Positions 1 through 64,000 of a stretch of DNA of 64,000 nucleotides are shown in pieces. The position numbers and the translations under genes were made by a program. This stretch comes from Cellulomonas sp. JZ18 (GTDB lineage Bacteria > Actinomycetota > Actinomycetes > Actinomycetales > Cellulomonadaceae). Location of the stretch: contig NZ_CP045245.1 in assembly GCF_009720485.1 (NCBI RefSeq), positions 558,001-622,000 of the forward strand. The letters run 5' to 3'. Numbering within the stretch: the stretch's first letter is position 1; every line of letters starts with the position of its first letter. Below the pieces are notes generated by a model. It was given only the letters and a program-made list of their open reading frames with translations. It was not told where the DNA came from and made no database searches.

Positions 1-273
1 GCCGTCACGGACACCGCCGGCTTCTACAACACCACCGGCTTCGTGGACGACACCCGCGCGTTCCTGTCGATCCCGGCCCGGCACGACCTGGCCCGGCGCA
101 TCGACGCCGGCTTCCTGGCGCGGCTGGTCGCCGAGCACCGGCTCGACGTCGACGAGGCCGTCCAGACGGCGGTGGACCTGGCCTACCACCTGCCGCGCAT
201 GGCGTACCCTCCTGTCACAGCAAGCGCTTTCCGCGGCACCGACGCCGCCACTCCCCAGGAGGTCCTGCCGTGA
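1..273 (+). CDS. uxaC: Glucuronate isomerase, C-terminal part
   Basis: Only the last 90 residues are in the window; the gene begins upstream. UxaC converts D-glucuronate to D-fructuronate (or galacturonate to tagaturonate) in the cytosol, the first step of hexuronate breakdown. The tail contains the family signature GFVDDTRAFLSIPARHD, which matches the conserved C-terminal region of the isomerase, and ends LPRMAYPPVTASAF before a short linker. Its stop codon overlaps the GTG of the aldolase by four bases, so the two are translationally coupled. Together with the aldolase, the sugar kinase and the mannonate dehydratase near the other end of the window, it forms the UxaC/ManD/KdgK/Eda route. 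Identification rests on this fragment alone but the motif is distinctive. Confidence 0.87.
   Translation, partial: AVTDTAGFYNTTGFVDDTRAFLSIPARHDLARRIDAGFLARLVAEHRLDVDEAVQTAVDLAYHLPRMAYPPVTASAFRGTDAATPQEVLP
220..231. promoter_or_regulatory. Possible LacI-type operator inside the uxaC 3' end
   Basis: GCAAGCGCTTTC is an imperfect 12-base inverted repeat with a perfect AAGCGCTT core (222-229). It lies within the uxaC coding end, about 40 bases before the aldolase start. The core resembles LacI/GalR-family operators, and a LacI gene lies downstream at 2224. It could control an internal promoter for eda-kdgK, but it also encodes conserved residues, so chance is possible. Confidence 0.25.
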
Positions 274-938
274 CCGGAACCCTGAGCGCCGCCCCCGGCA
301 CCGACGTGCTGGCCCGTCTCGCCGCCCACCGGCTCGTCCCCGTGGTCGTCCTCGACGACGCGAAGGACGCCGACGGGCTCGGTGCCGCCCTCGTCGCGGG
401 CGGGCTGCCCGTCGCCGAGGTCACGTTCCGCACCGCGGCGGCGCCGGACGCGATCCGCGCGCTGCGCGACCGCGGCGACGTGCTCGTCGGGGCCGGCACG
501 GTGCTGACGCCCGACCAGGTCGACGCCGCGGTCGCGGCCGGTGCCCAGTACGTCGTCTCGCCCGGCACGAGCCGCGCCGTGGTCGAGCGCTGCCACGAGC
601 ACGGCGTGCTCGCGCTGCCCGGCGCCGTCACGGCGACCGAGGTGCAGGCCGCGCTCGAGCTCGGCGTCACGACCGTCAAGTTCTTCCCCGCGGGCACGTC
701 CGGCGGGGCGCCCGCGATCGCGGCGCTCGCGGCCCCGTTCGGCGGCCTGCGGTTCGTGCCCACCGGCGGCGTCGGCCCCACGAACCTCGGCGAGTACCTC
801 GCGCTGCCCGCCGTCGCGGCCGTCGGCGGCTCCTGGATGGTCCCGCGCGACCGCGTCGCCGCGGGTGACCTCGACGGCGTGCGCGGCCTCGTCGCCGACG
901 CCGTCGCGCTCGCCACGGAGCTGCGCCCGGCCGTCTGA
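270..938 (+). CDS. eda: KDPG / 4-hydroxy-2-oxoglutarate aldolase
   Basis: This is a class I aldolase of 222 residues, close to the usual length of about 210. It cleaves 2-keto-3-deoxy-6-phosphogluconate to pyruvate and glyceraldehyde 3-phosphate, the last step of hexuronate breakdown. Visible family features are the EVTFRT segment carrying the catalytic glutamate (near residue 50), GAGTVLTPDQV, SPGTS, the Schiff-base lysine in TTVKFFPAG, and the phosphate-binding FVPTGGVGP. The GTG start overlaps the uxaC stop, giving tight coupling. The sugar kinase that makes its substrate follows after a 93-base gap. The reading is unambiguous for the family; the exact sugar acid (KDPG versus KDPGal) cannot be told from sequence. 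Confidence 0.92.
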   Translation: MTGTLSAAPGTDVLARLAAHRLVPVVVLDDAKDADGLGAALVAGGLPVAEVTFRTAAAPDAIRALRDRGDVLVGAGTVLTPDQVDAAVAAGAQYVVSPGTSRAVVERCHEHGVLALPGAVTATEVQAALELGVTTVKFFPAGTSGGAPAIAALAAPFGGLRFVPTGGVGPTNLGEYLALPAVAAVGGSWMVPRDRVAAGDLDGVRGLVADAVALATELRPAV

Positions 939-1031
939 CGCCCGACCGCCCGCCGCCGCCCTGCGGCGACCCACCGAGACCGACCGGCGCCGGTGCCGCG
1001 CGCCGCCCCACGGACCCCTCAGGAGCCGACG

Positions 1032-2135
1032 ATGCCCGACCTGACGATCCGCCCCGCGTCCGAGACCCGCTACGACGCCGTGAGCCTCGGCGAGGTGATG
1101 CTGCGCCTCGACCCCGGCGAGGGCCGCATCCGCACCGCCCGCCAGTTCCGCGCGTGGGAGGGCGGTGGCGAGTACAACGTGGCGCGCGGCCTGCGCCGGG
1201 CGTTCGGCCTGCGTGCCGCGATCGTCACCGCGCTCGCCGACAACGAGGTGGGGCGCCTGGTCGAGGACTTCATGCTCCAGGGCGGCCTCGACACGCAGTT
1301 CGTGCGGTGGATGCCGTACGACGGCGTCGGGCGCGCGGTCCGCAACGGCCTGAACTTCACCGAGCGCGGGTTCGGCGTGCGCGGCGCGGTCGGCGTGTCC
1401 GACCGCGGACACACCGCGGCGTCGCAGCTCAAGCCCGGCGACGTCGACTGGGAGCACCTGTTCGGCGAGCTCGGGGTGCGGTGGTTCCACACGGGCGGCA
1501 TCTTCGCCGCGCTGTCGGACTCGGCGGCCGAGACCGTGATCGAGGCCGTCACGGTGGCGCACAGGCACGGCACCGTCGTCTCGTACGACCTCAACTACCG
1601 CCCGTCGCTGTGGAAGGCCGTCGGCGGCCAGGCCCGCGCGCAGGAGGTCAACCGGGCGATCGCGCCGCACATCGACGTCATGATCGGCAACGAGGAGGAC
1701 TTCACCGCCTCCCTCGGGTTCGAGGTGGAGGGCGTCGACGAGAACCTCTCCGACCTCGAGGTGGACAAGTTCGCCGCGATGATCGAGAAGGTCGCCGCGA
1801 CGTACCCGAACTTCCAGGTCATCGCGACGACCATGCGCACGGTCCGCACCGCCACGGTCAACGACTGGGGCGCGATCGCCTGGTCGCGGGCGTCGGGCCT
1901 CGTGCAGGCCACGCACCGCCCGGGCCTGGAGATCCTCGACCGCGTCGGCGGCGGCGACTCGTTCGCGTCCGGCCTCGCGTTCGGCCTGCTCGACGGGCAG
2001 CCCCTGCAGACCGCCGTCGAGTACGGCGCCGCGCACGGCGCGCTGGCGATGACGACCCCGGGCGACACGACCATGGCGACGAAGGCCGAGGTGCTCAAGC
2101 TCGCCGGCGGGGGCAGCGCGCGGGTCGACCGGTGA
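1032..2135 (+). CDS. kdgK: PfkB-family sugar kinase, probable 2-keto-3-deoxygluconate kinase
   Basis: This is a 367-residue ribokinase/PfkB-fold kinase. The start chosen is the ATG at 1032, preceded by AGGAG at 1021-1025; an earlier in-frame ATG lacks such a site. The N-terminus has the substrate-side motif SLGEVMLRLDPGEG and the glycine pair GGGEYNVA. The C-terminus has the ATP/catalytic signature DRVGGGDSFASG with the catalytic aspartate. Its position between KDPG aldolase and a LacI regulator, with glucuronate isomerase upstream, makes phosphorylation of KDG to KDPG the natural role. Some PfkB kinases of this subtype are annotated only as sugar kinases, so the substrate assignment rests on context. 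Confidence 0.8.
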   Translation: MPDLTIRPASETRYDAVSLGEVMLRLDPGEGRIRTARQFRAWEGGGEYNVARGLRRAFGLRAAIVTALADNEVGRLVEDFMLQGGLDTQFVRWMPYDGVGRAVRNGLNFTERGFGVRGAVGVSDRGHTAASQLKPGDVDWEHLFGELGVRWFHTGGIFAALSDSAAETVIEAVTVAHRHGTVVSYDLNYRPSLWKAVGGQARAQEVNRAIAPHIDVMIGNEEDFTASLGFEVEGVDENLSDLEVDKFAAMIEKVAATYPNFQVIATTMRTVRTATVNDWGAIAWSRASGLVQATHRPGLEILDRVGGGDSFASGLAFGLLDGQPLQTAVEYGAAHGALAMTTPGDTTMATKAEVLKLAGGGSARVDR

Positions 2136-2223
2136 CGCCCGGCCGCCCGGCGCGCCCGGGCGGCCGTCTCGCCGTCGCGCAGGTCCCGGCGGCGGTGGCC
2201 CGTGCTGCCCTAGCCTGACCGCC

Positions 2224-3252
2224 ATGGCCTCCAGCGTGACCCTCAGCGACGTGGCTCGCGAGGCCGGCGTCTCGCTGGCCACCGCGTCCCGTGCGATCAA
2301 CGGCAGCGCGAACCGCACCGTCCGGCCGGACCTGCGCGAGCGCGTCCTCGCGGCCGCCGAGCGGCTGCGGTACACGCCCGACGCGAACGCGCAGGCGATG
2401 GCCCGCGGGCGCACCACGTCGCTCGGGCTCGTCGTGCACGACATCGCCGACCCGTACTTCTCGTCGATCGCCGCGGGCGTGACCCGTGCCGCGGACCGCG
2501 CCGCGCTGCAGGTGACGCTCGCGAGCACGCAGCACGAGCCGGCCCGCGAGGTCGAGCTCGTGCGCCTGCTGCAGCGGCAGCGGGCGCGCGCGATCGTCGT
2601 CGCCGGCGGCCGGCACGACGACGACGCCGAGAACGCCGCGATGCGCGACGCCCTCGCCGACTTCCGTGCCGCCGGCGGCGCGGTCGCGCTGGTGGGGCAG
2701 CCGGTGCTCGGCGTGGACACGGTCGCGGTCGACAACGCGGCCGGGGCCGACGCGCTCGCGCGGGCCCTGCACGCGCGCGGCTACCGCCGGCCGGGCGTGC
2801 TGGGCGGGCCGCAGGACCACCTGACGGCGCGTGAGCGGCGCGACGCCTTCGCGGCGGCGTTCGCCGAGCTCGGCGCGCCCGTCGAGCCCGCGCACGTCGT
2901 CCCCGGGGACTTCACGCACGAGGGCGGCGAGGCCGCGATGCGGGAGCTGCTGCAGGTGGGCCCGGACGTCGACGTGGTGTTCGCCGTGAACGACGTCATG
3001 GCGCTCGGCGCGCTCGCCGCCGCGCGCGAGCTGGGCGTCCGCGTGCCCGAGGACGTCGCCCTCGCGGGCTTCGACGACATCATCACGCTGCGCGACGTCG
3101 TGCCGCCGCTGACGACGGTCCGGGTGCCGCTGGTCGACGTCGGCGTCCTCGCCACCGAGCTCGCCCTCGAGGAGCACGCGGGCGCACCGCGCGTGCGCGC
3201 CGTGCCCACCGAGGTCGTCCTGCGCGCGTCCACCCCCGACCGCACCGCCTGA
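2224..3252 (+). CDS. LacI-family transcriptional regulator
   Basis: This is a 342-residue repressor with a LacI helix-turn-helix at residues 6-30 (LSDVAREAGVSLATASRAI) and a hinge helix ending near residue 60, followed by a periplasmic-binding-protein-like sensor domain. Sensor landmarks include GLVVHDIADPYFSSI, the ligand-side region GVDTVAVDN, and FAVNDVMALGALAAARELG and AGFDDI typical of GalR/LacI proteins. It lies 88 bases after the sugar kinase on the same strand and is probably the local repressor of the hexuronate genes, with a sugar acid as inducer. That role and ligand are inferences from position only. The candidate site at 220-231 could be its operator. Confidence 0.87.
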   Translation: MASSVTLSDVAREAGVSLATASRAINGSANRTVRPDLRERVLAAAERLRYTPDANAQAMARGRTTSLGLVVHDIADPYFSSIAAGVTRAADRAALQVTLASTQHEPAREVELVRLLQRQRARAIVVAGGRHDDDAENAAMRDALADFRAAGGAVALVGQPVLGVDTVAVDNAAGADALARALHARGYRRPGVLGGPQDHLTARERRDAFAAAFAELGAPVEPAHVVPGDFTHEGGEAAMRELLQVGPDVDVVFAVNDVMALGALAAARELGVRVPEDVALAGFDDIITLRDVVPPLTTVRVPLVDVGVLATELALEEHAGAPRVRAVPTEVVLRASTPDRTA

Positions 3253-3507
3253 CCCCTGCGGCGGGAGGGCCCGGCTCGGGGCCCGGCGTGCAGCCCCGTG
3301 CACCCGGCCACCGCGTTCCCCTCCCGGCGGTCCCGTGCGCGGCCCCCGGCGTGTCGCCGGCCGGGAGGACATGTCCCCGACGGTGTGCGCACACGGTGCG
3401 TACGGCGCAGGAGGACATCTCCCTCCCCACGGGCGGCACGTCGTCCGGCGCCCCGGTCGTGCGGCGGGGGCGTTCCCGTGCACGCAGGGGAGGGGCAGGA
3501 TGCGGGC

Positions 3508-4497
3508 ATGGGGTCGGTCCGCGTGCGTCGCCGGGGCGCGCGCGGCCGCGGTCTGCGCGTCGTCGTCGTCACCGTCCTCGTCGCGACCGTCGCGGCGTGC
3601 TCGCCGGGCCGCTCCGCGCCCCCGCCGTCGTCGGAACCGTCGTCCCAGCCGTCGTCGGAGCCGTCGTCCGGGCGCTCCCCGCGTCCCCTGCCCGCCGGGG
3701 TCGCCGACGCGCTCACCGTCGAGGTGGCGCAGGCCCGCGCCGACCGGGTCGCGCGCGTCGTCGAGCTGCGGGTGCGCAACGCCGGCGCGGGTGACGTCCT
3801 CGTGCAGGAGGCCCGGCTCACGACGGCCACGACGTCGGCGCCGGCCGTCACCGAGCGGGGACGCGACGTGCGGGCCGGGAGCACCCGCGCGCTGCGCGCG
3901 ACGCTGGCGGACCCGGTCTGCCCGGCCGGCGGCGTCACGACGGGCGTCGACCCGGCGCCGGTCGTCGAGCTCGACGTCGTCGACACCACCGGCCGCGCGG
4001 GCACCGTGCGGGTCCTGCCGACCGACGAGGGTGACGACCTGCGCCGGGTGCACGGCGAGGACTGCGCCGCCGTCGCGGTCGCCGCGGGCCTCACCCTCGC
4101 CCTCGACGCGACGCTCACGACGCGCGACGGGCCCACCGGCCCGGTGGCCGACGTCGTGCTGCGCGTGCGCCCCGTGCCCGGCGGTCCGCACGTGCGGCTC
4201 GTCGGCGTGGGCGCCACCACGCTGCTGCGCCCGGCCGGCGGCTACGGCCGGTGGGTCGTCGACGTCGACTCCGCCGCCCCGCCGCCGGACGGCCGGGTCG
4301 TGCTGCCGGTGGCGCCGGCACGCTGCGACCTGCACGCGATCGCGGAGGACAAGCGCGGCACGGTGCTCGGCGTGCACGCCGTCGTGGACGGCGTGGAGCT
4401 CCCGCCGGTGTCCGTGCCCGCCCCGCCGGCGCTGCGGGGTGCGCTGTACGACTTCGTGCTGGCGGCCTGCGGCGGCGCGGACGACGCCCGGCCCTGA
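3508..4497 (+). CDS. Secreted lipoprotein of unknown function
   Basis: The product is 329 residues. A basic N-terminus (VRVRRRGARGRGLR) and a hydrophobic stretch end in a lipobox, VAAC with Cys31, so it should be lipid-anchored on the outer face of the membrane. A low-complexity Ser/Pro linker (repeats of EPSSQPSS type) follows to about residue 55. The remainder is beta-rich, without a recognisable catalytic motif, and contains two further cysteines near residues 134 and 182 that could pair. I start it at ATG 3508 because this gives a proper signal peptide. It is convergent with the GntR gene, 13 bases away. I do not recognise a family; nothing nearby assigns a role. Confidence 0.6.
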   Translation: MGSVRVRRRGARGRGLRVVVVTVLVATVAACSPGRSAPPPSSEPSSQPSSEPSSGRSPRPLPAGVADALTVEVAQARADRVARVVELRVRNAGAGDVLVQEARLTTATTSAPAVTERGRDVRAGSTRALRATLADPVCPAGGVTTGVDPAPVVELDVVDTTGRAGTVRVLPTDEGDDLRRVHGEDCAAVAVAAGLTLALDATLTTRDGPTGPVADVVLRVRPVPGGPHVRLVGVGATTLLRPAGGYGRWVVDVDSAAPPPDGRVVLPVAPARCDLHAIAEDKRGTVLGVHAVVDGVELPPVSVPAPPALRGALYDFVLAACGGADDARP

Positions 4498-4510
4498 GCC
4501 CGCCAGCGCC

Positions 4511-5212
4511 TCAGCGCAGGGCGGTCTGCTCGCGGGTGGACCTGCCCGCGATCAGGTCCTCGACGGCGAGCAGGTGCGTCGCCATCCGCAGCCGTGCGCG
4601 GTCGGGGTCGCGGTCGACGACCGCGGCGAGGATCGCCTCGTGCTCCGCGGTGACGCGGTCGCCCGCGACGTCGTGCAGCTCCTCCCAGGCGCGGCGGCGC
4701 GCGTGGGTGCCCGCGAGGCCGTCCACGAGCGCGGCCAGCACCGAGTTCCCGGACGCGTCGGCGACGGCGCGGTGGAACGCGAGGTCGGCGGCGACGAGGA
4801 CCTCGGGGTCCGGTGCGGCCTGGACGAGCGCGCGGTTCGTCTCGTCGAGCGCGGCGCGGGCCCGCGCGATCTGCGGGTCCGTGCGGCGCAGGGCCGCGAG
4901 CCCCGCGGCCTCGGTCTCGAGCATCCGCCGCACCGCGTGCAGCTGCACGCGGTCGCCCGGCACGTCCGCGACGAACGCGAGCGGCGTGAGCAGGGTCGCC
5001 GGGTTGAGGTCCGTGACGTAGGTGCCGTCACCGTGGCGCGCCTCGAGGATGCCGAGGACGACGAGCGCGCGGACGCCCTCACGCAGCGAGCCGCGGGAGA
5101 CGCCGAGCTCGGCGGCGAGCTCCTTCTCCGCGGGCAGCCGGTCGCCCGGGCGCAGCCCGCCGTCGAGGATCAGCCGCTGGATGTCCTCGACGACGCCCTG
5201 GGTGCGTGACAC
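4511..5212 (-). CDS. GntR-family regulator, FadR/FCD subfamily
   Basis: This is a 233-residue regulator. The N-terminal winged helix-turn-helix (residues 5-65) carries the GntR signature LRPGDRLPAEKELAAELGVSRGSLREGVRAL. The C-terminal all-helical FCD ligand domain (about 80-220) has the expected metal/ligand histidines in AFHRAV, AEHEAI and ATHLL. The start is GTG at 5212. It lies 60 bases downstream of the amidohydrolase on the same strand and is likely its co-transcribed autoregulator; two matching 11-base sites lie upstream of that operon (6172 and 6227). FCD regulators usually sense small organic acids or sugar acids, which fits a lactonase-like partner. Confidence 0.87.
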   Translation of the reverse strand: MSRTQGVVEDIQRLILDGGLRPGDRLPAEKELAAELGVSRGSLREGVRALVVLGILEARHGDGTYVTDLNPATLLTPLAFVADVPGDRVQLHAVRRMLETEAAGLAALRRTDPQIARARAALDETNRALVQAAPDPEVLVAADLAFHRAVADASGNSVLAALVDGLAGTHARRRAWEELHDVAGDRVTAEHEAILAAVVDRDPDRARLRMATHLLAVEDLIAGRSTREQTALR

Positions 5213-5272
5213 GTGCCCGTCCTCGTCCGGTCCGCCATGGCGCGCCGACCTGGACGGTCGACCCGATCGATG

Positions 5273-6151
5273 CTAGCCCTCGGCGACGAGCGGCGGGATG
5301 CCGTACACCTCGACGGCCGTGCGCCCGAGCACGTGCGCCCGCCCGACCTCGTCCAGGTCCGCGAGGGTCGCGCCCACCGCGGCCCAGGCCGCGTGCCAGG
5401 ACGGGTGGCCCTGCAGCGCGCTCGGCCAGTCGCTGCCCGCCATGAGGCGGTCGGGGCCGAACGCCGCGAGCGCGTGCTCCACGGCCGGCCGCACGTCGTC
5501 GGCGCTCCAGCCCGGTCCGGCGGCCCGTCCGAGCCCCGCGAGCTTGGCGACGACGTTGGGGACCTGCGCGACCTCGTCGAGCGCGGTCGTCCACCGGGTC
5601 CACGTCGTCGTGTCCCGGGCCCGCAGCGCCGCGAGCGGGGGACCGCCGAGGTGGTCGACGACCACGGTCAGCTTCGGGTGCCGCTCGGCGACGGTCGCCA
5701 CGTGGCCCAGCAGCTCGGGCGTCGTCGCCGGCAGGTCGAGCACGAGCCGGCGCTCGGTGAGCAGGTGCAGCCCGTCGTCGACGACGTCCCGCACGAGCCA
5801 GCGCGCGTCGGCCTCGCGGTCGACGTGGTGGCTGACCCCCACGACGGGCTCGCCGCGCCAGTGGTCCAGCTGCGTCGCGGCCTCGTCCGGCCGGTCGAGG
5901 GGGACCCACGCGACGACGCCGACGACCGCGGGGCAGCTGAGCGCCTGGAACAGCAGGTGCTCGGAGTCGGCCCGGTTGTCCGCGGACTGCACGAGCACCA
6001 CGCCGTCCACGTGGTGCTCGTGCAGCTCTCCGCCCACGTCGGCGACGCGGTACGCCTGGTGCAGGAGGGAGGGGTCCTGCGCCATCCACGGGTAGTGGAC
6101 CGTCTCCGGGTCCCACACCTGCAGATGGGCGTCCACGACGTCGTAGGGCAT
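5273..6151 (-). CDS. Amidohydrolase-2 family protein (sugar lactonase-like)
   Basis: This is a 292-residue TIM-barrel metallohydrolase of the fuconolactonase / 2-pyrone-dicarboxylate lactonase group. The N-terminus has the family pattern VDAHLQVWDPETVHYPWM; the middle has VVDHLGGPP and the C-terminal part has LMAGSDWPSAL, all conserved landmarks. In relatives the first motif is H-x-H; here the second histidine is glutamine (HLQ), so metal binding may differ. It is the first gene of an operon with the GntR regulator. A TAnnnT box (TACGGT on this strand, 6158-6163) ends only six bases before the ATG, so the message is probably leaderless. A sugar-lactone hydrolase is the best guess; the substrate is unknown. 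Confidence 0.72.
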   Translation of the reverse strand: MPYDVVDAHLQVWDPETVHYPWMAQDPSLLHQAYRVADVGGELHEHHVDGVVLVQSADNRADSEHLLFQALSCPAVVGVVAWVPLDRPDEAATQLDHWRGEPVVGVSHHVDREADARWLVRDVVDDGLHLLTERRLVLDLPATTPELLGHVATVAERHPKLTVVVDHLGGPPLAALRARDTTTWTRWTTALDEVAQVPNVVAKLAGLGRAAGPGWSADDVRPAVEHALAAFGPDRLMAGSDWPSALQGHPSWHAAWAAVGATLADLDEVGRAHVLGRTAVEVYGIPPLVAEG

Positions 6152-6313
6152 GGTTCGACCGTATCGGTGGTCAGATGTCTGGAACGTCCCGGGGGCCGGA
6201 TCCTCATGGAATCCTCATCCGAGCGCGCAGACATCCGATGACTGCCGCTCGGCGGGCACCCGCCGGCGACACGACCGGTCAGCGACCGGTCAGCGCGCCC
6301 GGTCGGCGACCGG
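6152..6313 (-). promoter_or_regulatory. Promoter region with paired GntR-type sites
   Basis: CAGATGTCTGG at 6172-6182 and GCAGACATCCG at 6227-6237 are reverse-complement copies of one another with one difference, 55 bases apart. The core AGATGTCT is nearly palindromic. The first copy abuts the predicted -10 box of the amidohydrolase-gntR operon (minus-strand TACGGT, 6158-6163). These are good candidates for autoregulatory operators of the GntR protein encoded at 4511-5212, possibly bridged by DNA looping. This is inference from symmetry and position. Confidence 0.45.
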
Positions 6314-6319
6314 TCAGCG
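6272..6319. repeat. Short direct repeats CGACCGGTCAG
   Basis: Three copies of CGACCGGTCAG occur at 6272-6282, 6283-6293 and 6307-6317, the last inside the end of the gamma-glutamyltransferase gene. Each contains the palindrome GACCGGTC. The region could form alternative hairpins after that gene and act as a weak terminator, or it could be a protein-binding array. No function is evident. Confidence 0.35.
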
Positions 6320-8164
6320 CCCGACCGCGTACCCCTGCATCCCGCGCGGGTTCGCCGCCGCCTCCAGCAGCCCGTCGGCGCGCACGCCCGCCGCGCTGAT
6401 GCGGCCCAGCGTCCACGGCCCGGCGTCCTCGACCGCGTGCCCGCGCGCGGCGAGCGCCGCGAGGACCTCGCGCCCCAGCCGGGACTCGGCGGCGAGGCCG
6501 CGCGGGGTGTGCGTGCGCGGGTGGAACGAGCCGTGCACGTGCGTCGAGTGCCACGACGCACCGTCGATCGCCGCCTGCAGGTCGGCCCCGCCCACGAGGT
6601 GGCGCAGCAGGAACGGCACGGTCCACTGGTCCTGCTGGTCACCGCCCGGCGTGCCGAACGCGAACCCCGCGCCGCCGGCGCCGAGCACCATCGCGGGGCT
6701 CAGGGTCGTGCGCGGGCGCGTGCCGGGCACCAGGCTCGACGGCAGCCCGGGCTGGAGCCAGAACATCTGCGCGCGCGTGGGCAGCGCGAAGCCCAGCCCG
6801 GGGACGACCGGGCTCGACTGGAGCCAGCCGCCCGACGGCGTCGCGGACACCCGGTTGCCCCACCGGTCGACCACGTCGACGTGGCAGGTGTCGCCGGGGG
6901 AGAGGCCGATGGGCGACACCGTCGGCTCCCCGAGGCCACTGCCCGGCGCGCCGCCCGTGCTCCCCGTCGTGCCGCTCTCCGCCTCGGCGCGCGCCTCGAC
7001 CAGGGCGCGCGGCAGCACCGGCTCGCGCCCGTCCGGGCTGCCGGGCCGGTAGCCGCCGTCGGCCTCGGCCCCGACGAGGCGGGCGCGCTCGGCCGCGTAC
7101 GCGGGGGACAGCAGCGTGTCGAGCGGGACGTCGCCCGAGTCGCCGTACCAGGCGTCCCGGTCGGCGAACGCGAGCTTGGCGGCCTCGGTCACGAGGTGGA
7201 CGAGCTCCGTGGTCGGCGCGACGGCGACGAGACCCTGCCGCTCGGCCGTGACGACCTCCCGGACCAGGTCCTCGGCGCCGAGCGCGTCGAGCAGGCGCAG
7301 CTGCTGCAGCAGCACCGGGCCCTGGCCCCAGGCGGCCGTCTTGTGCACCTCGACGCCCGCGAACGGCACCGACACCGTCGGCTCCTCGCTCGCGCGCCAC
7401 GCCGCCATGTCGTCGCCGCGCAGGAAGCCCGCGTGGGCCGAGCCGGTCGCGTCGACCACGGGCGTGCCCGACACGAACGCGTCGACCGCCTCGGCGACGA
7501 AGCCCTCGTAGAACGCCCGGCGGGCGGCCTCGATCTGCGCCTCACGGTCCGGTCCGGCCGCCTGCGCCTCCGCGACGAGCCGCTCGAACGTCGCCGCGAG
7601 CGCGGGGTTGGCGAACCGGCTCCCCGCCTCGGGCGCGCGGCCGGCCGTCAGGTACACCTCGGCGCTGGTCGGCCAGTGCTCGGTGAACATGTCCGCGACG
7701 GTCGCGACCGTCCGGGCCGCGGCCGGCACCAGCGGGTAGCCGTCGCGCGCGTACCCGATCGCCGGGGCGAGGACCTCGGCGAGCGTCATCGTCCCGTACC
7801 GCGCGAGCAGGTCCAGCCACGCGCCGAACGCGCCCGGGACGACCGCCGCCAGGTGGCCCGTGCCCGGGACGACGTCGACGCCCAGCGCCGCGAACGCCAG
7901 CGGCGTCGCCGCGGCCGGTGCGGTGCCCTGCCCGCACACGACGAACGTGCGCCCGTCCGCCGCCCGGTGGCCGATGACCGGCACGTCGCCGCCGGGCCCG
8001 TTGAGGTGCGGCTCGACGACCGACAGCGTGAAGCCCGCGGCCGCGGCCGCGTCGAACGCGTTGCCGCCCGCCTCGAGCGTGCGCATGCCGACCGCGCTCG
8101 CGAGCCAGTGGGTGGAGCCGACCATGCCGAAGGTGCCCGTCAGGACGGGGCGCGTGGTGAACAC
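6314..8164 (-). CDS. Gamma-glutamyltransferase family protein
   Basis: This is a 616-residue Ntn-hydrolase that would self-cleave into two chains. The N-terminal part shows GMVGSTHWLAS, GGNAFDAAAAAGF and GPGGDVPVIGH, all typical of the family. The processing site is SPGDTCHVDVVDRWGN, in which the threonine of DTCH corresponds to the catalytic Thr of gamma-GT. The C-terminal part has PRTTLSP and FGTPGGDQQDQW. I use the GTG at 8164; an earlier TTG at 8200 is possible. No signal peptide is visible, so it is probably cytosolic. True gamma-glutamyl transfer (glutathione) versus an acylase-type activity cannot be decided. No neighbour suggests a pathway. Confidence 0.82.
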   Translation of the reverse strand: MFTTRPVLTGTFGMVGSTHWLASAVGMRTLEAGGNAFDAAAAAGFTLSVVEPHLNGPGGDVPVIGHRAADGRTFVVCGQGTAPAAATPLAFAALGVDVVPGTGHLAAVVPGAFGAWLDLLARYGTMTLAEVLAPAIGYARDGYPLVPAAARTVATVADMFTEHWPTSAEVYLTAGRAPEAGSRFANPALAATFERLVAEAQAAGPDREAQIEAARRAFYEGFVAEAVDAFVSGTPVVDATGSAHAGFLRGDDMAAWRASEEPTVSVPFAGVEVHKTAAWGQGPVLLQQLRLLDALGAEDLVREVVTAERQGLVAVAPTTELVHLVTEAAKLAFADRDAWYGDSGDVPLDTLLSPAYAAERARLVGAEADGGYRPGSPDGREPVLPRALVEARAEAESGTTGSTGGAPGSGLGEPTVSPIGLSPGDTCHVDVVDRWGNRVSATPSGGWLQSSPVVPGLGFALPTRAQMFWLQPGLPSSLVPGTRPRTTLSPAMVLGAGGAGFAFGTPGGDQQDQWTVPFLLRHLVGGADLQAAIDGASWHSTHVHGSFHPRTHTPRGLAAESRLGREVLAALAARGHAVEDAGPWTLGRISAAGVRADGLLEAAANPRGMQGYAVGR

Positions 8165-8210
8165 CGGTCGATCCTGCGCCGCGCGGGCGCCGCGGGCCAA
8201 ACGGAGGGCG

Positions 8211-8729
8211 TCAGGGGGCGGGGTCGAGCGGCTTCTCGAGCAGCACGGCGCGGAAGGTGGGGAAGTCGCGGTGCCCGACGGCGGTGAACCCGTAGCCCTC
8301 GTAGTAGGCGCGCAGCGCCGGGTTCGTGTCCCGGCAGTCCAGGCGGAACACGGCGACGCCGGCCTCCCGCCCGCGGTCCGCCGCCCAGTCGAGCAGCGCC
8401 CGGCCCAGGCCGGAGCCGCGGCGGGAGATGGCGCTCATCAGCCCGTGCACGTACACCGCCGGGGTGTCGTCGTCACCCCAGAACTCCGGGTCCGCCCACA
8501 GCAGCCGCAGCGTCCCGACGACCTCGCCCGGCGCGCCGCGCACCACGTGCCACTCGCCGGCGGCCAGCTGAACCTCGACGCGCTCGCGCGGCAGCGAGCC
8601 GCGCGGCCACTGCACGACCCCGGCCTCGGCCATCCAGTCCTCGAGCGACGCCCGCAGCGCGAGGATCGCGTCGACGTCGTCCGGGCGCGCCGGTTCCACG
8701 AGGACGCCCGCGCCGGTGTGCGCGCTCAT
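8211..8729 (-). CDS. GNAT-family N-acetyltransferase
   Basis: This is a 172-residue single-domain GNAT protein. Residues from about 10 to 165 make the fold. The acetyl-CoA pyrophosphate-binding motif A appears as SRRGSGLGRALLDWAADRG, after the beta-strand segment VYVHGLMSAI, and motif B contains NPALRAYYEGYGF. The ATG at 8729 overlaps the stop of the upstream trmL gene (ATGA), so it is translated with it. The acceptor substrate is unknown: such proteins acetylate small amines, antibiotics or protein N-termini. Coupling to a tRNA methyltransferase is not informative in itself. Confidence 0.83.
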   Translation of the reverse strand: MSAHTGAGVLVEPARPDDVDAILALRASLEDWMAEAGVVQWPRGSLPRERVEVQLAAGEWHVVRGAPGEVVGTLRLLWADPEFWGDDDTPAVYVHGLMSAISRRGSGLGRALLDWAADRGREAGVAVFRLDCRDTNPALRAYYEGYGFTAVGHRDFPTFRAVLLEKPLDPAP

Positions 8730-9190
8730 TCCCCTCCCGGGAACCCGAGCTGCCGCCACGCCTCGTAGGTGGCGACGGCGGCGGCGTTGGACAGGTTCAT
8801 CGAGCGGCGGCCGGGCAGCATGGGGATGCGCACGCGGTCGGTGACGCGCGGGTGCGCGACGACCTCGTCCGGCAGGCCCGTGGGCTCCGGGCCGAACAGC
8901 AGCACGTCGCCCTCGCGCCAGTCGACGTCGGTGTGCCGGCGCTCGCCGCGCGTGGTGAACGCGAGGACGCGGGCCCGGGGCAGCGCGGTCAGGAGGGCGT
9001 CGAGGTGCGGGTGCACCACCACGTGCGCGAGGTCGTGGTAGTCCAGCCCGGCCCGGCGCAGCCGCGCCTCCGACAGGTCGAAGCCGAGCGGCTCGACGAG
9101 GTGCAGGGTCGCGCCCGTGCCGGCGCACATGCGGATGGCGTTGCCCGCGTTGCCGGGGATCCGCGGCTCGAACAGGGCGACGTGCAGCAC
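8726..9190 (-). CDS. trmL: tRNA (cytidine/uridine-34-2'-O)-methyltransferase
   Basis: This is a 154-residue SPOUT-class methyltransferase, exactly the usual size of TrmL/YibK. It methylates the ribose of the wobble nucleotide of certain leucine tRNAs using S-adenosylmethionine. Landmarks are ALFEPRIPGNAGNAIRMCAG at the N-terminus, LVEPLGFDLSEARLRRAGLDY, LLFGPEPTGLP, and the knot-forming end IPMLPGRRSMNLSNAAAVATYEAWRQ. I choose the GTG at 9190, which starts the protein at the normal position and is preceded by a GAGG sequence. Its stop overlaps the acetyltransferase start. Confidence 0.9.
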   Translation of the reverse strand: MLHVALFEPRIPGNAGNAIRMCAGTGATLHLVEPLGFDLSEARLRRAGLDYHDLAHVVVHPHLDALLTALPRARVLAFTTRGERRHTDVDWREGDVLLFGPEPTGLPDEVVAHPRVTDRVRIPMLPGRRSMNLSNAAAVATYEAWRQLGFPGGE

Positions 9191-9215
9191 GGGGAGGATC
9201 CTCCCACCCCGCCGG

Positions 9216-9794
9216 TCAGCCGGTGGCGTCGAGCAGGGTCCGGGCGGCCTCGCGCGCGAGCGGCACGGGGTCCGCGGGCTCGCCGCGCAGCAGGCTCGCG
9301 AGCACGCCGTTGTAGAGCAGCAGCAGCGCCGACGCGGTGGCACGGGGGTCCGGGTGCCCGGCCTCCCGCGCCAGTGCGACGAGCCGCTCGGTGACGAGGC
9401 GGGTGTCCTGCCGGACGAGCTCGAGCACGGCGTCGTCCTCGCCGTCCGCGGGCAGGGGACGCTCCGACGCGGTGGCGAGGAAGCAGCACCACTGCGTCGG
9501 CCCGGCGGCGGCCCGGAACGTCTCGACGGCGTCGAAGACCGCGAGGAGCCGGTCCCGGGGCGAGCGGGCGGCGGCGACGGCGGCGTCCCAGTGCACGAGC
9601 CAGGAGTCGAGACGGCGGCGCAGGACGTCGCGCAGCAGGGCGTCCTTGGAGCCGGCGTGCTTGTAGAGCGTCACGACGGCCACGCCCGCGGCTGCGGCGA
9701 CGGCGTCGACGCCGGTCACCGCGATGCCGTCGCGGAAGAAGAGCCGCTCCGCGGCGTCGAGGATCCGCTCTCGGGTGTCGCCGGTGCGCCGCAC
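9216..9794 (-). CDS. TetR-family repressor
   Basis: This is a 192-residue TetR protein with its DNA-binding domain at residues 6-52 (RERILDAAERLFFRDGIAVTGVDAVAAAAGVAVVTLYKHAGSK region) and a helical ligand domain with a WCCF segment around residue 100. It is divergent from an MFS transporter with only 21 bases between the two start codons. A perfect 16-base palindrome (9803-9818) fills that gap. The GTG at 9794 is used; a minus-strand TATGCT box ends six bases before it, so the transcript is probably leaderless. It very likely represses itself and the transporter, being released by a transported compound. Confidence 0.87.
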   Translation of the reverse strand: MRRTGDTRERILDAAERLFFRDGIAVTGVDAVAAAAGVAVVTLYKHAGSKDALLRDVLRRRLDSWLVHWDAAVAAARSPRDRLLAVFDAVETFRAAAGPTQWCCFLATASERPLPADGEDDAVLELVRQDTRLVTERLVALAREAGHPDPRATASALLLLYNGVLASLLRGEPADPVPLAREAARTLLDATG

Positions 9795-9802
9795 ACCCCT
9801 AG

Positions 9803-9818
9803 CATAACGATCGTTATG
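9803..9818. promoter_or_regulatory. TetR operator, perfect palindrome
   Basis: CATAACGATCGTTATG is a perfect 16-base palindrome, AT-rich for this genome, lying between the divergent tetR and MFS starts. It includes the ATG of the MFS gene (9816-9818). It also overlaps candidate -10 boxes in both directions (TAGCAT 9800-9805 plus; TATGCT 9806-9801 minus). Binding by the adjacent TetR protein would shut both promoters. Confidence 0.75.
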
Positions 9819-11180
9819 GTGAAACGGTCGTTCCACCCCGCCGCCCGGCAGGTCGCCGCTGCGGCGGCGCCCGCACGCACCGGGGTCGCCACCGCGCTCG
9901 CGGGCACGCTGCTCGTCGCGACCACCTACGGCATGGCGCGGTTCGCGGTGGGCCTGTCCGCACCGGCGCTCCAGGCGGAGCGGCCCGCTCTCGCGCCCGC
10001 GCTCGGCTGGACCGGGACCGTGCAGTTCACCGCCTACGCGGTCGCCGCGCTCGCGGTGGCGCGCGTCGTGGACCGCCGTCCCCGCGCCGGCCTCGTCGTG
10101 GCGGGGGCGACCGCCACGCTCGGGTGCCTCGGCGTCGCCCTCGCGACCGACCCGGCGGTGCTCCTGCTCTCCGTGGCGGTCGCCGGCACCGGGGGTGCGC
10201 TCGCCTCGCCCGCGCTCGTGCCGGTCGTCGACGCCGCGGTGCCACGGCCCGCGCGCCCGGCGGCGCAGTCGGCCGTCAACGCCGGGACCGCGGTCGGGGT
10301 GGTGGGGGCGGGTGCCGTCGTCGCCGCCGTGCCCGCGACCGCGCCCGCGTGGGCGCTGATGGCGGCGCTGTGCGCGGTGACGGCCGGCGCCGCGTGGTGG
10401 ACCGCCCGGCGCGCGGCGGGACGGCCGCCCGGGGAGGGGACGGACGGCCACGGGCCGTCGCTCGGCGGGGACGACGCACCACGCCCGGCCCCCGGCGCGC
10501 CGCTCGTGCGCCCGGCGGCCGCGGCCGTCGTGGTCGGGGCCGGGTCGGCCATGATCTGGTCCTTCGGGCCGCTCGTGCTCGTGGACGCCGGGGCGGTCCC
10601 GTCCGCGCGCACCGGGTGGCTCTGGGTCGCGCTCGGCATCGGCGGCGTCCTCGGGGTGCTCACCGGCGCGCTCGTGCGGCACGTCGGGCTGCGGGCCGCC
10701 TGGGCCACCTGCTCCGCGGCGCTCGCGCTCGCCACCCTCGGCGTCGCCGGCGCGGCGACGTCCGGCGGCGTCGCCCTCGCGCTCGGCTCCACCGCGCTCT
10801 TCGGCGCCGCGTACATGGCGGCGTCGGGCGTCCTCATCCTGTGGGCGCGCGAGGTCTGGCCGGGGCGCGCCGGAGCCGGGACCTCGGTGCTCTTCGTCGC
10901 CCTGGCCACGGGGCAGGCGCTCGGGGCGGCGGGGCTGGGCGCCGCCCGCGGGGGCACCGACGCCGTCGTCCTCGCGGGCGCCGCCGCGGCCCTGTGCGCC
11001 CTCGGGGCGGGACGGGGCTGGTCGCACGCCGGCCGCGGTGAGGCGGCGGTCGGCCCGGGACGTCAGGAGGCCGGCGGGTACGGGCGCTGCCGGAGCAGCC
11101 GCGCGAGGTGCGCCGTGTTCGCCGCGAGCGTGCGGGTCGTCGTCGTCACCGTCTGCGGCGTCTCGTCGAGGTCCTGGTAG
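9816..11180 (+). CDS. MFS transporter (probable frameshift near the 3' end)
   Basis: The protein has about twelve hydrophobic segments from residue 25 on and a charged central loop near residues 205-230, as in major facilitator permeases. An early conserved segment is TYGMARFAVGLSAPALQ. The ATG at 9816 lies in the TetR operator, giving an almost leaderless message; a GTG at 9819 is the alternative. As written, the frame runs on for 46 hydrophilic residues to 11180 and overlaps the flavoprotein gene by 118 bases. One extra G in the run at 11009-11011 would instead end it at 11041 with a typical membrane-exit tail LVARRPR (408 residues). The substrate is unknown; an efflux role is suggested by the TetR partner. 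Confidence 0.8.
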   Translation: MVKRSFHPAARQVAAAAAPARTGVATALAGTLLVATTYGMARFAVGLSAPALQAERPALAPALGWTGTVQFTAYAVAALAVARVVDRRPRAGLVVAGATATLGCLGVALATDPAVLLLSVAVAGTGGALASPALVPVVDAAVPRPARPAAQSAVNAGTAVGVVGAGAVVAAVPATAPAWALMAALCAVTAGAAWWTARRAAGRPPGEGTDGHGPSLGGDDAPRPAPGAPLVRPAAAAVVVGAGSAMIWSFGPLVLVDAGAVPSARTGWLWVALGIGGVLGVLTGALVRHVGLRAAWATCSAALALATLGVAGAATSGGVALALGSTALFGAAYMAASGVLILWAREVWPGRAGAGTSVLFVALATGQALGAAGLGAARGGTDAVVLAGAAAALCALGAGRGWSHAGRGEAAVGPGRQEAGGYGRCRSSRARCAVFAASVRVVVVTVCGVSSRSW

Positions 11181-11689
11181 TCCGTCGAGCCCATCGCCTC
11201 GCCGACCCAGTACGTCACCGCTGCCGCGGGGATCGTGAAGCCGACGTCGTCCAGCGCCTGGAACACCTCGGCGCTCACGTGGTGCGCACCGTCCTCGTTG
11301 CCGACGACGGCGACGGCCGCCACCTTGCCGTACGTCAGCAGCCGGCCCTCGTCGTCCTGCTCGGACAGCTCGGCGTCCAGGCGCTCGAGCGCGCGCTTCG
11401 TGACGCTCGACGGCTGCCCCATCCAGATCGGCGTCGCGATCACGAGGATGTCGGCCGCCAGCATCTTCTCCCGGATCGCGGGCCACGCGTCGCCCTCGCC
11501 CATGTCCTTCTGCACGCCCGGGCGCACGTCGTGGTCGACGACGCGCACGACCTCGCCCGTCACCCCGTGCTCGCCGAGCGCGGCGAGCACCTGGCGGCCG
11601 AGGAGCTCCGAGCTGGACGGGGTCGGCGACGGCGTCAGCGTGCCGACGAGGACGAGCGCGGTCAGGTCCGGTGCGGAGGTCTGGGTCAT
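11063..11689 (-). CDS. NAD(P)H-dependent FMN reductase / flavodoxin-like protein
   Basis: This is a 208-residue flavodoxin-fold protein. It opens with a beta strand and phosphate-loop region, ALVLVGTLTPSPTPSSSELLGRQV, that would hold FMN phosphate. It contains ADILVIATPIWMGQPSSVTKRALERLD, the flavin-ring loop typical of the NADPH-dependent FMN reductase family, and GKVAAVAVVGNEDGAHHV later. It starts at ATG 11689 and is transcribed toward the MFS gene. Likely activities are reduction of FMN, quinones or similar acceptors in the cytosol. No pathway partner is evident. Confidence 0.83.
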   Translation of the reverse strand: MTQTSAPDLTALVLVGTLTPSPTPSSSELLGRQVLAALGEHGVTGEVVRVVDHDVRPGVQKDMGEGDAWPAIREKMLAADILVIATPIWMGQPSSVTKRALERLDAELSEQDDEGRLLTYGKVAAVAVVGNEDGAHHVSAEVFQALDDVGFTIPAAAVTYWVGEAMGSTDYQDLDETPQTVTTTTRTLAANTAHLARLLRQRPYPPAS

Positions 11690-11840
11690 GCGTCCACCCT
11701 GCGGCGCCGGACCGGGCCGCGCGACCGCAGCGGCCCGTGGGCCGGGCCCGCCGGCGCTGCTAGCGTGCCGGGCGGCCGGTCCGCGACGGGGCGTGCCGGG
11801 GCGTGCGACGGGGCGCGCGAGGGCGTGCGACGGGGGACGG

Positions 11841-14342
11841 ATGGACGACGCGGTGGACCGGACGGACGAGCGGGCGGACGAGCACGACCTCGTGCTGCGG
11901 CTCGACGCGCCGGCGCGGGTGTGGACGGACGCCTTCCCCGTCGGCGGGGGGCGGATCGGGGCGATGGTGCACGGCGGCGCCGCGCACGAGCGGCTCCAGG
12001 TGAACGACGACACGTGCTGGTCCGGCGCCCCGGGCAGCCCCGTGCTCGCACCCCTCGCCGCCCCCGAGGGTCCCGCCGCCGTCCTCGCCGCCACCCGGCG
12101 CGCCCTCGCCGAGGGCGACGTCCCCGCCGCGGAGCGGCACGTGCGCCGCCTGCAGAGCGGGTACAGCGCGGCCAACCAGCCGCTCGTCGACCTGCTCCTG
12201 ACGCACCCCGCGGCCGACGGCGCGGCCGCCTACCGCCGCGTGCTCGACCTCGCGGGCGGCGTCGCGACGACCACGTGGACCGCGGACGACGCGCGCCGGT
12301 GGCGCCAGGACGTGCTCGTCAGCCACCCCGACCGCGTCCTGCTGCTCGACCGGCGCACGCAGGACGCACGCACGCGGGACGCACGCGGGCAGGACGTCGC
12401 CGCGGTCGCGCTGACCTCGCCGCACCCCTGGGTCCGGCCGCCCGCGCCGCTGCCCGACGGGCGTCCCGGTCTCGTCGCGCTCGTCCGGATGCCCGCGCAC
12501 GTGCTCCCGGACTACCTCGGCGTGCCCGACGCGGTCTCCTACGACGGGCCGGGCGTGCTGGCGGCCGTCGCCGTCGCGGTCGTGACGGACGGGTCGGCCG
12601 CCGTCACGGGCCCGGACGGGGACGCCCTGCCGCCGGACGCGTCCGGCGGCACCGCCGTGCGGGTCACCGGTGCCGGACGCGTGCGCGTGCTGCTCGCGAC
12701 CGCGTCCGACCACCTGGTCGCGCAGGGACGCCTGCACGGCGACGCCGACCGGGTCGTCGCGGACGCGCTCGCGGACCTGACGGCCGCGCTCGCGGACCTC
12801 GACGCGGTCCCCGCGCGCCACGCCGCGGACCACCGCGCGCTCATGGGCCGCGTGCACCTCGACCTCGGCGCACCGGCGCCCGACGCGCCGCTCGACGCTC
12901 GTCTCGTGGCGCACGCGAGCGGCACGGCTGACCCGCACCTGGCCGTCCTGGCGTTCCAGCTGGGCCGGTACCTGACGGTCGCGGGCTCGCGGCCCGGCAC
13001 GCTGCCCCTGCACCTGCAGGGCGTGTGGAACCCGCACGTGCAGCCGCCGTGGAACGCGAACTACACGATCAACATCAACACCGAGATGAACTACTGGCCG
13101 ACGCTCGTCGGCGACCTCGCGGAGTGCCACGAGCCGCTGCTGTCGTGGCTCGACCGGCTCGCGGTGGCCGGGGAGCGCACCGCGCGCGAGCTGTACGGCG
13201 CGCGCGGGTGGGTGGCCCACCACAACAGCGACCCCTGGTGCTTCACGGCCCCGGTGGGTGCGGGGCAGGACAGCCCGAGCTGGTCCACCTGGCCGTTCGG
13301 CGGCGTGTGGCTGGCCCGGCACGTCCTGGACCACCACGACTGGACGGGCGACGACGAGGCGCTGCGCCGGCACTGGCCGGTGGTGCGCGGCGCCGCCCTG
13401 TTCGTGCTCGACTGGCTCGTCGAGCTGCCGGACGGGACGCTCGGGACGGCGCCGGCGACGAGCCCGGAGAACCAGTACCTGCTGCCCGACGGGACGGTCG
13501 CGAGCGTCGGCGTCTCGACCGCGTCGGACCTCGCCATGGCCCGTGACCTGCTCGAGCACGTGCGCCGCCTGGCACCGGTGGCCGGCGACCACGACGAGGA
13601 CCTGCGCGCGGCCGTGGACGGCGCGCTCGAACGGGTCCCCACCGAGCGCGTCGCCCCCGACGGCCGGCTGGCCGAGTGGTCCCGCGACGTCCCCGACGCG
13701 GAGCCCGAGCACCGCCACCAGTCGCACCTGTACCGGGTGTTCCCGGGGACGTCGATCGACCCGGACGCGTCGCCGGCGCTGGCCGCGGCCGCCCGGCGCA
13801 CGCTCGACGCGCGGGGCCCGGACTCGACCGGCTGGTCCCTGGCGTGGCGCCTGGCGCTGCGGGCCCGGCTGCGCGACCCGCAGGGCGTCGCGGAGCTCGT
13901 CGACGCCTTCCTGAACCCGGTGGACGCGGACCTCGCCCGTGCGGTCGGCGCCACCCGCGCCGGCCCCGCGCCCCGCCACGTCGGCGGGGTCTACCGGGGG
14001 CTGCTGTGCGCGCACCCGCCGTTCCAGGTGGACGGGAACCTCGGTTTCACCGCCGGTGTGGCGGAGGCGCTCGTGCAGGCCCACCGGCTGGGTGCCGACG
14101 GCGTGCGCGAGGTGCACCTGCTGCCGGCGCTGCCCGCGGCGTGGGCGGACGGCCGGGTGCGGGGTCTGCGCCTGCGCGGCGGGCTGCGCGTGGACGACCT
14201 CGTGTGGCGGGCCGGACGCGTGGTCGACGCGGTGCTGCGTGCCGACCGGCCCGCGGTGGTCGACGTCCGGTCCGGCACGGACCCGGCCCGTCGTCAGCTC
14301 GCGCTCCCGGCCGGCACGCCCGTGCGGCTCCCGCGGCCCTGA
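11841..14342 (+). CDS. Alpha-L-fucosidase family protein, GH95
   Basis: This is an 833-residue glycoside hydrolase. The N-terminal beta domain carries the GH95 opening signature PVGGGRIGAMVHGG...ERLQVNDDTCWSG. The (alpha/alpha)6 barrel contains the conserved NINTEMNYWPTL with the catalytic-region asparagines, then AHHNSDPWCFTAP and, near the end, PPFQVDGNLGFTAG. No signal peptide is seen, so it would act on imported oligosaccharides. GH95 enzymes remove alpha-1,2-L-fucose or, in some members, L-galactose from xyloglucan and glycans. The upstream flavoprotein gene is divergent; the LacI gene at 14402 is convergent. A role in hemicellulose side-chain removal fits the region. Confidence 0.88.
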   Translation: MDDAVDRTDERADEHDLVLRLDAPARVWTDAFPVGGGRIGAMVHGGAAHERLQVNDDTCWSGAPGSPVLAPLAAPEGPAAVLAATRRALAEGDVPAAERHVRRLQSGYSAANQPLVDLLLTHPAADGAAAYRRVLDLAGGVATTTWTADDARRWRQDVLVSHPDRVLLLDRRTQDARTRDARGQDVAAVALTSPHPWVRPPAPLPDGRPGLVALVRMPAHVLPDYLGVPDAVSYDGPGVLAAVAVAVVTDGSAAVTGPDGDALPPDASGGTAVRVTGAGRVRVLLATASDHLVAQGRLHGDADRVVADALADLTAALADLDAVPARHAADHRALMGRVHLDLGAPAPDAPLDARLVAHASGTADPHLAVLAFQLGRYLTVAGSRPGTLPLHLQGVWNPHVQPPWNANYTININTEMNYWPTLVGDLAECHEPLLSWLDRLAVAGERTARELYGARGWVAHHNSDPWCFTAPVGAGQDSPSWSTWPFGGVWLARHVLDHHDWTGDDEALRRHWPVVRGAALFVLDWLVELPDGTLGTAPATSPENQYLLPDGTVASVGVSTASDLAMARDLLEHVRRLAPVAGDHDEDLRAAVDGALERVPTERVAPDGRLAEWSRDVPDAEPEHRHQSHLYRVFPGTSIDPDASPALAAAARRTLDARGPDSTGWSLAWRLALRARLRDPQGVAELVDAFLNPVDADLARAVGATRAGPAPRHVGGVYRGLLCAHPPFQVDGNLGFTAGVAEALVQAHRLGADGVREVHLLPALPAAWADGRVRGLRLRGGLRVDDLVWRAGRVVDAVLRADRPAVVDVRSGTDPARRQLALPAGTPVRLPRP

Positions 14343-14401
14343 CGGCGACGTCCGGCGCCCGGACGCGTCCGCCGGGTCGCCGGCCCGGTGGGGAGGGGGC
14401 G

Positions 14402-15439
14402 TCAGTCCGCGCGGTGCGGCGCGGTCGACTCGCGCACGACCAGCTCGGTCGCGAGGTCGATGCGCAGGTTCGCCGGGTGCTCGCCCGCGGCGAGGCTGAG
14501 CAGCATCTGCGTGGCGGTCGCGGCCATCTCGCGCAGCGGCTGGCGCACGGTGGTCAGCGACGGCCCGAGCCACTGCGCGAGCGGGATGTCGTCGTAGCCG
14601 ACCACCGACAGGTCGTCGGGGATGCTGAGGCCGAGCTCGCGGGCGGCGCGCATGACGCCGAGCGACTGGTAGTCCGACCCGGCGAAGATCGCCGTCGGGC
14701 GGTCGGGCCGCGACAGCAGGTCGATGCCGTGCGTGTACCCGCCGAGGACGTGGAAGTCGCCCCACCGGGTGAGTGCCGGGTCCGGCCGGATGCCGGCCTC
14801 CTCGAGCGCGCTGCGGTACCCGTCGACGCGCGCGCGGCTGCACAGCACGTCGGCGGGCCCGGCGATGACGCCGATGCGCCGGTGCCCGAGCGCGAGCAGG
14901 TGCCGGGTGGCGATCAGCCCGCCGTTCCAGTTGTTGGAGCCGACGGTGGGCACGCCGGCCGGCGGCTCGCCCCACGTGTCGACGACGACGAACGGGATCG
15001 ACCGCGACTCGAGCTGGTGGCGCTGCGTGACGTCGAGGGACGAGAGGACGAGCAGCACGCCGAGCGGCCGGCGGGCGAGGATGTCGTCGATGAGCTCCTG
15101 CTGCGGCCGGTGCGACCCGCCGAGCTCGGACAGCACGACACCCACCCGGCGCGCCGACGCCGCGTCCTCGACGCCCTTGATGACCTCCTGCGCCCACGCG
15201 TTGTCGAGCTCGTGGAAGACGAGGTCGATGAGCGAGGGGTCGGTCGACGTGCGGGCGCGCCGGCGCTTGTAGCTGTGCTCCTCGAGGATCGCCTCGACCC
15301 GGGCGCGGGTGGCGGGGGCGACGTCGGCGCGGCCGTTGAGCACCTTCGAGACGGTGGGGACGGAGACGCCCGCGAGGGCGGCGACGTCCGCGATGGTGAC
15401 GGCGCGCGTGAGGTCGGTCGGGTCGGTCGGTGCCGGCAC
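14402..15439 (-). CDS. LacI-family regulator of the xylo-oligosaccharide operon
   Basis: This is a 345-residue LacI/GalR regulator. The helix-turn-helix lies at residues 13-38 (TIADVAALAGVSVPTVSKVL) with the hinge at about residue 60. The sensor domain includes IDLVFHELDNAWAQEVIKGVED, a ligand-contact segment NNWNGG, and VVGYDDIPLAQWLGPSLTTVRQP near the end. I start it at GTG 15439, which has a GAAGGGGG ribosome site; a frame extension upstream to 15520 lacks one. It is divergent from the GH3-transporter operon, so it is the likely repressor of that operon with a sugar inducer. Two candidate operators lie in between. Confidence 0.88.
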   Translation of the reverse strand: MPAPTDPTDLTRAVTIADVAALAGVSVPTVSKVLNGRADVAPATRARVEAILEEHSYKRRRARTSTDPSLIDLVFHELDNAWAQEVIKGVEDAASARRVGVVLSELGGSHRPQQELIDDILARRPLGVLLVLSSLDVTQRHQLESRSIPFVVVDTWGEPPAGVPTVGSNNWNGGLIATRHLLALGHRRIGVIAGPADVLCSRARVDGYRSALEEAGIRPDPALTRWGDFHVLGGYTHGIDLLSRPDRPTAIFAGSDYQSLGVMRAARELGLSIPDDLSVVGYDDIPLAQWLGPSLTTVRQPLREMAATATQMLLSLAAGEHPANLRIDLATELVVRESTAPHRAD

Positions 15440-15593
15440 CGCGCCCCCTTCGGTCAGGGCTGCTGGAGCCTTGCGCGGGTCCGGCGCAGCCGTTGCGCAA
15501 GTTTCGGCTGACGGTAGCACCCGTCCCGCGGCAGCGGCATCACCCGGTCGAATCCCCCGAAGGTCTCGGTTCGGTCACCGACCTTGACGGGTG

Positions 15594-15607
15594 TGCAAAC
15601 GCTTGCC
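15594..15607. promoter_or_regulatory. LacI-type operator in the GH3 operon promoter
   Basis: TGCAAACGCTTGCC is an imperfect palindrome with the central CG and TGCAA...TTGC arms typical of LacI/GalR operators. It lies in the 241-base divergent region, 74 bases before the GH3 start, the expected position for repression by the neighbouring LacI protein. Confidence 0.55.
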
Positions 15608-15641
15608 TAGGTTGTCGCCACAGGATTTCGGGCAACATGCC

Positions 15642-15650
15642 GAAAGTTTC
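15642..15650. promoter_or_regulatory. Second candidate operator, GAAA-G-TTTC
   Basis: GAAAGTTTC is a 9-base inverted repeat with a single central base, 30 bases before the GH3 start codon. GAAA/TTTC inverted repeats are known operators of LacI-type regulators of xylan genes in streptomycetes. A half-like copy, AAGTTTCGG, occurs at 15500-15508 on the other side of the region. This is weaker than the 15594 site. Confidence 0.35.
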
Positions 15651-15680
15651 CGATAACCACGAGGATGTGGGGTTGAGCCA

Positions 15681-18071
15681 ATGGCGGCGCAGCAGGAGGA
15701 CGTGCGACCGGTCGGCGCGCAGGACGCCGTGACCGGTCGGGCGCAGGACGGGGCGACCACCGTCGCCGCCGACCGCGCCGCGCGTCGCCGGGCCCGGGTG
15801 GAGCGGCTGGTGGCCGAGATGACCGCCGAGGAGAAGGTCGCCCAGCTCGTCGGCCTCTGGGTGGGGGCCGACGCCTCCGGGGGCGGCGTCGCCCCGCACC
15901 AGGCCGACATGAGCGGCAGCATCCCCGCGTTCGAGGACGTCATCGCCCACGGCCTCGGCCAGCTCACGCGCCCGTTCGGCACGGCTCCCGTCGACCCGGT
16001 CGTCGCCGCCCGCTCGCTGGCCGCCTCGCAGCGCCAGGTCGTCGCCGCCAACCGCTTCGGCGTCCCCGCCCAGGTGCACGAGGAGTGCCTCACCGGCTTC
16101 GCCGCCTGGCAGGCGACCACCTACCCGACGCCGCTCGCCTGGGGCGCCTCCTTCGACCCGGCGCTCGTCGAGGAGATGGCCCGCCGCATCGGCGAGACGA
16201 TGCGCGCCGCAGGCGTCCACCAGGGGCTCGCGCCCGTCCTCGACGTCACGCGCGACTACCGCTGGGGCCGCACCGAGGAGACCATCGGCGAGGACCCGTA
16301 CCTCGTCGGCGAGCTCGGGGCGGCGTACGTCCGCGGGCTCGAGGGCGCGGGCGTCGTGGCGACGCTCAAGCACTTCGCCGGCTACTCCGCCTCGCGCGCC
16401 GGCCGCAACCTCGCGCCCGTGTCGATGGGTCCGGTCGAGCTCGCCGACGTCATCCTCCCGCCGTTCGAGACCGCGCTGCGGCACGGCGGCGCCCGCTCGG
16501 TGATGCACTCCTACGCCGAGATCGACGGCGTCCCGTCCGCCGCGGACGAGTGGCTGCTCACCGACCTGCTGCGCGGCCGCTGGGGCTTCGAGGGCACGGT
16601 CGTCGCCGACTACTTCGGCATCGCGTTCCTGCAGCGCCTGCACGGCGTCGCCGGTTCCCTCGGCGAGGCGGCGCACCTCGCGCTGCGCGCCGGCGTGGAC
16701 GTCGAGCTGCCGTCCGTGGACGCCTACGGCGCCCCGCTGCTCGCGGCCCTGCGCGACGGCACGGTCGACGAGGCGCTCGTCGACCGGGCGCTGCGCCGCG
16801 TGCTGGACCAGAAGGCCGAGCTCGGCCTGCTCGACGAGGACTGGGACCCGACGCCGCCGGCGGGGGACGCGGTCGTCCTCGACGACCCGGTGGGCCGCGA
16901 CGTCGCCCTGCGCCTGGCCCGCGAGTCCGTCGTGCTGCTCGAGAACCGCGACGGCGTGCTGCCGCTCGCGCACGGTGCGCGCGTCGCCGTGGTCGGCCCG
17001 CTCGCCGACGACCCCATGGCGATGCTCGGCTGCTACACGTTCCCCGCGCACGTCGGCGCGCAGCACCCCGACGTGCCCATGGGCGTCGACGTCCCGAGCG
17101 TGCTGGCCGCGCTGCGCGAGCGCCTCGGGGACGTGCCGACCGCCCGCGGCTGCGACATCGAGTCCGACGACCGCTCCGGCTTCGACGAGGCCGTCGCCGT
17201 GGCGCGCGACGCCGACGTGGTCGTCGTCGCGGTCGGCGACCGGGCCGGCCTGTTCGGCCGCGGCACCTCCGGCGAGGGCTGCGACGCCACCGACCTGCAC
17301 CTGCCCGGGCAGCAGGGTGACCTGGTGCGCGCCGTCCTCGCGACCGGCACCCCGGTCGTCCTCGTGCTCCTCACCGGCCGCCCCTACGCGGTCGGCGACC
17401 TCGCCGAGGGCGCGGCCGCGGTCGTGCAGGCGTTCTTCCCCGGCCAGCTCGGCGGGCAGGCGCTCGCCGAGGTGCTGACCGGGCACGTGGCGCCGTCCGG
17501 CCGCCTGCCGGTGAGCATGCCGCGCGACCCGTCGGGGCAGCCGGGCACCTACCTGTCGCAGAAGCTCGGGCAGCGCTCGGGCGTCTCCGACGTCGACCCC
17601 ACGCCGCTGTACGCGTTCGGCCACGGCCTGACGTACACGACGTTCGCCTGGTCCGGCGCCCGTGCGCTCGACGGCGACGTCTGGCCCGTCGACGGCGAGA
17701 CGCGCGTCGCGGTGGACGTCCGCAACGACGGCGAGCGCGCCGGCACCGAGGTCGTCCAGCTGTACCTGCACGACCCGGTGGCCTCGATGGTCCGCCCGGT
17801 CGTCCGCCTCGTCGGCCACGCGCGCGTCGACCTCGAGCCGGGGCAGAGCGTCACGGTCGAGATGACGGTGCACGCCGACCTGGCGTCGTTCACGCGCCGC
17901 GACGGCACCCGCGTCGTCGAGCCCGGCGACGTCGAGCTGCGTCTCGCGCGGTCCAGCGCGGACGCCGAGCACGCCGTCCGGCTCCGCATGGACGGACCTG
18001 TCCGGACGGTCGGCGACGACCGTCACCTCCTGAGCACCGCACGCGTGCTCACGTCCCCCGGAGGGCGGTGA
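15681..18071 (+). CDS. Beta-glycosidase, GH3 (beta-xylosidase/beta-glucosidase)
   Basis: This is a 796-residue retaining glycosidase. The GH3 N-terminal barrel (about 60-330) has the substrate-binding KHFAGYSASRAGRN and the nucleophile aspartate in GTVVADYFGIAF. The C-terminal alpha/beta sandwich (390-590) contains RESVVLLENRDGVLPL and the acid/base region GRGTSGEGCDATDLHLPG. A fibronectin-type III-like domain closes the protein (from about residue 650, YAFGHGLTYTTF onward). There is no signal peptide, so it hydrolyses imported oligosaccharides. The DYFGI context resembles beta-xylosidase/arabinofuranosidase members. It is the first gene of an operon with a sugar ABC transporter, GH39 and GH42. 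Confidence 0.9.
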   Translation: MAAQQEDVRPVGAQDAVTGRAQDGATTVAADRAARRRARVERLVAEMTAEEKVAQLVGLWVGADASGGGVAPHQADMSGSIPAFEDVIAHGLGQLTRPFGTAPVDPVVAARSLAASQRQVVAANRFGVPAQVHEECLTGFAAWQATTYPTPLAWGASFDPALVEEMARRIGETMRAAGVHQGLAPVLDVTRDYRWGRTEETIGEDPYLVGELGAAYVRGLEGAGVVATLKHFAGYSASRAGRNLAPVSMGPVELADVILPPFETALRHGGARSVMHSYAEIDGVPSAADEWLLTDLLRGRWGFEGTVVADYFGIAFLQRLHGVAGSLGEAAHLALRAGVDVELPSVDAYGAPLLAALRDGTVDEALVDRALRRVLDQKAELGLLDEDWDPTPPAGDAVVLDDPVGRDVALRLARESVVLLENRDGVLPLAHGARVAVVGPLADDPMAMLGCYTFPAHVGAQHPDVPMGVDVPSVLAALRERLGDVPTARGCDIESDDRSGFDEAVAVARDADVVVVAVGDRAGLFGRGTSGEGCDATDLHLPGQQGDLVRAVLATGTPVVLVLLTGRPYAVGDLAEGAAAVVQAFFPGQLGGQALAEVLTGHVAPSGRLPVSMPRDPSGQPGTYLSQKLGQRSGVSDVDPTPLYAFGHGLTYTTFAWSGARALDGDVWPVDGETRVAVDVRNDGERAGTEVVQLYLHDPVASMVRPVVRLVGHARVDLEPGQSVTVEMTVHADLASFTRRDGTRVVEPGDVELRLARSSADAEHAVRLRMDGPVRTVGDDRHLLSTARVLTSPGGR

Positions 18072-18075
18072 CCTC

Positions 18076-19140
18076 ATGACCGTGCACGACCCCCTGCCCG
18101 CGGGGCAGACGACGTCGACGACGCCCACGGGCGGAGGCGGCAGCACGGCGACGGCGGCGACGCTCGGCATGGCCGCCGGCGCCGCCACCGCGGGCCGGCG
18201 CCGGTTCGGCCGGAGCCGTCGTCAGCAGGGCGCCGCCCCGACGTCGTGGCGCAAGGCCCTGCGGCGCGACTGGCAGCTGTACTCGCTGCTGATCCTGCCG
18301 CTCGTGTTCTTCGCGGTCTTCCGCTACCTGCCGATGATCGGGAACGTCATCGCGTTCCGCCGGTTCCGGCCCGGCGGCTCGATCTTCGGCGAGGAGTGGG
18401 TGGGCCTGCACTACGTGCGGATGTTCATCCAGGACCAGACCTTCTGGAACGTCTTCCAGAACACGCTGATCCTCGGCGTGCTGAGCCTCGTGATCATCTT
18501 CCCGCTGCCGATCGTCCTGGCGCTCATGCTCAACGAGCTGCGCTCGCAGCGGTTCAAGCGGATCATCCAGACGATCTCCTACCTGCCGCACTTCATGTCG
18601 ATCGTCATCGTCGCGGGCCTGGTGTTCCAGCTCACCGCGATGCGCGGCACGATCAACCAGGTCATCACCGCGGTCGGTGGCGACGCGATCTCGTTCATGC
18701 AGCTGCCGGAGTGGTTCCGGACGGTCTACATCGGCTCCGAGATCTGGCAGACGGTGGGCTGGGGCACGATCCTCTACCTCGCCGCCCTGTCGACGATCGA
18801 CCCGCAGCTGTACGAGGCCGCGCGCATCGACGGCGCGAACCGCTGGCGCCAGACCTGGCACGTCACGCTGCCCGGCATCCGCCCGACGATGGTCGTGCTG
18901 CTCATCCTCAACATCGGCTCGTTCATGGCGGTCGGGTTCGAGAAGATCCTGCTCCTCTACAACCCCTTGCTGTACCCGACGGCGGACGTCATCGCGACGT
19001 ACCTGTACCGCGTCGGCATCGGGTCGAGCCAGTTCTCCTACGCGACGGCCATCGGTCTGTTCGAGGCCCTCATCGGCCTCACCCTCGTCCTGTCCGCCAA
19101 CGCGATCTCGCGCCGAGTGGTGGGAGCCTCCCTGTGGTGA
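18076..19140 (+). CDS. Sugar ABC transporter permease, LplB type
   Basis: This 354-residue inner-membrane protein has a long polar N-terminal tail (residues 1-65) followed by six transmembrane segments. The binding-protein-dependent transport motif EAARIDGANRWRQTWHVTLPGI, near residue 255, docks the ATPase. The segments LPMIGNVIAFRRF and YLPHFMSIVIVAGL are characteristic of the LplB/YtcP group of oligosaccharide importers. It begins four bases after the GH3 stop and overlaps the partner permease by seven bases. No ATPase gene is present in the operon, so a shared MsiK-like ATPase elsewhere is presumably used, as in other actinobacteria. Confidence 0.9.
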   Translation: MTVHDPLPAGQTTSTTPTGGGGSTATAATLGMAAGAATAGRRRFGRSRRQQGAAPTSWRKALRRDWQLYSLLILPLVFFAVFRYLPMIGNVIAFRRFRPGGSIFGEEWVGLHYVRMFIQDQTFWNVFQNTLILGVLSLVIIFPLPIVLALMLNELRSQRFKRIIQTISYLPHFMSIVIVAGLVFQLTAMRGTINQVITAVGGDAISFMQLPEWFRTVYIGSEIWQTVGWGTILYLAALSTIDPQLYEAARIDGANRWRQTWHVTLPGIRPTMVVLLILNIGSFMAVGFEKILLLYNPLLYPTADVIATYLYRVGIGSSQFSYATAIGLFEALIGLTLVLSANAISRRVVGASLW

Positions 19141-20063
19141 CCGTCGACGACGTCACGCGCCTCGACGAGCGGCTGACGAAGCCGACCGTCCGGGCCGTCA
19201 AGGACACGCGCGCCTACCGGGCGTTCCGGGTCATCAACGCCACGCTGCTCGTGATCATCGCGGCGCTGACGCTGTACCCGTTCATCAACCTGGCCGCGCA
19301 GGCGTTCAGCTCCGAGGCGTACATCAACGCCGGGCAGGTGAGCCTGTGGCCCCGCGGGTTCAACCTCACGACGTTCGACCTCGTGATGAGCGACCAGATG
19401 TTCTGGCGCAACTACCAGAACACCGTCTACTACACGGTCGTCGCGACGCTCGTGGCGATGGTGCTGACGACGACGTTCGCGTACGCCATCTCCAAGCACC
19501 ACCTCAAGGGCCGCAAGGTGTTCATCGGCATCGCCGTGTTCACCATGTTCTTCAACGGCGGCCTCATCCCGAACTACGTGCTCGTCAACGAGCTCGGCCT
19601 GCGCAACTCGGTGTGGGCCATCGCCCTGCCGAACGCGATCAGCGTGTTCAACCTGCTCGTCATGAAGTCGTTCTTCGAGAACTTCTCCACGGAGCTCGAG
19701 GAAGCCGCCGAGATCGACGGGCTGAGCACGTACGGGAAGCTGTGGCGCATCGTCCTGCCGCTGAGCAAGGCGGTCATCGCGACGATGGTGCTCTTCTACG
19801 CGGTCTCGTTCTGGAACTCGTGGTTCGCCGCGTTCCTCTACATGGACCACCGCGAGCTGTACCCCGTCACGGTCTACCTGCGCAACCTCATCGCCGGCGC
19901 CACGAGCGTCGACGGGGCCGCGGGCTCGCTGGAGGCGACGCAGATCGCCGCCAACGTCAAGGCCGTGACGATGCTGCTCACCGTCCTGCCGATCGTGTGC
20001 CTCTACCCCTTCGTGCAGAGGTACTTCGTGTCGGGCGTGATGCTCGGCTCGGTCAAGCAGTGA
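19134..20063 (+). CDS. Sugar ABC transporter permease, LplC type
   Basis: This is a 309-residue second permease of the importer. It has six hydrophobic helices. LYPFINLAAQAFSS starts the first periplasmic loop and the docking motif EEAAEIDGLSTYGKLWRIVLPLSKA sits near residue 195. The C-terminus YFVSGVMLGSVKQ is the typical LplC ending. The GTG at 19134 is used because GGGAG at 19122-19126 is properly spaced; a second GTG follows at once. It forms a heterodimer with the preceding permease and works with the lipoprotein encoded next. Confidence 0.9.
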   Translation: MVTVDDVTRLDERLTKPTVRAVKDTRAYRAFRVINATLLVIIAALTLYPFINLAAQAFSSEAYINAGQVSLWPRGFNLTTFDLVMSDQMFWRNYQNTVYYTVVATLVAMVLTTTFAYAISKHHLKGRKVFIGIAVFTMFFNGGLIPNYVLVNELGLRNSVWAIALPNAISVFNLLVMKSFFENFSTELEEAAEIDGLSTYGKLWRIVLPLSKAVIATMVLFYAVSFWNSWFAAFLYMDHRELYPVTVYLRNLIAGATSVDGAAGSLEATQIAANVKAVTMLLTVLPIVCLYPFVQRYFVSGVMLGSVKQ

Positions 20064-20157
20064 CGCGGCAGTTCCCCCGGTTCCCCCCGCGGTCCGCCCG
20101 GACCACGGTCCACTTCCACGGATGCAGGACGACGGCGTTCCACCCGGAAGGAGAATG

Positions 20158-21819
20158 ATGAGGACGACCAAGAAGCGGTCGGTGGCCCTGGCCACCACCG
20201 CCACGACCCTGGTGCTGGCCCTGGCGGCCTGCTCCGGCGGCGGCTCGGGCGGCGACGAGGCCACGGCCGACGAGAGCGAGCTCGGCCAGGTCGGCGCGAT
20301 GGAGGACTACGACGTCGGCACGACCTTCAAGGCCACCGAGCCGGTCACGTTCGGGCTGATGTACCGCGACCACCCGAACTACCCCCTCAAGGACGACTGG
20401 GACATCCTGACGAAGCTCAAGGAGAACCAGAACGTCGAGTTCGACATCCAGACGGCCCCGCTGTCCGACTGGCAGCAGGCGCAGTCCATCGCGATCGGCG
20501 CGGGCAACGCGCCGGACATCATCTCCGTGACCTACCCGGGCCAGGAGGTCCCGTTCGTCGCGGGTGGCGCGATCCTGCCGGTGAGCGACTACATCGAGCA
20601 CATGCCGAACTTCCAGGACAAGGTCGAGAAGTGGGACCTCGGCAGCGAGCTCGACCGCCTGCGCCAGGAGGACGGCAAGTTCTACCTGCTGCCGGGCCTG
20701 CGTGAGTCGGTGCGCCCGTCGTACACCTACGCGGTGCGCAAGGACGTCTGGGAGCAGCTCGGCCTGAGTCTCGAGCCGGAGACGTTCGAGGACTTCGCCG
20801 CGGACCTGGAGAAGGTCAAGGCCGCGTACCCCGACCAGTTCCCGCTGTCGGACCGCTGGTCCGCCAACGGCCCGCTCGAGGCGACCCTCAACGTCGCGGC
20901 CCCGAACTTCGGCACCGCGGCCGGCTGGGGCTTCGGCGAGGGCACCTACTGGGACGAGGACGCCGAGGAGTTCGTCTACACGGGCGCGATGGACGAGTAC
21001 CGCGACCTGCTCGAGTACTACCACGGCCTCGTCGCGGACGGTCTCATGGACCCGGAGAGCCTGACGCAGGACGACGACCAGGCGAAGCAGAAGCTCGCCT
21101 CCGGCCAGGCCTTCGCCCAGCTGACCAACGACCAGGAGATCCTGACGGTCCGCAAGGCGATGACCGAGGTCGGCAACCCGGGCGAGCTCGTCATGATCCG
21201 GGTCCCCGCGGGCCCCGCGGGCGACCTGCAGGCCGGCACGCGCCTGGTCAGCGGCCTCATGCTGTCGTCGACGGCGGCCGAGGAGGACGACTTCCTCGCG
21301 ATGCTGCAGTTCATCGACTGGCTGTACTACTCCGACGAGGGCCTCGAGTTCGCCAAGTGGGGCGTCGAGGGCGAGACCTACACCAAGGCCGAGGACGGCA
21401 CCCGCACGCTGGCGGCCGACATCGACCAGAACGGCCTCAACCCGGGTGCCCCGAAGGCGCTCAACGTGGACTTCGGCTACCACAACGGCGTCTGGATGCT
21501 CGAGCACGGCTCCACCGACGAGCTCGACCAGTCGATGCTCCGCCCGGAGGTCGTGGAGTTCGTCCAGTCGATGTCGGACAAGGAGCTCGCCCCGGTGGCG
21601 CCGCCGGCGCCGCTCAACGAGCTCGAGCGCGAGCAGGTCTCGCTCTGGCAGACGGCCCTGAAGGACCACGTCTACCAGAACACGGCCGCGTTCATCCTGG
21701 GCCAGCGCCCGCTGTCCGAGTGGGACGCCTACGTGGCGGAGCTCGAGGGCAAGAACATGCAGCAGTACCTCGACGTCGTGAACGGCGCGCAGCAGCGCTA
21801 CGCCGAGAAGAACAGCTGA
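20158..21819 (+). CDS. Oligosaccharide-binding lipoprotein, LplA type
   Basis: This is a 553-residue extracellular solute-binding protein. The signal peptide ends in the lipobox ALAAC with Cys25, followed by a Gly/Ser/acidic linker. The large size and motifs such as AIGAGNAPDIISV, LREQ/RLRQEDGKFYLLPG and the acidic surface are typical of LplA-like family 1 binding proteins for longer oligosaccharides. Of two adjacent ATGs, the second (20158) is better spaced from AAGGAG (20148-20153). A strong hairpin directly follows the gene, probably raising its message level relative to downstream genes. Ligand: likely a xylan- or galactoside-derived oligosaccharide, judged from the flanking hydrolases. 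Confidence 0.9.
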   Translation: MRTTKKRSVALATTATTLVLALAACSGGGSGGDEATADESELGQVGAMEDYDVGTTFKATEPVTFGLMYRDHPNYPLKDDWDILTKLKENQNVEFDIQTAPLSDWQQAQSIAIGAGNAPDIISVTYPGQEVPFVAGGAILPVSDYIEHMPNFQDKVEKWDLGSELDRLRQEDGKFYLLPGLRESVRPSYTYAVRKDVWEQLGLSLEPETFEDFAADLEKVKAAYPDQFPLSDRWSANGPLEATLNVAAPNFGTAAGWGFGEGTYWDEDAEEFVYTGAMDEYRDLLEYYHGLVADGLMDPESLTQDDDQAKQKLASGQAFAQLTNDQEILTVRKAMTEVGNPGELVMIRVPAGPAGDLQAGTRLVSGLMLSSTAAEEDDFLAMLQFIDWLYYSDEGLEFAKWGVEGETYTKAEDGTRTLAADIDQNGLNPGAPKALNVDFGYHNGVWMLEHGSTDELDQSMLRPEVVEFVQSMSDKELAPVAPPAPLNELEREQVSLWQTALKDHVYQNTAAFILGQRPLSEWDAYVAELEGKNMQQYLDVVNGAQQRYAEKNS

Positions 21820-21832
21820 TCCGACGCACCAC

Positions 21833-21870
21833 GCCGGCCCCGCGTCCACACTCGTGGGCGCGGGGCCGGC
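21833..21870 (+). terminator. Strong hairpin after the binding-protein gene
   Basis: A 17-base stem (21833-21849 with 21854-21870, one G-T pair) and a four-base loop ACTC lie 13 bases after the lipoprotein stop and 26 before the GH39 start. No T-run follows. In sugar-transport operons such structures usually give partial termination and protect the binding-protein message from decay. Confidence 0.7.
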
Positions 21871-21896
21871 CCGCACCACCGACAAGGGAGTCCTCC

Positions 21897-23447
21897 GTGC
21901 GCATCACCGTCCCCGCCCAGCCCACCGGACCGCTGCCCGACGCGTGGCGCGCCTGCGTCGGCACCGGGCGCATGAACCTGGCGCTGCGGTCCGACTACCG
22001 CGACTCGCTCGCGCAGGTGCAGCGGGACGTCGGCTTCCGGCACGTCCGCGGGCACGGCCTGCTCTCGGACGACATGGCGGCGCTGCGCACGGACGACGTC
22101 GACGGGCGCACGCACACCCGGTACACGTGGACCTACGTGGACCAGGTCCACGACTTCTTCCTCTCGGTCGGCATCCGCCCGTTCCTCGAGCTGGGGTTCA
22201 TGCCGTCGCAGCTCGCGTCGGGCGACGACACCGTCTTCTGGTGGAAGGGCAACATCACCCCGCCGCGGGACCACGGCGAGTGGGTCGCGCTCGTGCAGGC
22301 GCTGCTGCGCCACCAGATCGACCGGTACGGCCTCGACGAGGTGCGGCGCTGGCCCGTCGAGGTCTGGAACGAGCCGAACCTCACCGTCTTCTGGAAGGAC
22401 GCGGACCAGGAGGCGTACTTCCGCCTCTACGAGGCGACGGCCCGCGCGGTGAAGGACGTCGACGCCGACCTGCAGGTCGGCGGGCCCGCCCTGTCGCCCG
22501 GGTCCGACGAGTGGTTCGCGCCCTTCGCCGACTTCGTCACGCGCCGCGACGTGCCGGTCGACTTCGTCAGCCGGCACGCGTACACCTCCGGCCCCGCGCA
22601 GCACGTGCCCTTCGGCACCTACCAGACGCTCATGCCGCCGCAGAGCCTGCTCGACCAGCTCGACGCGCCCCGCCGGCACCTGGAGGGCACCCGCCTGGCC
22701 GGCCTGCCCGTGCACATCACCGAGTTCAACACGTCGTACCGGCCGGACAACCCGATCCACGACACCGCCTACAACGCCGCGTACCTGGCGCCGGTGCTGG
22801 CCGCGGGCGGCGACCTCGTCGACTCGTTCTCCTACTGGACGTTCTGCGACGTCTTCGAGGAGACGAACGTGCCGACGTCGTTCTTCCACGGCGGGTTCGG
22901 CATGCTCACCCACCGGCAGGTCGCCAAGCCGACCTACCACCTCTACACGTTCATGGCGCGGATGGGGCGCGACGTGCTCGCCCGCGGCGAGGACCACCTC
23001 GTGTGCGCCGACCCCGACGGCCGGGTGACGGTCCTCGCGTGGCAGCCGGTCGGCGGCACGGACGCCCCGGAGGCGCCGGCGGAGCACCGCGTCTCCCTGT
23101 CCCTGCCCGTGCGCGTCGGCGCGTCCGCCGCGTTCGTGCGCCGCGAGCGCGTGAACGAGCACGACGGCAACGCGTTCGCCGCGTGGCGCGAGCTCGGCCG
23201 TCCGCAGTCCCCGACGCCGCGCGAGCTCGACCTGCTGCGCGCCTGCGCGACGCCCGCAACGTCGCACGCGCACGCCCCCGTCCACGACGGCCGCGTCGAC
23301 GTCGACCTCGTCCTGTCGCGGCATGAGGTCACGTTCGTCGAGGTGCTGCCGGTGACGCCGACGCACCACGAGGGCCTCGACGACCGCCGCCTGCTCGGCG
23401 GGGACGACGACCGGCTCGTCGCCGCCCACGAGCGGGCCGGGGCGTGA
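21897..23447 (+). CDS. Beta-xylosidase-like glycosidase, GH39
   Basis: This is a 516-residue retaining glycosidase with a TIM barrel over residues 20-360 and a beta-sandwich tail. The acid/base glutamate is in VEVWNEPNLTVFW and the nucleophile glutamate in VHITEFNTSYRPDN. GFRHVRGHGLLSDDM and SYWTFCDVFEE are further GH39 landmarks. GTG 21897 follows AAGGGAG. No secretion signal is present. It sits in the oligosaccharide operon behind the transporter and probably removes xylose from imported short xylans; other GH39 activities (alpha-L-iduronidase, arabinosidase) are less likely here. Confidence 0.88.
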   Translation: MRITVPAQPTGPLPDAWRACVGTGRMNLALRSDYRDSLAQVQRDVGFRHVRGHGLLSDDMAALRTDDVDGRTHTRYTWTYVDQVHDFFLSVGIRPFLELGFMPSQLASGDDTVFWWKGNITPPRDHGEWVALVQALLRHQIDRYGLDEVRRWPVEVWNEPNLTVFWKDADQEAYFRLYEATARAVKDVDADLQVGGPALSPGSDEWFAPFADFVTRRDVPVDFVSRHAYTSGPAQHVPFGTYQTLMPPQSLLDQLDAPRRHLEGTRLAGLPVHITEFNTSYRPDNPIHDTAYNAAYLAPVLAAGGDLVDSFSYWTFCDVFEETNVPTSFFHGGFGMLTHRQVAKPTYHLYTFMARMGRDVLARGEDHLVCADPDGRVTVLAWQPVGGTDAPEAPAEHRVSLSLPVRVGASAAFVRRERVNEHDGNAFAAWRELGRPQSPTPRELDLLRACATPATSHAHAPVHDGRVDVDLVLSRHEVTFVEVLPVTPTHHEGLDDRRLLGGDDDRLVAAHERAGA

Positions 23448-24160
23448 CGGCCGTGTCCGGGGTGGGCGGACGGCGCGGGGCGCCGGACGACGAGATCGGC
23501 GCCGGCCCGCTGTCGCGCGCCGCGTCGGTGGTCTGGTGGGTGCTCGTGGTGAGCGCGCTCGTGGTGCTGACCGGCGGGCTGCCGCTCGCCGTCGTCGCGC
23601 TGCTGGCGTGGGACGCGAGCAACGCGCCCCTGGTCGCCCTGGCCTTCGTCCCGCTCGCGCCGTCGCTCGCGGCCGCCGTGTTCGCGTGGCGGCGGTTCCT
23701 CGCCGACCGCGACCTGGGGCCCGGGCGGCACTTCTGGCGCGGCTACCGGCTGAACGTGCTCGACGTGCTGCGGTGGTGGGTGCCGACGCTGCTGGTGCTC
23801 GCCGTCATCGGGTTCTCGCTCGGCAACCTCGGTGCCGCCGGCGTGCCCGGCGCCTACGGGGTCGTGCTCCTCGTCGTGGCGGCCGCCGTCCTGCTGTGGG
23901 CCGCGAACGCGCTCGTGCTGTCCGCGACGCTGAACCTGCGCACGCGCGACCTCGCGCGCCTCGCCGCCTACTACCTGGCCGCACGTCCCCTGGTCACGCT
24001 CGGCACGCTCTCGCTGCTCGTGCTGGCCGGCGGCGTCGTCCTGCTCACGTCCGACTGGGTGCTCGTCGCCCTGCTCGGCCTGCTCGCCCTCGCGCTCACC
24101 CGCAACGCCGACCCGGTGCTGCGCGACGCGACCGCCCGCTTCACCCGACCCGAGAGCTGA
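23444..24160 (+). CDS. YesL-like (DUF624) membrane protein
   Basis: This 238-residue protein has about five to six hydrophobic segments (near residues 30-55, 62-80, 108-125, 132-158, 185-210) and a basic cytosolic segment FLADRDLGPGRHFWRGYRLN between the second and third. It matches the DUF624/YesL type often found next to LplABC importers. Function is not established; an accessory role in polysaccharide transport or regulation is assumed from repeated gene association. The GTG start overlaps the GH39 stop by four bases. Confidence 0.75.
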   Translation: MTAVSGVGGRRGAPDDEIGAGPLSRAASVVWWVLVVSALVVLTGGLPLAVVALLAWDASNAPLVALAFVPLAPSLAAAVFAWRRFLADRDLGPGRHFWRGYRLNVLDVLRWWVPTLLVLAVIGFSLGNLGAAGVPGAYGVVLLVVAAAVLLWAANALVLSATLNLRTRDLARLAAYYLAARPLVTLGTLSLLVLAGGVVLLTSDWVLVALLGLLALALTRNADPVLRDATARFTRPES

Positions 24161-24175
24161 ACGAGGTCCCTCCGC

Positions 24176-26236
24176 ATGACGTCGCACGTCCCCGGTCTCC
24201 CGCTGTCCGACCACCTGCGCTACGGCGGTGACTACAACCCGGAGCAGTGGCCGCAGCACGTGTGGGACGCCGACCACGCCGCGTTCGCCGAGGCACGCAT
24301 CACGACGCTGACGGTCGGCGTGTTCGCGTGGGCGCACACCCAGCCCGCGGAGGACCGCTACGACTTCTCCCGCCTCGACGCGATCGTCGAGCGCGTCGCG
24401 GCCGAGGGACGGCAGGTCGTCCTGGCGACGCCGAGCGGCGCCATGCCGCCGTGGCTCGCCCGGGCCTACCCGGACGCGTGCCGGGTCGACTTCGAGGGCC
24501 GGCGGCACGTGTACGGGCAGCGGCACAACCACTGCCCGTCGTCGCCGGACTTCCGGCGGCTGTCGGTCGCGATGGCCGACCGGCTCGCCGAGCGGTACGC
24601 CGGGCACCCGGCGGTGGTCGCGTGGCACGTCGGCAACGAGTACGGCGGGGGCTGCTGGTGCGAGCTCTGCACGGCGGCGTTCCGCGTGTGGCTGCGCGAG
24701 CGGTACGGCTCGCTGGACCGGCTGAACGAGGCCTGGAACACCCTGTTCTGGTCCCACGTCTTCACCGACTGGGACGAGGTCCCGGCGCCGTCGATGCTCT
24801 CGGAGCACTGGCGCGGCCCGAACCACACGGCCTTCCAGGGCATCACCCTCGACTACCGCCGGTTCATGTCCGACGCGCTGCTCGGCGGGTTCGTCGCGGA
24901 GAAGGCCGCGATCCGCGCGCACGACGCGACGACCCCGGTCACGACGAACCTCATGGGCTTCTACCAGCCGGTCGACTACCACCGGTGGGCCGAGCACCTC
25001 GACTTCGCGTCGTGGGACAACTACCCGCCGGTGGACGACCCGCTGCGCACGGCCGCGCGCATGGCGGCGACGCACGCCGCGATGCGGGGCCTCAAGGGCG
25101 GGCAGCCGTTCTGGGTCATGGAGCAGACGCCGTCGATCACGGCCTCGCGCGACGTGAACCCGGTGAAGCGGCCGGGGGTGCTCGCGCTGTGGACGTGGCA
25201 GTCGGTCGCGCACGGCGCCGACGCGGCCCTGTACTTCCAGATGCGGCAGTCCCGGGGCGCGTGCGAGAAGTACCACGGCGCGGTGATCGACCACTCGGGC
25301 CGTACGGACACGCGCGTGTTCCGCGAGGTCGCGGAGCTGGGCGGGGCGCTCGCCGTGACGGGCGACGCGCTGCTCGGCGCCCGGACGCCCGCGCGCGTCG
25401 CGCTGCTGCTCGACTGGGACTCCTGGTGGACCGTCGAGATGACCGACGGCTACAACCGGCACGTCGGCTACCTGCCGACGTTCCTGCAGTACCACCGGGC
25501 GCTGTGGCACGCGAACACCCCGGTCGACGTCGTGCCCGTCACCGCGGACCTGTCGGGGTACGACGTCGTCGTCGCACCGCTGCTGCACATGCTCAAGGGC
25601 GACGTGACCGAGCGCCTGACGGCGTTCGTCGAGGGCGGCGGGTCGCTCGTGACGACGTTCTACGGAGGCCGCGTCGACGAGGACACCAACGCGTTCCTGG
25701 GCGCGCCGCCGCTCGACGCCCTGCTGGGCGTGCGGGTCGAGGAGACGGACTCGGCGGCCCCGGGTGCGACGAACCCCGTCGCGCTGCGCCTGGGCCGGTC
25801 CGAGGTGGTGCACGACGCGGGTCTCGTGTTCGAGCTGCTCGTGCCGCACGCGGGCACCGAGGTCGTCGGCACGTACGGCGCGGACTTCTACGCCGGCACG
25901 CCGGCGGTCACGCGGGCCGGGCGCGGCCGGGGCGAGGCGTGGCACGTGGGCACCGGCCTGGAGGACGACGGCGTGGCGGCCGTGCTGCGCGCGGTGCTCG
26001 ACCGGCACGGGCTCGTCGGCCCGCACGCGGGCGACGACGGCGTGGAGGTCGCGGACCGCGTGGCGCCCGACGGCACGTGCTACCGCTTCCTCCTGCACCA
26101 CGGCGACGCCCTGCGCACCGTGACGCTCGAGGTGGGCGGCACCGACCTGCTGACGGGCCGGGAGGTGGCCGTGGGGGAGGAGCTCACGCTCGCCCCAGCG
26201 CAGGTCATGGTGCTGCGGCAGGGTGAGGCCTGCTGA
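24176..26236 (+). CDS. Beta-galactosidase, GH42
   Basis: This is a 686-residue retaining hydrolase. The N-terminus is classic GH42: YGGDYNPEQWPQHVWDAD. The acid/base glutamate is in AWHVGNEYGGGCWCE and the nucleophile in FWVMEQTPS. The metal-site cysteines typical of GH42 appear in CWCELC. A trimerisation alpha/beta domain (about 395-610) and a small beta domain complete it. It is cytosolic and last in the sugar operon, 15 bases after the YesL-like gene. GH42 enzymes cleave beta-galactosides or alpha-L-arabinopyranosides from plant glycans. Its 3' end overlaps the convergent cysC end by 32 bases. Confidence 0.92.
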   Translation: MTSHVPGLPLSDHLRYGGDYNPEQWPQHVWDADHAAFAEARITTLTVGVFAWAHTQPAEDRYDFSRLDAIVERVAAEGRQVVLATPSGAMPPWLARAYPDACRVDFEGRRHVYGQRHNHCPSSPDFRRLSVAMADRLAERYAGHPAVVAWHVGNEYGGGCWCELCTAAFRVWLRERYGSLDRLNEAWNTLFWSHVFTDWDEVPAPSMLSEHWRGPNHTAFQGITLDYRRFMSDALLGGFVAEKAAIRAHDATTPVTTNLMGFYQPVDYHRWAEHLDFASWDNYPPVDDPLRTAARMAATHAAMRGLKGGQPFWVMEQTPSITASRDVNPVKRPGVLALWTWQSVAHGADAALYFQMRQSRGACEKYHGAVIDHSGRTDTRVFREVAELGGALAVTGDALLGARTPARVALLLDWDSWWTVEMTDGYNRHVGYLPTFLQYHRALWHANTPVDVVPVTADLSGYDVVVAPLLHMLKGDVTERLTAFVEGGGSLVTTFYGGRVDEDTNAFLGAPPLDALLGVRVEETDSAAPGATNPVALRLGRSEVVHDAGLVFELLVPHAGTEVVGTYGADFYAGTPAVTRAGRGRGEAWHVGTGLEDDGVAAVLRAVLDRHGLVGPHAGDDGVEVADRVAPDGTCYRFLLHHGDALRTVTLEVGGTDLLTGREVAVGEELTLAPAQVMVLRQGEAC

Positions 26237-26777
26237 GCCGCGCCAGCTCCGGGATGCTCCCCAGGACGGCGGCGACGGCCGCGGACGGCGTCATCCGGTC
26301 GGTGCGCACCCTCAGGTGGGGGTCCCGGGGCACCTCGTAGCGGCCGTCCAGGCCGGTCAGGTTCGTCAGGCTGCCCTCCCGGGCCCGCGCGTACAGGCCC
26401 TTGGGGTCGCGCTGCACCCGGACCTCCTGGGGGGCGTCGACGTGCACGAGGTAGCACGGGGTGCCGTCCGCCCGGTGCATGTCGACGACCGCCTGCCGCG
26501 ACGCCTCGCCCGGTGCGATCACCGCGACGACGGTGACCACGCCGTGACGGGCCAGGAGGCAGGCGAGCCAGCCGACCCGCCGGACGTGGGTGTCCCGGTC
26601 GCCGTCACCGAACCCGAGCTCGGCGGAGAGCACCGGTCTCACGTCGTCGCCGTCGAGGAGCTCGACGCGCGGCACGCCCGAGCGGACCAGCGTGTCGCGC
26701 AGCGCCCGTCCGAGCGTCGTCTTGCCGGCCGCCGAGACCCCGGTCAACCAGATCGTCATGCCGACCGTCGGACCCAT
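26205..26777 (-). CDS. cysC: Adenylylsulfate (APS) kinase
   Basis: This 190-residue kinase phosphorylates APS to PAPS, the sulfuryl donor of sulfotransferases. The P-loop is GVSAAGKTT at residues 14-22; ELLDGDDVRPVLS and VRRVGWLACLLARHGVVTVVA follow. The diagnostic C-terminal stretch is YLVHVDAPQEVRVQRDPKGLYARA with the FISP-like region replaced by VIAPGEASRQ. ATG 26777 has AGAGGAG upstream. It is the last gene of the KAS III-adenylation-cysC operon, and a sulfotransferase is encoded in the facing operon (38678). That pairing suggests a dedicated PAPS supply for the cluster product rather than assimilation; no other sulfate-assimilation gene is nearby. Confidence 0.87.
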   Translation of the reverse strand: MGPTVGMTIWLTGVSAAGKTTLGRALRDTLVRSGVPRVELLDGDDVRPVLSAELGFGDGDRDTHVRRVGWLACLLARHGVVTVVAVIAPGEASRQAVVDMHRADGTPCYLVHVDAPQEVRVQRDPKGLYARAREGSLTNLTGLDGRYEVPRDPHLRVRTDRMTPSAAVAAVLGSIPELARLSRPHPAAAP

Positions 26778-26791
26778 CGGCTCGTCTCCTC

Positions 26792-28392
26792 TCACGTCGT
26801 GGTCCACGCCCCCGCCTCGTCGGGTCGCGGTGCAGCGACGCGGCGCCGCGCGTCGGGGCGGTGGGGGAGGCGGCTGCCCGGCCGGCCTGCGGCGGCGGCG
26901 CCGAGGGCGCGTCGGTCGACCTTGCCGTTGGCGTTCAGCGGGAGGGACTCGAGGAACACGAAGTCCCGGGGCACCATGAACTGGGGCAGGCGCGCGCCGA
27001 CCTCCGCGCGCAGCACCGCCGGCGGCTGCTCCGCGCCGCTGTAGAACGCGACGAGGTGGTCGTCGACGGCGACGGCCGCCGCGTCGGCGACGCCCGGGCA
27101 CGTGCGGACCGCCTCCTCGACCTCGGCCAGCTCGATGCGGGCGCCGCCGACGTTGACCTGGTTGTCGACGCGCCCGACGTAGGCGAAGGAGCCGTCGTCG
27201 AGCCGGCGCACCACGTCACCCGTCCGGTAGTACCGCTCGCCCTCGTGCACGACGAACCGGTCGGCGTCGTCCCGCGGGTCGAGGTACCCCGGGAACACCT
27301 GCACGCCGGCGAGGCACAGCTCGCCCTCGCGTGCGCGCGGGTCCGGCCGGCCCTGCACGAGCAGCGTCGTCGTGTGGCCCTCGTGCATCGTCCCGATGGG
27401 CACGACGCCGTGGACGCACCGGTCGAGCAGGCCGGGTCGCCAGGTCTGCGCGGAGCAGTTGACCGTCGCCTCGGTCGGTCCGTAGAGGTTGTCGACGCGC
27501 GAGTGCGGGGCCGCGGCCTGCCACTCCTGCGCGGCGGAGTGCAGCAACGGCTCCCCGCAGAACAGGCTCAGGCGCAGCGAGGGCAGCGAGCCCTCCGGCA
27601 GACCGCCGAGCCGACGTGCCCTGGCGATCGTGCTCGGCGGCGAGTACCACACGGTGATGCCGTGCCGCGCCACGAACGCCGGCAGGTTCATCAGCGCTGG
27701 TGTGTCCACGCGGACCAGGCGGCCACCCGTCTGCCACGCACCGAACAGGTCCAGGACCGCGCTGTCGAACGTCAGGTCGTGGAACTGGGAGAAGACGTCG
27801 TGGGGGCCGAGGAACCCGTAGCGCGCACGGACGACCCCGAGGTAGTGGCTCGCGCTGCGGTGGCTGATCGGGACGCCCTTCGGCCGTCCCGTCGACCCTG
27901 ACGTGAACATCACGTACGCGACGTCGTCGGGGCGCACGCGCACCGGTGGCAGGGACGGACCCGCCCCGAGGGGCGCCTCGACGACCGCCACGCCGGTCAG
28001 GACGTCGGCCAGCGCGGGCAGCAGGCCCGCACCCCTGCGGTCCACGACCACGGCCTCGAGCCCGGCGGTCCGGACCTGGTGACGGGTCCGCTCCACGGGG
28101 AAGCTCGTGTTCATGGGGACGACGGCCGCACCCGCGCGCAGCGTCCCGAGGACGGCGGAGTAGGCGGCGACGTCGCGATCCATGAGGACGCCGACGCGCC
28201 GCGGTCGGCCTCCCGCGGCCGCGAGGAGCGCCCGGGCGTACGCGTCGGCCGCCCCGACAGCTCCCGGTACGTGACCTCGGCGTCCCGCGACGTCAGCGCG
28301 ACCCCGTCCCGGTGCAGCTCCGCGCCCGCGAGGAAGTGCCCGTACAGCCCCGCGTCGGCCGGGGTCCCGGCCGGCTCGCCCGGGCGCGTCAC
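26792..28392 (-). CDS. Stand-alone amino-acid adenylation enzyme (apparent frameshift)
   Basis: This is an AMP-forming adenylation domain. Motifs in order are EVTYREL near the start, the core loop YVMFTSGSTGRPKGVP, the amino-acid-type FDSAVLDLF with its aspartate, NLYGPTEATVNCSA, YYRTGDVVRR, GRVDNQVNVGGARIEL and the lysine motif PLNANGKVDRRAL. It has no carrier domain. The first 46 codons, from the GTG at 28392, are in a different frame from the rest. One missing G (plus strand CCCC, 28252-28255) explains this and gives 533 residues. The GTG overlaps the KAS III stop. It probably activates an amino acid for the ACP or the condensation domain; specificity is not readable with confidence. Confidence 0.83.
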
Positions 28393-29318
28393 GAGCGGAG
28401 CACCATGGCCGCGAACTCCCCACCGAGCCCGGCGGCCACCATGAGGTAGTGGTCCCCGGGGGCCAGCAGGTCCTTGTGGCCGGCGTCGGTGCGGTTGACG
28501 AGCTGGTCGGCGCCGAAGCAGTGGCCCACGACCGGCAGGAGGTCCAGGTGCACCCGGTCCCGCGGGACGCCGAGCTCCTTGCACGCGGCGCGCCACCAGA
28601 TCCGGTTCACGTTGTGGGGGAGGATCATCCGGACGTCCGCGGGCTCCACCCCCGCACCGGCCAGCGCGTCCCGCATCACCTCGGTGAGGGTCGGGACGTA
28701 GGCGTCGGAGTAGGCCTTCGGCTCGTCGCCCGTCAGGTGCAGCGTGCTGAAGCGGCCCAGTCGCCGGGTGGCCAGGGAGAGCACCACGTCGCACTCCGCC
28801 GACGCGCTGACGAGGCACGCGGCGGCGGACTCGCCCATCACCGCCGTCCCCCGCAGGAGCCTCGGCACGAAGGCCGTGCACTTCTCGCCGGCCAGGACGA
28901 GTCCCAGCGCGTCCGGCTCGCCGTCCGCCGCGAGCAGGCGGCCCACGAGGTCGAGCGCGACGAGCGTCCCCGCGCAGAACCGCTGGGTCAGCGTGAGGAC
29001 GAGGGCGTCGTGCAGGCCGAGCCGGGCCGCGGCCTCGTGAGCGGGGTTCCGCCGCCCGACGTCGGTGTGCTGCGAGGTGCGGGACACCACGACGTACCGG
29101 ACGCGGCGCTCGGCGCCGGGCAGGCCGGCGAGGGACGAGCCCGCGGCCGTGAGGAGGTCCACGTAGTCCAGGTCGGGCGCCTCGCGGACGGCACCCATGC
29201 CGACGAACTTCGTGTAGATGCCCACGTCGACGGGCGACATGCCCAGGGGGCCCGCGAGCTCGTCGAGCCCGACGGACGTCGCCGGCAGGTAGCCGCTCAC
29301 TTCGACGAGACCGGTCAT
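28389..29318 (-). CDS. KAS III-like enzyme (Cys-His-His)
   Basis: This 309-residue thiolase-fold enzyme is related to beta-ketoacyl-ACP synthase III. The acyl-accepting cysteine is Cys115 in TQRFCAGT and the first histidine His235 in LPHNVNRI. The third position, normally asparagine in FabH (GNTSAAS), is His266 in GHCFGADQL. The end GLGGEFAAMVLRS is typical. It closely resembles the protein at 43641. ATG 29318 is preceded by GAGGTGAG. Together with the adenylation enzyme it would condense or transfer an acyl group; the altered triad suggests acyl transfer or unusual condensation rather than fatty-acid initiation. It faces the ATP-grasp operon across a shared promoter region. Confidence 0.82.
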   Translation of the reverse strand: MTGLVEVSGYLPATSVGLDELAGPLGMSPVDVGIYTKFVGMGAVREAPDLDYVDLLTAAGSSLAGLPGAERRVRYVVVSRTSQHTDVGRRNPAHEAAARLGLHDALVLTLTQRFCAGTLVALDLVGRLLAADGEPDALGLVLAGEKCTAFVPRLLRGTAVMGESAAACLVSASAECDVVLSLATRRLGRFSTLHLTGDEPKAYSDAYVPTLTEVMRDALAGAGVEPADVRMILPHNVNRIWWRAACKELGVPRDRVHLDLLPVVGHCFGADQLVNRTDAGHKDLLAPGDHYLMVAAGLGGEFAAMVLRS

Positions 29319-29430
29319 CGCTCACCTCGGATCGGGACGCGCTCGGCGACCGGTCGACGGACGCCGTGCCTGTGCGGCGACCCGAACTGTGCCGCACCCC
29401 CTGCGACCAGCCAAGACGCGTCGTCGGCGG

Positions 29431-29474
29431 CATCAGCACCTCGTCAGCGGGCTGTCAGCACGGCCCTCTAGCGT
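29431..29474 (+). promoter_or_regulatory. SARP-type operator and promoter of the central operon
   Basis: Three heptamers, CATCAGC (29431-29437), CGTCAGC (29442-29448) and TGTCAGC (29453-29459), repeat every 11 bases. Nine bases after the last comes TAGCGT (29469-29474), a TAnnnT box. SARP activators bind such 11-spaced direct repeats just upstream of the -10. The ATP-grasp gene starts 27 bases further on. Confidence 0.75.
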
Positions 29475-29501
29475 CTGGCCGGACGAAGGGTGAGGGACGT
29501 G

Positions 29502-30830
29502 ATGACGGCAGAACGCGTGGTGCACCTGGGCAACTTCGACGTCGAGGAGCAGTGGGCCGCGGGCGACCCCGGCCTGCCGGCGCCGACGGTGCGGTCGGCG
29601 TCGGCCGTGACCGCCGCGGCCGGTGAGCTCGCGCTGCTGGTCGCCGCGGACGGGCACACCGTCGTCGTCAAGCACCGCCCGGAGGAGGGGCTGCTCGCCC
29701 AGCACGAGCGTCTCGGGTTCGGTGCGCCCGAGGTGCTCGTCGCCGGCACGACGCAGCCGGACCGCCCCGTCACGCTCGACGTCCTGGGGTCGCCCGCGAC
29801 GCTCGACCGCCTCCGCGAGCGTGCGGCCGAGGGCGCCCGGCTCGCTCCGCACGGCTTCTCCGCCGCGGAGGACGAGCTCTGCGCGGTGACCGGCCTGCGT
29901 CGACCGGTGGCCGCCGACGTGGCGGCCGTCAAGCGCATCAACGGCAAGGTCTTCAGCCGGCGGCTCACCGCCGAGCTCGGCCTGCCCCGGCCGCAGGGCT
30001 GGGAGTGCGAGACGGTCGACGAGCTCCAGGGGCTCGCGGCCCGGGTCCGCGCGGTCCTCGAGGCGGGGCGCGCCGTCGGTCTCAAGTCGTCCTGGGGCGT
30101 GTCCGGCAAGGGGATCATGGTCTGCGAGGACGTGGCGCGGTTCGACCAGCTCGTCCGGCTCCTCACCCGCCGTGCGGAGCGCAGCGGCGACCACCGGTTC
30201 GAGGCGGTCCTCGAGGTGTGGCAGGACAAGCGGACCGACCTCAACTACCACTTCACGATCGAGGACGACGGCCGGGTGCGGTTCGACTTCGTCCTCGAGG
30301 CGATCACCGAGGACAGCACGCACCGGGGGCACCGGCTGCCCGACCGCGGCGACCCCCGGCTGCGCGAGCAGCTCGTCGACTGCGCCGAGCGGATCGGCGC
30401 GCGGCTGGCCGACGAGGGCTACCGCGGCCCCGTCGGGGTCGACGCGATCGTCTGCCAGGACGGCACCCTCTTCCCGGTCCTGGAGATCAACGCGCGCAAC
30501 AACATGTCGACGTACCTCACCGGGGTGCAGACGCGGCTGCGCGACGCGGGCTCCGTCGGCGCCGCCGTCCAGATCGACCTCTCGCTCGCCGCGCCCCTGC
30601 GCCACGAGGAGGTCGAGCGGGCGCTGCAGGGCCTGCTCCTGCGGCCGGACTGGCGCGACGGGTTCCTCGTCACGTGCAGCGCGTCGCTCAACGCGTCGGC
30701 CGCGTGGGGCAAGGTCCCGTTCCGCGGCCGGCTGCACGGCGTCGCCGTCGGTCCCGACGACCCCGCCGTGGCCGACCTGGCACGGACAGTCCAGGAGCGA
30801 CTCGAGAAGGCGGTGGCCGATCGTGCATGA
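29502..30830 (+). CDS. ATP-grasp ligase, probable aminoacyl-ACP synthetase (BtrJ-like)
   Basis: The product is 442 residues. An N-terminal domain (1-150) precedes an ATP-grasp fold: KVFSRRLTAELGLPRP, the nucleotide lysine segment AVGLKSSWGVSGKGIMV, EVWQDKRTDLNYHF, and the metal site VLEINARNNMSTYL with Glu and two Asn. The gene order ATP-grasp / PLP decarboxylase / ACP matches butirosin btrJ-btrK-btrI, where BtrJ loads glutamate on the ACP. By analogy it should attach an amino acid's carboxylate to the carrier with ATP. The amino acid is unknown. I choose ATG 29502, four bases after GAGGGA. It is the first gene of a nine-gene operon with overlapping ends. Confidence 0.8.
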   Translation: MTAERVVHLGNFDVEEQWAAGDPGLPAPTVRSASAVTAAAGELALLVAADGHTVVVKHRPEEGLLAQHERLGFGAPEVLVAGTTQPDRPVTLDVLGSPATLDRLRERAAEGARLAPHGFSAAEDELCAVTGLRRPVAADVAAVKRINGKVFSRRLTAELGLPRPQGWECETVDELQGLAARVRAVLEAGRAVGLKSSWGVSGKGIMVCEDVARFDQLVRLLTRRAERSGDHRFEAVLEVWQDKRTDLNYHFTIEDDGRVRFDFVLEAITEDSTHRGHRLPDRGDPRLREQLVDCAERIGARLADEGYRGPVGVDAIVCQDGTLFPVLEINARNNMSTYLTGVQTRLRDAGSVGAAVQIDLSLAAPLRHEEVERALQGLLLRPDWRDGFLVTCSASLNASAAWGKVPFRGRLHGVAVGPDDPAVADLARTVQERLEKAVADRA

Positions 30831-32127
30831 GCAGCTGACCATCCAGGGTGTCCCCGTCGCCGACATCGTCGCCGTCCACGGGTCACCGACCTACGTGTAC
30901 GACGGCGAGGCGCTGACGCAGCAGTACCAGCGGCTGCGCGATGCCCTCCCGGCGGCGGTCGACGTCTTCTACTCGCTGAAGGCGAACCCGAACGTCGCGC
31001 TCACGGCCCTCCTGGTCCGTGCGGGTGCGGGGGCCGAGGTGTCGTCGCTCACGGAGCTGCGGACGGCGCTGCGGGCCGGCGTGGACCCCGCGGACGTCAT
31101 CTTCCTGGGGCCTGGCAAGAGCGACGACGAGCTGCGCGAGTGCTGCGAGCTCGGGGTGCGGGCCGTCGTCGTCGAGTCCCTGCCCGAGCTCGCGCGGCTC
31201 GACGCGGTGGCGGGTGCGGCGGGACGACGGCAGCCGGTCCTGCTCCGCGTCAACCCGGACTTCCAGGTCAAGGGCAGCGGCCTGACGATGGGGGGCAAGG
31301 CCCGCCAGTTCGGCGTCGACGTGGACCAGGCGGTCGCCGCGGGACGCGCCGTCGGGGCGCACGAGTGGGCGCGCGTCGTCGGTGTCCACGTGTACATGGG
31401 CACGCGCATCCTCGCCGCCGAGGCCGTCGTCGAGAACACCGAGCGGATCCTCGCGCTGGCGGAGAGGGTCGCCGAGGCGTGCGGCATCGACCTCGAGGTC
31501 GTCGACGTCGGCGGAGGGCTGGGGGTGCCGTACTTCCCCAAGGAGGACCCCCTGGACCTCGACGTCGTCGGACGAGGCGTGCGGGACGCGGTCGAGCGCT
31601 TCCGTGCCCGGCACCCCCGGGTCCGGATGATCCTCGAGTCCGGTCGCTACCTGGTCGCCGAGTGCGGCACGTACGTGCTGGGCGTCCGGTACGTGAAGGA
31701 GTCGTTCGGGGAGCGCTTCGCCGTGGCGGACGGCGGCACGAACCACCACATGGCGGCGGTCGGGATCGGGTCGGTGCTGAAGCGGAACTTCCCGATGGGC
31801 CTCGTGGGCAGGGCGTCCACGGCGCCGACCGCGCCCTGGCACCTCACCGGCCCGCTGTGCACGCCGGCGGACGAGCTGGGCAAGAACGTCGACCTGCCGT
31901 CCGACCTGCGGCCCGGTGACCTGGTCGGGGTCTTCCGCTCGGGGGCCTACGGGCCGACCGCCTCACCCGTGCACTTCCTCAGCCACGGGTACCCCGCGGA
32001 GGTCCTCGTCCACGACGGCGAGGTCCACCTGGTCCGCCACCGCGACACCCCCGAGGACATGCTCCGCCAGCAGGTCCTGCCCACGATTCTCGACCCTGTG
32101 ACGACCGACGAGGGAGCACTGCTGTGA
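30823..32127 (+). CDS. PLP-dependent decarboxylase, fold type III (BtrK-like)
   Basis: This 434-residue enzyme belongs to the diaminopimelate/ornithine decarboxylase superfamily. The PLP lysine is in VFYSLKANPN (near residue 50). Phosphate and ring contacts appear in VDVGGGLGVPYF and ESGRYLVAECGTYV. The dimer-interface catalytic cysteine segment is GPLCTPADEL. Free-standing lysine biosynthesis is unlikely because the gene is sandwiched, with overlaps, between an ATP-grasp ligase and an ACP. In butirosin, BtrK of this family decarboxylates glutamyl-ACP to gamma-aminobutyryl-ACP, and the same on-carrier reaction is proposed here. Very similar proteins also occur in exopolysaccharide loci, so the substrate needs testing. 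Confidence 0.85.
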   Translation: MHEQLTIQGVPVADIVAVHGSPTYVYDGEALTQQYQRLRDALPAAVDVFYSLKANPNVALTALLVRAGAGAEVSSLTELRTALRAGVDPADVIFLGPGKSDDELRECCELGVRAVVVESLPELARLDAVAGAAGRRQPVLLRVNPDFQVKGSGLTMGGKARQFGVDVDQAVAAGRAVGAHEWARVVGVHVYMGTRILAAEAVVENTERILALAERVAEACGIDLEVVDVGGGLGVPYFPKEDPLDLDVVGRGVRDAVERFRARHPRVRMILESGRYLVAECGTYVLGVRYVKESFGERFAVADGGTNHHMAAVGIGSVLKRNFPMGLVGRASTAPTAPWHLTGPLCTPADELGKNVDLPSDLRPGDLVGVFRSGAYGPTASPVHFLSHGYPAEVLVHDGEVHLVRHRDTPEDMLRQQVLPTILDPVTTDEGALL

Positions 32128-32423
32128 CCGACACCCAGACCCACACCCCGACCGGCACCCCGGCCGGCGCCCTCGACCGTGACGTCGTCGCCCAGGCGGT
32201 GACGCGTGCGCTCGAGGAGACCCTCGGACGGCCCCTGACGGACGTCGAGGACGCCACCAGCCTCTTCGACGAGCTCGGGCTCGACTCCACCGGCGTGCTG
32301 GCGGTGCTGATCTCGCTGGAGGACCAGCTCGGCATCGAGATCGACCCGGAGTCGGTCGACGAGGACCACCTCGCGACCTTCGGCGGGCTGGTCGACTGCG
32401 TGCGGCACAACGGGAAGCCGTGA
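32124..32423 (+). CDS. Acyl carrier protein
   Basis: This is a 99-residue free-standing carrier. A poorly conserved tail of about 20 residues precedes the four-helix domain. The phosphopantetheine serine is Ser55 in FDELGLDSTGVLAVL, followed by the acidic recognition helix EDQLGIEIDPESVDEDHLATFGGLVD. Its GTG overlaps the decarboxylase stop by four bases. It should be activated by the phosphopantetheinyl transferase at the end of the operon and hold the aminoacyl or amine intermediate (BtrI-like role). The KAS III, P450 and condensation proteins are likely partners. Confidence 0.9.
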   Translation: MTDTQTHTPTGTPAGALDRDVVAQAVTRALEETLGRPLTDVEDATSLFDELGLDSTGVLAVLISLEDQLGIEIDPESVDEDHLATFGGLVDCVRHNGKP

Positions 32424-32448
32424 CCGGGCGGTGCGGGAGGGCGGGACT

Positions 32449-33576
32449 GTGACCGTCGACGTCGGCCCCCGGCTGGGGCGTCGGGCCACGGGTGCGTACA
32501 CGGTGTCCGACTACGCGCTCGCGGCGAGCCTCCTCCGGGACCCTCGGCTGCGGCCGGGGACGACCGGGGTGGTGCACGTGCTGGACGCGCTCTGGCAGGA
32601 GCACCCGGCGATCCGGATGCTGCTGGACATGGTGCTGCTCGACGTGCCGCCCCGTCACCGGGCGGTGCGCGCCGTGCTGCACGAGCGGTTCGCACCCGCG
32701 GCGATCGGCGCGCTCGTCGTGCGCGCGGAGCAGATCTCGCACGAGCTCGTCGACGAGGTCGCCCGCCGTGGCGGGGTCGTCGACGTCGTGCCCGCGATCG
32801 CTCGCACCCTCCCGCTCACCGTGATCGGCGAGGTCCTGGGCCTGCCGACCGCGGACCGCGAGCTCGTCGCGGTGCACAGCAGGTCCGTCATGGACATCAT
32901 GTGGCACACCCCGACGCACGTCGACGTCGACGTCGCCGACCGGGCGGCCGAGGAGCTGAGCGGCTACTTCCACGACCTCGTGGCCGCGGCGCGGCGGCGG
33001 GACGGCGGCGACGACCTGACCACGGCGCTCGCGGTCTGCGCCGGGCTGGAGGACGACGAGGTCGTCGCCAACCTCGTCTTCCTCGTCATCGCGGCGACGT
33101 TCACGACCGGGGACTTCCTGGGCTCGGCCGTGGTGCGTGCCCTGACCGACCCCGCGGTCGCCGAGGCGTTCCGGACCGGGGACGCCGGCGAGACGGTCGA
33201 CGAGGTGCTCCGCCTGGACCCGCCCGTGGCCAGGGTCCTGCGCAACACCTCAGAGGACATGGAGATTGCGGGCACGCTCGTGCCGGAGGGCTCGCTCCTG
33301 GAGCTCGACCTCCGCCGTGCCAACCGCGACCCGTCCCGCTTCGAGGACCCCGACGCGTTCCGTCCGGGCCGCAGGAACGCGCGTGCGCTCAGCTTCAGCC
33401 ACGGGGCGCACTACTGCGTGGGCTGGGCGCTGGGGCGGGCGGAGGCGTCGGCCGTGCTGCCGATGCTCCTGCGGCGCCTCCCGCACGCGGAGCTCGCGGC
33501 ACCTCCGGTCCGGGCCCGGCACCCGTTCCTCAACGGGTACGCGTCCGTCCCCGTCCGGACGGGGGAGCCGGCGTGA
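32449..33576 (+). CDS. Cytochrome P450 with atypical I-helix
   Basis: This is a 375-residue soluble P450, slightly short of the usual 400. The heme ligand is Cys323 in FSHGAHYCVGWALG; the ExxR pair is Glu252-Arg255 (EVLR). The oxygen-activating I-helix motif, normally [A/G]Gx[D/E]T[T/S], reads AATFTT (residues 215-220): the acid is phenylalanine and the glycine alanine. That may mean decarboxylation, peroxide use, or substrate-assisted chemistry. GTG 32449 is preceded by GGGAGG. Because it lies directly after the ACP, it may hydroxylate or desaturate the ACP-bound intermediate, which would create the hydroxyl later sulfated. That step is inference. Confidence 0.87.
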   Translation: MTVDVGPRLGRRATGAYTVSDYALAASLLRDPRLRPGTTGVVHVLDALWQEHPAIRMLLDMVLLDVPPRHRAVRAVLHERFAPAAIGALVVRAEQISHELVDEVARRGGVVDVVPAIARTLPLTVIGEVLGLPTADRELVAVHSRSVMDIMWHTPTHVDVDVADRAAEELSGYFHDLVAAARRRDGGDDLTTALAVCAGLEDDEVVANLVFLVIAATFTTGDFLGSAVVRALTDPAVAEAFRTGDAGETVDEVLRLDPPVARVLRNTSEDMEIAGTLVPEGSLLELDLRRANRDPSRFEDPDAFRPGRRNARALSFSHGAHYCVGWALGRAEASAVLPMLLRRLPHAELAAPPVRARHPFLNGYASVPVRTGEPA

Positions 33577-34957
33577 CCGCGGCGGCGACCGCGGCGCACG
33601 TCGAGGGCGCCGTCGCCGAGGCGCCCCTGTGCTGGGGTCAGCAGTGGCCGTGGAACGAGCAGCAGCGGCCCGTCGAGCAGCGGTCGCCGTCCCTCCTCGC
33701 CGACGGGACGGTCGACCTCCTGTGGGGGCGGGACCTGCGCGGCCGGCGGCTGACGCCCGAGCTCGCGCGGCAGGTGCTGCGCACCCTGGTCGAGCGGCAC
33801 GAGGTGCTGCGCAGCACCTTCCGCGCGGACGACGGCGGTGCGCCGCGCCAGCTCGTGTGGCCGGTCGACGCGGAGATGTTCGACCTCGTGCTGCTCGGCC
33901 GTGGCGCGACGGACGCGCAGTTCCGTCGGGCGGTGCAGGCCGGTATGGACCTGGCGCACCGGTGGCCGATCCGTCTGGTCGTCCACGCGCGCAGCCCGCG
34001 GCGGACCCGGGTCGGTCTGGTCGTCCACCACGTCGCGGCGGACCTGCACGCGTTCGAGCAGGCGCTCGCCGAGCTGCGGACCGTCATCGACGCCGCCGTG
34101 CGGGGCGTGCCGCCGGACCTGCCGCCGCCCGGGCTGCAGCCGCGCGAGATCGCCGCCTTCGAGCAGTCGCCCGCCGGTGCCGCACGCAACGACCGGGCGC
34201 TGCACCACTGGCTCGGCCGGCGGGCGGACCTCGAGTCGGTGCTGGGCCGGGTGCGGGCGAGGTTCGACGAGCCCGCCGGGAGCATGCACGTCGCCCGCGC
34301 GACGTCGAGCCGTGCGACGCCGGTCCTGGCCCGGCAGGCCAAGGAGCAGCGGGTCAGCCCGGCCGCCGTCGTGACCGCCGCCGTCGCGCGCGTGCTCGGG
34401 ACTTCCTCGGGTGCCCGACCCTGCCGATGTACATGCTCGTCAGCAACCGTCACCAGCGGGGCATGTCGACGAGCATGTCGAGTGCCGCCCAGGCGGGGCT
34501 CGTGGTCATGGACCGTCTGGACGAGCAGGACCACCGCGCGCTGGTGGGGTCCGCGGCGGCGAGCATCCTGACGGCTCTCAAGCGGGCGCACTACGACGGC
34601 GAGCGGCTCGCCGAGCTCACGCAGGACTTCGTGGGCTTCGCCACCGGCTCGCCCGTCTCGCTCCCGAGCGTCGACGTCGCCCAGCGCGCCCCCGCGACGG
34701 GGTACACGGTGCCGCGGGCCCGGCTGCGGGTCCAGCCGGTGGTGCTGCAGTCGTGGGTGGTGGACAGGCCCTGCCGCGGCTTCAACTTCCACGTCCACCT
34801 CACACCCGCCTCGGTCGCGATCGAGCTGCGCGCCGGCACGCACCTGCTGACCGCGGACGAGGCCGTCCGCCTCGTCCGCGACGCGATGGCGCTGGTGCGC
34901 GCCGGGGGCACCCCCACGGCTCCACGGCGCGGACCGGTGCCGCAGGGGGCGGCGTGA
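33573..34957 (+). CDS. Stand-alone condensation-domain protein (apparent frameshift)
   Basis: This is an NRPS-type condensation/acyltransferase fold. The N-terminal half shows QQWPWNEQQRP, LTPELARQVLRTLVERHEVLRSTF and the catalytic motif HHVAADLHAFEQAL (HHxxxDL instead of HHxxxDG, both histidines present). The C-terminal half, in another frame, shows LPMYMLVSNRHQRGM and GFNFHVHLTPASVAIELR. The frames join if one G is added to GGG at 34398-34400, restoring 461 residues. The start overlaps the P450 stop and the end overlaps the exporter start, both by four bases. It would join the ACP-bound chain to an amine or alcohol. Without the repair it would be a broken gene. Confidence 0.78.
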
Positions 34958-36804
34958 GCGGGGGCCGGGGCGTGCTCCACCGCACGGGCGGGTCGCCGGG
35001 CAGCATCGTGCGCCTGCTGCGGATGCTGCCCCGCGTCAGCCGGCCGCGCACGGCCCTGCTCGTCGCCACGACGGTGGCGGTCGCGGCGCTGCCCGTGGTG
35101 ATGACCGCCGCGATCGGCCTGCTCGTCGGGGCGGTCCCGCGGGCGGTGGAGGCCGGCCCCGGCTCGCCGCAGGCGGCGGACGCCTACCGCCTGCTGGCCG
35201 TGGGTGCCGTGGCCCTGCTGCTCGCCCGCGTCGTCGGGCACGTGCACCGCGCCAACGCGCGCAACCTCGGGCGGGAGGTGGAGCTGGTGCTGCAGGAGCG
35301 CGTCGTGGCCGCGGTGGCCCGCCCCGAGGGCATCGTGCACCTCGAGGACGACGAGACCCTGCGCATCCTGCGCGTGGTCCGTCAGCTGGGTGCCGACGTC
35401 ATCCGGCCGGAGCGCGCGGTCGACGGTCTCGCGGCCGTGGTGCCGCAGCTCCTGTCCGCGTCGCTCGCGGCCGTCGTCCTGGCGTTCTTCGAGCCGTGGA
35501 TCGGGCTCGCGTGGTTCGTGGCGTGGCCCGTCCTGTTCCTGGTGATGCAGCGGGAGTACGCCCGGATGGGACGCACCACGTACGAGCGGTCCGCTGCGAT
35601 GCGGGAGCCGGAGTACCTGCGCGACCTCGCGATCAGCCCGGGACCGGCCAAGGAGATCCGCGTCTGGCGGATGATGCCGTGGCTGCTCGCCCGGTACGAC
35701 GCGCTGTGGAACGACCTGCTGCTGCGCGTGCGCGGAGCCGAGCAGGTGCGGGTGCGCACGGCCGTCGCGGTGGTCGGGACGCTGCTGACGCTGTCCGTGG
35801 CCACGGTGCTCCGCCTCGTCGACGCCGGGCTGTCCGGCGCGGTCGGGCTCGGGGCGCTCGGCGTGTACCTCTTCGCCCTGCGGATCATGTTCGACTCGGC
35901 GGCGTTCGACGACGAGGCCGCGCACATCTCCTTCGGTGCGACCCTCGTCACCACCATCGACGAGCTGGACGCCCGCCTCACGAGCACCCGGCGCGAGGTG
36001 CGTGCCCGGCTCCCGGAGGGTGCGCCGGAGCGGGACCTGCAGCTCCGGTCTGTCGCCTTCACGTACCCCGGGCGTACCGTGCCCGTGTTCGACGGGCTCG
36101 ACCTCACCGTCGAGGCCGGTACCTCCCTGGCCGTCGTCGGGCACAACGGGGCCGGGAAGACGACGCTCGTGAAGCTCCTCGCCGGCCTGTACGCGCCGGA
36201 CCGGGGGACGATCACGGTGGACGGGGTCGACCTCGCGCAGGTCGCGCCCGAGCAGTGGCGCCGCCGGCTCTCCGCGCTGTTCCAGGACTTCACCCGGTAC
36301 CGCCTGACGGTGCGCGAGAACATCACGCTCGGCGCTCCCTGGGCGGCCGACGACACCGACGCGGTGTGGGCCGCGTGCGAGCCGATCGGCATCCGCGAGC
36401 TCGTGGAGTCCCTGCCGCGCGGCCTCGACACCGTCCTGTCCGGCGAGTACGAGGGCGGCACGGACCTCTCCGACGGGCAGTGGCAGCGCATCGCCCTCGC
36501 CCGTGCCCTGTTCGCCGTCCACGCCGGTGCGCGGGTCCTGGTGCTCGACGAGCCCGCCGCCGCGCTCGACGCGCGGACCGAGGCCGAGTTCTACCGCCAG
36601 TTCCTGGACATCACCGCCGGGCTCACGACGATCGTGATCTCCCACCGCTTCTCCACGGTCCGGCGCGCCGACAGGATCGTGGTGCTCGACGGCGGCCGGG
36701 TCGTGGAGGACGGGTCGCACGAGAGCCTCATGGCGCTCGGCGGGACGTACGCGACGGCGTTCGCCCTGCAGGCCGCCCGCATGACCGGGGCGGGTCGGCG
36801 ATGA
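34954..36804 (+). CDS. ABC exporter half-transporter 1
   Basis: This 616-residue protein fuses a membrane domain (about six helices between residues 25 and 330) with an ATPase domain. The ATPase shows Walker A GHNGAGKTT, Q-loop FQDFTRYRLTVREN, signature LSDGQWQRIALARAL (LSDGQ in place of LSGGQ), Walker B VLVLDEPAAALD and H-loop ISHRFSTV. The membrane part resembles multidrug/lipid-type exporters of actinobacterial natural-product clusters. Its GTG and ATGA overlaps on both sides bind it into the operon. It probably pairs with the next protein to export the product or give self-protection. Confidence 0.88.
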   Translation: MSGGRGVLHRTGGSPGSIVRLLRMLPRVSRPRTALLVATTVAVAALPVVMTAAIGLLVGAVPRAVEAGPGSPQAADAYRLLAVGAVALLLARVVGHVHRANARNLGREVELVLQERVVAAVARPEGIVHLEDDETLRILRVVRQLGADVIRPERAVDGLAAVVPQLLSASLAAVVLAFFEPWIGLAWFVAWPVLFLVMQREYARMGRTTYERSAAMREPEYLRDLAISPGPAKEIRVWRMMPWLLARYDALWNDLLLRVRGAEQVRVRTAVAVVGTLLTLSVATVLRLVDAGLSGAVGLGALGVYLFALRIMFDSAAFDDEAAHISFGATLVTTIDELDARLTSTRREVRARLPEGAPERDLQLRSVAFTYPGRTVPVFDGLDLTVEAGTSLAVVGHNGAGKTTLVKLLAGLYAPDRGTITVDGVDLAQVAPEQWRRRLSALFQDFTRYRLTVRENITLGAPWAADDTDAVWAACEPIGIRELVESLPRGLDTVLSGEYEGGTDLSDGQWQRIALARALFAVHAGARVLVLDEPAAALDARTEAEFYRQFLDITAGLTTIVISHRFSTVRRADRIVVLDGGRVVEDGSHESLMALGGTYATAFALQAARMTGAGRR

Positions 36805-38654
36805 CGCCGCGAGCCGCGAGCGGCACCCCGGGACGCGGCGGGCGGGCCCGGCGCGGGCCCGCGCCGGCAGGGCTGCCGGGCTGGTGGGCGAGCTACCGCG
36901 ACGCGGTGGCGCTCGGCTACCGGGCCCACCCCCGGGCGGTGGTGGGGCAGATCGCGCTGGCCGTGCTGCAGGCGCTCCTCATGCCCGCTGCCGTGTACGC
37001 GATGGCCCGGCTGGTCGACGCGCTCGCGGACGGGGACGCGACCCGGGCGGTCACCGCCGGCACCGCGCTGGCCCTCACCGCGGCGCTCATCTGGGGCACT
37101 CTCTTCGGGTTCGTGCGGCTGATCTTCCTCGTCCTGTTCCACACCAACCGCGCCGCGGACCGCGAGCTCATGTCGCTGATGGGCGAGCGCCCGGGCCTGG
37201 ACCACCACGAGCGGCCCGACTACCTCGACGAGGTGCAGCGGATCCGGGAGGAGCGGTGGCTGCTGGGGAGCACCGTGAACTGGACGGCGCAGTGGCTCCG
37301 GTCGCTCACGACGGTCGTCGGCGGCGCCGTGCTGCTCGGCCAGGTGCACCCGGTCCTGCTGCTCTTCCCGCTGGTCACGCTGGTCGCCATGGGCGCCGCC
37401 GCACGGGCGGCGGCGATCGAGATCCGGGCGCAGGAGACCAGCAGCGGGCAGGAGCGGCAGCGCCGCCACCTGTTCGAGGTCGCGACCGCCGCCGAGTCCG
37501 GCAAGGAGCTGCGCATCTTCGGCTCCGCGGACGCCGTCGCCCGCCGGCACCACGACGCCGGGCGTGCGGTCGTCGCGGTGCGCAACCGCGCGCAGTGGCG
37601 GGCGGTGGTGCCGGGTGCCGTGGAGGGCGTGTTGACCGCGGCGGCGATGGCCGGCGGCATCGGCGTGGTGCTGCACCTGGCGCTGCGCGGGGACGCCACC
37701 GCCGGTGACCTCGTGCTGCTGATCGGCCTCATCGGCATGGTCGCGACCGCCGCGGGTGGGCTGGCCCAGCACACGGTCCGGCTGCTGCGGATCGGCCGCC
37801 TCGGGCAGCGGATCGCATGGCTGCGCCGGCAGGAGGGCTCCACGGACGACGGTCGCGGCCACGAGCCCGCGCCGGGACGTCTCGAGACGGGGATCGTCCT
37901 CGAGGACGTGAGCTTCTCCTACCCGGGGGCCGAGCGGCCGTCGCTCGACGGCGTCACGCTGGAGCTGCCGGCGGGCTCGGTGGTGGCGCTCGTCGGCGAG
38001 AACGGGGCGGGCAAGACGACGCTGGTCAAGCTCCTCGCGGGCTTCTACCGGCCGACGGCCGGCCGGGTGCTCGTCGACGGGCGTCCGCTCGAGGCGATCG
38101 ACCGGGGTGCCTGGCAGAGCAGCATCGGTGCGACGTTCCAGGACTTCGCCCGGTTCGAGCTCACGGGCCTGGAGACGGTGGGGGTCGGCGACCTCGGTCG
38201 CGACCTCGACGAGGCCGCCGTGCGTGCCGCCCTCGACAGGGCGGGCACCGGCGACGTCGTCGGGGCGCTCCCGGCCGGGCTCGCCACGCGCCTGGGCAAC
38301 CGCTGGGACGAGGGCACCGACCTGTCCACGGGCCAGTGGCAGAAGCTCGCCGCCGGGCGGGGGCGGATGCGCGAGCACCCGCTGCTCGTCGTCTTCGACG
38401 AGCCGACGGCGGCGCTCGACCCGCAGACGGAGCACGACATGTTCGAGCGCCTGTCGGCGACGGCGCGGGCGGGGCGGGACAGGGGCGCGGTGACCGTCCT
38501 GATCTCGCACCGGTTCTCCACCGTCTCGATGGCCGACCTGATCGTCGTCCTCGACCGGGGACGGGTCGCGGAGGTCGGTTCCCACGCGGACCTCGTGCAG
38601 CTCGGCGGGATCTACGCCGAGCTGGCCGGGCTCCAGTCCGCCGCCTACCGCTGA
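36801..38654 (+). CDS. ABC exporter half-transporter 2
   Basis: This 617-residue protein has the same membrane-ATPase architecture as its neighbour. A basic/Pro-Gly tail (1-28) precedes six helices. ATPase motifs are Walker A GENGAGKTT, FQDFARFELT, signature LSTGQWQKLAAGRGRM, Walker B VVFDEPTAALD and ISHRFSTV. The signature region is less canonical than in the first protein (QKLAAGR for QRLALAR), so the pair may hydrolyse ATP asymmetrically. The ATG overlaps the previous stop. The two are best read as a heterodimeric exporter. Confidence 0.88.
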   Translation: MTPRAASGTPGRGGRARRGPAPAGLPGWWASYRDAVALGYRAHPRAVVGQIALAVLQALLMPAAVYAMARLVDALADGDATRAVTAGTALALTAALIWGTLFGFVRLIFLVLFHTNRAADRELMSLMGERPGLDHHERPDYLDEVQRIREERWLLGSTVNWTAQWLRSLTTVVGGAVLLGQVHPVLLLFPLVTLVAMGAAARAAAIEIRAQETSSGQERQRRHLFEVATAAESGKELRIFGSADAVARRHHDAGRAVVAVRNRAQWRAVVPGAVEGVLTAAAMAGGIGVVLHLALRGDATAGDLVLLIGLIGMVATAAGGLAQHTVRLLRIGRLGQRIAWLRRQEGSTDDGRGHEPAPGRLETGIVLEDVSFSYPGAERPSLDGVTLELPAGSVVALVGENGAGKTTLVKLLAGFYRPTAGRVLVDGRPLEAIDRGAWQSSIGATFQDFARFELTGLETVGVGDLGRDLDEAAVRAALDRAGTGDVVGALPAGLATRLGNRWDEGTDLSTGQWQKLAAGRGRMREHPLLVVFDEPTAALDPQTEHDMFERLSATARAGRDRGAVTVLISHRFSTVSMADLIVVLDRGRVAEVGSHADLVQLGGIYAELAGLQSAAYR

Positions 38655-38677
38655 CCCCGTGAGACGAGAGGGCACCC

Positions 38678-39898
38678 ATGCGCACGCCCACGCGGCCCCC
38701 GGCCGCACCCAACGCCACGAGCAAGGCCGCCATGCGGGCGTTCCTGGATCCCCGCCGCCGCGTGCAGAGGGCGGCGGACGCCTGGGACGGCGCCGTGGGC
38801 GCGGCCCTCGAGCAGGCGGGCCTCGACCTCGGCGAGGACGAGGGGCTCGCGGCGGGCCTCGGGCGCTACGTGTCCTGCCTCGCAGGCATGCCGGACCTGA
38901 CCGCGTCCGGCTGGCTGCAGCTCTTCGGCGGTGCCGTCGCACGCTTCCAGAACCGGTTGCGCGTGCGGGCCGTCCTCGAGGAGCGCCCCGAGGTCCTGCT
39001 CGAGGAGATCCGGGACCCGGTGTTCGTCGTCGGCCTCCCGCGCAGCGCGACGACCGTGGTACACCGGTTCCTCGCCGGCCGGCCGGGCCATCGCGGCCCG
39101 CTGCTGTGGGAGTACTCGCACACGGCCCTGGAGCTGCCGGAACCCGAGCGCGCCGCCGCTGTGGGGGCCGTCGACGAGTACCTGGACGCGCTGCTGCGCG
39201 CGGCGCCGGGGTTCTCCGACATCCACCACGTCGGCGGCGAGGAGCCGGAGGAGTGCGACTGGCTGCTGCCCCACTCGAACCTCTCCCTGACCCTCGCGGC
39301 CACCGACGACTACCGCGGCTGGCTCGAGGCGCGGGACGTGCGCCCGGACTACCGGTACCTGAGGCAGGCCCTGCAGGTGCTGCAGCACGGTCGTGCGCCG
39401 CGACGGTGGATCCTGAAGTCGCCCGGGCACGTGTCGCACCTCGCCGCGATCGCCGAGGTGTTCCCCGGGGCGCGCTTCGTGTGGACGCACCGGGACCCGG
39501 TCGAGGTCGTGGCTTCCTACTGCAGCCTCGTCGAGTCGCTCTCCCGGGCGCACCGCGGTGCGCTGTCGCCGCAGGAGGTCGGCCGGTTCTGGTGCGCGCG
39601 GCTGGCGGCGTCCGCGCACGCGGGCAGCGCCCAGCGGGCGGCGCTGCCGGGCGCCGTCGTCGACGTCGCCTACCGCTCGCTCGTCGCGGACCCCCGTGGC
39701 GAGATGGAGCGGGTGACGGAGCACGTCGGCGGCCGGTGGACGCCCGCGGACGACGAGGCCGTGCGGAGGGTCTTCGGCGGCCGGGCCGGCGCCGGGACGC
39801 ACCGGTACTCGCTGGACCGCTACGGGCTGACGGCGCACGAGGTCGAGGACGCGTTCGCCGGCTACCTGGCCGACATGCGCCCGTGGCTGTCGAGGTAG
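38678..39898 (+). CDS. PAPS-dependent sulfotransferase
   Basis: This is a 406-residue soluble sulfotransferase. The 5'-phosphosulfate loop is FVVGLPRSATTVVHRFL (residues 116-132) and the 3'-phosphate region is WTHRDPVEVVASYCSLVESLSR. WILKSPGHVSHLAAI is the usual core strand-helix between them. It belongs to the actinobacterial type that includes the mycobacterial menaquinone sulfotransferase Stf3. It lies 23 bases after the exporters and overlaps the phosphopantetheinyl transferase by 16. It should transfer sulfate from PAPS to a hydroxyl (or amine) of the product; the cluster's own cysC would provide PAPS. Confidence 0.87.
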   Translation: MRTPTRPPAAPNATSKAAMRAFLDPRRRVQRAADAWDGAVGAALEQAGLDLGEDEGLAAGLGRYVSCLAGMPDLTASGWLQLFGGAVARFQNRLRVRAVLEERPEVLLEEIRDPVFVVGLPRSATTVVHRFLAGRPGHRGPLLWEYSHTALELPEPERAAAVGAVDEYLDALLRAAPGFSDIHHVGGEEPEECDWLLPHSNLSLTLAATDDYRGWLEARDVRPDYRYLRQALQVLQHGRAPRRWILKSPGHVSHLAAIAEVFPGARFVWTHRDPVEVVASYCSLVESLSRAHRGALSPQEVGRFWCARLAASAHAGSAQRAALPGAVVDVAYRSLVADPRGEMERVTEHVGGRWTPADDEAVRRVFGGRAGAGTHRYSLDRYGLTAHEVEDAFAGYLADMRPWLSR

Positions 39899-40581
39899 AC
39901 GTCTGGTCCGTCGACCTCGACGAGGACGCACCCCCCACGTCCGCCGTGCTCCACCTCCTCACCGCCGAGGAGCGCACGCGGGCCGCCGGCATGGCGGCGG
40001 GCCGACGCCGTGAGTTCGTGCTGTGCCGCGCGGTCGTGCGCCGTCTCCTCGCCGGTCGGGCGGGCGTCCCGACGTCGGCGGTCCGGTGGGGGACGGGCAG
40101 GGACGGCAAACCCGGACCCGCCGGGGGCGTGCACTGGAACCTCACGCACGCGGGGGGACGTGCGCTCGTCGCCACGTGCGCGTCCGCACCCGTCGGTGTC
40201 GACCTCCTCCGCGCCGACGCGGCGGGCGGGACGGCGGGCGTCGTGCGCCGGTTCGGCACCGCGGCCGAGCGCAGCGCCCTGCAGGCGGCGCCGGAGGGCG
40301 ACCGGCAGGCTGTCGCCGCGCAGCTGCTGGCCCGGCGCGAGGCGTGCGTCAAGGCGCTCGGCGGGCGGCTGCTGGACCTGCTCGACCTCGACGTGCCGGG
40401 TCCGGGTGAGCCGTGCTCGGCCGGGCGCGTGCTCACGACGGCCGACGTGCCCGTGGCGCCCGGCTGGGCGGCCGCCGTGGCCGCCGCCGCTGCGGGGCCG
40501 GTCACCGCGCGGCAGCACCGGTGGTGCTGGCGGGCGCCGACGGGGGCCCCGGGGCACGCCGCGTCAGGGGTCGGGCCGTAG
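39883..40581 (+). CDS. 4'-Phosphopantetheinyl transferase, Sfp type
   Basis: The product is 232 residues with the two-half Sfp/Gsp fold. Motifs are HWNLTHAGGRALVA, the metal aspartate in APVGVDLLRAD, and the second metal-site segment LLARREACVKALGG (the K/R-E-x-x-x-K-A pattern). It converts apo-ACP to holo-ACP using coenzyme A. GTG 39883 overlaps the sulfotransferase end. It is the last gene of the plus-strand operon and meets the SARP gene tail to tail with an 18-base overlap. Its obvious substrate is the ACP encoded at 32124. Confidence 0.87.
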   Translation: MAVEVDVWSVDLDEDAPPTSAVLHLLTAEERTRAAGMAAGRRREFVLCRAVVRRLLAGRAGVPTSAVRWGTGRDGKPGPAGGVHWNLTHAGGRALVATCASAPVGVDLLRADAAGGTAGVVRRFGTAAERSALQAAPEGDRQAVAAQLLARREACVKALGGRLLDLLDLDVPGPGEPCSAGRVLTTADVPVAPGWAAAVAAAAAGPVTARQHRWCWRAPTGAPGHAASGVGP

Positions 40582-41370
40582 CTGGCGCTGCGCGGGCCCC
40601 AGCGTGAGCGCGTCGGCCGTCTCGAGCACCTTGTCGTGCCGCAGCACCGCCTGGTACACGGCCTGCAGGCCGGGGCTGACGTCGATGCCCAGCTCGTCGC
40701 GCAGCCGCTTGCGGGTGCCGTGGAACACGTGGTGCGCGCTGCCCTGCTGACCGGTGCGGAACAGCGCCACCATGAGCAGCTCGACCCCGCGCTCACGCGT
40801 CGGTGCCGCCTCCGTCAGCCGCCACAGGTCCTCCAGCGCGGCGACGTCGTCGCCCAGCTCGAGGCGGATCTCGGACAGCTGCTCCTCCGCCTGCGCCTTC
40901 AGCCGCTCCAGACGCACGCGCTCCAGCCGCAGGAGCGTGGTGTCCCGCGTGCCGACGAAGGGCGTGCCGCGCCACACGGACAGGGCGGTCTCGAGGAGCT
41001 CCAGCGCCCGTCGCTGGTCGGTGTACCGGACGTTGCGGGCGGCGTCGAGGGTGGCGCGAAACCCGTGGAAGTCGACGTCGGTCGCGTCGACGTCGAGCAC
41101 GTACCCGCCGCACATGGTCCTGACGGCGGACCCGTCCGGCCCGTCGAGGATGTCCAGCGCGCGGCGCAGACGCATGACGACCGCCTCGAGCGCGTTCTTC
41201 GACGGCGTGGGCCGGCCTTCCCACATCACGCTGAGCAGGGTCTCCCGCGTGACGACCTGACGTCCGTGCACGGCGAGGACCGAGAGCAGCGTGCCCAGCT
41301 GCACGGACGAGATCGCGGTCACCTGGTCGTCGGTGGAGGCCTCGAGGGGGCCGAGGAACCGCAGACGCAC
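40564..41370 (-). CDS. SARP-family pathway activator
   Basis: This is a 268-residue Streptomyces antibiotic regulatory protein. An OmpR-like winged helix (residues 1-95: FLGPLEAS, LLSVLAVHGRQVVTRETLLSVMWE, LEAVVMRLRRAL) is followed by the bacterial transcriptional activation domain (105-250: helices with TDQRRALELLETALSVWRG and ISPGLQAVYQAVLRHDK-like end). There is no ATPase module, so it is a small SARP. GTG 41370 is used. It lies between the biosynthetic operons and probably activates them through the 11-base-period repeats at 29431 and 43504. Its own promoter has a LacI-type palindrome. Confidence 0.87.
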   Translation of the reverse strand: MRLRFLGPLEASTDDQVTAISSVQLGTLLSVLAVHGRQVVTRETLLSVMWEGRPTPSKNALEAVVMRLRRALDILDGPDGSAVRTMCGGYVLDVDATDVDFHGFRATLDAARNVRYTDQRRALELLETALSVWRGTPFVGTRDTTLLRLERVRLERLKAQAEEQLSEIRLELGDDVAALEDLWRLTEAAPTRERGVELLMVALFRTGQQGSAHHVFHGTRKRLRDELGIDVSPGLQAVYQAVLRHDKVLETADALTLGPAQRQLRPDP

Positions 41371-41508
41371 AACTCCTACCTCTCTGGGAGGCGGGCCGGA
41401 TCCGTACGCGTCGTGGGCCCAGCACCGCGCCCCCGGGCGACACAGCTGTGATGAGTCCTGGTGTGGCCGTCGTCGCGAGCGGTGGCGGTACCTCGTCGTC
41501 TCCGCCGC

Positions 41509-41524
41509 TGGCAATCGATTGCCA
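41509..41524. promoter_or_regulatory. Perfect 16-base palindrome at the SARP promoter
   Basis: TGGCAATCGATTGCCA is a perfect palindrome of LacI-operator style, with a central CG. It lies about 15-30 bases downstream of the predicted SARP transcription start and 139 bases before its start codon, where a bound repressor would block the polymerase. It shares TGGCAATCG and TGCCA with the operator of the mannonate dehydratase operon at 61556. Confidence 0.7.
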
Positions 41525-41545
41525 TCTATTTCCTTATGACGCGGG

Positions 41546-41575
41546 AGCCTAACAGAGGTCACGAACCGGCATGAA
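41546..41575 (-). promoter_or_regulatory. Predicted SARP gene promoter
   Basis: On the minus strand TTCATG (41575-41570) and TAGGCT (41551-41546) are 18 bases apart, fitting -35 and -10 elements; TAGGCT is a common actinobacterial -10. The leader to the GTG at 41370 is about 170 bases and holds no open gene, only the palindrome above. Confidence 0.5.
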
Positions 41576-41596
41576 TGACCCATCTCGGTGACGCCG

Positions 41597-42487
41597 CTAC
41601 GGCAGGAGCGCGACGGCGACGCCGCCCACCTGGGCGTCGTGCTCGACGACCAGCACGCCCCCGTCGCCCGGCCGCGCGCCGTCCTCGGCGAGCGTCTCCC
41701 ACACCGCGGTGGCGGGGAGCGCGCCGGCGGCGGCCCGTGTCACCGCCGCACCCGGCACGAGGGCGTGGGCCCAGGCGGAGGGCACGGTCGAGCCGAGCAC
41801 GACCCGCGCCACGCCCGACGTGCCGTCGACGGCCGCGGCCGCCTCCCGCGCGGTCGCGGCCGCCACCTCCTGCGGTGATGCCACGCGCAGCCCCTGGCGG
41901 CCGTGCACCCGCAGCCCGGGGCCGGGGGTGGCCTCGAGGAGCAGCGCGACCGCGACCCCGCTCGGCGCGTCAGCGGGGCGCCGGAGCCGGTCGCCGTACG
42001 GGAGGCGGTCCTGCTCCACCACGGCGACGACCACCCGCTCGTACCGCTCGCGGGCCGCGAGCGCGGTCGCGAGGCGGATCGCGGTGAACCCCGAGAGCGC
42101 ACCGCGGTCCGTGACCGCGAAGGAGTCGCCGTGCCGGACCCCGATCTCATGCGCCGCCTGCAGGGCGGCCAGCGTGTCGAACGTGACGTCGTGCAGGGCG
42201 TGGGCCACGACCAGCAGGTCTGGCGGTGCCCCGAGGTCGAGCGCCCCGACCGCACGGACCACCATCGGGCCGTACGCGTGGCCCGTTCTGCCGTCGCCCC
42301 GGCTCGGCTCCTCGAGCGGGAAGTGGCGGCGCATGACCTCGGCGGCGTCGTGCGGCGTCACGGGCTGCGTCGGTGCGCCGGACCGGACCGCCACGACGGC
42401 GGTCGCGGCGTACCCGCCGACCGCGGATCTCCCGGGCCCGGCGGGACCCGTCTCGGTGTCGGCCTGGTGCCGGATCGGCATCCGCAT
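41597..42487 (-). CDS. KAS III-like protein lacking the active cysteine
   Basis: This is a 296-residue thiolase-fold protein. The region that aligns with the cysteine turn of its neighbours (TQRFCAGT) reads TDRGALSG, with Ala130 in the cysteine place. The third-site segment (GHCFGAD) also has no counterpart, and the end reads VLVVEHDAQVGGVAVALLP. It therefore cannot form an acyl-enzyme. It starts 23 bases after the intact KAS III gene 42511-43437 on the same strand. By analogy to PqsB with PqsC, it probably forms a heterodimer in which it shapes or stabilises the active partner. This is inference from pairing; no fold comparison was run. Confidence 0.7.
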   Translation of the reverse strand: MRMPIRHQADTETGPAGPGRSAVGGYAATAVVAVRSGAPTQPVTPHDAAEVMRRHFPLEEPSRGDGRTGHAYGPMVVRAVGALDLGAPPDLLVVAHALHDVTFDTLAALQAAHEIGVRHGDSFAVTDRGALSGFTAIRLATALAARERYERVVVAVVEQDRLPYGDRLRRPADAPSGVAVALLLEATPGPGLRVHGRQGLRVASPQEVAAATAREAAAAVDGTSGVARVVLGSTVPSAWAHALVPGAAVTRAAAGALPATAVWETLAEDGARPGDGGVLVVEHDAQVGGVAVALLP

Positions 42488-42510
42488 CGGTCCTCCGCTC
42501 GTCGCCGCGC

Positions 42511-43437
42511 TCAGTGCCGGAAGACCGCTGCGGCGAACACGGCCCCGATCCCGACGGCGGTCACCAGGTAGTGGTCACCGGGGGCGAGGCGGTCGTCGTC
42601 GAGCGCCGCCCGGAGGTTGAGGAAGGTGTCCGCGCCCCAGCAGTGCCCCGTCCGGGCGAGCTCGGAGACGATCCGGCTCCTCGGGATCCCGGTGCGCGAG
42701 GCCCCCATCGCGGAGATCAACCGGCTCGTGTTCATGGGCAGGTACAGCGCGATGTCCTGCCCCGTGAGCTCCGCGCCGTCGAGCGCCTGCGCGACGACCG
42801 AGTCGAACGTCTCCCAGTGCACCGCGGAGAAGTGGGCGCGAGCGGCGTCGTCCATCGCCATGCTGGACCCGCCGACGGGCACCGGTTCGCTGCGGTAGGA
42901 CAGCAGGACGTCCGACGGCCCCTGCGCCGACACCAGGACCGCCGCGGTCGCCTCGCCCTGCAAGGACATGCCGGGGATGACGCGGTTGACGCGCCCGTAG
43001 GTCTTCTCGCCGACGAGGAGGAGAGCGAGCGCGTCCGGGTCGGGGTCCGCGGCCAGCAGGGTGCCCGCCAGGTCGAGGGCGTGCAGGGCGCCGGCGCACG
43101 CGCGGTCCTGGAGGGTGAAGGACTCCGCGTGCTCGAGCCCCATCGCACGGGCCACCGTCGCCGCCGGCACCTCCGGGTACGGCGCGGACCAGCGCATCGA
43201 GCGCGACCGGACGACGTACCGGACGGCCGGTGCGAGGGACGCGAGGGACCCGAGGTTCCTCGCCGCGCCCAGGAGCAGCTCGGCGTCGCTGGTCGCCGGG
43301 TCGTGGCAGACCGTGCCGTAGCCGTGGCTGCGGACGAACGTCCGCAGCTCGTCGTCCGTGAGCCCGAGGTCCTCCTGGAGCTCCGCGACCGGCACCCGTG
43401 GCGGCAGGAAGACCGCGACCTCGCGCATCGCCGTCAT
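42511..43437 (-). CDS. KAS III-like enzyme with Cys but Met at the His position
   Basis: The product is 308 residues. The nucleophile is Cys114 in LQDRACAGALHALDL. The position of the usual first histidine (LPHN in relatives) reads LPMNTSRL, with Met235. A histidine is kept at the third site, His265 in GHCWGADTFL. The end GIGAVFAAAVFRH is family-typical. ATG 43437 follows GGGAGGGG. It is the first gene of a minus-strand operon driven by the SARP-type promoter, followed by its cysteine-less partner. Acyl transfer to an acceptor, rather than decarboxylative condensation, is the likelier chemistry. Confidence 0.78.
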   Translation of the reverse strand: MTAMREVAVFLPPRVPVAELQEDLGLTDDELRTFVRSHGYGTVCHDPATSDAELLLGAARNLGSLASLAPAVRYVVRSRSMRWSAPYPEVPAATVARAMGLEHAESFTLQDRACAGALHALDLAGTLLAADPDPDALALLLVGEKTYGRVNRVIPGMSLQGEATAAVLVSAQGPSDVLLSYRSEPVPVGGSSMAMDDAARAHFSAVHWETFDSVVAQALDGAELTGQDIALYLPMNTSRLISAMGASRTGIPRSRIVSELARTGHCWGADTFLNLRAALDDDRLAPGDHYLVTAVGIGAVFAAAVFRH

Positions 43438-43488
43438 CCGGCACCCCTCCCGCGTCGTGCGTCGTCGTCCCGAACCCGGGCGCCCGTG

Positions 43489-43532
43489 ACGATAGGAGCG
43501 GCTGCTGACACGTCGCTGACACCGTGCTGTCG
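43489..43532 (-). promoter_or_regulatory. SARP-type operator and promoter of the KAS III operon
   Basis: Reading the minus strand: CGACAGC (43532-43526), TGTCAGC (43521-43515) and TGTCAGC (43510-43504) repeat every 11 bases. Nine bases later comes TATCGT (43494-43489), a TAnnnT box. Repeat sequence, period and spacing match the promoter at 29431-29474. The same repeats could also serve the divergent gene at 43641. Confidence 0.75.
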
Positions 43533-43640
43533 TGGGACGCGAGCGGTATTGGCTCGTCCGGGCCGCTGCGGCACAGTGGGCGCGCCCACCCCGGAGGACC
43601 CTGCCCGACGGGCCCCTGCCGCACGCCCACGGAGGCACAC

Positions 43641-44573
43641 GTGACGAGTCTCGTCGAGCTGGGCGCCCACCTGCCGCCGCAGTCGGCCACGCTGGCCGAG
43701 CTCGCGGCCCCGCTCGGCATGTCGGAGCAGGACGTGCAGGTGTACACGAAGTTCCTCGGCATGTCCGAGGTGCGGGTGGCCGGTGACGCGGACTACGGCG
43801 ACCTCCTCGTCGCCGCGGGCCGCACCCTCACGGCGCTGCGGGGGCAGGAGCACCGCGTCCGCTACGTCATCGCGGCGCGCAGCATGCAGATCACCGGGAT
43901 GGGGCGGCGCAACCCCCTGCACGAGGCGGCCGCCCGGCTCGGCGTCCCGCACGCCGTCACCCTGACGCTGACCCAGCGGTTCTGCTCGGGCACGCTCACC
44001 GCCATCGACCTGGCCGGCAGGCTGCTGGACGCGGACGGCGACGCCGACGGGCTGGCGGTCGTGCTCGCCGGCGAGAAGTGCATCCCGCACACGTTCTCCC
44101 AGCTCGTCGACGGCGTCGCGGTGATGGGCGACTCGACGGCGGCGTGCCTGGTCGCGCCCGCGGGGGACCGCGACGTGGTGCTGTCCGTGGCCACGCGGCG
44201 GCTCGCCCGGTTCGGCACGCTGACGATGGCGCCGGAGGAGTACAAGGAGTACTCCCGGCTCTACGCGCCGACGATCTCCGCGGTGGTCCACGACGCGCTC
44301 GACCGGGCGGGCGTCGCGCTGGCGGACGTCGCCCTGGTGCTCCCGCACCACGTGAACGTCTTCTCCTGGCGGGGCGTGTGCAAGGAGCTCGGGCTCGCGC
44401 GGGACCGCGTCCACCTCGACCTGCTGCCGGTCACCGGGCACTGCTTCGGGGCCGACCAGCTCATCGCGCACGTGGACGCGGCGCGCAAGGCACGCCTGGA
44501 GCAGGGCGACCTCTACCTGATGGTGGCCACCGGTCTCGGCGGCGAGTTCGCGGCCATGGTGCTGCGACGGTGA
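43641..44573 (+). CDS. KAS III-like enzyme (Cys-His-His)
   Basis: The product is 310 residues, a close paralogue of the protein at 28389. The nucleophile is Cys115 in TQRFCSGTLTAIDL, the first histidine His236 in LPHHVNVF, and the third-site residue His267 in GHCFGADQL. GTG 43641 follows GGAGG at 43631. It is divergent from the 42511 gene and is followed after 52 bases by a cysteine-less KAS-like protein, repeating the pairing of the other operon. Its acyl substrate may be the enoyl or acyl thioester shaped by the acyl-CoA dehydrogenase encoded two genes downstream. Confidence 0.82.
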   Translation: MTSLVELGAHLPPQSATLAELAAPLGMSEQDVQVYTKFLGMSEVRVAGDADYGDLLVAAGRTLTALRGQEHRVRYVIAARSMQITGMGRRNPLHEAAARLGVPHAVTLTLTQRFCSGTLTAIDLAGRLLDADGDADGLAVVLAGEKCIPHTFSQLVDGVAVMGDSTAACLVAPAGDRDVVLSVATRRLARFGTLTMAPEEYKEYSRLYAPTISAVVHDALDRAGVALADVALVLPHHVNVFSWRGVCKELGLARDRVHLDLLPVTGHCFGADQLIAHVDAARKARLEQGDLYLMVATGLGGEFAAMVLRR

Positions 44574-44625
44574 CCGCCCGGGCCGCCGCCCCCGCTGCCG
44601 ACCACGAGAGAGGAAGGAGAACGGC

Positions 44626-46002
44626 ATGCTGATGAAGGAGACGGACGTCGTCCTCGAGGCGGTGCTCGACGTCGACCTCCCCCCGGTCGCCGAGCGGTCC
44701 CTCGAGGACGTCGAGAAGATCCGCCGCTCCGCGGCGTGGCTCTACGGGGTGGACGTCGCGGACGTCGAGCCGCCCGGGCGTGACCACCCCGAGCTCCTCA
44801 CCGCCGCGCTGCGCGCGCTCGCCGACCGCGGCTACGCCGACGTCTCCGTGTGCGTGATGGCGCTGTCCACGCCGGACGTGCAGTACGAGAAGTCGCTCGC
44901 CGCGTTGTTCTCGGCCGGCACCGCGGCCGAGCCGAGCGTCGTGGGGGTGACGGAGCAGGGGCTCGCAGGGCCGTTCACCGCCCTGCGGCTCGCCGCGCTG
45001 GAGCTCGCCACCACCGACGGACGGGCCGTCGTCCTCGTCCCCGACCTCCGTCCCGTGGTGCCGACGCCGGGCCGGCAGCTGACGGAGGACCGGATGGTCG
45101 TGCTCGTCCTGCGCCGCGGGGGCGCGGGGCGCGTGGTGCGGGGGCTGGAGGTGCGACGCACCCCGGACCCCCTCCCGGGCAGCCACCCGTCCACCCGCGC
45201 CGGGGACGGCACCGTCACCGTCGTGGGGCACCACGTCGAGCGTCCGGACGACGCCGTCCTCGTCCCCCGGGACGGCGCGTTCACCACCGGCGTGTGGGAG
45301 GTCCTCGCCCGCCTGCTCGCGGACGAGGACCACGCACGGGCGCCGATCGCCGTCGTCGAGGAGGACCACCTGCTCGGCTACCGCTGCGAGCTGCTGCTCG
45401 GACCCGCCCACCGCGTGCCGGACGTCGACGGCTACCGGCGCGTGGCCGCCGCGCACGGCGCGGCCGACGCCCTCGCGCGCGCCGCTCGGGACCTCGTGCC
45501 GGCCGGGCCGGTCGTCGTCCTGCCCGCGGACCACGAGGCGGGGGCCGGCTACCGCCGGCTGGCGACGCTTCCCACCGACGGTGCCGACCTGACGGTGTGG
45601 CGCTCGACCACGGAGCAGGGGGACGCGGCACCGCCGTCGGACTGGGACCTCGCCGTGACGTGGATCCGCCTGGGCCTGACCGAGCGGCTGCTCGCCGCCG
45701 TCGTCGCCCACCTGCAGGGCCGCCGAGTGGGGGGCGTGGTCACCGCGTCGCTGGGGCCCGTGAAGGTGCAGGTCGCCGACGTCGTGCTGCGCCAGCTCGA
45801 GGCCGAGGCCCTGCTGACCGCGGCCGACGCGCCCGCACGTGCCTCGGTGCGGGAGGCGGGCCTGCTGCTCGACGACGCGGTGCGCGACTGCATCCGCCTG
45901 CTGGGTGCGGCGGGCTTCGCCGACACCCCGCTCGCGCGCAGCGCCTACGCGGCGGACATCCTCGGGAACGTCGGCGACGTGAGCATCGGAGAGCCCGTAT
46001 GA
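44626..46002 (+). CDS. Cysteine-less KAS III-like protein with C-terminal helical extension
   Basis: The product is 458 residues. The first 300 or so resemble KAS III. The active-site turn reads VTEQGLAGPFTALRLAALELA, with Leu113 where relatives have cysteine, so it is not an acyl-enzyme former. From about residue 350 a helical region (WIRLGLTERLLAAVVAHLQGR, then IRLLGAAGFADTPLARSAYAADIL) resembles the C-terminal helices of acyl-CoA dehydrogenases; that is a tentative reading. AAGGAGA precedes the ATG. The stop overlaps the acyl-CoA dehydrogenase start. It is probably a scaffold subunit for the KAS III encoded upstream, perhaps also contacting the dehydrogenase. Confidence 0.65.
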   Translation: MLMKETDVVLEAVLDVDLPPVAERSLEDVEKIRRSAAWLYGVDVADVEPPGRDHPELLTAALRALADRGYADVSVCVMALSTPDVQYEKSLAALFSAGTAAEPSVVGVTEQGLAGPFTALRLAALELATTDGRAVVLVPDLRPVVPTPGRQLTEDRMVVLVLRRGGAGRVVRGLEVRRTPDPLPGSHPSTRAGDGTVTVVGHHVERPDDAVLVPRDGAFTTGVWEVLARLLADEDHARAPIAVVEEDHLLGYRCELLLGPAHRVPDVDGYRRVAAAHGAADALARAARDLVPAGPVVVLPADHEAGAGYRRLATLPTDGADLTVWRSTTEQGDAAPPSDWDLAVTWIRLGLTERLLAAVVAHLQGRRVGGVVTASLGPVKVQVADVVLRQLEAEALLTAADAPARASVREAGLLLDDAVRDCIRLLGAAGFADTPLARSAYAADILGNVGDVSIGEPV

Positions 46003-47146
46003 CGACCGTGATCAGCCAGGGCGAGCTGCACGACCTCGCGCTCACCCTCCGCGAGCACGCCCTGGACGTGGACCGCGACCCGGACCGGTACCCGGCCTTC
46101 CTGGAGCAGGAGGAGGTCCGGCTGCGCGGCCGCAGAGCGACCGGGGATGGTCCCGAGGCCCGCCGGCTCGCCGTCGACGGCGACGTGGTCCCGCTGGACT
46201 CCTGCCTCGCCAACGTCGTGATCGCCGAGGAGCTCGCGTGGGGCGACGCCCCGATGTCCATCGGCCGCAAGGGTCCGGCGATGGCCGGCTACGTCGTGGG
46301 CGCGATCGGGAGCGAGGAGCAGAAGGAGCGGTTCTTCGGCCACCTCGCGGGACGCGAGGCGTGGACCTACTTCGCGCTGACGGAGCCCGAGCGGGGCTCG
46401 GACCCGGCGGCGATGACGACGCAGGTCGTCGGAGGCTCGCGGGGCGAGGGGCGGGTCCGTGGCACCAAGAAGTACATCGGGAACGCGGCACGAGCGGACC
46501 TGGGGGTGGTCTTCGCCCGGCACAGCGCCGGTCCGCTCGGGTCGGCGCGTACCTCGTGGAGACCTCCCGCGCAGGGTTCGGGGCCCGGCCCCTCGCGACC
46601 CTGGGCTTCCGTGCGCTCCAGCTCAGCGAGGTGGTCCTCGACGACGTGGAGGTCACCCGGGCGGACCTCCTGGGCTCGCACCTGCCCCCGTCCCGGCGGG
46701 GCATGGGCGCCGCGACGAACGTCTTCTACACGCTGCGTCCGCAGCTGGCGGCGTCCGCGCTGGGGATCGCGTGCGCGGCGCACGACTACGTCGCCGCGCA
46801 CCGCCGGGACCTCGACGCGGCGGAGCGGGCGGCGATGGCACGCTTCGGTGCGCGCATCGCCGCCGTGCGGGCCGTCATCCGCACGGCCGCGCGCGAGATC
46901 GACGCGGGACGGCTGCTGGGCGGACCGGGCTCGGCGTCGAAGGCGCTGGCCGTCGCGCTCGCCGACGAGCTCGTCAACGCCGCGCCGCGCTTCCTCGGCC
47001 CCGGCTCGCGCTGGGAGCACCCCTTCCTGGACAAGTGGATCCGCGACCTGCGCGGCCTGGAGCTGATGGAGGGGACGTCCACGGTGCAGAAGCTGACGCT
47101 GGCCCAGGCCTACGCGCAGCGCGAGACCGTCGCGCGTCGGGGGTGA
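45999..47146 (+). CDS. Acyl-CoA/acyl-ACP dehydrogenase (apparent frameshift)
   Basis: This is a flavoprotein of the acyl-CoA dehydrogenase family. The N-terminal helical part has IAEELAWGDAPMSI, the middle has the FAD-region segment TYFALTEPERGSDPAAM and KKYIGNAARAD, and the C-terminal part has the catalytic-region LELMEGTSTVQKLTLAQ. The two parts are in different frames and join if one G is added to GGG at 46539-46541, giving 382 residues, the family's normal length. The ATG overlaps the previous stop. It would introduce an alpha,beta double bond into an acyl thioester of the pathway, passing electrons to an electron-transfer flavoprotein encoded elsewhere. Confidence 0.82.
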
Positions 47147-47235
47147 CCGCCGCGGGCGCGGCGGCACGCGGCCACGCCCACCGGGCCGGACGGCGTACGG
47201 CCGGACGTGCGCGTGTGGCCAGGACGTCCGTCCCG

Positions 47236-47241
47236 TACCCT
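47236..47241 (+). promoter_or_regulatory. Possible -10 box before the riboswitch
   Basis: TACCCT fits TAnnnT and would start transcription near 47248, just at the first conserved element of the riboswitch. No convincing -35 is seen. Confidence 0.35.
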
Positions 47242-47247
47242 GAGCCG

Positions 47248-47347
47248 GTCGAGGGGAGTACTTCCCCGCACCGACCCGGTCAGTACGGCGCACCATGCGA
47301 CCTCGGGCGGTGGCCCGCCGTCGCGGCGGGTGAAGGAGACCTCGGAG
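47248..47347 (+). ncRNA. yybP-ykoY manganese riboswitch
   Basis: The conserved blocks of this RNA class appear in order: GGGGAGTA (47253-47260) followed by a short pairing CCCC, then GGTCAGTACGGCG (47278-47290), then GGTGAAGGAGACCTCGG (47329-47345). The E. coli members have the comparable GGGGAGUAGC, GGUCAACA and GGUGAGACC. It ends about 15 bases before the ribosome site of a TerC-family gene, the classic target. Mn2+ binding would raise expression of the transporter. Identification is by eye; a covariance-model match is the decisive test. Confidence 0.75.
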
Positions 47348-47373
47348 CCACACCACACGTGTAGGAGACTCCG

Positions 47374-48426
47374 TTGACCCCGTTCCTCGCTGCCGCCGGG
47401 CCCGAAGCCGGCTCGGCCATCAGCACCATCGCCACGCCCCTCATGTGGGGCCTGACCATCGCCGCCGTCATCGCGCTGCTCGCGCTCGACTTCGTCCTCA
47501 CCCGCAAGCCGCACGAGGTGTCGATGAAGGAGGCGGCCGGCTGGTCGGCGTTCTACATCGCGCTGCCGCTCGCGTTCGGCGGGTGGATCTGGTCGCAGTT
47601 CGGCCAGCAGACCGGCGTCGAGTACCTCACCGGGTACCTCGTCGAGAAGTCCCTGTCGGTCGACAACCTGTTCGTCTTCATGCTGCTGCTCAGCGCCTTC
47701 GCGGTGCCCGCGGCGCTCCAGCAGCGCGTCCTGCTGTGGGGCATCATCGGCGCGCTCGTGCTGCGCGGCATCTTCATCGCGCTCGGTGCGGCGTTCCTCG
47801 CGAACTTCGCGTTCGCGTTCCTCGTGTTCGGCGCCATCCTGCTGGCGACGGGCGTGAAGATCCTGCGCGACCAGGTCAAGGGCACCGGCCACGACGTGGA
47901 CGTCGCGAACATGCGGTCGGTCAGGCTGATCCGCCGCTTCATGCCGGTCACCGAGGACTACCGGGGCCCGCGGATGTCGGTCGTGGAGAACGGCCGGCGG
48001 ATGCTCACGCCGTTCGCGGTCGTCGTCGTCGCCGTGTTCGCCACCGACATCGTCTTCGCCGTCGACTCCGTGCCCGCCGTGTACGGCATCACCGGCGACC
48101 CGTACCTCGTGTTCGCGACGAACGCGTTCGCGCTGCTGGGCCTGCGCGCCCTGTACTTCGTCCTGCAGGGCGCCCTGTCGAAGCTCGTGCACCTCGGCTA
48201 CGGCCTGGCGGCGATCCTCGGCTTCATCGGCGTCAAGCTCGTCCTGCACTGGGCGCACGGCATCTGGCCGGGCGTGCCGACGGTCCCGACCGTCTGGTCG
48301 CTCGTGGTCATCGTCGTCATCCTCGGCGTGGTCACCGCGACGAGCCTGTACGCGACGCGCGGCAAGGCCGGCGACGCCACCGAGTCGGCGCACGTCGCCG
48401 AGCCCGGGGCCCACCACCACCGCTGA
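47374..48426 (+). CDS. TerC/Alx-family membrane protein (probable Mn2+ exporter)
   Basis: This is a 350-residue integral membrane protein with about nine hydrophobic helices. Acidic residues within membranes are conserved: GYLVEKSLSVDNLFVFMLLLS and the repeated counterpart FATDIVFAVDSVPAVYGIT, the signature of TerC/Alx. A histidine-rich tail (GAHHHR) may bind metal. TTG 47374 is used with TAGGAG at 47362-47367. Homologues are tied to tellurite resistance and, with the upstream riboswitch, to manganese export. A terminator hairpin follows. Confidence 0.9.
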   Translation: MTPFLAAAGPEAGSAISTIATPLMWGLTIAAVIALLALDFVLTRKPHEVSMKEAAGWSAFYIALPLAFGGWIWSQFGQQTGVEYLTGYLVEKSLSVDNLFVFMLLLSAFAVPAALQQRVLLWGIIGALVLRGIFIALGAAFLANFAFAFLVFGAILLATGVKILRDQVKGTGHDVDVANMRSVRLIRRFMPVTEDYRGPRMSVVENGRRMLTPFAVVVVAVFATDIVFAVDSVPAVYGITGDPYLVFATNAFALLGLRALYFVLQGALSKLVHLGYGLAAILGFIGVKLVLHWAHGIWPGVPTVPTVWSLVVIVVILGVVTATSLYATRGKAGDATESAHVAEPGAHHHR

Positions 48427-48446
48427 CGCACCCGCACCACCGCGAC

Positions 48447-48480
48447 CGCCCGGTCGCCGGCACCCGCCGGCGGCCGGGCG
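48447..48480 (+). terminator. Terminator hairpin after the TerC gene
   Basis: A 15-base stem (48447-48461 with 48466-48480, one G-T pair) with a four-base loop lies 20 bases after the stop. The next gene is convergent, so it may stop transcripts from both sides. Confidence 0.65.
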
Positions 48481-48592
48481 TCGTCGTGCCGCCCCCGGGT
48501 GCACCCGTCGAGCGCGGTCGATGCGGCACGAGCGCGGTGGCAAGGACTGCCGCGCTCGCCGGGCGTCTACCGCGCTCGACGGGAGGGGTGGG

Positions 48593-49297
48593 TCACGACG
48601 GGGCGTCGGGGCCCTCGTCGGACGCCGGGCGCAGGCGCGTGCGGAGCGTGTCGGCGTCGGCGAGGTGGTGGGCCATGATCGCGGCGGCACGGTCGCCGTC
48701 GCGGACGGCCAGCGCCTCGAGCAGCTCGCCGTGCTCGCGGGCGCTCTTCTCCCGGTCGCCGCCCTGCGCCCGCACGAGCGCGGCCAGGTAGAAGCTGCTG
48801 ATCTGGCGCAGCGTGCGCAGCACGTCCCCGAGGCGGGGCGAGCGCGCCGCCTCGATCACCTCGAGGTGGAAGCGGCGGTTGAGCTCGAGCCACGTCGCGT
48901 GGTCGGGCGCCGCCTCCATGGCGTGCTCGGTCGCGCGCAGCGCCTCCAGCTCGTCGGCGGTGATGCGCTCGGCGGCGCGACGTGCCGCGAGGGGCTCGAG
49001 CAGCAGCCGCATCTCGTTGACCTCGACGGCCTCGTCGAGGTCGATCGCGCGGACGGTCGCAGCGCGGTGCGGGTCGACGTCGATGAGGCCCTCGTTGGCG
49101 AGGTCGCGCATCGCCTCGCGCACGGGGGTGACGCTCGTGCCGAAGCGCTCCGCGATCTCGCCCTGCACGAGGCGCGTGCCCGGCGGGTAGGTGCCGGTGA
49201 AGATCGCCTCGCGGATCTGCTCGCGCACCCACTGGTGGGCGGTGCGCGGCGGTCGGGGCGTCGCCGGTCGGCGCGCGTGCTCGTCCACGCCGGACAT
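48593..49297 (-). CDS. GntR-family regulator, FCD subfamily
   Basis: The product is 234 residues. The winged helix (about 15-80) has REQIREAIFTGTYPPGTRLVQGEIAERFGTSVTPVREAMRDL. The FCD helical domain has LNRRFHLEVIEAAR, REHGELLEAL and MAHHLADADTLR, with the usual histidines for a metal or ligand. I start it at ATG 49297; a longer reading to 49396 lacks GntR homology in its extra part. It is divergent from an ABC transporter operon that has an AT-rich inverted repeat in its promoter, so it most likely regulates that operon in response to the imported compound. Confidence 0.87.
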   Translation of the reverse strand: MSGVDEHARRPATPRPPRTAHQWVREQIREAIFTGTYPPGTRLVQGEIAERFGTSVTPVREAMRDLANEGLIDVDPHRAATVRAIDLDEAVEVNEMRLLLEPLAARRAAERITADELEALRATEHAMEAAPDHATWLELNRRFHLEVIEAARSPRLGDVLRTLRQISSFYLAALVRAQGGDREKSAREHGELLEALAVRDGDRAAAIMAHHLADADTLRTRLRPASDEGPDAPS

Positions 49298-49427
49298 CGT
49301 GGCACGCGGGGCACGGCCGCGGGCGGGGGCGCCGGTGGCGACGGACGGGGTGGCCACGTCCGGGACCAGGGGTAACACCGAGTTCACGCGAGCCACATCC
49401 CAGGGAAACGAGTCGGGTGGAGAGTCC

Positions 49428-49442
49428 TCTATAGATTATAGA
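49428..49442. promoter_or_regulatory. AT-rich inverted repeat, probable GntR operator
   Basis: TCTATAGATTATAGA consists of TCTATA and TATAGA around GAT, a perfect 6-base inverted repeat. It stands out in GC-rich DNA and lies 23 bases before the ABC ATPase start, in the divergent region with the GntR gene. It may also contain the -10 of the operon. Confidence 0.6.
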
Positions 49443-49465
49443 ATCGACGAACCGAGGGAGACCCC

Positions 49466-50305
49466 GTGGCCACCGTCCTCGAATCCGCCCCCGCCACGCC
49501 GGCCGTGGCGCCGGCGTCCGACCAGCTCGTCATCGACCACGTGAGCCGACGGTTCCCCAGCCCCGAGGGCGGGACGGTCGACGCGCTGGTCGACGCCCAC
49601 CTCACCGTCCGCCCGGGGGAGTTCGTCTCCCTCATCGGGCCGAGCGGCTGCGGCAAGAGCACGCTGTTCAACCTCATCGCCGGCCTGGACACCCCCTCCG
49701 AGGGCCGCGTCCTCATCGACGGCGTCGACCGCTCCGGCCAGCAGGGGCTCGTCGGCTACATGCTCCAGAAGGACCTGCTGCTGCCGTGGCGGACCGTCCT
49801 GGAGAACGTCGTCCTCGGGCTCGAGATCGGCGGTGTGCGGCGCAAGGCCGCGCAGGCCCTCGCCCGGCCGCTGCTCACGACGTACGGGCTCGGCGGGTTC
49901 GAGAACCGCTACCCGACGCAGCTGTCCGGCGGCATGCGCCAGCGCGTCGCGCTGCTGCGCACGGTCCTGTTCAACCGCGACGTCATCCTGCTCGACGAGC
50001 CGTTCGGCGCCCTCGACGCCCAGACGCGCGAGCACATGCAGGAGTGGCTGCTGGACCTGTGGGACGACTTCCACAAGACCGTCCTGTTCGTCACGCACGA
50101 CATCGACGAGGCGATCTACCTGTCCGACCGGGTCGTCGTCATGTCCGCCCGGCCCGGCCGGATCGTCGCCGAGTTCGACGTCACGCTCGACCGCCCCCGC
50201 AAGCCCTCCGTGGTCACGAGCGCGGAGTTCGTCCGCCTCAAGGCCGACGCGCGCGAGCTGCTCAACGGGGCGCACCGCGCCCACGACGCCGAGGAGACCC
50301 GATGA
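49466..50305 (+). CDS. ABC transporter ATPase, nitrate/sulfonate/taurine type
   Basis: The product is a 279-residue ATPase. Walker A is GPSGCGKST (near 58-66), Q-loop LQKDLLLPWRTVLENV, signature LSGGMRQRVALLRTV, Walker B VILLDEPFGALD and H-loop VTHDIDEAIYLSDRV. The LLPWRT sequence and DIDEAIYL are characteristic of the SsuB/TauB/NrtD group. It energises import by the permease encoded next; their genes overlap by four bases. GTG 49466 follows GAGGGAG. Confidence 0.92.
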   Translation: MATVLESAPATPAVAPASDQLVIDHVSRRFPSPEGGTVDALVDAHLTVRPGEFVSLIGPSGCGKSTLFNLIAGLDTPSEGRVLIDGVDRSGQQGLVGYMLQKDLLLPWRTVLENVVLGLEIGGVRRKAAQALARPLLTTYGLGGFENRYPTQLSGGMRQRVALLRTVLFNRDVILLDEPFGALDAQTREHMQEWLLDLWDDFHKTVLFVTHDIDEAIYLSDRVVVMSARPGRIVAEFDVTLDRPRKPSVVTSAEFVRLKADARELLNGAHRAHDAEETR

Positions 50306-51212
50306 CCACGACCGTCCCCGCCCCGCCGCGACGGGCGCACCGGCCGACGCGTCCGGCGGCGTCCTGACCGCGCAGGACAGCCTGCGCGAGCTCGGCCGGC
50401 TGCGCGCGACCAGCACGCCGGTGGTCCGCCGGCGCAAGGACGCCCGCGAGCCGGGTGCCTGGGGCGTCGCGGCCGCGCGGGTCGGCGTCGTCGTGGCCGT
50501 CCTCGCGCTGTGGGAGGTCGGCGCCCGCGCCGGGCTCGTCGACCCGTTCTTCTGGAGCCAGCCGTCCCGGATCTGGCAGACCGCGGTGACGGCCTTCCAG
50601 TCCGGCGACATCCTGGCGAACGCGCGGTTCACGTTCACCTCGACCGTCCTCGGCTTCGTGCTCGGCGTCGTCGGCGGCGTGGTGCTCGGGCTCTCGTTCT
50701 GGTGGTCGCGGCGCTACGCGCTCGTCGCCGAGCCGCTCGTCATCGCGTTCGAGGCGATGCCGAAGCTCGCGCTCGCGCCGATCGTCGTGCTCGTCCTCGG
50801 GCTCGGCCTGGGCTCGAAGGTCGCGATGGCGACGGCCCTGGTCATCGTCATCCAGACGCTGAACACGTACTCCGCGGTCAAGGCCGTCGACAAGGACCTG
50901 ACGACGCTCCTGTACTCGCTCGGCGCGTCCCGCTGGCAGGTGTTCACCAAGGTCGTCGTCCCGTCGACGCTGCCGTGGATCGCCTCCAGCCTGCGGGTCG
51001 CGATCGGGCTCGCGCTCACCGGCGCGATCGTCGGGGAGTACATCGGCTCCACCGCGGGGCTCGGCCGGATGATCCACTACGCCGGCTCGACGTACGACAT
51101 CGCGCTGATCTGGGTCGGCGTCTTCACGCTCGCGATCCTGTCGATGCTGCTCTACGTCGTCGTCTCGGGCGTCGAGAAGCGCCTGCTCAAGGGGCTCACC
51201 CACTCCCGCTGA
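50302..51212 (+). CDS. ABC transporter permease, SsuC/TauC type (apparent frameshift near start)
   Basis: This membrane protein has six helices. The docking motif is DLTTLLYSLGASRWQVFTKVVVPSTLP and an earlier conserved segment FEAMPKLALAPIVVL. The ATG at 50302 overlaps the ATPase stop, the normal operon junction, but its frame closes after 21 codons. The permease frame continues from there if one C is added to CCCC at 50321-50324, giving 303 residues. Without that, translation would need a weaker internal GTG around 50421. I prefer the overlap start. It works with the ATPase and the binding lipoprotein. Confidence 0.85.
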
Positions 51213-51311
51213 CCCGTCCCTCCCGCACCCTCACCGCACCCCTTCGCCACCGCGCGGCGCCCACCCCGGGGCGTCCGCCCGGTCCTGCCTGCCCACCCCA
51301 GGAGGAAGCAC

Positions 51312-52331
51312 GTGAAGAACCTGCTCCGCGCCGCCGTCGCGGCGAGCGCCGTCCTCGCCCTCGCCGCGTGCGCCGGTGGCGCGTCCGCCGGCACCGGCGG
51401 GTCCGCCGACGGCGGCACCACGAAGATCACGATCGCCGAGCCCGTGCACGGCGTCGGCTACCTGCCCCTCTACGCGGCCCGCGAGCTCGGCTACTTCGAG
51501 GAGGAGGGGCTGGAGGTCGAGGTGACGACCCTGACCGGCGGCGGGCACGTGAACGCCACGCTCGCCGGGGAGGTCTTCGGCTTCATCGGCGGCCCCGAGT
51601 CCGGCGCCGTCGCGAACGTCAAGGGCTCCGACCTCGTCACGGTCGCCAACGTGGTGAACCGCGGCAACGTCTACTTCGTGGCGGCCGCCGGCACCGAGCC
51701 GGAGGAGGGCGCCGACATGGGCGAGTACCTCCGCGGCAAGACGATCGCCGGCGGCCGCTACGGCGGCACGCCGAACGCGATCCTGCGCCACGTCCTCATC
51801 ACCGAGGGCCTCGACCCGGAGACGGACGTCGAGCTCATCGAGGTCGAGGACTCCAGCGCGATCCCGGCGACCGTGGCGCAGGGGCAGGCGGACGTCGCCG
51901 TCGTCGCGGAGCCGCAGCTCGGCCTCGGCATCCAGCAGGGCCTGTGGGGCGAGCCGTTCCTCAACCCGCTGCAGCTGCTCGGCCCATACGCGTACTCCTC
52001 GATCGTCGTGCCGCGCGCGACCGTCGAGGAGGACCCCGACCTGGTGCAGGCGTTCGTGGACGCCCTCGCCAAGGGGCAGCAGCGCATCGAGGAGGACCGG
52101 GAGTACGCCGAGGAGCTCGCCGCCGCCGAGTTCCCCACCATGGAGCCCGACGTGCTCGCCGCCACGCTCGACCGCGCCTACGCGGACTCCCTGTGGGACG
52201 GGTCGGGGCTGACCGAGGAGGCCGTCGAGATGGCGCTCGAGGTCGCCCGCAACGGCGAGATCCTCGACGACTCCCAGGTGCCGCAGACGTTCGAGTCGAT
52301 CGCCGACACCCAGTTCCTGACCGCCGACTGA
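51312..52331 (+). CDS. NMT1/SsuA-like substrate-binding lipoprotein
   Basis: The product is 339 residues with a signal peptide ending at the lipobox LALAAC, Cys20. The mature domain begins TKITIAEPVHGVGYLPLYAARELGYFEEEGLEVEV, the standard opening of NMT1/SsuA-type proteins that bind sulfonates, nitrate, thiamine precursors or pyrimidines. GGRYGGTPNAILRHVLITEGL and GQADVAVVAEPQLGL are the other conserved parts. GTG 51312 follows AGGAGGAA. The ligand is unknown; the downstream amidohydrolase-fold enzyme suggests an amide or ureido compound. Confidence 0.9.
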   Translation: MKNLLRAAVAASAVLALAACAGGASAGTGGSADGGTTKITIAEPVHGVGYLPLYAARELGYFEEEGLEVEVTTLTGGGHVNATLAGEVFGFIGGPESGAVANVKGSDLVTVANVVNRGNVYFVAAAGTEPEEGADMGEYLRGKTIAGGRYGGTPNAILRHVLITEGLDPETDVELIEVEDSSAIPATVAQGQADVAVVAEPQLGLGIQQGLWGEPFLNPLQLLGPYAYSSIVVPRATVEEDPDLVQAFVDALAKGQQRIEEDREYAEELAAAEFPTMEPDVLAATLDRAYADSLWDGSGLTEEAVEMALEVARNGEILDDSQVPQTFESIADTQFLTAD

Positions 52332-52360
52332 CCGCGCCGCCCCACCGAGAGGACACCCCC

Positions 52361-53014
52361 GTGAGCACCTCCACCCCCTACGCCCCCAGCCGCTTCGCCC
52401 CCGGCCGCGCCGCGGTCGTCGTGGTCGACGTCCAGAACGACTTCTGCGACCCCGCGGGCGCCTGCGGCCAGCGCGGCAGCGACACCGCGGCCGCGGTCGC
52501 GATGGTCCCGCGGCTCGAGCGCTTCCTCGCCGACGCCCGCGCGGCCGGCGTCATGGTCGTCTTCATCCAGACGACGCACGACGAGAGCACCGACTCCCCG
52601 GCGTGGCTGGCGCGGCGCGGCGACGCCGAGGCCGGCGCGCCCGACCCCGTCTCCACCTGCCGCACGGGCAGCTGGGGCGCCGAGTTCTACCGCGTCGCGC
52701 CGCAGCCGGGGGAGCCGGTCGTCATCAAGCACCGGTACTCGGCGTTCGCCGGCACGAACCTCGACGTGGTGCTCCGCACCGCCGGCGTCGACTCGCTGCT
52801 GCTGACGGGCGTCTCGACGAACGTGTGCGTCGAGTCGACCCTGCGCGACGGGCTGTTCGCGGAGTACCGCGTCACGCTCGTCGAGGACTGCGCCGCGAGC
52901 TACGAGGCGGAGGCGCACGAGGCCACCTGCGAGAACGTCGCGCGGTACTTCGGCGTCGTCGCCACGAGCGAGGAGATCAGCGCGACGTGGTCGGCGCTCG
53001 CACAGGTCGCGTGA
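52361..53014 (+). CDS. Isochorismatase-family cysteine hydrolase
   Basis: The product is 217 residues. The catalytic triad is visible: Asp in VVDVQNDFCDP, Lys in VVIKHRYSAFAGTNLD and Cys in TGVSTNVCVESTLRDG, with the cis-peptide GVSTN typical of the family. Similarity is to ureidoacrylate/biuret/N-carbamoyl amidohydrolases such as RutB rather than true isochorismatases. Located directly after an NMT1-type importer and overlapping an MFS gene, it probably hydrolyses the imported amide to release ammonia. Substrate unassigned. Confidence 0.85.
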   Translation: MSTSTPYAPSRFAPGRAAVVVVDVQNDFCDPAGACGQRGSDTAAAVAMVPRLERFLADARAAGVMVVFIQTTHDESTDSPAWLARRGDAEAGAPDPVSTCRTGSWGAEFYRVAPQPGEPVVIKHRYSAFAGTNLDVVLRTAGVDSLLLTGVSTNVCVESTLRDGLFAEYRVTLVEDCAASYEAEAHEATCENVARYFGVVATSEEISATWSALAQVA

Positions 53015-54291
53015 GGCGCGACCGGCCGGTGCGGCCCCGCACCGGCCGGTCGGCCACCGCGCTCGTCGCCCTGCTCGGGGTCGTCTACTGGACCGCGCAC
53101 ACGATGCTGCGCCCCCTGGTCGGGCCGTACGTGCTGGACGACGGCGGCACCGCGGCGCAGGCGAGCCTCGCGCTCGCGTCGTTCGCGGTCCTGCCGACGC
53201 TCCTGGCGCTGCCGATCGGGGCGCTGACCGACCGGTGGGGCGTGCGCGCGCTGCTGGTCGGCGGGGGCGTCACCATGGCCGTCGGCGGGGCGCTGCTGCT
53301 GCTCCCGCTCGGCCTGGCGGGTGTCGTGGTCAGCCAGGCGGTGACGGGCGTCGGCACGCTCGCGGTGTGGGTGTCGCTGCAGACGGTGGCGACCCTGCCG
53401 CGGGGGGAGGACGAGGCGCCGCGGGCACGCAACGCGCGCCTCGCGACGTTCTCGCTGTTCCTCGCGGCGGGCCAGGCCGTCGGGCCGGCGCTCGGTACCG
53501 GCCTGGCGGACACGCTCGGCGCGGACGTGGCGTTCGCCGCGTTCTGCGTGCTCTCGCTCGTGGTCGTCGCGGTCGCGGCGGGCGTGCGCGTGCCGGCGAC
53601 GCCGCGGGGCCCGGGCGGACCCGGCGTGCTGCGCTCGTACCGGGACGGCGCGGCGCTCGTGCGCACGCCGGCCGTGCTCGTCACGCTCGTCGTCAGCTTC
53701 ACGGCGCTCGTGGTCCTCGACGTGCGGACGGCCTACCACCCGCTGCTGCTCGGCGAGGCGGGGGTGCCGCAGTGGCAGGTCGGCGTGCTGCTCTCGGTGG
53801 CCGCGGCGTTCGGGTTCCTGTCCCGCCCGCTGTTCCCCGTGGCCATGGCGCGCCTGCCCGAGCCCGTCATGGTCGGGCTCGTGCTCGCGGTGTCGTCCGT
53901 GTCGGTCGTCGCCGTGGCCGTCGTGCCGCCCGAGCCGTGGCTGCTGGCGTCGCTCGCGGCCGTCAACGGCTTCGCGCTGGGGTTCGCCCAGCCGCTCACG
54001 CTCGTGCTCATGGCCGACCACACGCCCGCCGACCGGCGGGGGCTCGCGTCGGGTCTGCGCTCGTCCGCGAACCGCGGCGCGCAGTTCGTGAACCCGGCGG
54101 TCTTCGGCCTGCTCAGCGCGGTCCTGCCGCTCACGGGCGCGTTCGTCGTGGTCGGCGGCGTGCTGGGCGTCGTCACGGTGGGCAGCACCGTCGCGCTGCA
54201 GCGGGCGCGCCGGGCCGGGCGCGCGGACGACCCCCTCCCCGAGGTCCGCGACGCGCCCCCCGTCGCCGGCGCGGTCGGGGCACCTCGGTAG
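53011..54291 (+). CDS. MFS transporter
   Basis: This is a 426-residue permease with twelve predicted helices. The loop 2-3 signature is GALTDRWGVRALLVGG. The second half contains GLASGLRSSANRGAQFVNPAVFGL. The GTG overlaps the hydrolase stop by four bases, so it belongs to the same operon as the ABC importer and hydrolase. It may export a by-product or provide a second uptake route. No drug-resistance context is seen. Confidence 0.85.
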   Translation: MRRDRPVRPRTGRSATALVALLGVVYWTAHTMLRPLVGPYVLDDGGTAAQASLALASFAVLPTLLALPIGALTDRWGVRALLVGGGVTMAVGGALLLLPLGLAGVVVSQAVTGVGTLAVWVSLQTVATLPRGEDEAPRARNARLATFSLFLAAGQAVGPALGTGLADTLGADVAFAAFCVLSLVVVAVAAGVRVPATPRGPGGPGVLRSYRDGAALVRTPAVLVTLVVSFTALVVLDVRTAYHPLLLGEAGVPQWQVGVLLSVAAAFGFLSRPLFPVAMARLPEPVMVGLVLAVSSVSVVAVAVVPPEPWLLASLAAVNGFALGFAQPLTLVLMADHTPADRRGLASGLRSSANRGAQFVNPAVFGLLSAVLPLTGAFVVVGGVLGVVTVGSTVALQRARRAGRADDPLPEVRDAPPVAGAVGAPR

Positions 54292-54346
54292 CCTGACGGG
54301 CGCCGCCCGCACCGGGCGGCGCCCGACCCGCGTGAGGACGCCACCG

Positions 54347-55387
54347 ATGCCGAGCCTGGACCCGTACCGTGCCGACGACTCCCGGTACGACGCCATGACC
54401 TACCGCCGCACGGGCCGCTCCGGCCTCGACCTGCCCGCGCTGTCGCTCGGCCTGTGGCACAACTTCGGCGACCAGACGCCGTTCGAGACCCAGCGCGCCG
54501 TGCTGCGCCGCGCGTTCGACCTGGGCGTCACGCACCTCGACCTCGCGAACAACTACGGCCCGCGGCCGGGCGCGGCGGAGGAGAACTTCGGGCGGCACCT
54601 GGCCCGCGACCTGCGGCCGTACCGCGACGAGCTCGTGATCTCGACCAAGGCCGGCTACGACATGTGGTCGGGCCCGTACCAGGACGGCGGCTCGCGCAAG
54701 TACCTGCTGTCGTCGCTCGACGCGTCCCTCGCGCGCATGGGCCTGGAGTACGTCGACGTCTTCTACCACCACCGCCCCGACCCGACGACGCCCCTCGAGG
54801 AGACGATGGGGGCGCTGCACCACGCCGTGACGAGCGGGAAGGCGCTGTACGTGGGCGTCTCCAACTACTCGCCGTCGCAGACGCGCGAGGCGCACCGGAT
54901 CCTCGCCGGGATGGGCACGCGCCTGCTGATCCACCAGCCCAGCTACTCGATGTTCAACCGGCACGTGGAGAACGTCGGCGAGGGCGAGACGGAGACGCTG
55001 CTCGACGCGGTCGGCGAGCTCGGCGTCGGCATGATCGTGTTCTCCCCGCTCGCGCAGGGCCTGCTCACGGACCGCTACCTGGGCGGGGAGGCCCCGGCGG
55101 GGTCGCGTGCCGCGGGGGCGAGCCCGTTCCTGTCGTCGCAGGCGATCTCCCAGACGTACCTGGCGCGGGCGCGGGCCCTGAACGAGATCGCCGCCGGGCG
55201 CGGGCAGACCCTCGCGCAGCTCGCGCTCACGTGGGTGCTGCGCGACGAGCGCGTGACGTCGGCGCTCATCGGCGCGAGCTCGGTGCGCCAGCTCGAGGAC
55301 AACGTGCGCGCGCTCGAGGCCAACCCGCTGACGGCGGACGAGGTCGCGGCCATCGAGGAGCACGCGGTCGACGGCACGGGACGCTGA
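54347..55387 (+). CDS. Aldo-keto reductase, YghZ-like
   Basis: The product is 346 residues with an (alpha/beta)8 barrel. The catalytic tetrad is readable: Asp in THLDLANNYG with the Tyr of NNYG, Lys in STKAGYDMW and His in YVDVFYHHRPD. KYLLSSLDASLARMGLEYVD and FSPLAQGLLTDRYL match the L-glyceraldehyde 3-phosphate reductase (YghZ/Gpr) group. NADPH-dependent reduction of methylglyoxal-type aldehydes is the expected activity. ATG 54347 has GAGG 10 bases upstream. It is separated from the MFS gene by 55 bases and ends before a strong terminator. Confidence 0.88.
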   Translation: MPSLDPYRADDSRYDAMTYRRTGRSGLDLPALSLGLWHNFGDQTPFETQRAVLRRAFDLGVTHLDLANNYGPRPGAAEENFGRHLARDLRPYRDELVISTKAGYDMWSGPYQDGGSRKYLLSSLDASLARMGLEYVDVFYHHRPDPTTPLEETMGALHHAVTSGKALYVGVSNYSPSQTREAHRILAGMGTRLLIHQPSYSMFNRHVENVGEGETETLLDAVGELGVGMIVFSPLAQGLLTDRYLGGEAPAGSRAAGASPFLSSQAISQTYLARARALNEIAAGRGQTLAQLALTWVLRDERVTSALIGASSVRQLEDNVRALEANPLTADEVAAIEEHAVDGTGR

Positions 55388-55427
55388 CGGACCCGCACGT
55401 CATCGGCGCTCGCACGGGCGGGCGCCT

Positions 55428-55472
55428 CGTGTGCAGCGTTGCGGACACGTGAGGTCCGCAACGCTGCACACG
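55428..55472. terminator. Bidirectional terminator hairpin
   Basis: A perfect 19-base stem (55428-55446 with 55454-55472) and a seven-base loop ACGTGAG lie between the convergent aldo-keto reductase and glucuronoyl esterase genes. The stem length and position make it a clear transcription stop for both directions, although there is no T-run. Confidence 0.85.
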
Positions 55473-55492
55473 GAAGGGCCGCAGCCCGCGCG

Positions 55493-57945
55493 TCACGGCG
55501 TGGGCGTCGCCACCCACGGACCCCACGGCGTGCCCGGCACCTGGTTGCGGGTCCACCAGCGGGCGGTCCAGCGCTGCCCGTCGTGCACGACGACGTCCCC
55601 GGCGGTGAAGACGCGTGTCGGCGTCCACACGGGAGCGCCCGCGAACGTGGCCGCGAGCTCCTGCCAGGCGCCCGTCGCCGTCGACCCGGGCGTCTCGCCG
55701 CGCGTCCACCAGCCCGCGCGGAACTCCCGCCCCTCGTGGTGCACGACGTCACCGGTGTCGTACGTCGCCCCCCGCTGCCACACGGGCGGCGGGACGTCCC
55801 ACGGCGCCGACGCCGCGTCGTCGGAGTGGTACGGGTACTCCCGCACCCCCTCGACGTCCGCGACGACCTCCGGCGTCCGCACGCCGCGTAGGTGGTACTG
55901 GATCGCCGACAGCAGGTGCGCCGCGTCCTCGGCGCCGTGCGTGTGCCCGCCGTGGTGGAACGCCAGGCCGATCGCGTCCTCGGCGCCGAGGAAGCGGTAG
56001 GCCCTCGCCGCCGCACGTGTGCTCATCGCCATCGACTCGGGGTTGGTGCCCCAGTCCGAGAACCCGCCGGTGACGACGAGCGGGCGTGGCGCGACGAGCG
56101 CCATGACGGAGTGCTGGTCGAACGGCAGCCGCAGCGGCGCGGGTGTCGACGGCTCGCGGAACTCCCCGAACACGGTCGTGAACCAGGCGGCGTTGCCGCC
56201 GAACGAGTTGTTGATCGTCTCGACGTACGAGTTCACCGACGACGCCTCGTCGGTCGCCCACGCGTACGGGGTGCCGCCGTTCTCGACCCGGTAGTCCTTG
56301 CCGGCGTGCTGGTAGCGCCAGCTCGACGCCCCGGCCGTCCCGGAGCCGTTCGGCGCGACGACGGCGATCCGCTCGTCGAACGCCCCCGCGACGAGGGCGC
56401 CCTTGCCGTAGCGCGAGTGCCCGGTGACGGCGACGGCCGCGGGGTCGAGGTCGGCGAGCGCGCGCTCGCCGTGGCCGGGTCGACGTACGCGAGCGCGTCG
56501 ACGACGCGGCTCACGCCCCACGCCCAGCCCATGATCGTGCCGGTGTCGGCGCCGACGACGTCCTTCTGCCAGGGAGAGAAGTCGTAGTAGACGCCCGTGC
56601 GGTTCTCGTTCGCGACGTCGGTCGGGGTGTACGCGATCGTGGCGATGCCGTTCGCGTGGAACGCCTCGGCGCCGGGGACGTTCCCGAAGCCGACGACCAC
56701 GGGGTACGGCGGCGCCCACCCGGAGTCCGGGTCGGGCATCTGCAGGGTCGCCGCGAAGGACCGCGTGAGGACCTCGCCGTCGACCTCCTGCGCCATCTCG
56801 ACCACCACGGCCGGGCTCGTCACCGAGCACCAGCAGCCCCAGTCGAACCCACTGCGCTCGCCGAGCCGGGCGGTCAGGGAGTCCGGCGCGGGCGCCTGGT
56901 AGCCGTACTGGTAGTACTGCGCCATGCCGGCGATCTCGTCCCGGCGCTCGGCCCAGTCCTCGGCCGTCCCGACCCGCGACCCGTCGAGGAAGCGGAACAG
57001 GTCCGGCATCGCCGCCTGCGGCTCGTAGCGCTTGGGGTCCGGGTACGGGCCCGTGCGCTCGAGCGCGTGCAGCGCGGCGCGCAGGTCCGCGTCGGCGGCG
57101 TCGACCGCGTCCTGCGTCGCCGCCTCGTCGGCGAGCACGGCGCGCGCGGCGGCCAGCGGCGCGTCGAGCACCTGCGGGTTGTCGTACACGGCCGGCACGA
57201 CGCGACCGGCCTGCGTCACGGCGTAGAACAGGGGCACCTTGTCCACGCGGTCCGGCACGACGTCGGGCCGCTCGCCCAGCACGACGGACCCGAAGACGTT
57301 CGGGCGCTGCCACTGGCTGCCCGTGCCGTCGTGCCAGAACAGCTGCCCGACACGGGTGCCACCGGCGGCGTCGTTCACCTGGACGTCGAAGCCGAGGCGC
57401 GTCCCCGCGGCGAGGTCGACGTCGAGGTCGCCCACGGCGAACACCGACTCCACCACGTACCCGCCGTCCTGCACCCGCGTGTGCGAGATGAGCCGGTCGT
57501 CGCCGCCGTGGTCGAACGACGGCCGGTTGTCGTGGCTGATCCGGAACTGGAAGTCCTGCAGGGGCACGTAGGTCGTGTGGCCGGCCGACTTGTCGTCCGC
57601 GAGGTCGAGGAACACCTCGACGGAGTCCTGCGCGTACAGCTGGCCGGAGCTCGCGTCGAGCACCGGGTCGGTGACCTCGACCAGCGTGTACAGGTAGTCC
57701 TCGTCCCACAGGGACCGCACCTGCGCGGTCGCGGCGGGGCTGCCGGACGAGCGGGTCAGGGGCACGGCGGCCACGTCGGCCCACAGGGGGTCCACCGCGG
57801 CGGCGCCGATGTTGGGCGAGCCGTACCCGACGACCAGGGGGTCGTCCGGGTCGCCCGGTTCGGCGGAGGCGGCGCCGGGCAGCAGGGCGCCGGCGAGCGT
57901 CGCGGCCGTCAGCACGGCCACGACGCGGGGCAGGGTGCGTCGCAT
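55493..57945 (-). CDS. Secreted glucuronoyl esterase, CBM9-CE15-CBM5/12-like x2 (apparent frameshift)
   Basis: A signal peptide (residues 1-28, ending GAASA) is followed by a CBM9-like domain (about 35-230: DEDYLYTLVEVTDPVLD, DSVEVFLDL). The CE15 esterase domain (about 320-690) has YPVVVGFGNVPGAEAF, the nucleophile elbow VTGHSRYGKGALVAG and GGFSDWGTNPESMAM. Two tryptophan-rich modules at the end (WQRGATYDTGDVVHHEG, WTPTRVFTAGDVVVHDG) look like CBM5/12. CE15 enzymes cut the ester between lignin alcohols and glucuronate on xylan. The frame shifts at 56473-56476; one extra G on the plus strand restores 817 residues. AAGGAG precedes the ATG. It lies downstream of the alpha-glucuronidase. Confidence 0.85.
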
Positions 57946-57967
57946 CAGGACTCCTTCGTCCTCACGA

Positions 57968-57995
57968 GCACGGCCCGCCCCGTCGCGGGCCGTGC
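57968..57995 (-). terminator. Hairpin after the alpha-glucuronidase gene
   Basis: An 11-base perfect stem (57968-57978 with 57985-57995) with a six-base loop lies between the GH67 stop and the CE15 start. With the second structure below it may separate the two transcripts. Confidence 0.55.
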
Positions 57996-58020
57996 GGGGG
58001 CGGCCGCAGGCTCGCGGCCG

Positions 58021-58061
58021 GTCCGCCGCGCGGCGGGGTCCCTCCTCCCCGCCGCGCGGAC
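58021..58061 (-). terminator. Second GC-rich hairpin after the alpha-glucuronidase gene
   Basis: Arms 58021-58038 and 58047-58061 pair over 15 bases with a three-base bulge (58027-58029). It directly follows the GH67 stop codon, so termination or message protection is likely. Confidence 0.5.
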
Positions 58062-58062
58062 G

Positions 58063-60258
58063 TCAGTAGATCCGGCGCCCCGAGGCGTCGGGCACGCCGG
58101 ACTTGCGGAACACGTAGGTGCGCACCTGGTCCCGCCACTCCGTCGCCGAGCGCAGCTGCTCCGCGAGCCGCTCGGTGACGCGCGCGTGCAGGGCGTCGTC
58201 GACGAGCCCGGCGAGGTCCGCCCACGCGCCGACCATGCGCTCGACCTCCTCGACGGCGTCGGCCCGCGAGTCGTACACGTGCTGCACGACCGTCGTCCCC
58301 GACTGCAGGCGGTGCTCCCACGGCACGTGGTGGAAGAACAGCAGCAGCTCGTCGGGGCACGTCGCGACGTCCTCGTAGACGTCCCGCCACGGCGCCTCGT
58401 ACTGGCCGGTGTACCCGGTGCCGGTGGCGCGGGTGCGGTCGACGCCGATGCCGTCGCGGTCGGCGAAGTGGTACGTGCCCCACGGGCTGTACTCGTACCC
58501 GTCGACGGACGGGCCGTAGTGCGAGCCGGGCGTCACCATGAACCCGACGCCGAGCGGGGCCGTGTAGGCCTCGTACGTGCGCCACGACCCGTCCATGAGG
58601 CGGTGCAGCGTCGCCCGCACGCGGGGGTCCGCGCCGGGGAACGTGAGGCCGACCCACTCGTCGAGCAGCGCGACGGGGTCCGCCTCCGGGTCCCACGCCA
58701 GGCGCGCGAACGCGTAGAGGTTCGCCTGCGCGAGCGGGTGCCCGGTCCAGAACGCGTCGTCGCCGACGTTGGAGACCGCGACGACTCCGCCGGCGCGCCG
58801 GGGAGCGGCCTCCGGGCCGTCGGGGTCGTCCACGTCGGCGGGACCGGGGAGGCCGGTCACGATCTGCGCGACCGTGCGCGTCGCGTTCTGGGTGAGCGGG
58901 AAGCGCAGGATCTCGCTCCACCACGGCCCCAGGTAGCACACGTGCTTCTGGTGCCCGGTGTACTCCTGCGTCACCTGCAGCTCGACGGCCACGCGGGTGC
59001 GCGGCATCGCGCCGATCACGGGCGAGACCGCCTCACGCGTCTGGAAGTCGAGCGGACCGTGCTTGACCTGCACGACGACGTTGTCGTCGAACCGCCCGTC
59101 GAGCGGGTGGAAGTGGTCGTACGCCGCCCGCGCACGGTCGGTGGACCGGTCGCGCCAGTCCTGCGTGTGGTTGTACACGAAGGCGCGCCAGAACACCGTG
59201 CCGCCGTGCGGCGCGACGGCCCGCGCCAGCAGGTTCGCGCCGTCGGCGTGGTCGCGCCCGTACGCGAACGGCCCCGGCTGCCCCTCGGAGTCCGCCTTGA
59301 CGACGAACCCGCCGAAGTCCGGGACGGCCGCCCACACGCGGTCGGCCGCCTCGGCCCACCAGCGCTGCACGTCGGGGTCGAGCGGGTCGGACGTGGGCAG
59401 CCCGCCGAGCGTCATCGGCGCCGCGAACGACACCGACAGGTACGTGCGGACGCCGTGCGGCCGGAACACGTCCGCGAGGCGCGCGACGTCGGGGAGCCCG
59501 TCCGTGAGGAGCCGTGCCTCGGTGCGGCCGACGTTGACGTTGTTGAGCGAGACCGCGTTGACGCCGACCGAGCCCAGCAGGCGCGCGTACGCGCCCACCC
59601 GCGTGAGGTCCTCGCGCACGCTGCCGGCGTCGAACCACAGCGACCCACCCGAGTACCCGCGCTCGACCTGGCCCATGACGGGGTGCACGTCGACGTTGTC
59701 CCAGTGGTCGAGCATGCGCAGCGGCGAGACGGGGAGGTCGAACACCTCGTCCTCACCCGGCGCCCACGCCCGCTCACCCTCGCGCACGAGCGCGTGCAGG
59801 CCGTACAGCAGCCCGCGGTGCCCGCCCGCCACGACGTACGCCCGCCCGTCCCGGCGGCCCAGGAGGAAGGACTCCTCGCCGATCGGCGCGCTCGCGTCAC
59901 CGGTGAGGGTGCCGCCGCTGGCCGCGCCCACGAGGTGCGCGTTCGGGTCGGTGGTGGGGTGGGCGAACCGCGCGGACGCCGCCCCGACCTGGGCCGCACG
60001 CACGGCGACGACGAGCGTGACGTCGTGCTCCGCGACCGCGTCGGCCTCGACCGGCGCGTCGGCGGTGCTCACCGTGAACGACCCGCCGAACAGCCGGGTC
60101 GCGCGGCGCACCTCGGCGACGACGGTGTCCGCGACCGGACCGGCCTCCGGCCCCAGCGCCACGAGCACGCGCCGCGACCCGAGCGGGCGGAACGCGGCGT
60201 CGGGGAGCCAGGCGTCGTGCCAGTGCTGCCGGGCCGCGTGCTCGGTCGTGGCGCTCAC
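58063..60258 (-). CDS. aguA: Alpha-glucuronidase, GH67
   Basis: This 731-residue enzyme releases (4-O-methyl)glucuronate from the non-reducing end of xylo-oligosaccharides. The N-terminal domain is followed by a TIM barrel with [26 protein letters not shown], the catalytic glutamate region [22 protein letters not shown], and the carboxylates of [36 protein letters not shown] is also diagnostic. No signal peptide is present, so it acts inside the cell. Its GTG overlaps the mannonate dehydratase stop, linking release of the acid to its breakdown. It is normally paired with xylan importers and beta-xylosidases, present elsewhere in this window. Confidence 0.93.
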
Positions 60259-61487
60259 CAGTCGTGCACCGTGCCGTCCTTGAGCCGGTTGAACGGCAGG
60301 TACGCCGTCTCGTACGGGAACCGCTTCGCGGCCTCGTCGTCGTGCTCGACGCCCAGGCCGGGCTCCTCGCCCGGGTGCAGGTACCCGTCGGTGAACGTGA
60401 ACGAGGTCCGGAACACCTCGTACGTCGTCGCGGAGTGCTGCATGTACTCCTGGATCCCGAAGTTGTGGATCGCCAGGCCCAGGTGCAGCGCGGCCGCCAT
60501 GCCGACGGGGGAGATGTCCGTCGGCCCGTGGAAGCCGGACTTGATCTGGTACTGGGCGGCGAAGTCGACGATCCGGCGCAGCGACGTGATGCCGCCGGCG
60601 TGCGTCACCGACGAGCGGACGTAGTCGACGAGCTGCTCGCGGATGATCGTCTGGTAGTCCCAGACGGTGTTGAAGACCTCGCCGATCGCGAGCGGCGTGA
60701 CCGTGTGCTGCCGGACCAGCCGCAGCGCCTCCTGGTTCTCCGCGGGCGTGCAGTCCTCGAGCCAGAACAGGTCGTACGGCTCGAGGTCCTTGCCGAGCCG
60801 CGCCGCCTGGATGGGCGTCATGCGGTGGTGCCCGTCGTGCAGCAGCGGCAGCTCGGGGCCGAACTCGTGGCGCACGGCCTCGAAGACGCCGGGCAGGTGG
60901 CGCATGTACGCGCGGGTGTCCCAGTCCTCCTCGGCGGGCAGCGGCGCGCGCTGCGCGGGCTCGTAGTCGTACCGGCCGGACGTGGACGGCTGGGCGGCGA
61001 CGCCGTAGACGGCGTTGATGCCCGGCACCGAGGTCTGCACGCGGATGGACCGGAACCCCTCGTCGAGGTGGCGCCGGATGGAGTCGAACAGCTCCGGCAG
61101 GTCGCGTCCGGACGCGTGCCCGTACGCCATGAGGCCGCTGCGGCTGGCGCCGCCGAGCAGCTGGTAGAGGGGCATGCCGGCGATGCGGGCCTTGATGTCC
61201 CACAGCGCCATGTCGACCGCGGCGATCGCCGCCATGGTGACGGGCCCGCGCCGCCAGTACGCGCTGCGGTAGAGGAACTGCCAGGTGTCCTCGATCCGGT
61301 GCGCGTCCCTGCCGATCAGCAGGGGGACGACGTGGTCGGTCAAGTAGCTGGCGACGGACAGCTCACGGCCGTTGAGCGTCGCGTCGCCGAGCCCCACGAC
61401 GCCGTCCTCGGTGACCACGCGCAGGGTCACGAAGTTGCGTCCGGGGCTGGAGACCAGCACCTCGGCGGTGCGGATCGCGGTGGACAT
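60255..61487 (-). CDS. manD: D-mannonate dehydratase, enolase superfamily
   Basis: This is a 410-residue enolase-superfamily enzyme of the ManD/RspA group, converting D-mannonate to 2-keto-3-deoxygluconate. The capping domain is followed by a barrel with the metal ligands in [12 protein letters not shown] (Asp), [15 protein letters not shown] (Glu) and [13 protein letters not shown] (Glu), and the acid/base histidine region in [13 protein letters not shown] and [20 protein letters not shown] precedes ATG 61487. It is first in the operon with GH67 and feeds the kinase and aldolase at the left end. Some family members have low activity or prefer other sugar acids; context favours mannonate. Confidence 0.88.
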
Positions 61488-61531
61488 CGGTGTCACTCCC
61501 TCCGCCCGCACGGCGTCGGCGGGCTGTCGCG

Positions 61532-61561
61532 AGCCTAAGCAGGGCTGCCGCGGGATGGCAA
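61532..61561 (-). promoter_or_regulatory. Predicted promoter of the manD-aguA operon
   Basis: Minus-strand TTGCCA (61561-61556) and TAGGCT (61537-61532) are 18 bases apart. The -35 lies within the operator at 61556-61571, so a bound repressor would compete directly with polymerase. The -10 sequence and spacing equal those of the SARP gene promoter. Confidence 0.6.
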
Positions 61562-61571
61562 TCGTGTGCCA
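61556..61571. promoter_or_regulatory. LacI-type operator of the glucuronate operon
   Basis: TGGCAATCGTGTGCCA has inverted arms TGGCA and TGCCA and a central CG. A related sequence TGCCACACGATGTGCCA follows at 61577-61593 in the opposite sense. Both lie between the divergent manD and lacI genes, so the LacI protein encoded at 61609 is the natural ligand. Confidence 0.65.
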
Positions 61572-61608
61572 TGCTTTGCCACACGATGTGCCACGGAAAG
61601 GAGGCGTC

Positions 61609-62619
61609 GTGAACGGCAGGCAGCCCACGCTGCGCGACGTCGCGGAGAAGGCCGGCGTCGCCGTGTCCACCGCCTCGCGCGCGCTCACCCGCCCGGGGCG
61701 CATCAGCGCGCACACGACCGAGCGCGTCCGCGCCGCCGCGGACGCCCTCGGGTACACCCCGAGCGCGTCGGCCCGCGCACTGTCCTCCGGACGCACGACC
61801 ACCGTCGCGCTCGTCGTCCCCGACGTGACCAACCCGTTCTACTTCGGTCTCGTCCGCGGGACGGGTGCACGCCTGCGCGAGGGCGGGTACGTGCAGGTGC
61901 TCGTCGACACCGAGGAGTCCGCCGAGGCCGAGGCGCGTGCCCTGGTGGGTCTGCGCGGCACCGTCGACGGCGCGGTGCTCGCCGCGTCCCGCCTCGCCGA
62001 CCAGCGCCTCTCGGAGCTCGCGGCCGACCTGCCGCTCGTCGCGGTCAACCGCACGAGCCCGTCGTTCGCCGCACCGAGCGTGCTCATCGACACCCCCGGC
62101 GGCCTGGTCCAGGCGCTCGAGCACCTGGCGTCCCTCGGCCACCGGCGCATCGCCTACGCCTCCGGCCCCCGCACGTCCTGGTCCGACAGCCGCCGGCAGG
62201 CCGCGCTGCACCCCGCCGCGGCCCGCCTCGGGCTCGAGGTCACCGTCATCGGCCCGTACGCCCCGGTCCGCACCGCCGGTCCCGCCGCCGCCGACGCCGC
62301 CGTGCAGGCGGACGTCACCGCCGTCGTCGCGTTCAACGACCTGCTCGCGTTCGGGGTGCTCGAGCGGCTCGACGCCCGCGGCGTCGACGTGCCGGGCCGG
62401 ATGAGCGTCGTCGGCTGCGACGACGTCTTCGGTGCCGACCTCGTGCGGCCGGCGCTGACGACGGTCGCCTCCCCGATGGAGCGGGCCGGGCGCCTCGCCG
62501 CCGACCTGCTCATCTCCCGGCTCGAGGGCACCGCGCCGCTCGCCGGGTACGGCGCCGAGCCGGCCGTCCTGCCGACGCACCTGGTCATCCGCGGGTCGAC
62601 GGGGCCGGCGCCCGCCTGA
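61609..62619 (+). CDS. LacI-family regulator of the glucuronate operon
   Basis: The product is 336 residues. The helix-turn-helix is [24 protein letters not shown] (residues 7-30), with a hinge ending in [28 protein letters not shown]. Sensor landmarks are the VIDTPGG-like segment [33 protein letters not shown] and [23 protein letters not shown] 61609 follows AAAGGAGG. It is divergent from manD-aguA and should repress it until a hexuronate intermediate binds. The same operator type upstream of the SARP gene suggests a wider regulon. Confidence 0.88.
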
Positions 62620-62661
62620 GGGTCGACGGGCCGTCCCGCGCAGAGAGACGGTGTTCTCCCG

Positions 62662-62688
62662 GCGCGTACGCACGCCGTGCGTACGCGC
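62662..62688. terminator. Bidirectional terminator between lacI and recQ
   Basis: Perfect 12-base arms (62662-62673 and 62677-62688) with a three-base loop GCC lie in the 209-base gap between the convergent lacI and recQ genes. No other feature is seen in this gap. Confidence 0.7.
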
Positions 62689-62828
62689 GCGAGGGGACCC
62701 GGTCCCGCGCCGACGCGCCGGTGGCGACACGCCGTCGGCTCCCCGGTGGCTCGCGCGGCCACCGACCGAGCCGACCGGGCCGGCGCCGCGACGGACCTCC
62801 GGGGTCCCCCGGCACCGCCGCGGACCTC

Positions 62829-64000
62829 TCAGGCGCCGCCGTCCAGCGCGGCGAGCGTCTCCAGGACACCGTCGGCGTAGCGGTCGAGCTTCGCCGCGCC
62901 GACGCCGCCGATCGTGCCGAGCTCGGCGCGGGACCCCGGCCGGCGCGTGGCGATCTCGCGCAGCGTCGCGTCGTGGAAGACGACGTACGCGGGCACGCCC
63001 TGCTCCTTCGCCGCGCCCGCCCGCCACGCGCGCAGCGCCTCGAACGCCGTCGCGTCGCCGCCGGTGAGGTCCGCCGCGGCCGCGGGCCGCCCGCCGCCGC
63101 GGCGCTCACGGGCCGCGCGCCCGGTCCGCTCCGGCTCCCGCCGCAGACGGACCGCGCGCTCGCCGCGCAGGACGTCGGCCGACCCCGGCGTGATGCGCAG
63201 CGTGCCGTAGCCCTGCGTGTCGACGGCCAGCAGCTCGGCCGCGAGCAGCTGGCGCACCACGCCCCGCCACTCGCCGTCGGACAGGTCCTGCCCGATCCCG
63301 AACGTCGAGAGCGCGTCGTGCCCGAGCTGGCGCACGCGCGGGGTCTCCTTGCCGCGCAGGATGTCCACCACGTGCCCGACGCCGTACCGCTGCCCGCGCT
63401 GGTCGAGCCGCACCACCGTCGACAGGAGCTTCTGCGCGGGGACCGTCCCGTCCCACGACTCCGGCGGCTCGAGGCACGTGTCGCAGTTGCCGCACGGCCC
63501 GTCGGACGCCTGCCCGAAGTACGCGAGCAGCTGCACACGCCGGCAGTCCACCGTCTCGCACAGCGCGAGCATCGCGTCGAGGTGCTGGGTCAGGCGCCGC
63601 CGGTGCTCGGCGTCCCCCTCGGAGCCGTCGATCATCTTGCGCTGCTGCACGACGTCCGCGAGCCCGTAGGCGAGCCAGGCGGTGGACGGCAGCCCGTCGC
63701 GGCCCGCGCGCCCGGTCTCCTGGTAGTAGCCCTCGACCGACTTGGGCAGGTCGAGGTGCGCGACGAACCGCACGTCCGGCTTGTCGATGCCCATGCCGAA
63801 CGCGATCGTCGCGACCATCACCAGGCCGTCCTCGCGCAGGAACCGGGACTGGTTCTCGGCCCGGACCCGCCGGTCCAGGCCCGCGTGGTACGGCAGGGCG
63901 TCGACGCCGTTGCGCACCAGCCACTCGGCCGTCTGCTCGACCGACGCACGGGAGAGGCAGTAGACGATGCCGGAGTCGCCGTCGTGCTCGGTGCGCAGCA
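62829..64000 (-). CDS. recQ: ATP-dependent DNA helicase RecQ, C-terminal part
   Basis: The last 390 residues of the helicase are present; the N-terminal ATPase lobe is beyond the window. Helicase motifs V and VI are clear: [20 protein letters not shown] and [12 protein letters not shown]. The RecQ zinc site has [17 protein letters not shown] with a total of four cysteines. A winged-helix RQC domain follows, and a C-terminal HRDC domain ([49 protein letters not shown]). RecQ unwinds recombination and replication intermediates. It is housekeeping and unrelated to the neighbouring sugar genes. Confidence 0.93.

Follow-up and report, generated by a model that had tools for sequence, protein, structure and literature searches.

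The 18 genes called at positions 26205-47146 of the window (the whole analysed stretch of 64,000 nucleotides from Cellulomonas sp. JZ18) form, as judged from sequence, a real cluster and one unit. The genes, a conserved operon, insertion as a single unit and the absence of catalytic residues from the pseudo-KAS proteins are established on this basis. We consider the chances about even that the block was acquired horizontally and directs the synthesis of a small sulfated metabolite from amino acids, by way of loading, decarboxylation, desaturation, joining, oxidation, sulfation and export; every reaction, the reaction order, the heteromers and the product are what we infer. The genes are as follows.

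26205..26777, minus: APS kinase (PAPS supply); PF01583, E 7e-47
26792..28423, minus: stand-alone adenylation (A) enzyme, amino-acid type; PF00501/PF13193; true start uncertain
28389..29318, minus: KS1, KAS III-type, C-H-H triad; PF08541; paralogue of KS4
29517..30830, plus: preATP-grasp ligase, proposed to charge the ACP with a diacid amino acid; PF18604
30823..32127, plus: PLP decarboxylase, BtrK-like by comparison with solved structures
32124..32423, plus: acyl carrier protein (ACP); PF00550, E 1.8e-10; 63% to Glycomyces ACP1
32431..33576, plus: cytochrome P450; PF00067; 52.5% to Glycomyces P450
33573..34957, plus: stand-alone condensation (C) domain gene; PF00668; frame-broken near 34403-34418
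34954..36804, plus: ABC exporter half 1; PF00005; 66% to Glycomyces
36906..38654 (start perhaps 36885), plus: ABC exporter half 2; PF00005, weak PF00664; 65% to Glycomyces
38678..39898, plus: PAPS-dependent sulfotransferase; PF13469, E 3.9e-36; 47% to Glycomyces
39883..40581, plus: 4'-phosphopantetheinyl transferase (PPTase); PF01648, E 1.9e-7
40564..41370, minus: SARP-type regulator; PF03704, E 6e-33, and PF00486
41597..42487, minus: KS2, pseudo-KAS III without catalytic residues; family matches, no Pfam match
42511..43437, minus: KS3, KAS III-type, C-M-H (one catalytic His lost); PF08541 and triad columns
43641..44573, plus: KS4, KAS III-type, C-H-H triad; PF08541 and triad columns
44626..46002, plus: KS5, pseudo-KAS III fused to a small ACAD-C-like domain; no Pfam match
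46003..47146, plus: acyl-CoA dehydrogenase (ACAD) gene; PF00441; frame-broken within 46424-46541, exact start unsettled

Extent, insertion site and integrity of the block

The C gene was added from supplementary searches. Pfam and NCBIfam detected an APS kinase, an A domain, a preATP-grasp domain, an Orn/DAP-type PLP decarboxylase, an ACP, a P450, a C domain, two ABC transporters, a sulfotransferase, a PPTase, a SARP, three KAS III proteins and an ACAD C-domain, confirming the gene set of the original prediction. A, C and ACP are encoded by stand-alone genes, not by one C-A-PCP protein as in a modular NRPS.

In JZ18, ∼21.0 kb (26222-47232) separates a GH42 gene from a TerC gene, and these two genes adjoin directly in two congeners, defining an empty site. 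Of the 18 genes, 15 have a counterpart in Glycomyces xiaoerkulensis, all in one block on one strand (contig NZ_PGGV01000012.1, G345:C4, about 61.1-78.7 kb); KS2 was not counted because it has no direct match to the Glycomyces pseudo-KAS. Since the site is empty in two congeners and most of the genes recur together elsewhere, the block is more than a chance assembly, and the empty site and the Glycomyces counterpart bear out the earlier view of one biosynthetic unit. Loss of synteny in relatives, which would speak against such a unit, was checked and did not occur. The Glycomyces cluster, itself uncharacterised, has two KAS III proteins vs. three here, carries the pseudo-KAS and the small ACAD as separate genes, and has a second ACP, whereas only one ACP was found in the window. 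Conversely, the APS kinase and the SARP of JZ18 were not found between 50.0 and 95.0 kb of the Glycomyces contig.

No mobile-element mechanism of insertion was apparent from sequence: the window contains no tRNA, none of the 18 genes encodes an integrase, and the longest match between the ends of the block, direct or inverted, is 10 bases. An Rfam search of 26000-47500 gave no match. A 29-base similarity between 46945-46973 and an intergenic stretch of a congener (E 8.5e-4) was taken as chance.

Three genes are interrupted. Residues 1-259 of the Glycomyces C protein match frame 3 and residues 255-415 match frame 2; matches to the Glycomyces ACAD are likewise split over frames 3 and 2; and homology of the A gene begins at Glycomyces residue 72, its N-terminal part being found not in frame but apparently in another one. 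A decaying cluster that makes nothing, with A, C and ACAD as pseudogenes, would account for frame breaks in 3 of 18 genes, for the catalytic residue lost from KS3 and for the absence of a second ACP. We hold this to be improbable: the essential LeuRS gene is likewise spread over two ORFs that lie in different frames in the same assembly, genome completeness is 96.66% vs. 99-100% in the best congeners, and the other genes of the block are open. Because LeuRS is split too, the breaks in A, C and ACAD are likely assembly indels, which is the simpler explanation.

The proposed loading trio and its conserved partners

The preATP-grasp enzyme would attach a diacid amino acid to the ACP through the side-chain carboxyl group; Asp or 3-methyl-Asp is the likeliest substrate, with Glu as the alternative. 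The BtrK-like decarboxylase would then remove the alpha-carboxyl to give a beta- (or gamma-) aminoacyl-ACP, an omega-aminoacyl thioester. The ACP gene adjoins that of the decarboxylase. Among solved structures the decarboxylase scored best with BtrK (296.8 bits), the next best other enzyme being a DAP decarboxylase (194.9), and this supports, at the level of homology, the earlier suggestion of ACP loading followed by decarboxylation. It also scored above the cut-off of the NCBIfam lysA model (308.8 vs. 297.9), and still higher with the exosortase-associated decarboxylase model, yet below the cut-off of the latter; a separate lysA-like gene is located elsewhere in the JZ18 genome. The A gene (pocket letters DSLYLCLVNK; 295.7 bits against TIGR01733, under the cut-off of 317.4) sits with KS1 on the opposite strand, and the ATP-grasp enzyme is the operon's own candidate loader.

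In related loci, the core operon comprises a C-H-H KAS III, the preATP-grasp ligase, the BtrK-like decarboxylase, the ACP, a pseudo-KAS III, a small dehydrogenase-like protein and an acyl-CoA dehydrogenase. Genes were called in this analysis, families were built by single-linkage BLAST, and the best 80 of 117 confirmed loci were counted; leaving out 10 without room to test left 70. All six ligase partners were present in 49 of these 70 loci, and at least one module gene was missing in 21. The decarboxylase lay beside the ligase in 60 loci and was missing in 10, in 9 of which the KAS III was missing as well.

These 9 loci would suit a dipeptide-forming ligase of the PGM1 or BesA kind, with a different unit handled by ACP, decarboxylase and KAS. 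The AlphaFold model of the ligase (pLDDT 93.3) gave 3wvq, 8ynd and BesA (8yi6) as best Foldseek matches, these top matches being peptide or amino-acid ATP-grasp ligases at ∼20% identity, and BesA was the only relevant solved relative by sequence. That the modelled fold has neighbours making amide bonds counts against loading. A peptide ligase is nevertheless unlikely in our view, given that ligase and decarboxylase genes are adjacent in 68 of the 80 loci, with a median overlap of 4 bases and the ACP directly next in 62, and that BtrJ of butirosin, an ATP-grasp enzyme, loads an ACP.

KAS III-type, pseudo-KAS and ACAD proteins

The reading of the five KAS III-related proteins as equivalent synthases was rejected on the alignment, where catalytic residues are absent or changed in three. 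KS1 and KS4 (62% identical; support for the pair 100 in the tree) carry the C-terminal domain of the KAS III family and keep an intact triad, the catalytic Cys and His being C115 and H236. KS3 is C-M-H; it groups with the enzyme of congener G007 in a quick tree in which it is among the flagged long branches. The alignment had 58 rows and the tree 66, short rows being left out of both. The third catalytic column holds His, not Asn, in 58 of 58 KS family members and in KS1, KS3 and KS4. The FabH triad is C-H-N, and C-H-H is that of decarboxylating KAS I/II enzymes.

KS2 is a pseudo-KAS, with Ala at the Cys site; it matches 35 of 62 pseudo-KAS family members and none of the KS family. KS5, with Leu at the Cys column, is a fusion: its N-terminal part belongs to the pseudo-KAS family and lacks the C-H-H residues, and its C-terminal part matches, by sequence, the small ACAD-C-like family. 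Some Cys lies within 4 columns of the catalytic site in 11 of 57 pseudo-KAS proteins.

The ACAD and the small ACAD-like subunit fused in KS5 would form a heteromer for alpha,beta desaturation, and an active KAS III with a pseudo-KAS III partner, PqsC/PqsB-like, would move or extend the acyl unit. In related loci the module occurs together with type II ketosynthases or a KS-KR-DH protein, which fits a chain-initiating enzyme. We tentatively propose that the conserved module serves as a chain-initiation system of a kind not yet described, in which the trio makes an omega-aminoacyl thioester that is oxidised to an aminoacryloyl (enamine) thioester and condensed by C-H-H KAS III plus pseudo-KAS III. 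With similar reserve, the back end that it serves may vary among actinobacteria: NRPS, type II ketosynthases, an acyl-AMP ligase with a C domain or, here, A, C and sulfation. A mutase is present in some related loci with an NRPS and absent from the window; there it could instead supply the NRPS.

Alternatively, the KAS III proteins may transfer acyl groups without forming C-C bonds, the product being an amide or ester made by A, C and KAS-type transferases. CerJ, ChlB3 and NatS are KAS III-like proteins of this kind; ChlB3 is the top entry of the VIA list for the pseudo-KAS proteins, and NatS is also in that list (for KS5 the search covered residues 1-261 only). In Glycomyces each loading enzyme has a KAS III next to it, and neither a malonyl transferase nor a ketoreductase or dehydratase was detected in the cluster by Pfam/NCBIfam. 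The C-H-H triads kept by the two intact KAS, like the ketosynthase pairings of the related loci, speak for condensation, and we place acyl transfer at somewhat under even. The original prediction that KAS III proteins make the amino-acid unit is a hypothesis, an acyl-transfer role being as possible as C-C bond formation.

If the chain-initiation proposal is right, a recurring operon is linked to aminoacyl-ACP chemistry by an ATP-grasp enzyme, followed by oxidation and transfer, each of the oxidising and transferring enzymes having a catalytically inactive relative as partner. It would offer a handle for starter-unit prediction in uncharacterised clusters of Streptomyces, Micromonospora, Saccharothrix, Cellulosimicrobium and others, for which the compact 18-gene version and its near Glycomyces relative are a convenient study system.

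Proposed tailoring and export, and comparison with known systems

The stand-alone A enzyme would activate another amino acid for amide-bond formation by the C domain; the P450 would oxidise, the sulfotransferase with its own APS kinase sulfate, the paired ABC transporter export, the SARP regulate and the PPTase activate the ACP. The genome has no APS-kinase match other than the cluster gene, which supports dedicated sulfation, and two ABC transporters in the block support export. The APS kinase had no match among the called proteins of 87 related loci. The sulfotransferase search returned 135 proteins, and the best 120 of 135 listed point to a family common in actinobacteria, in which Glycomyces is one of the nearest named sources. 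Exporter half 1 had general ABC relatives only (35-47%) across 396 genomes. Monobactam-like N-sulfonation, considered from the sulfotransferase and the beta-aminoacyl-ACP, may occur.

Sulfate might instead be a leaving group, with P450 hydroxylation and sulfation followed by ring closure or elimination. P450, sulfotransferase and APS kinase genes lie together, and aziridine formation in azinomycin-type pathways involves sulfate elimination. Such elimination is mentioned once in PMC9570651. No dedicated cyclase was recognised in the cluster and each gene has another role, so that we give this route little credence. Overall, the single unit, ACP loading followed by decarboxylation, sulfation and export of the original prediction are supported; five equivalent KAS III synthases are not.

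Searches of an open-access library found no description of the whole module and nothing to contradict the view that this gene set is new among described clusters. Cispentacin-type synthesis was dropped because its type II PKS machinery, named in the abstract (PMC10698177), is absent here; the cluster has no KAS I/II-type gene. PqsBC belongs to a different pathway, and KS/pseudo-KAS pairing here is suggested by co-occurrence. Butirosin (BtrI/BtrJ/BtrK) shares the logic of ATP-grasp enzyme, ACP and PLP decarboxylase, the last closest to BtrK, but its aminoglycoside genes are absent here. In the butirosin system the decarboxylated substrate is glutamate carried on the ACP. To our knowledge, the butirosin cluster has no counterpart to the KAS, ACAD, A, C and sulfotransferase genes.

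In vicenistatin biosynthesis (VinL/VinN/VinO/VinM), the diacid amino acid 3-methyl-Asp is tethered to a stand-alone ACP before PLP decarboxylation, and a second A enzyme adds an amino acid (PMC11284099). The loader there is an adenylation enzyme, and here would be the preATP-grasp enzyme. A type I PKS receives the starter there, whereas Pfam detected no modular or type I PKS among the 18 genes, and KAS III, pseudo-KAS and ACAD are extra here. Loading before decarboxylation is known from vicenistatin and butirosin and is proposed here, and the JZ18 block has the stand-alone ACP and PLP decarboxylase in one operon that mark the vicenistatin and fluvirucin pathways.

Insertion site and gene content

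TerC (47374-48426) has orthologues of 86–87% identity in two congeners (35 genomes examined). In both, GH42 immediately adjoins TerC (GH42 identity to the window's 79–80%), and the genes flanking the pair are ∼73–93% identical to their window counterparts. DNA similarity to the congeners ends at 26217-26221 on the left and restarts at 47233-47250 on the right, with ∼120–140 unmatched bases in the congeners between these limits. Thus, ∼21.0 kb present in the window are missing from both congeners. The cluster is one unit inserted between GH42 and TerC, and the insertion limits coincide with those of the original prediction. Of 81 genomes of the genus, two carry the ligase gene: that of the window and that of congener G007 (43%). 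Less probably, the ∼21.0-kb difference reflects loss in the congeners rather than gain here; a search for an arrival mechanism found no tRNA, recombinase or end repeat.

A second block (48593-54291), bounded by TerC on one side and a gene at 54347 on the other, encodes a GntR regulator, an ABC importer with an NMT1-like binding protein, an isochorismatase-family protein and an MFS protein. It is missing from the corresponding site in congeners L143 and L144.

The window (G000:C1:558001-622000; ∼75% G+C) comes from a 4.04-Mb single-contig genome. A codon-usage gene caller and Pfam/NCBIfam assignments gave 18 genes within 26205-47146:

First group, minus strand: APS kinase, adenylation (A) enzyme, KAS III-related KS1
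Second group, plus strand: ATP-grasp ligase, PLP decarboxylase, ACP, P450, condensation (C) protein, ABC1, ABC2, sulfotransferase, PPTase
Third group, minus strand: SARP, KS2 (pseudo-KAS III), KS3
Fourth group, plus strand: KS4, KS5 (pseudo-KAS III fused to a small ACAD-C-like domain), ACAD

Nearly all family names predicted earlier proved correct, and the observation of an unfamiliar cluster was confirmed with corrections. By our alignment, the pocket letters of the A enzyme read DSLYLCLVNK.

A conserved module with variable back ends

A ligase profile search of genome contigs yielded 117 confirmed loci. The best 80 were kept, and presence was counted in the 70 of these with room on both sides. 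The ligase was accompanied by the decarboxylase in 60/70 loci, KAS III in 59, ACP in 60, pseudo-KAS in 56, small ACAD-like protein in 52 and ACAD in 55, and by all six in 49. KAS III was present in 58 of the 60 decarboxylase-bearing loci. Gene order across the best 80 of 117 was KS then ligase (66), ligase then decarboxylase (68), decarboxylase then ACP (62), ACP then pseudo-KAS (59), pseudo-KAS then small ACAD (51) and small ACAD then ACAD (51), mostly with overlapping or closely spaced junctions. No account of this core module was found among the open-access papers searched. Ten of the 70 loci have the ligase and no decarboxylase, and nine of these lack KAS III as well; other uses of the ligase thus exist. 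Nine Amycolatopsis loci (L081, L083, L084, L085, L089, L092, L101, L104 and L105) lack the module-family decarboxylase and KAS III; the ligase is accompanied there by genes of PALP/OCD type and by type II ketosynthase genes, a different use of the ligase.

Back ends vary between loci. In one, 2,3-diaminopropionate-type genes accompany large AMP-ligase/NRPS proteins (Pfam on examples); PALP occurs in 22 loci and an OCD/mu-crystallin gene in 20. Type II ketosynthases occur in 17 loci (8 with the decarboxylase), and methylaspartate mutase E in 9 of the best 80 of 117 loci by family (Pfam match in L059, L064 and L070), accompanied by a B12-binding partner gene. A KS-KR-DH protein is found in L072. 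Another back end pairs an AMP ligase with an ACP of its own; of two such loci tested, L110 has two more ACADs and L131 one tested additional ACAD. A sequence motif suggests that these AMP ligases are fatty-acyl-AMP ligases.

At L064:5129-7585 the mutase E chain and a class II aminoacyl-tRNA-synthetase-like domain form one protein; in L059 the synthetase-like protein has its own gene, adjoining mutase E. At L125:30582-41287 (Streptomyces decoyicus plasmid NZ_CP108348.1), the module is flanked by asparagine-synthase-like, enoyl-CoA-hydratase-like, TauD-like, DAHP synthase and TrpC genes (annotation only), a set reminiscent of carbapenem genes.

Glycomyces counterpart, module lineages and frame breaks

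By reciprocal match, 15 of the 18 genes have a counterpart in a cluster of Glycomyces xiaoerkulensis, which carries the following genes within 17.6 kb, all on one strand:

First part: KAS III, ligase (63%), decarboxylase (73%), ACP, pseudo-KAS, small ACAD-like, ACAD, PPTase
Second part: P450, C, ABC1 (66%), ABC2 (65%), sulfotransferase (47%), second KAS III, second ACP, A enzyme

No counterpart of the APS kinase or SARP was found in that cluster, and KS2 is linked to it at family level only. Closer relatives lie on short contigs from other sources (ligase 84%, sulfotransferase 83%). GH42, which flanks the window's cluster, has a relative (40%) ∼8 kb past the Glycomyces one (G345:C4:86402-88309; L127, L128), probably a coincidence.

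In a quick tree with long branches flagged, KS1 and KS4 group as sister paralogues at support 100. KS3 and the G007 enzyme form a pair, also at support 100, within a clade whose other members come from Streptomyces, Amycolatopsis, Saccharothrix and similar loci. The pseudo-KAS affinities split likewise: KS2 is closest to Saccharothrix (37%) and KS5 to Cellulosimicrobium (41%). As judged from distances and one tree, the cluster therefore seems to draw on two lineages of the module, one represented by KS3 and KS2, the other by KS4, KS5 and ACAD.

The Glycomyces C protein matched in frames 3 and 2, with the change at 34403-34418; the ACAD match changes frame inside 46424-46541, and the A match begins only at residue 72. 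These breaks may mark decay of the cluster. LeuRS of the same genome is also split, into two ORFs of 480 and 490 aa in different frames (G000:C1:1496280-1499191, L142), each of which scores >420 bits against the LeuRS model for bacteria. This split is probably an assembly indel, and other genes of the genome are to be read accordingly; residual assembly indels are the simplest cause of the A, C and ACAD breaks.

Proposed pathway and its precedent

The ligase would use ATP to join a diacid amino acid to the ACP, and the decarboxylase would convert the aminoacyl-ACP to an omega-aminoacyl-ACP. ACAD and the ACAD-like part of KS5 could then give an alpha,beta-unsaturated thioester (amino-acryloyl or aminocrotonyl), to be extended or transferred by KAS III and pseudo-KAS. 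The second amino acid would be attached by A and C; finishing of the product would fall to the P450, the sulfotransferase and the APS kinase, and its export to the ABC pair. Candidates for release are the C domain, a KAS III or spontaneous ring closure. The biosynthetic interpretation offered earlier is supported in part. The cluster is of a kind already known, in which stand-alone NRPS parts accompany amino-acid chemistry on a carrier protein; its own chemistry, product and function are proposals.

In the vicenistatin pathway, VinN loads 3-methyl-Asp on VinL and VinO decarboxylates it solely as the thioester, a direct precedent for the proposed loading and subsequent decarboxylation (PMC11284099). 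The vicenistatin cluster also carries a glutamate mutase, and a mutase is likewise present in some ligase loci, where it may instead serve the NRPS of those loci.
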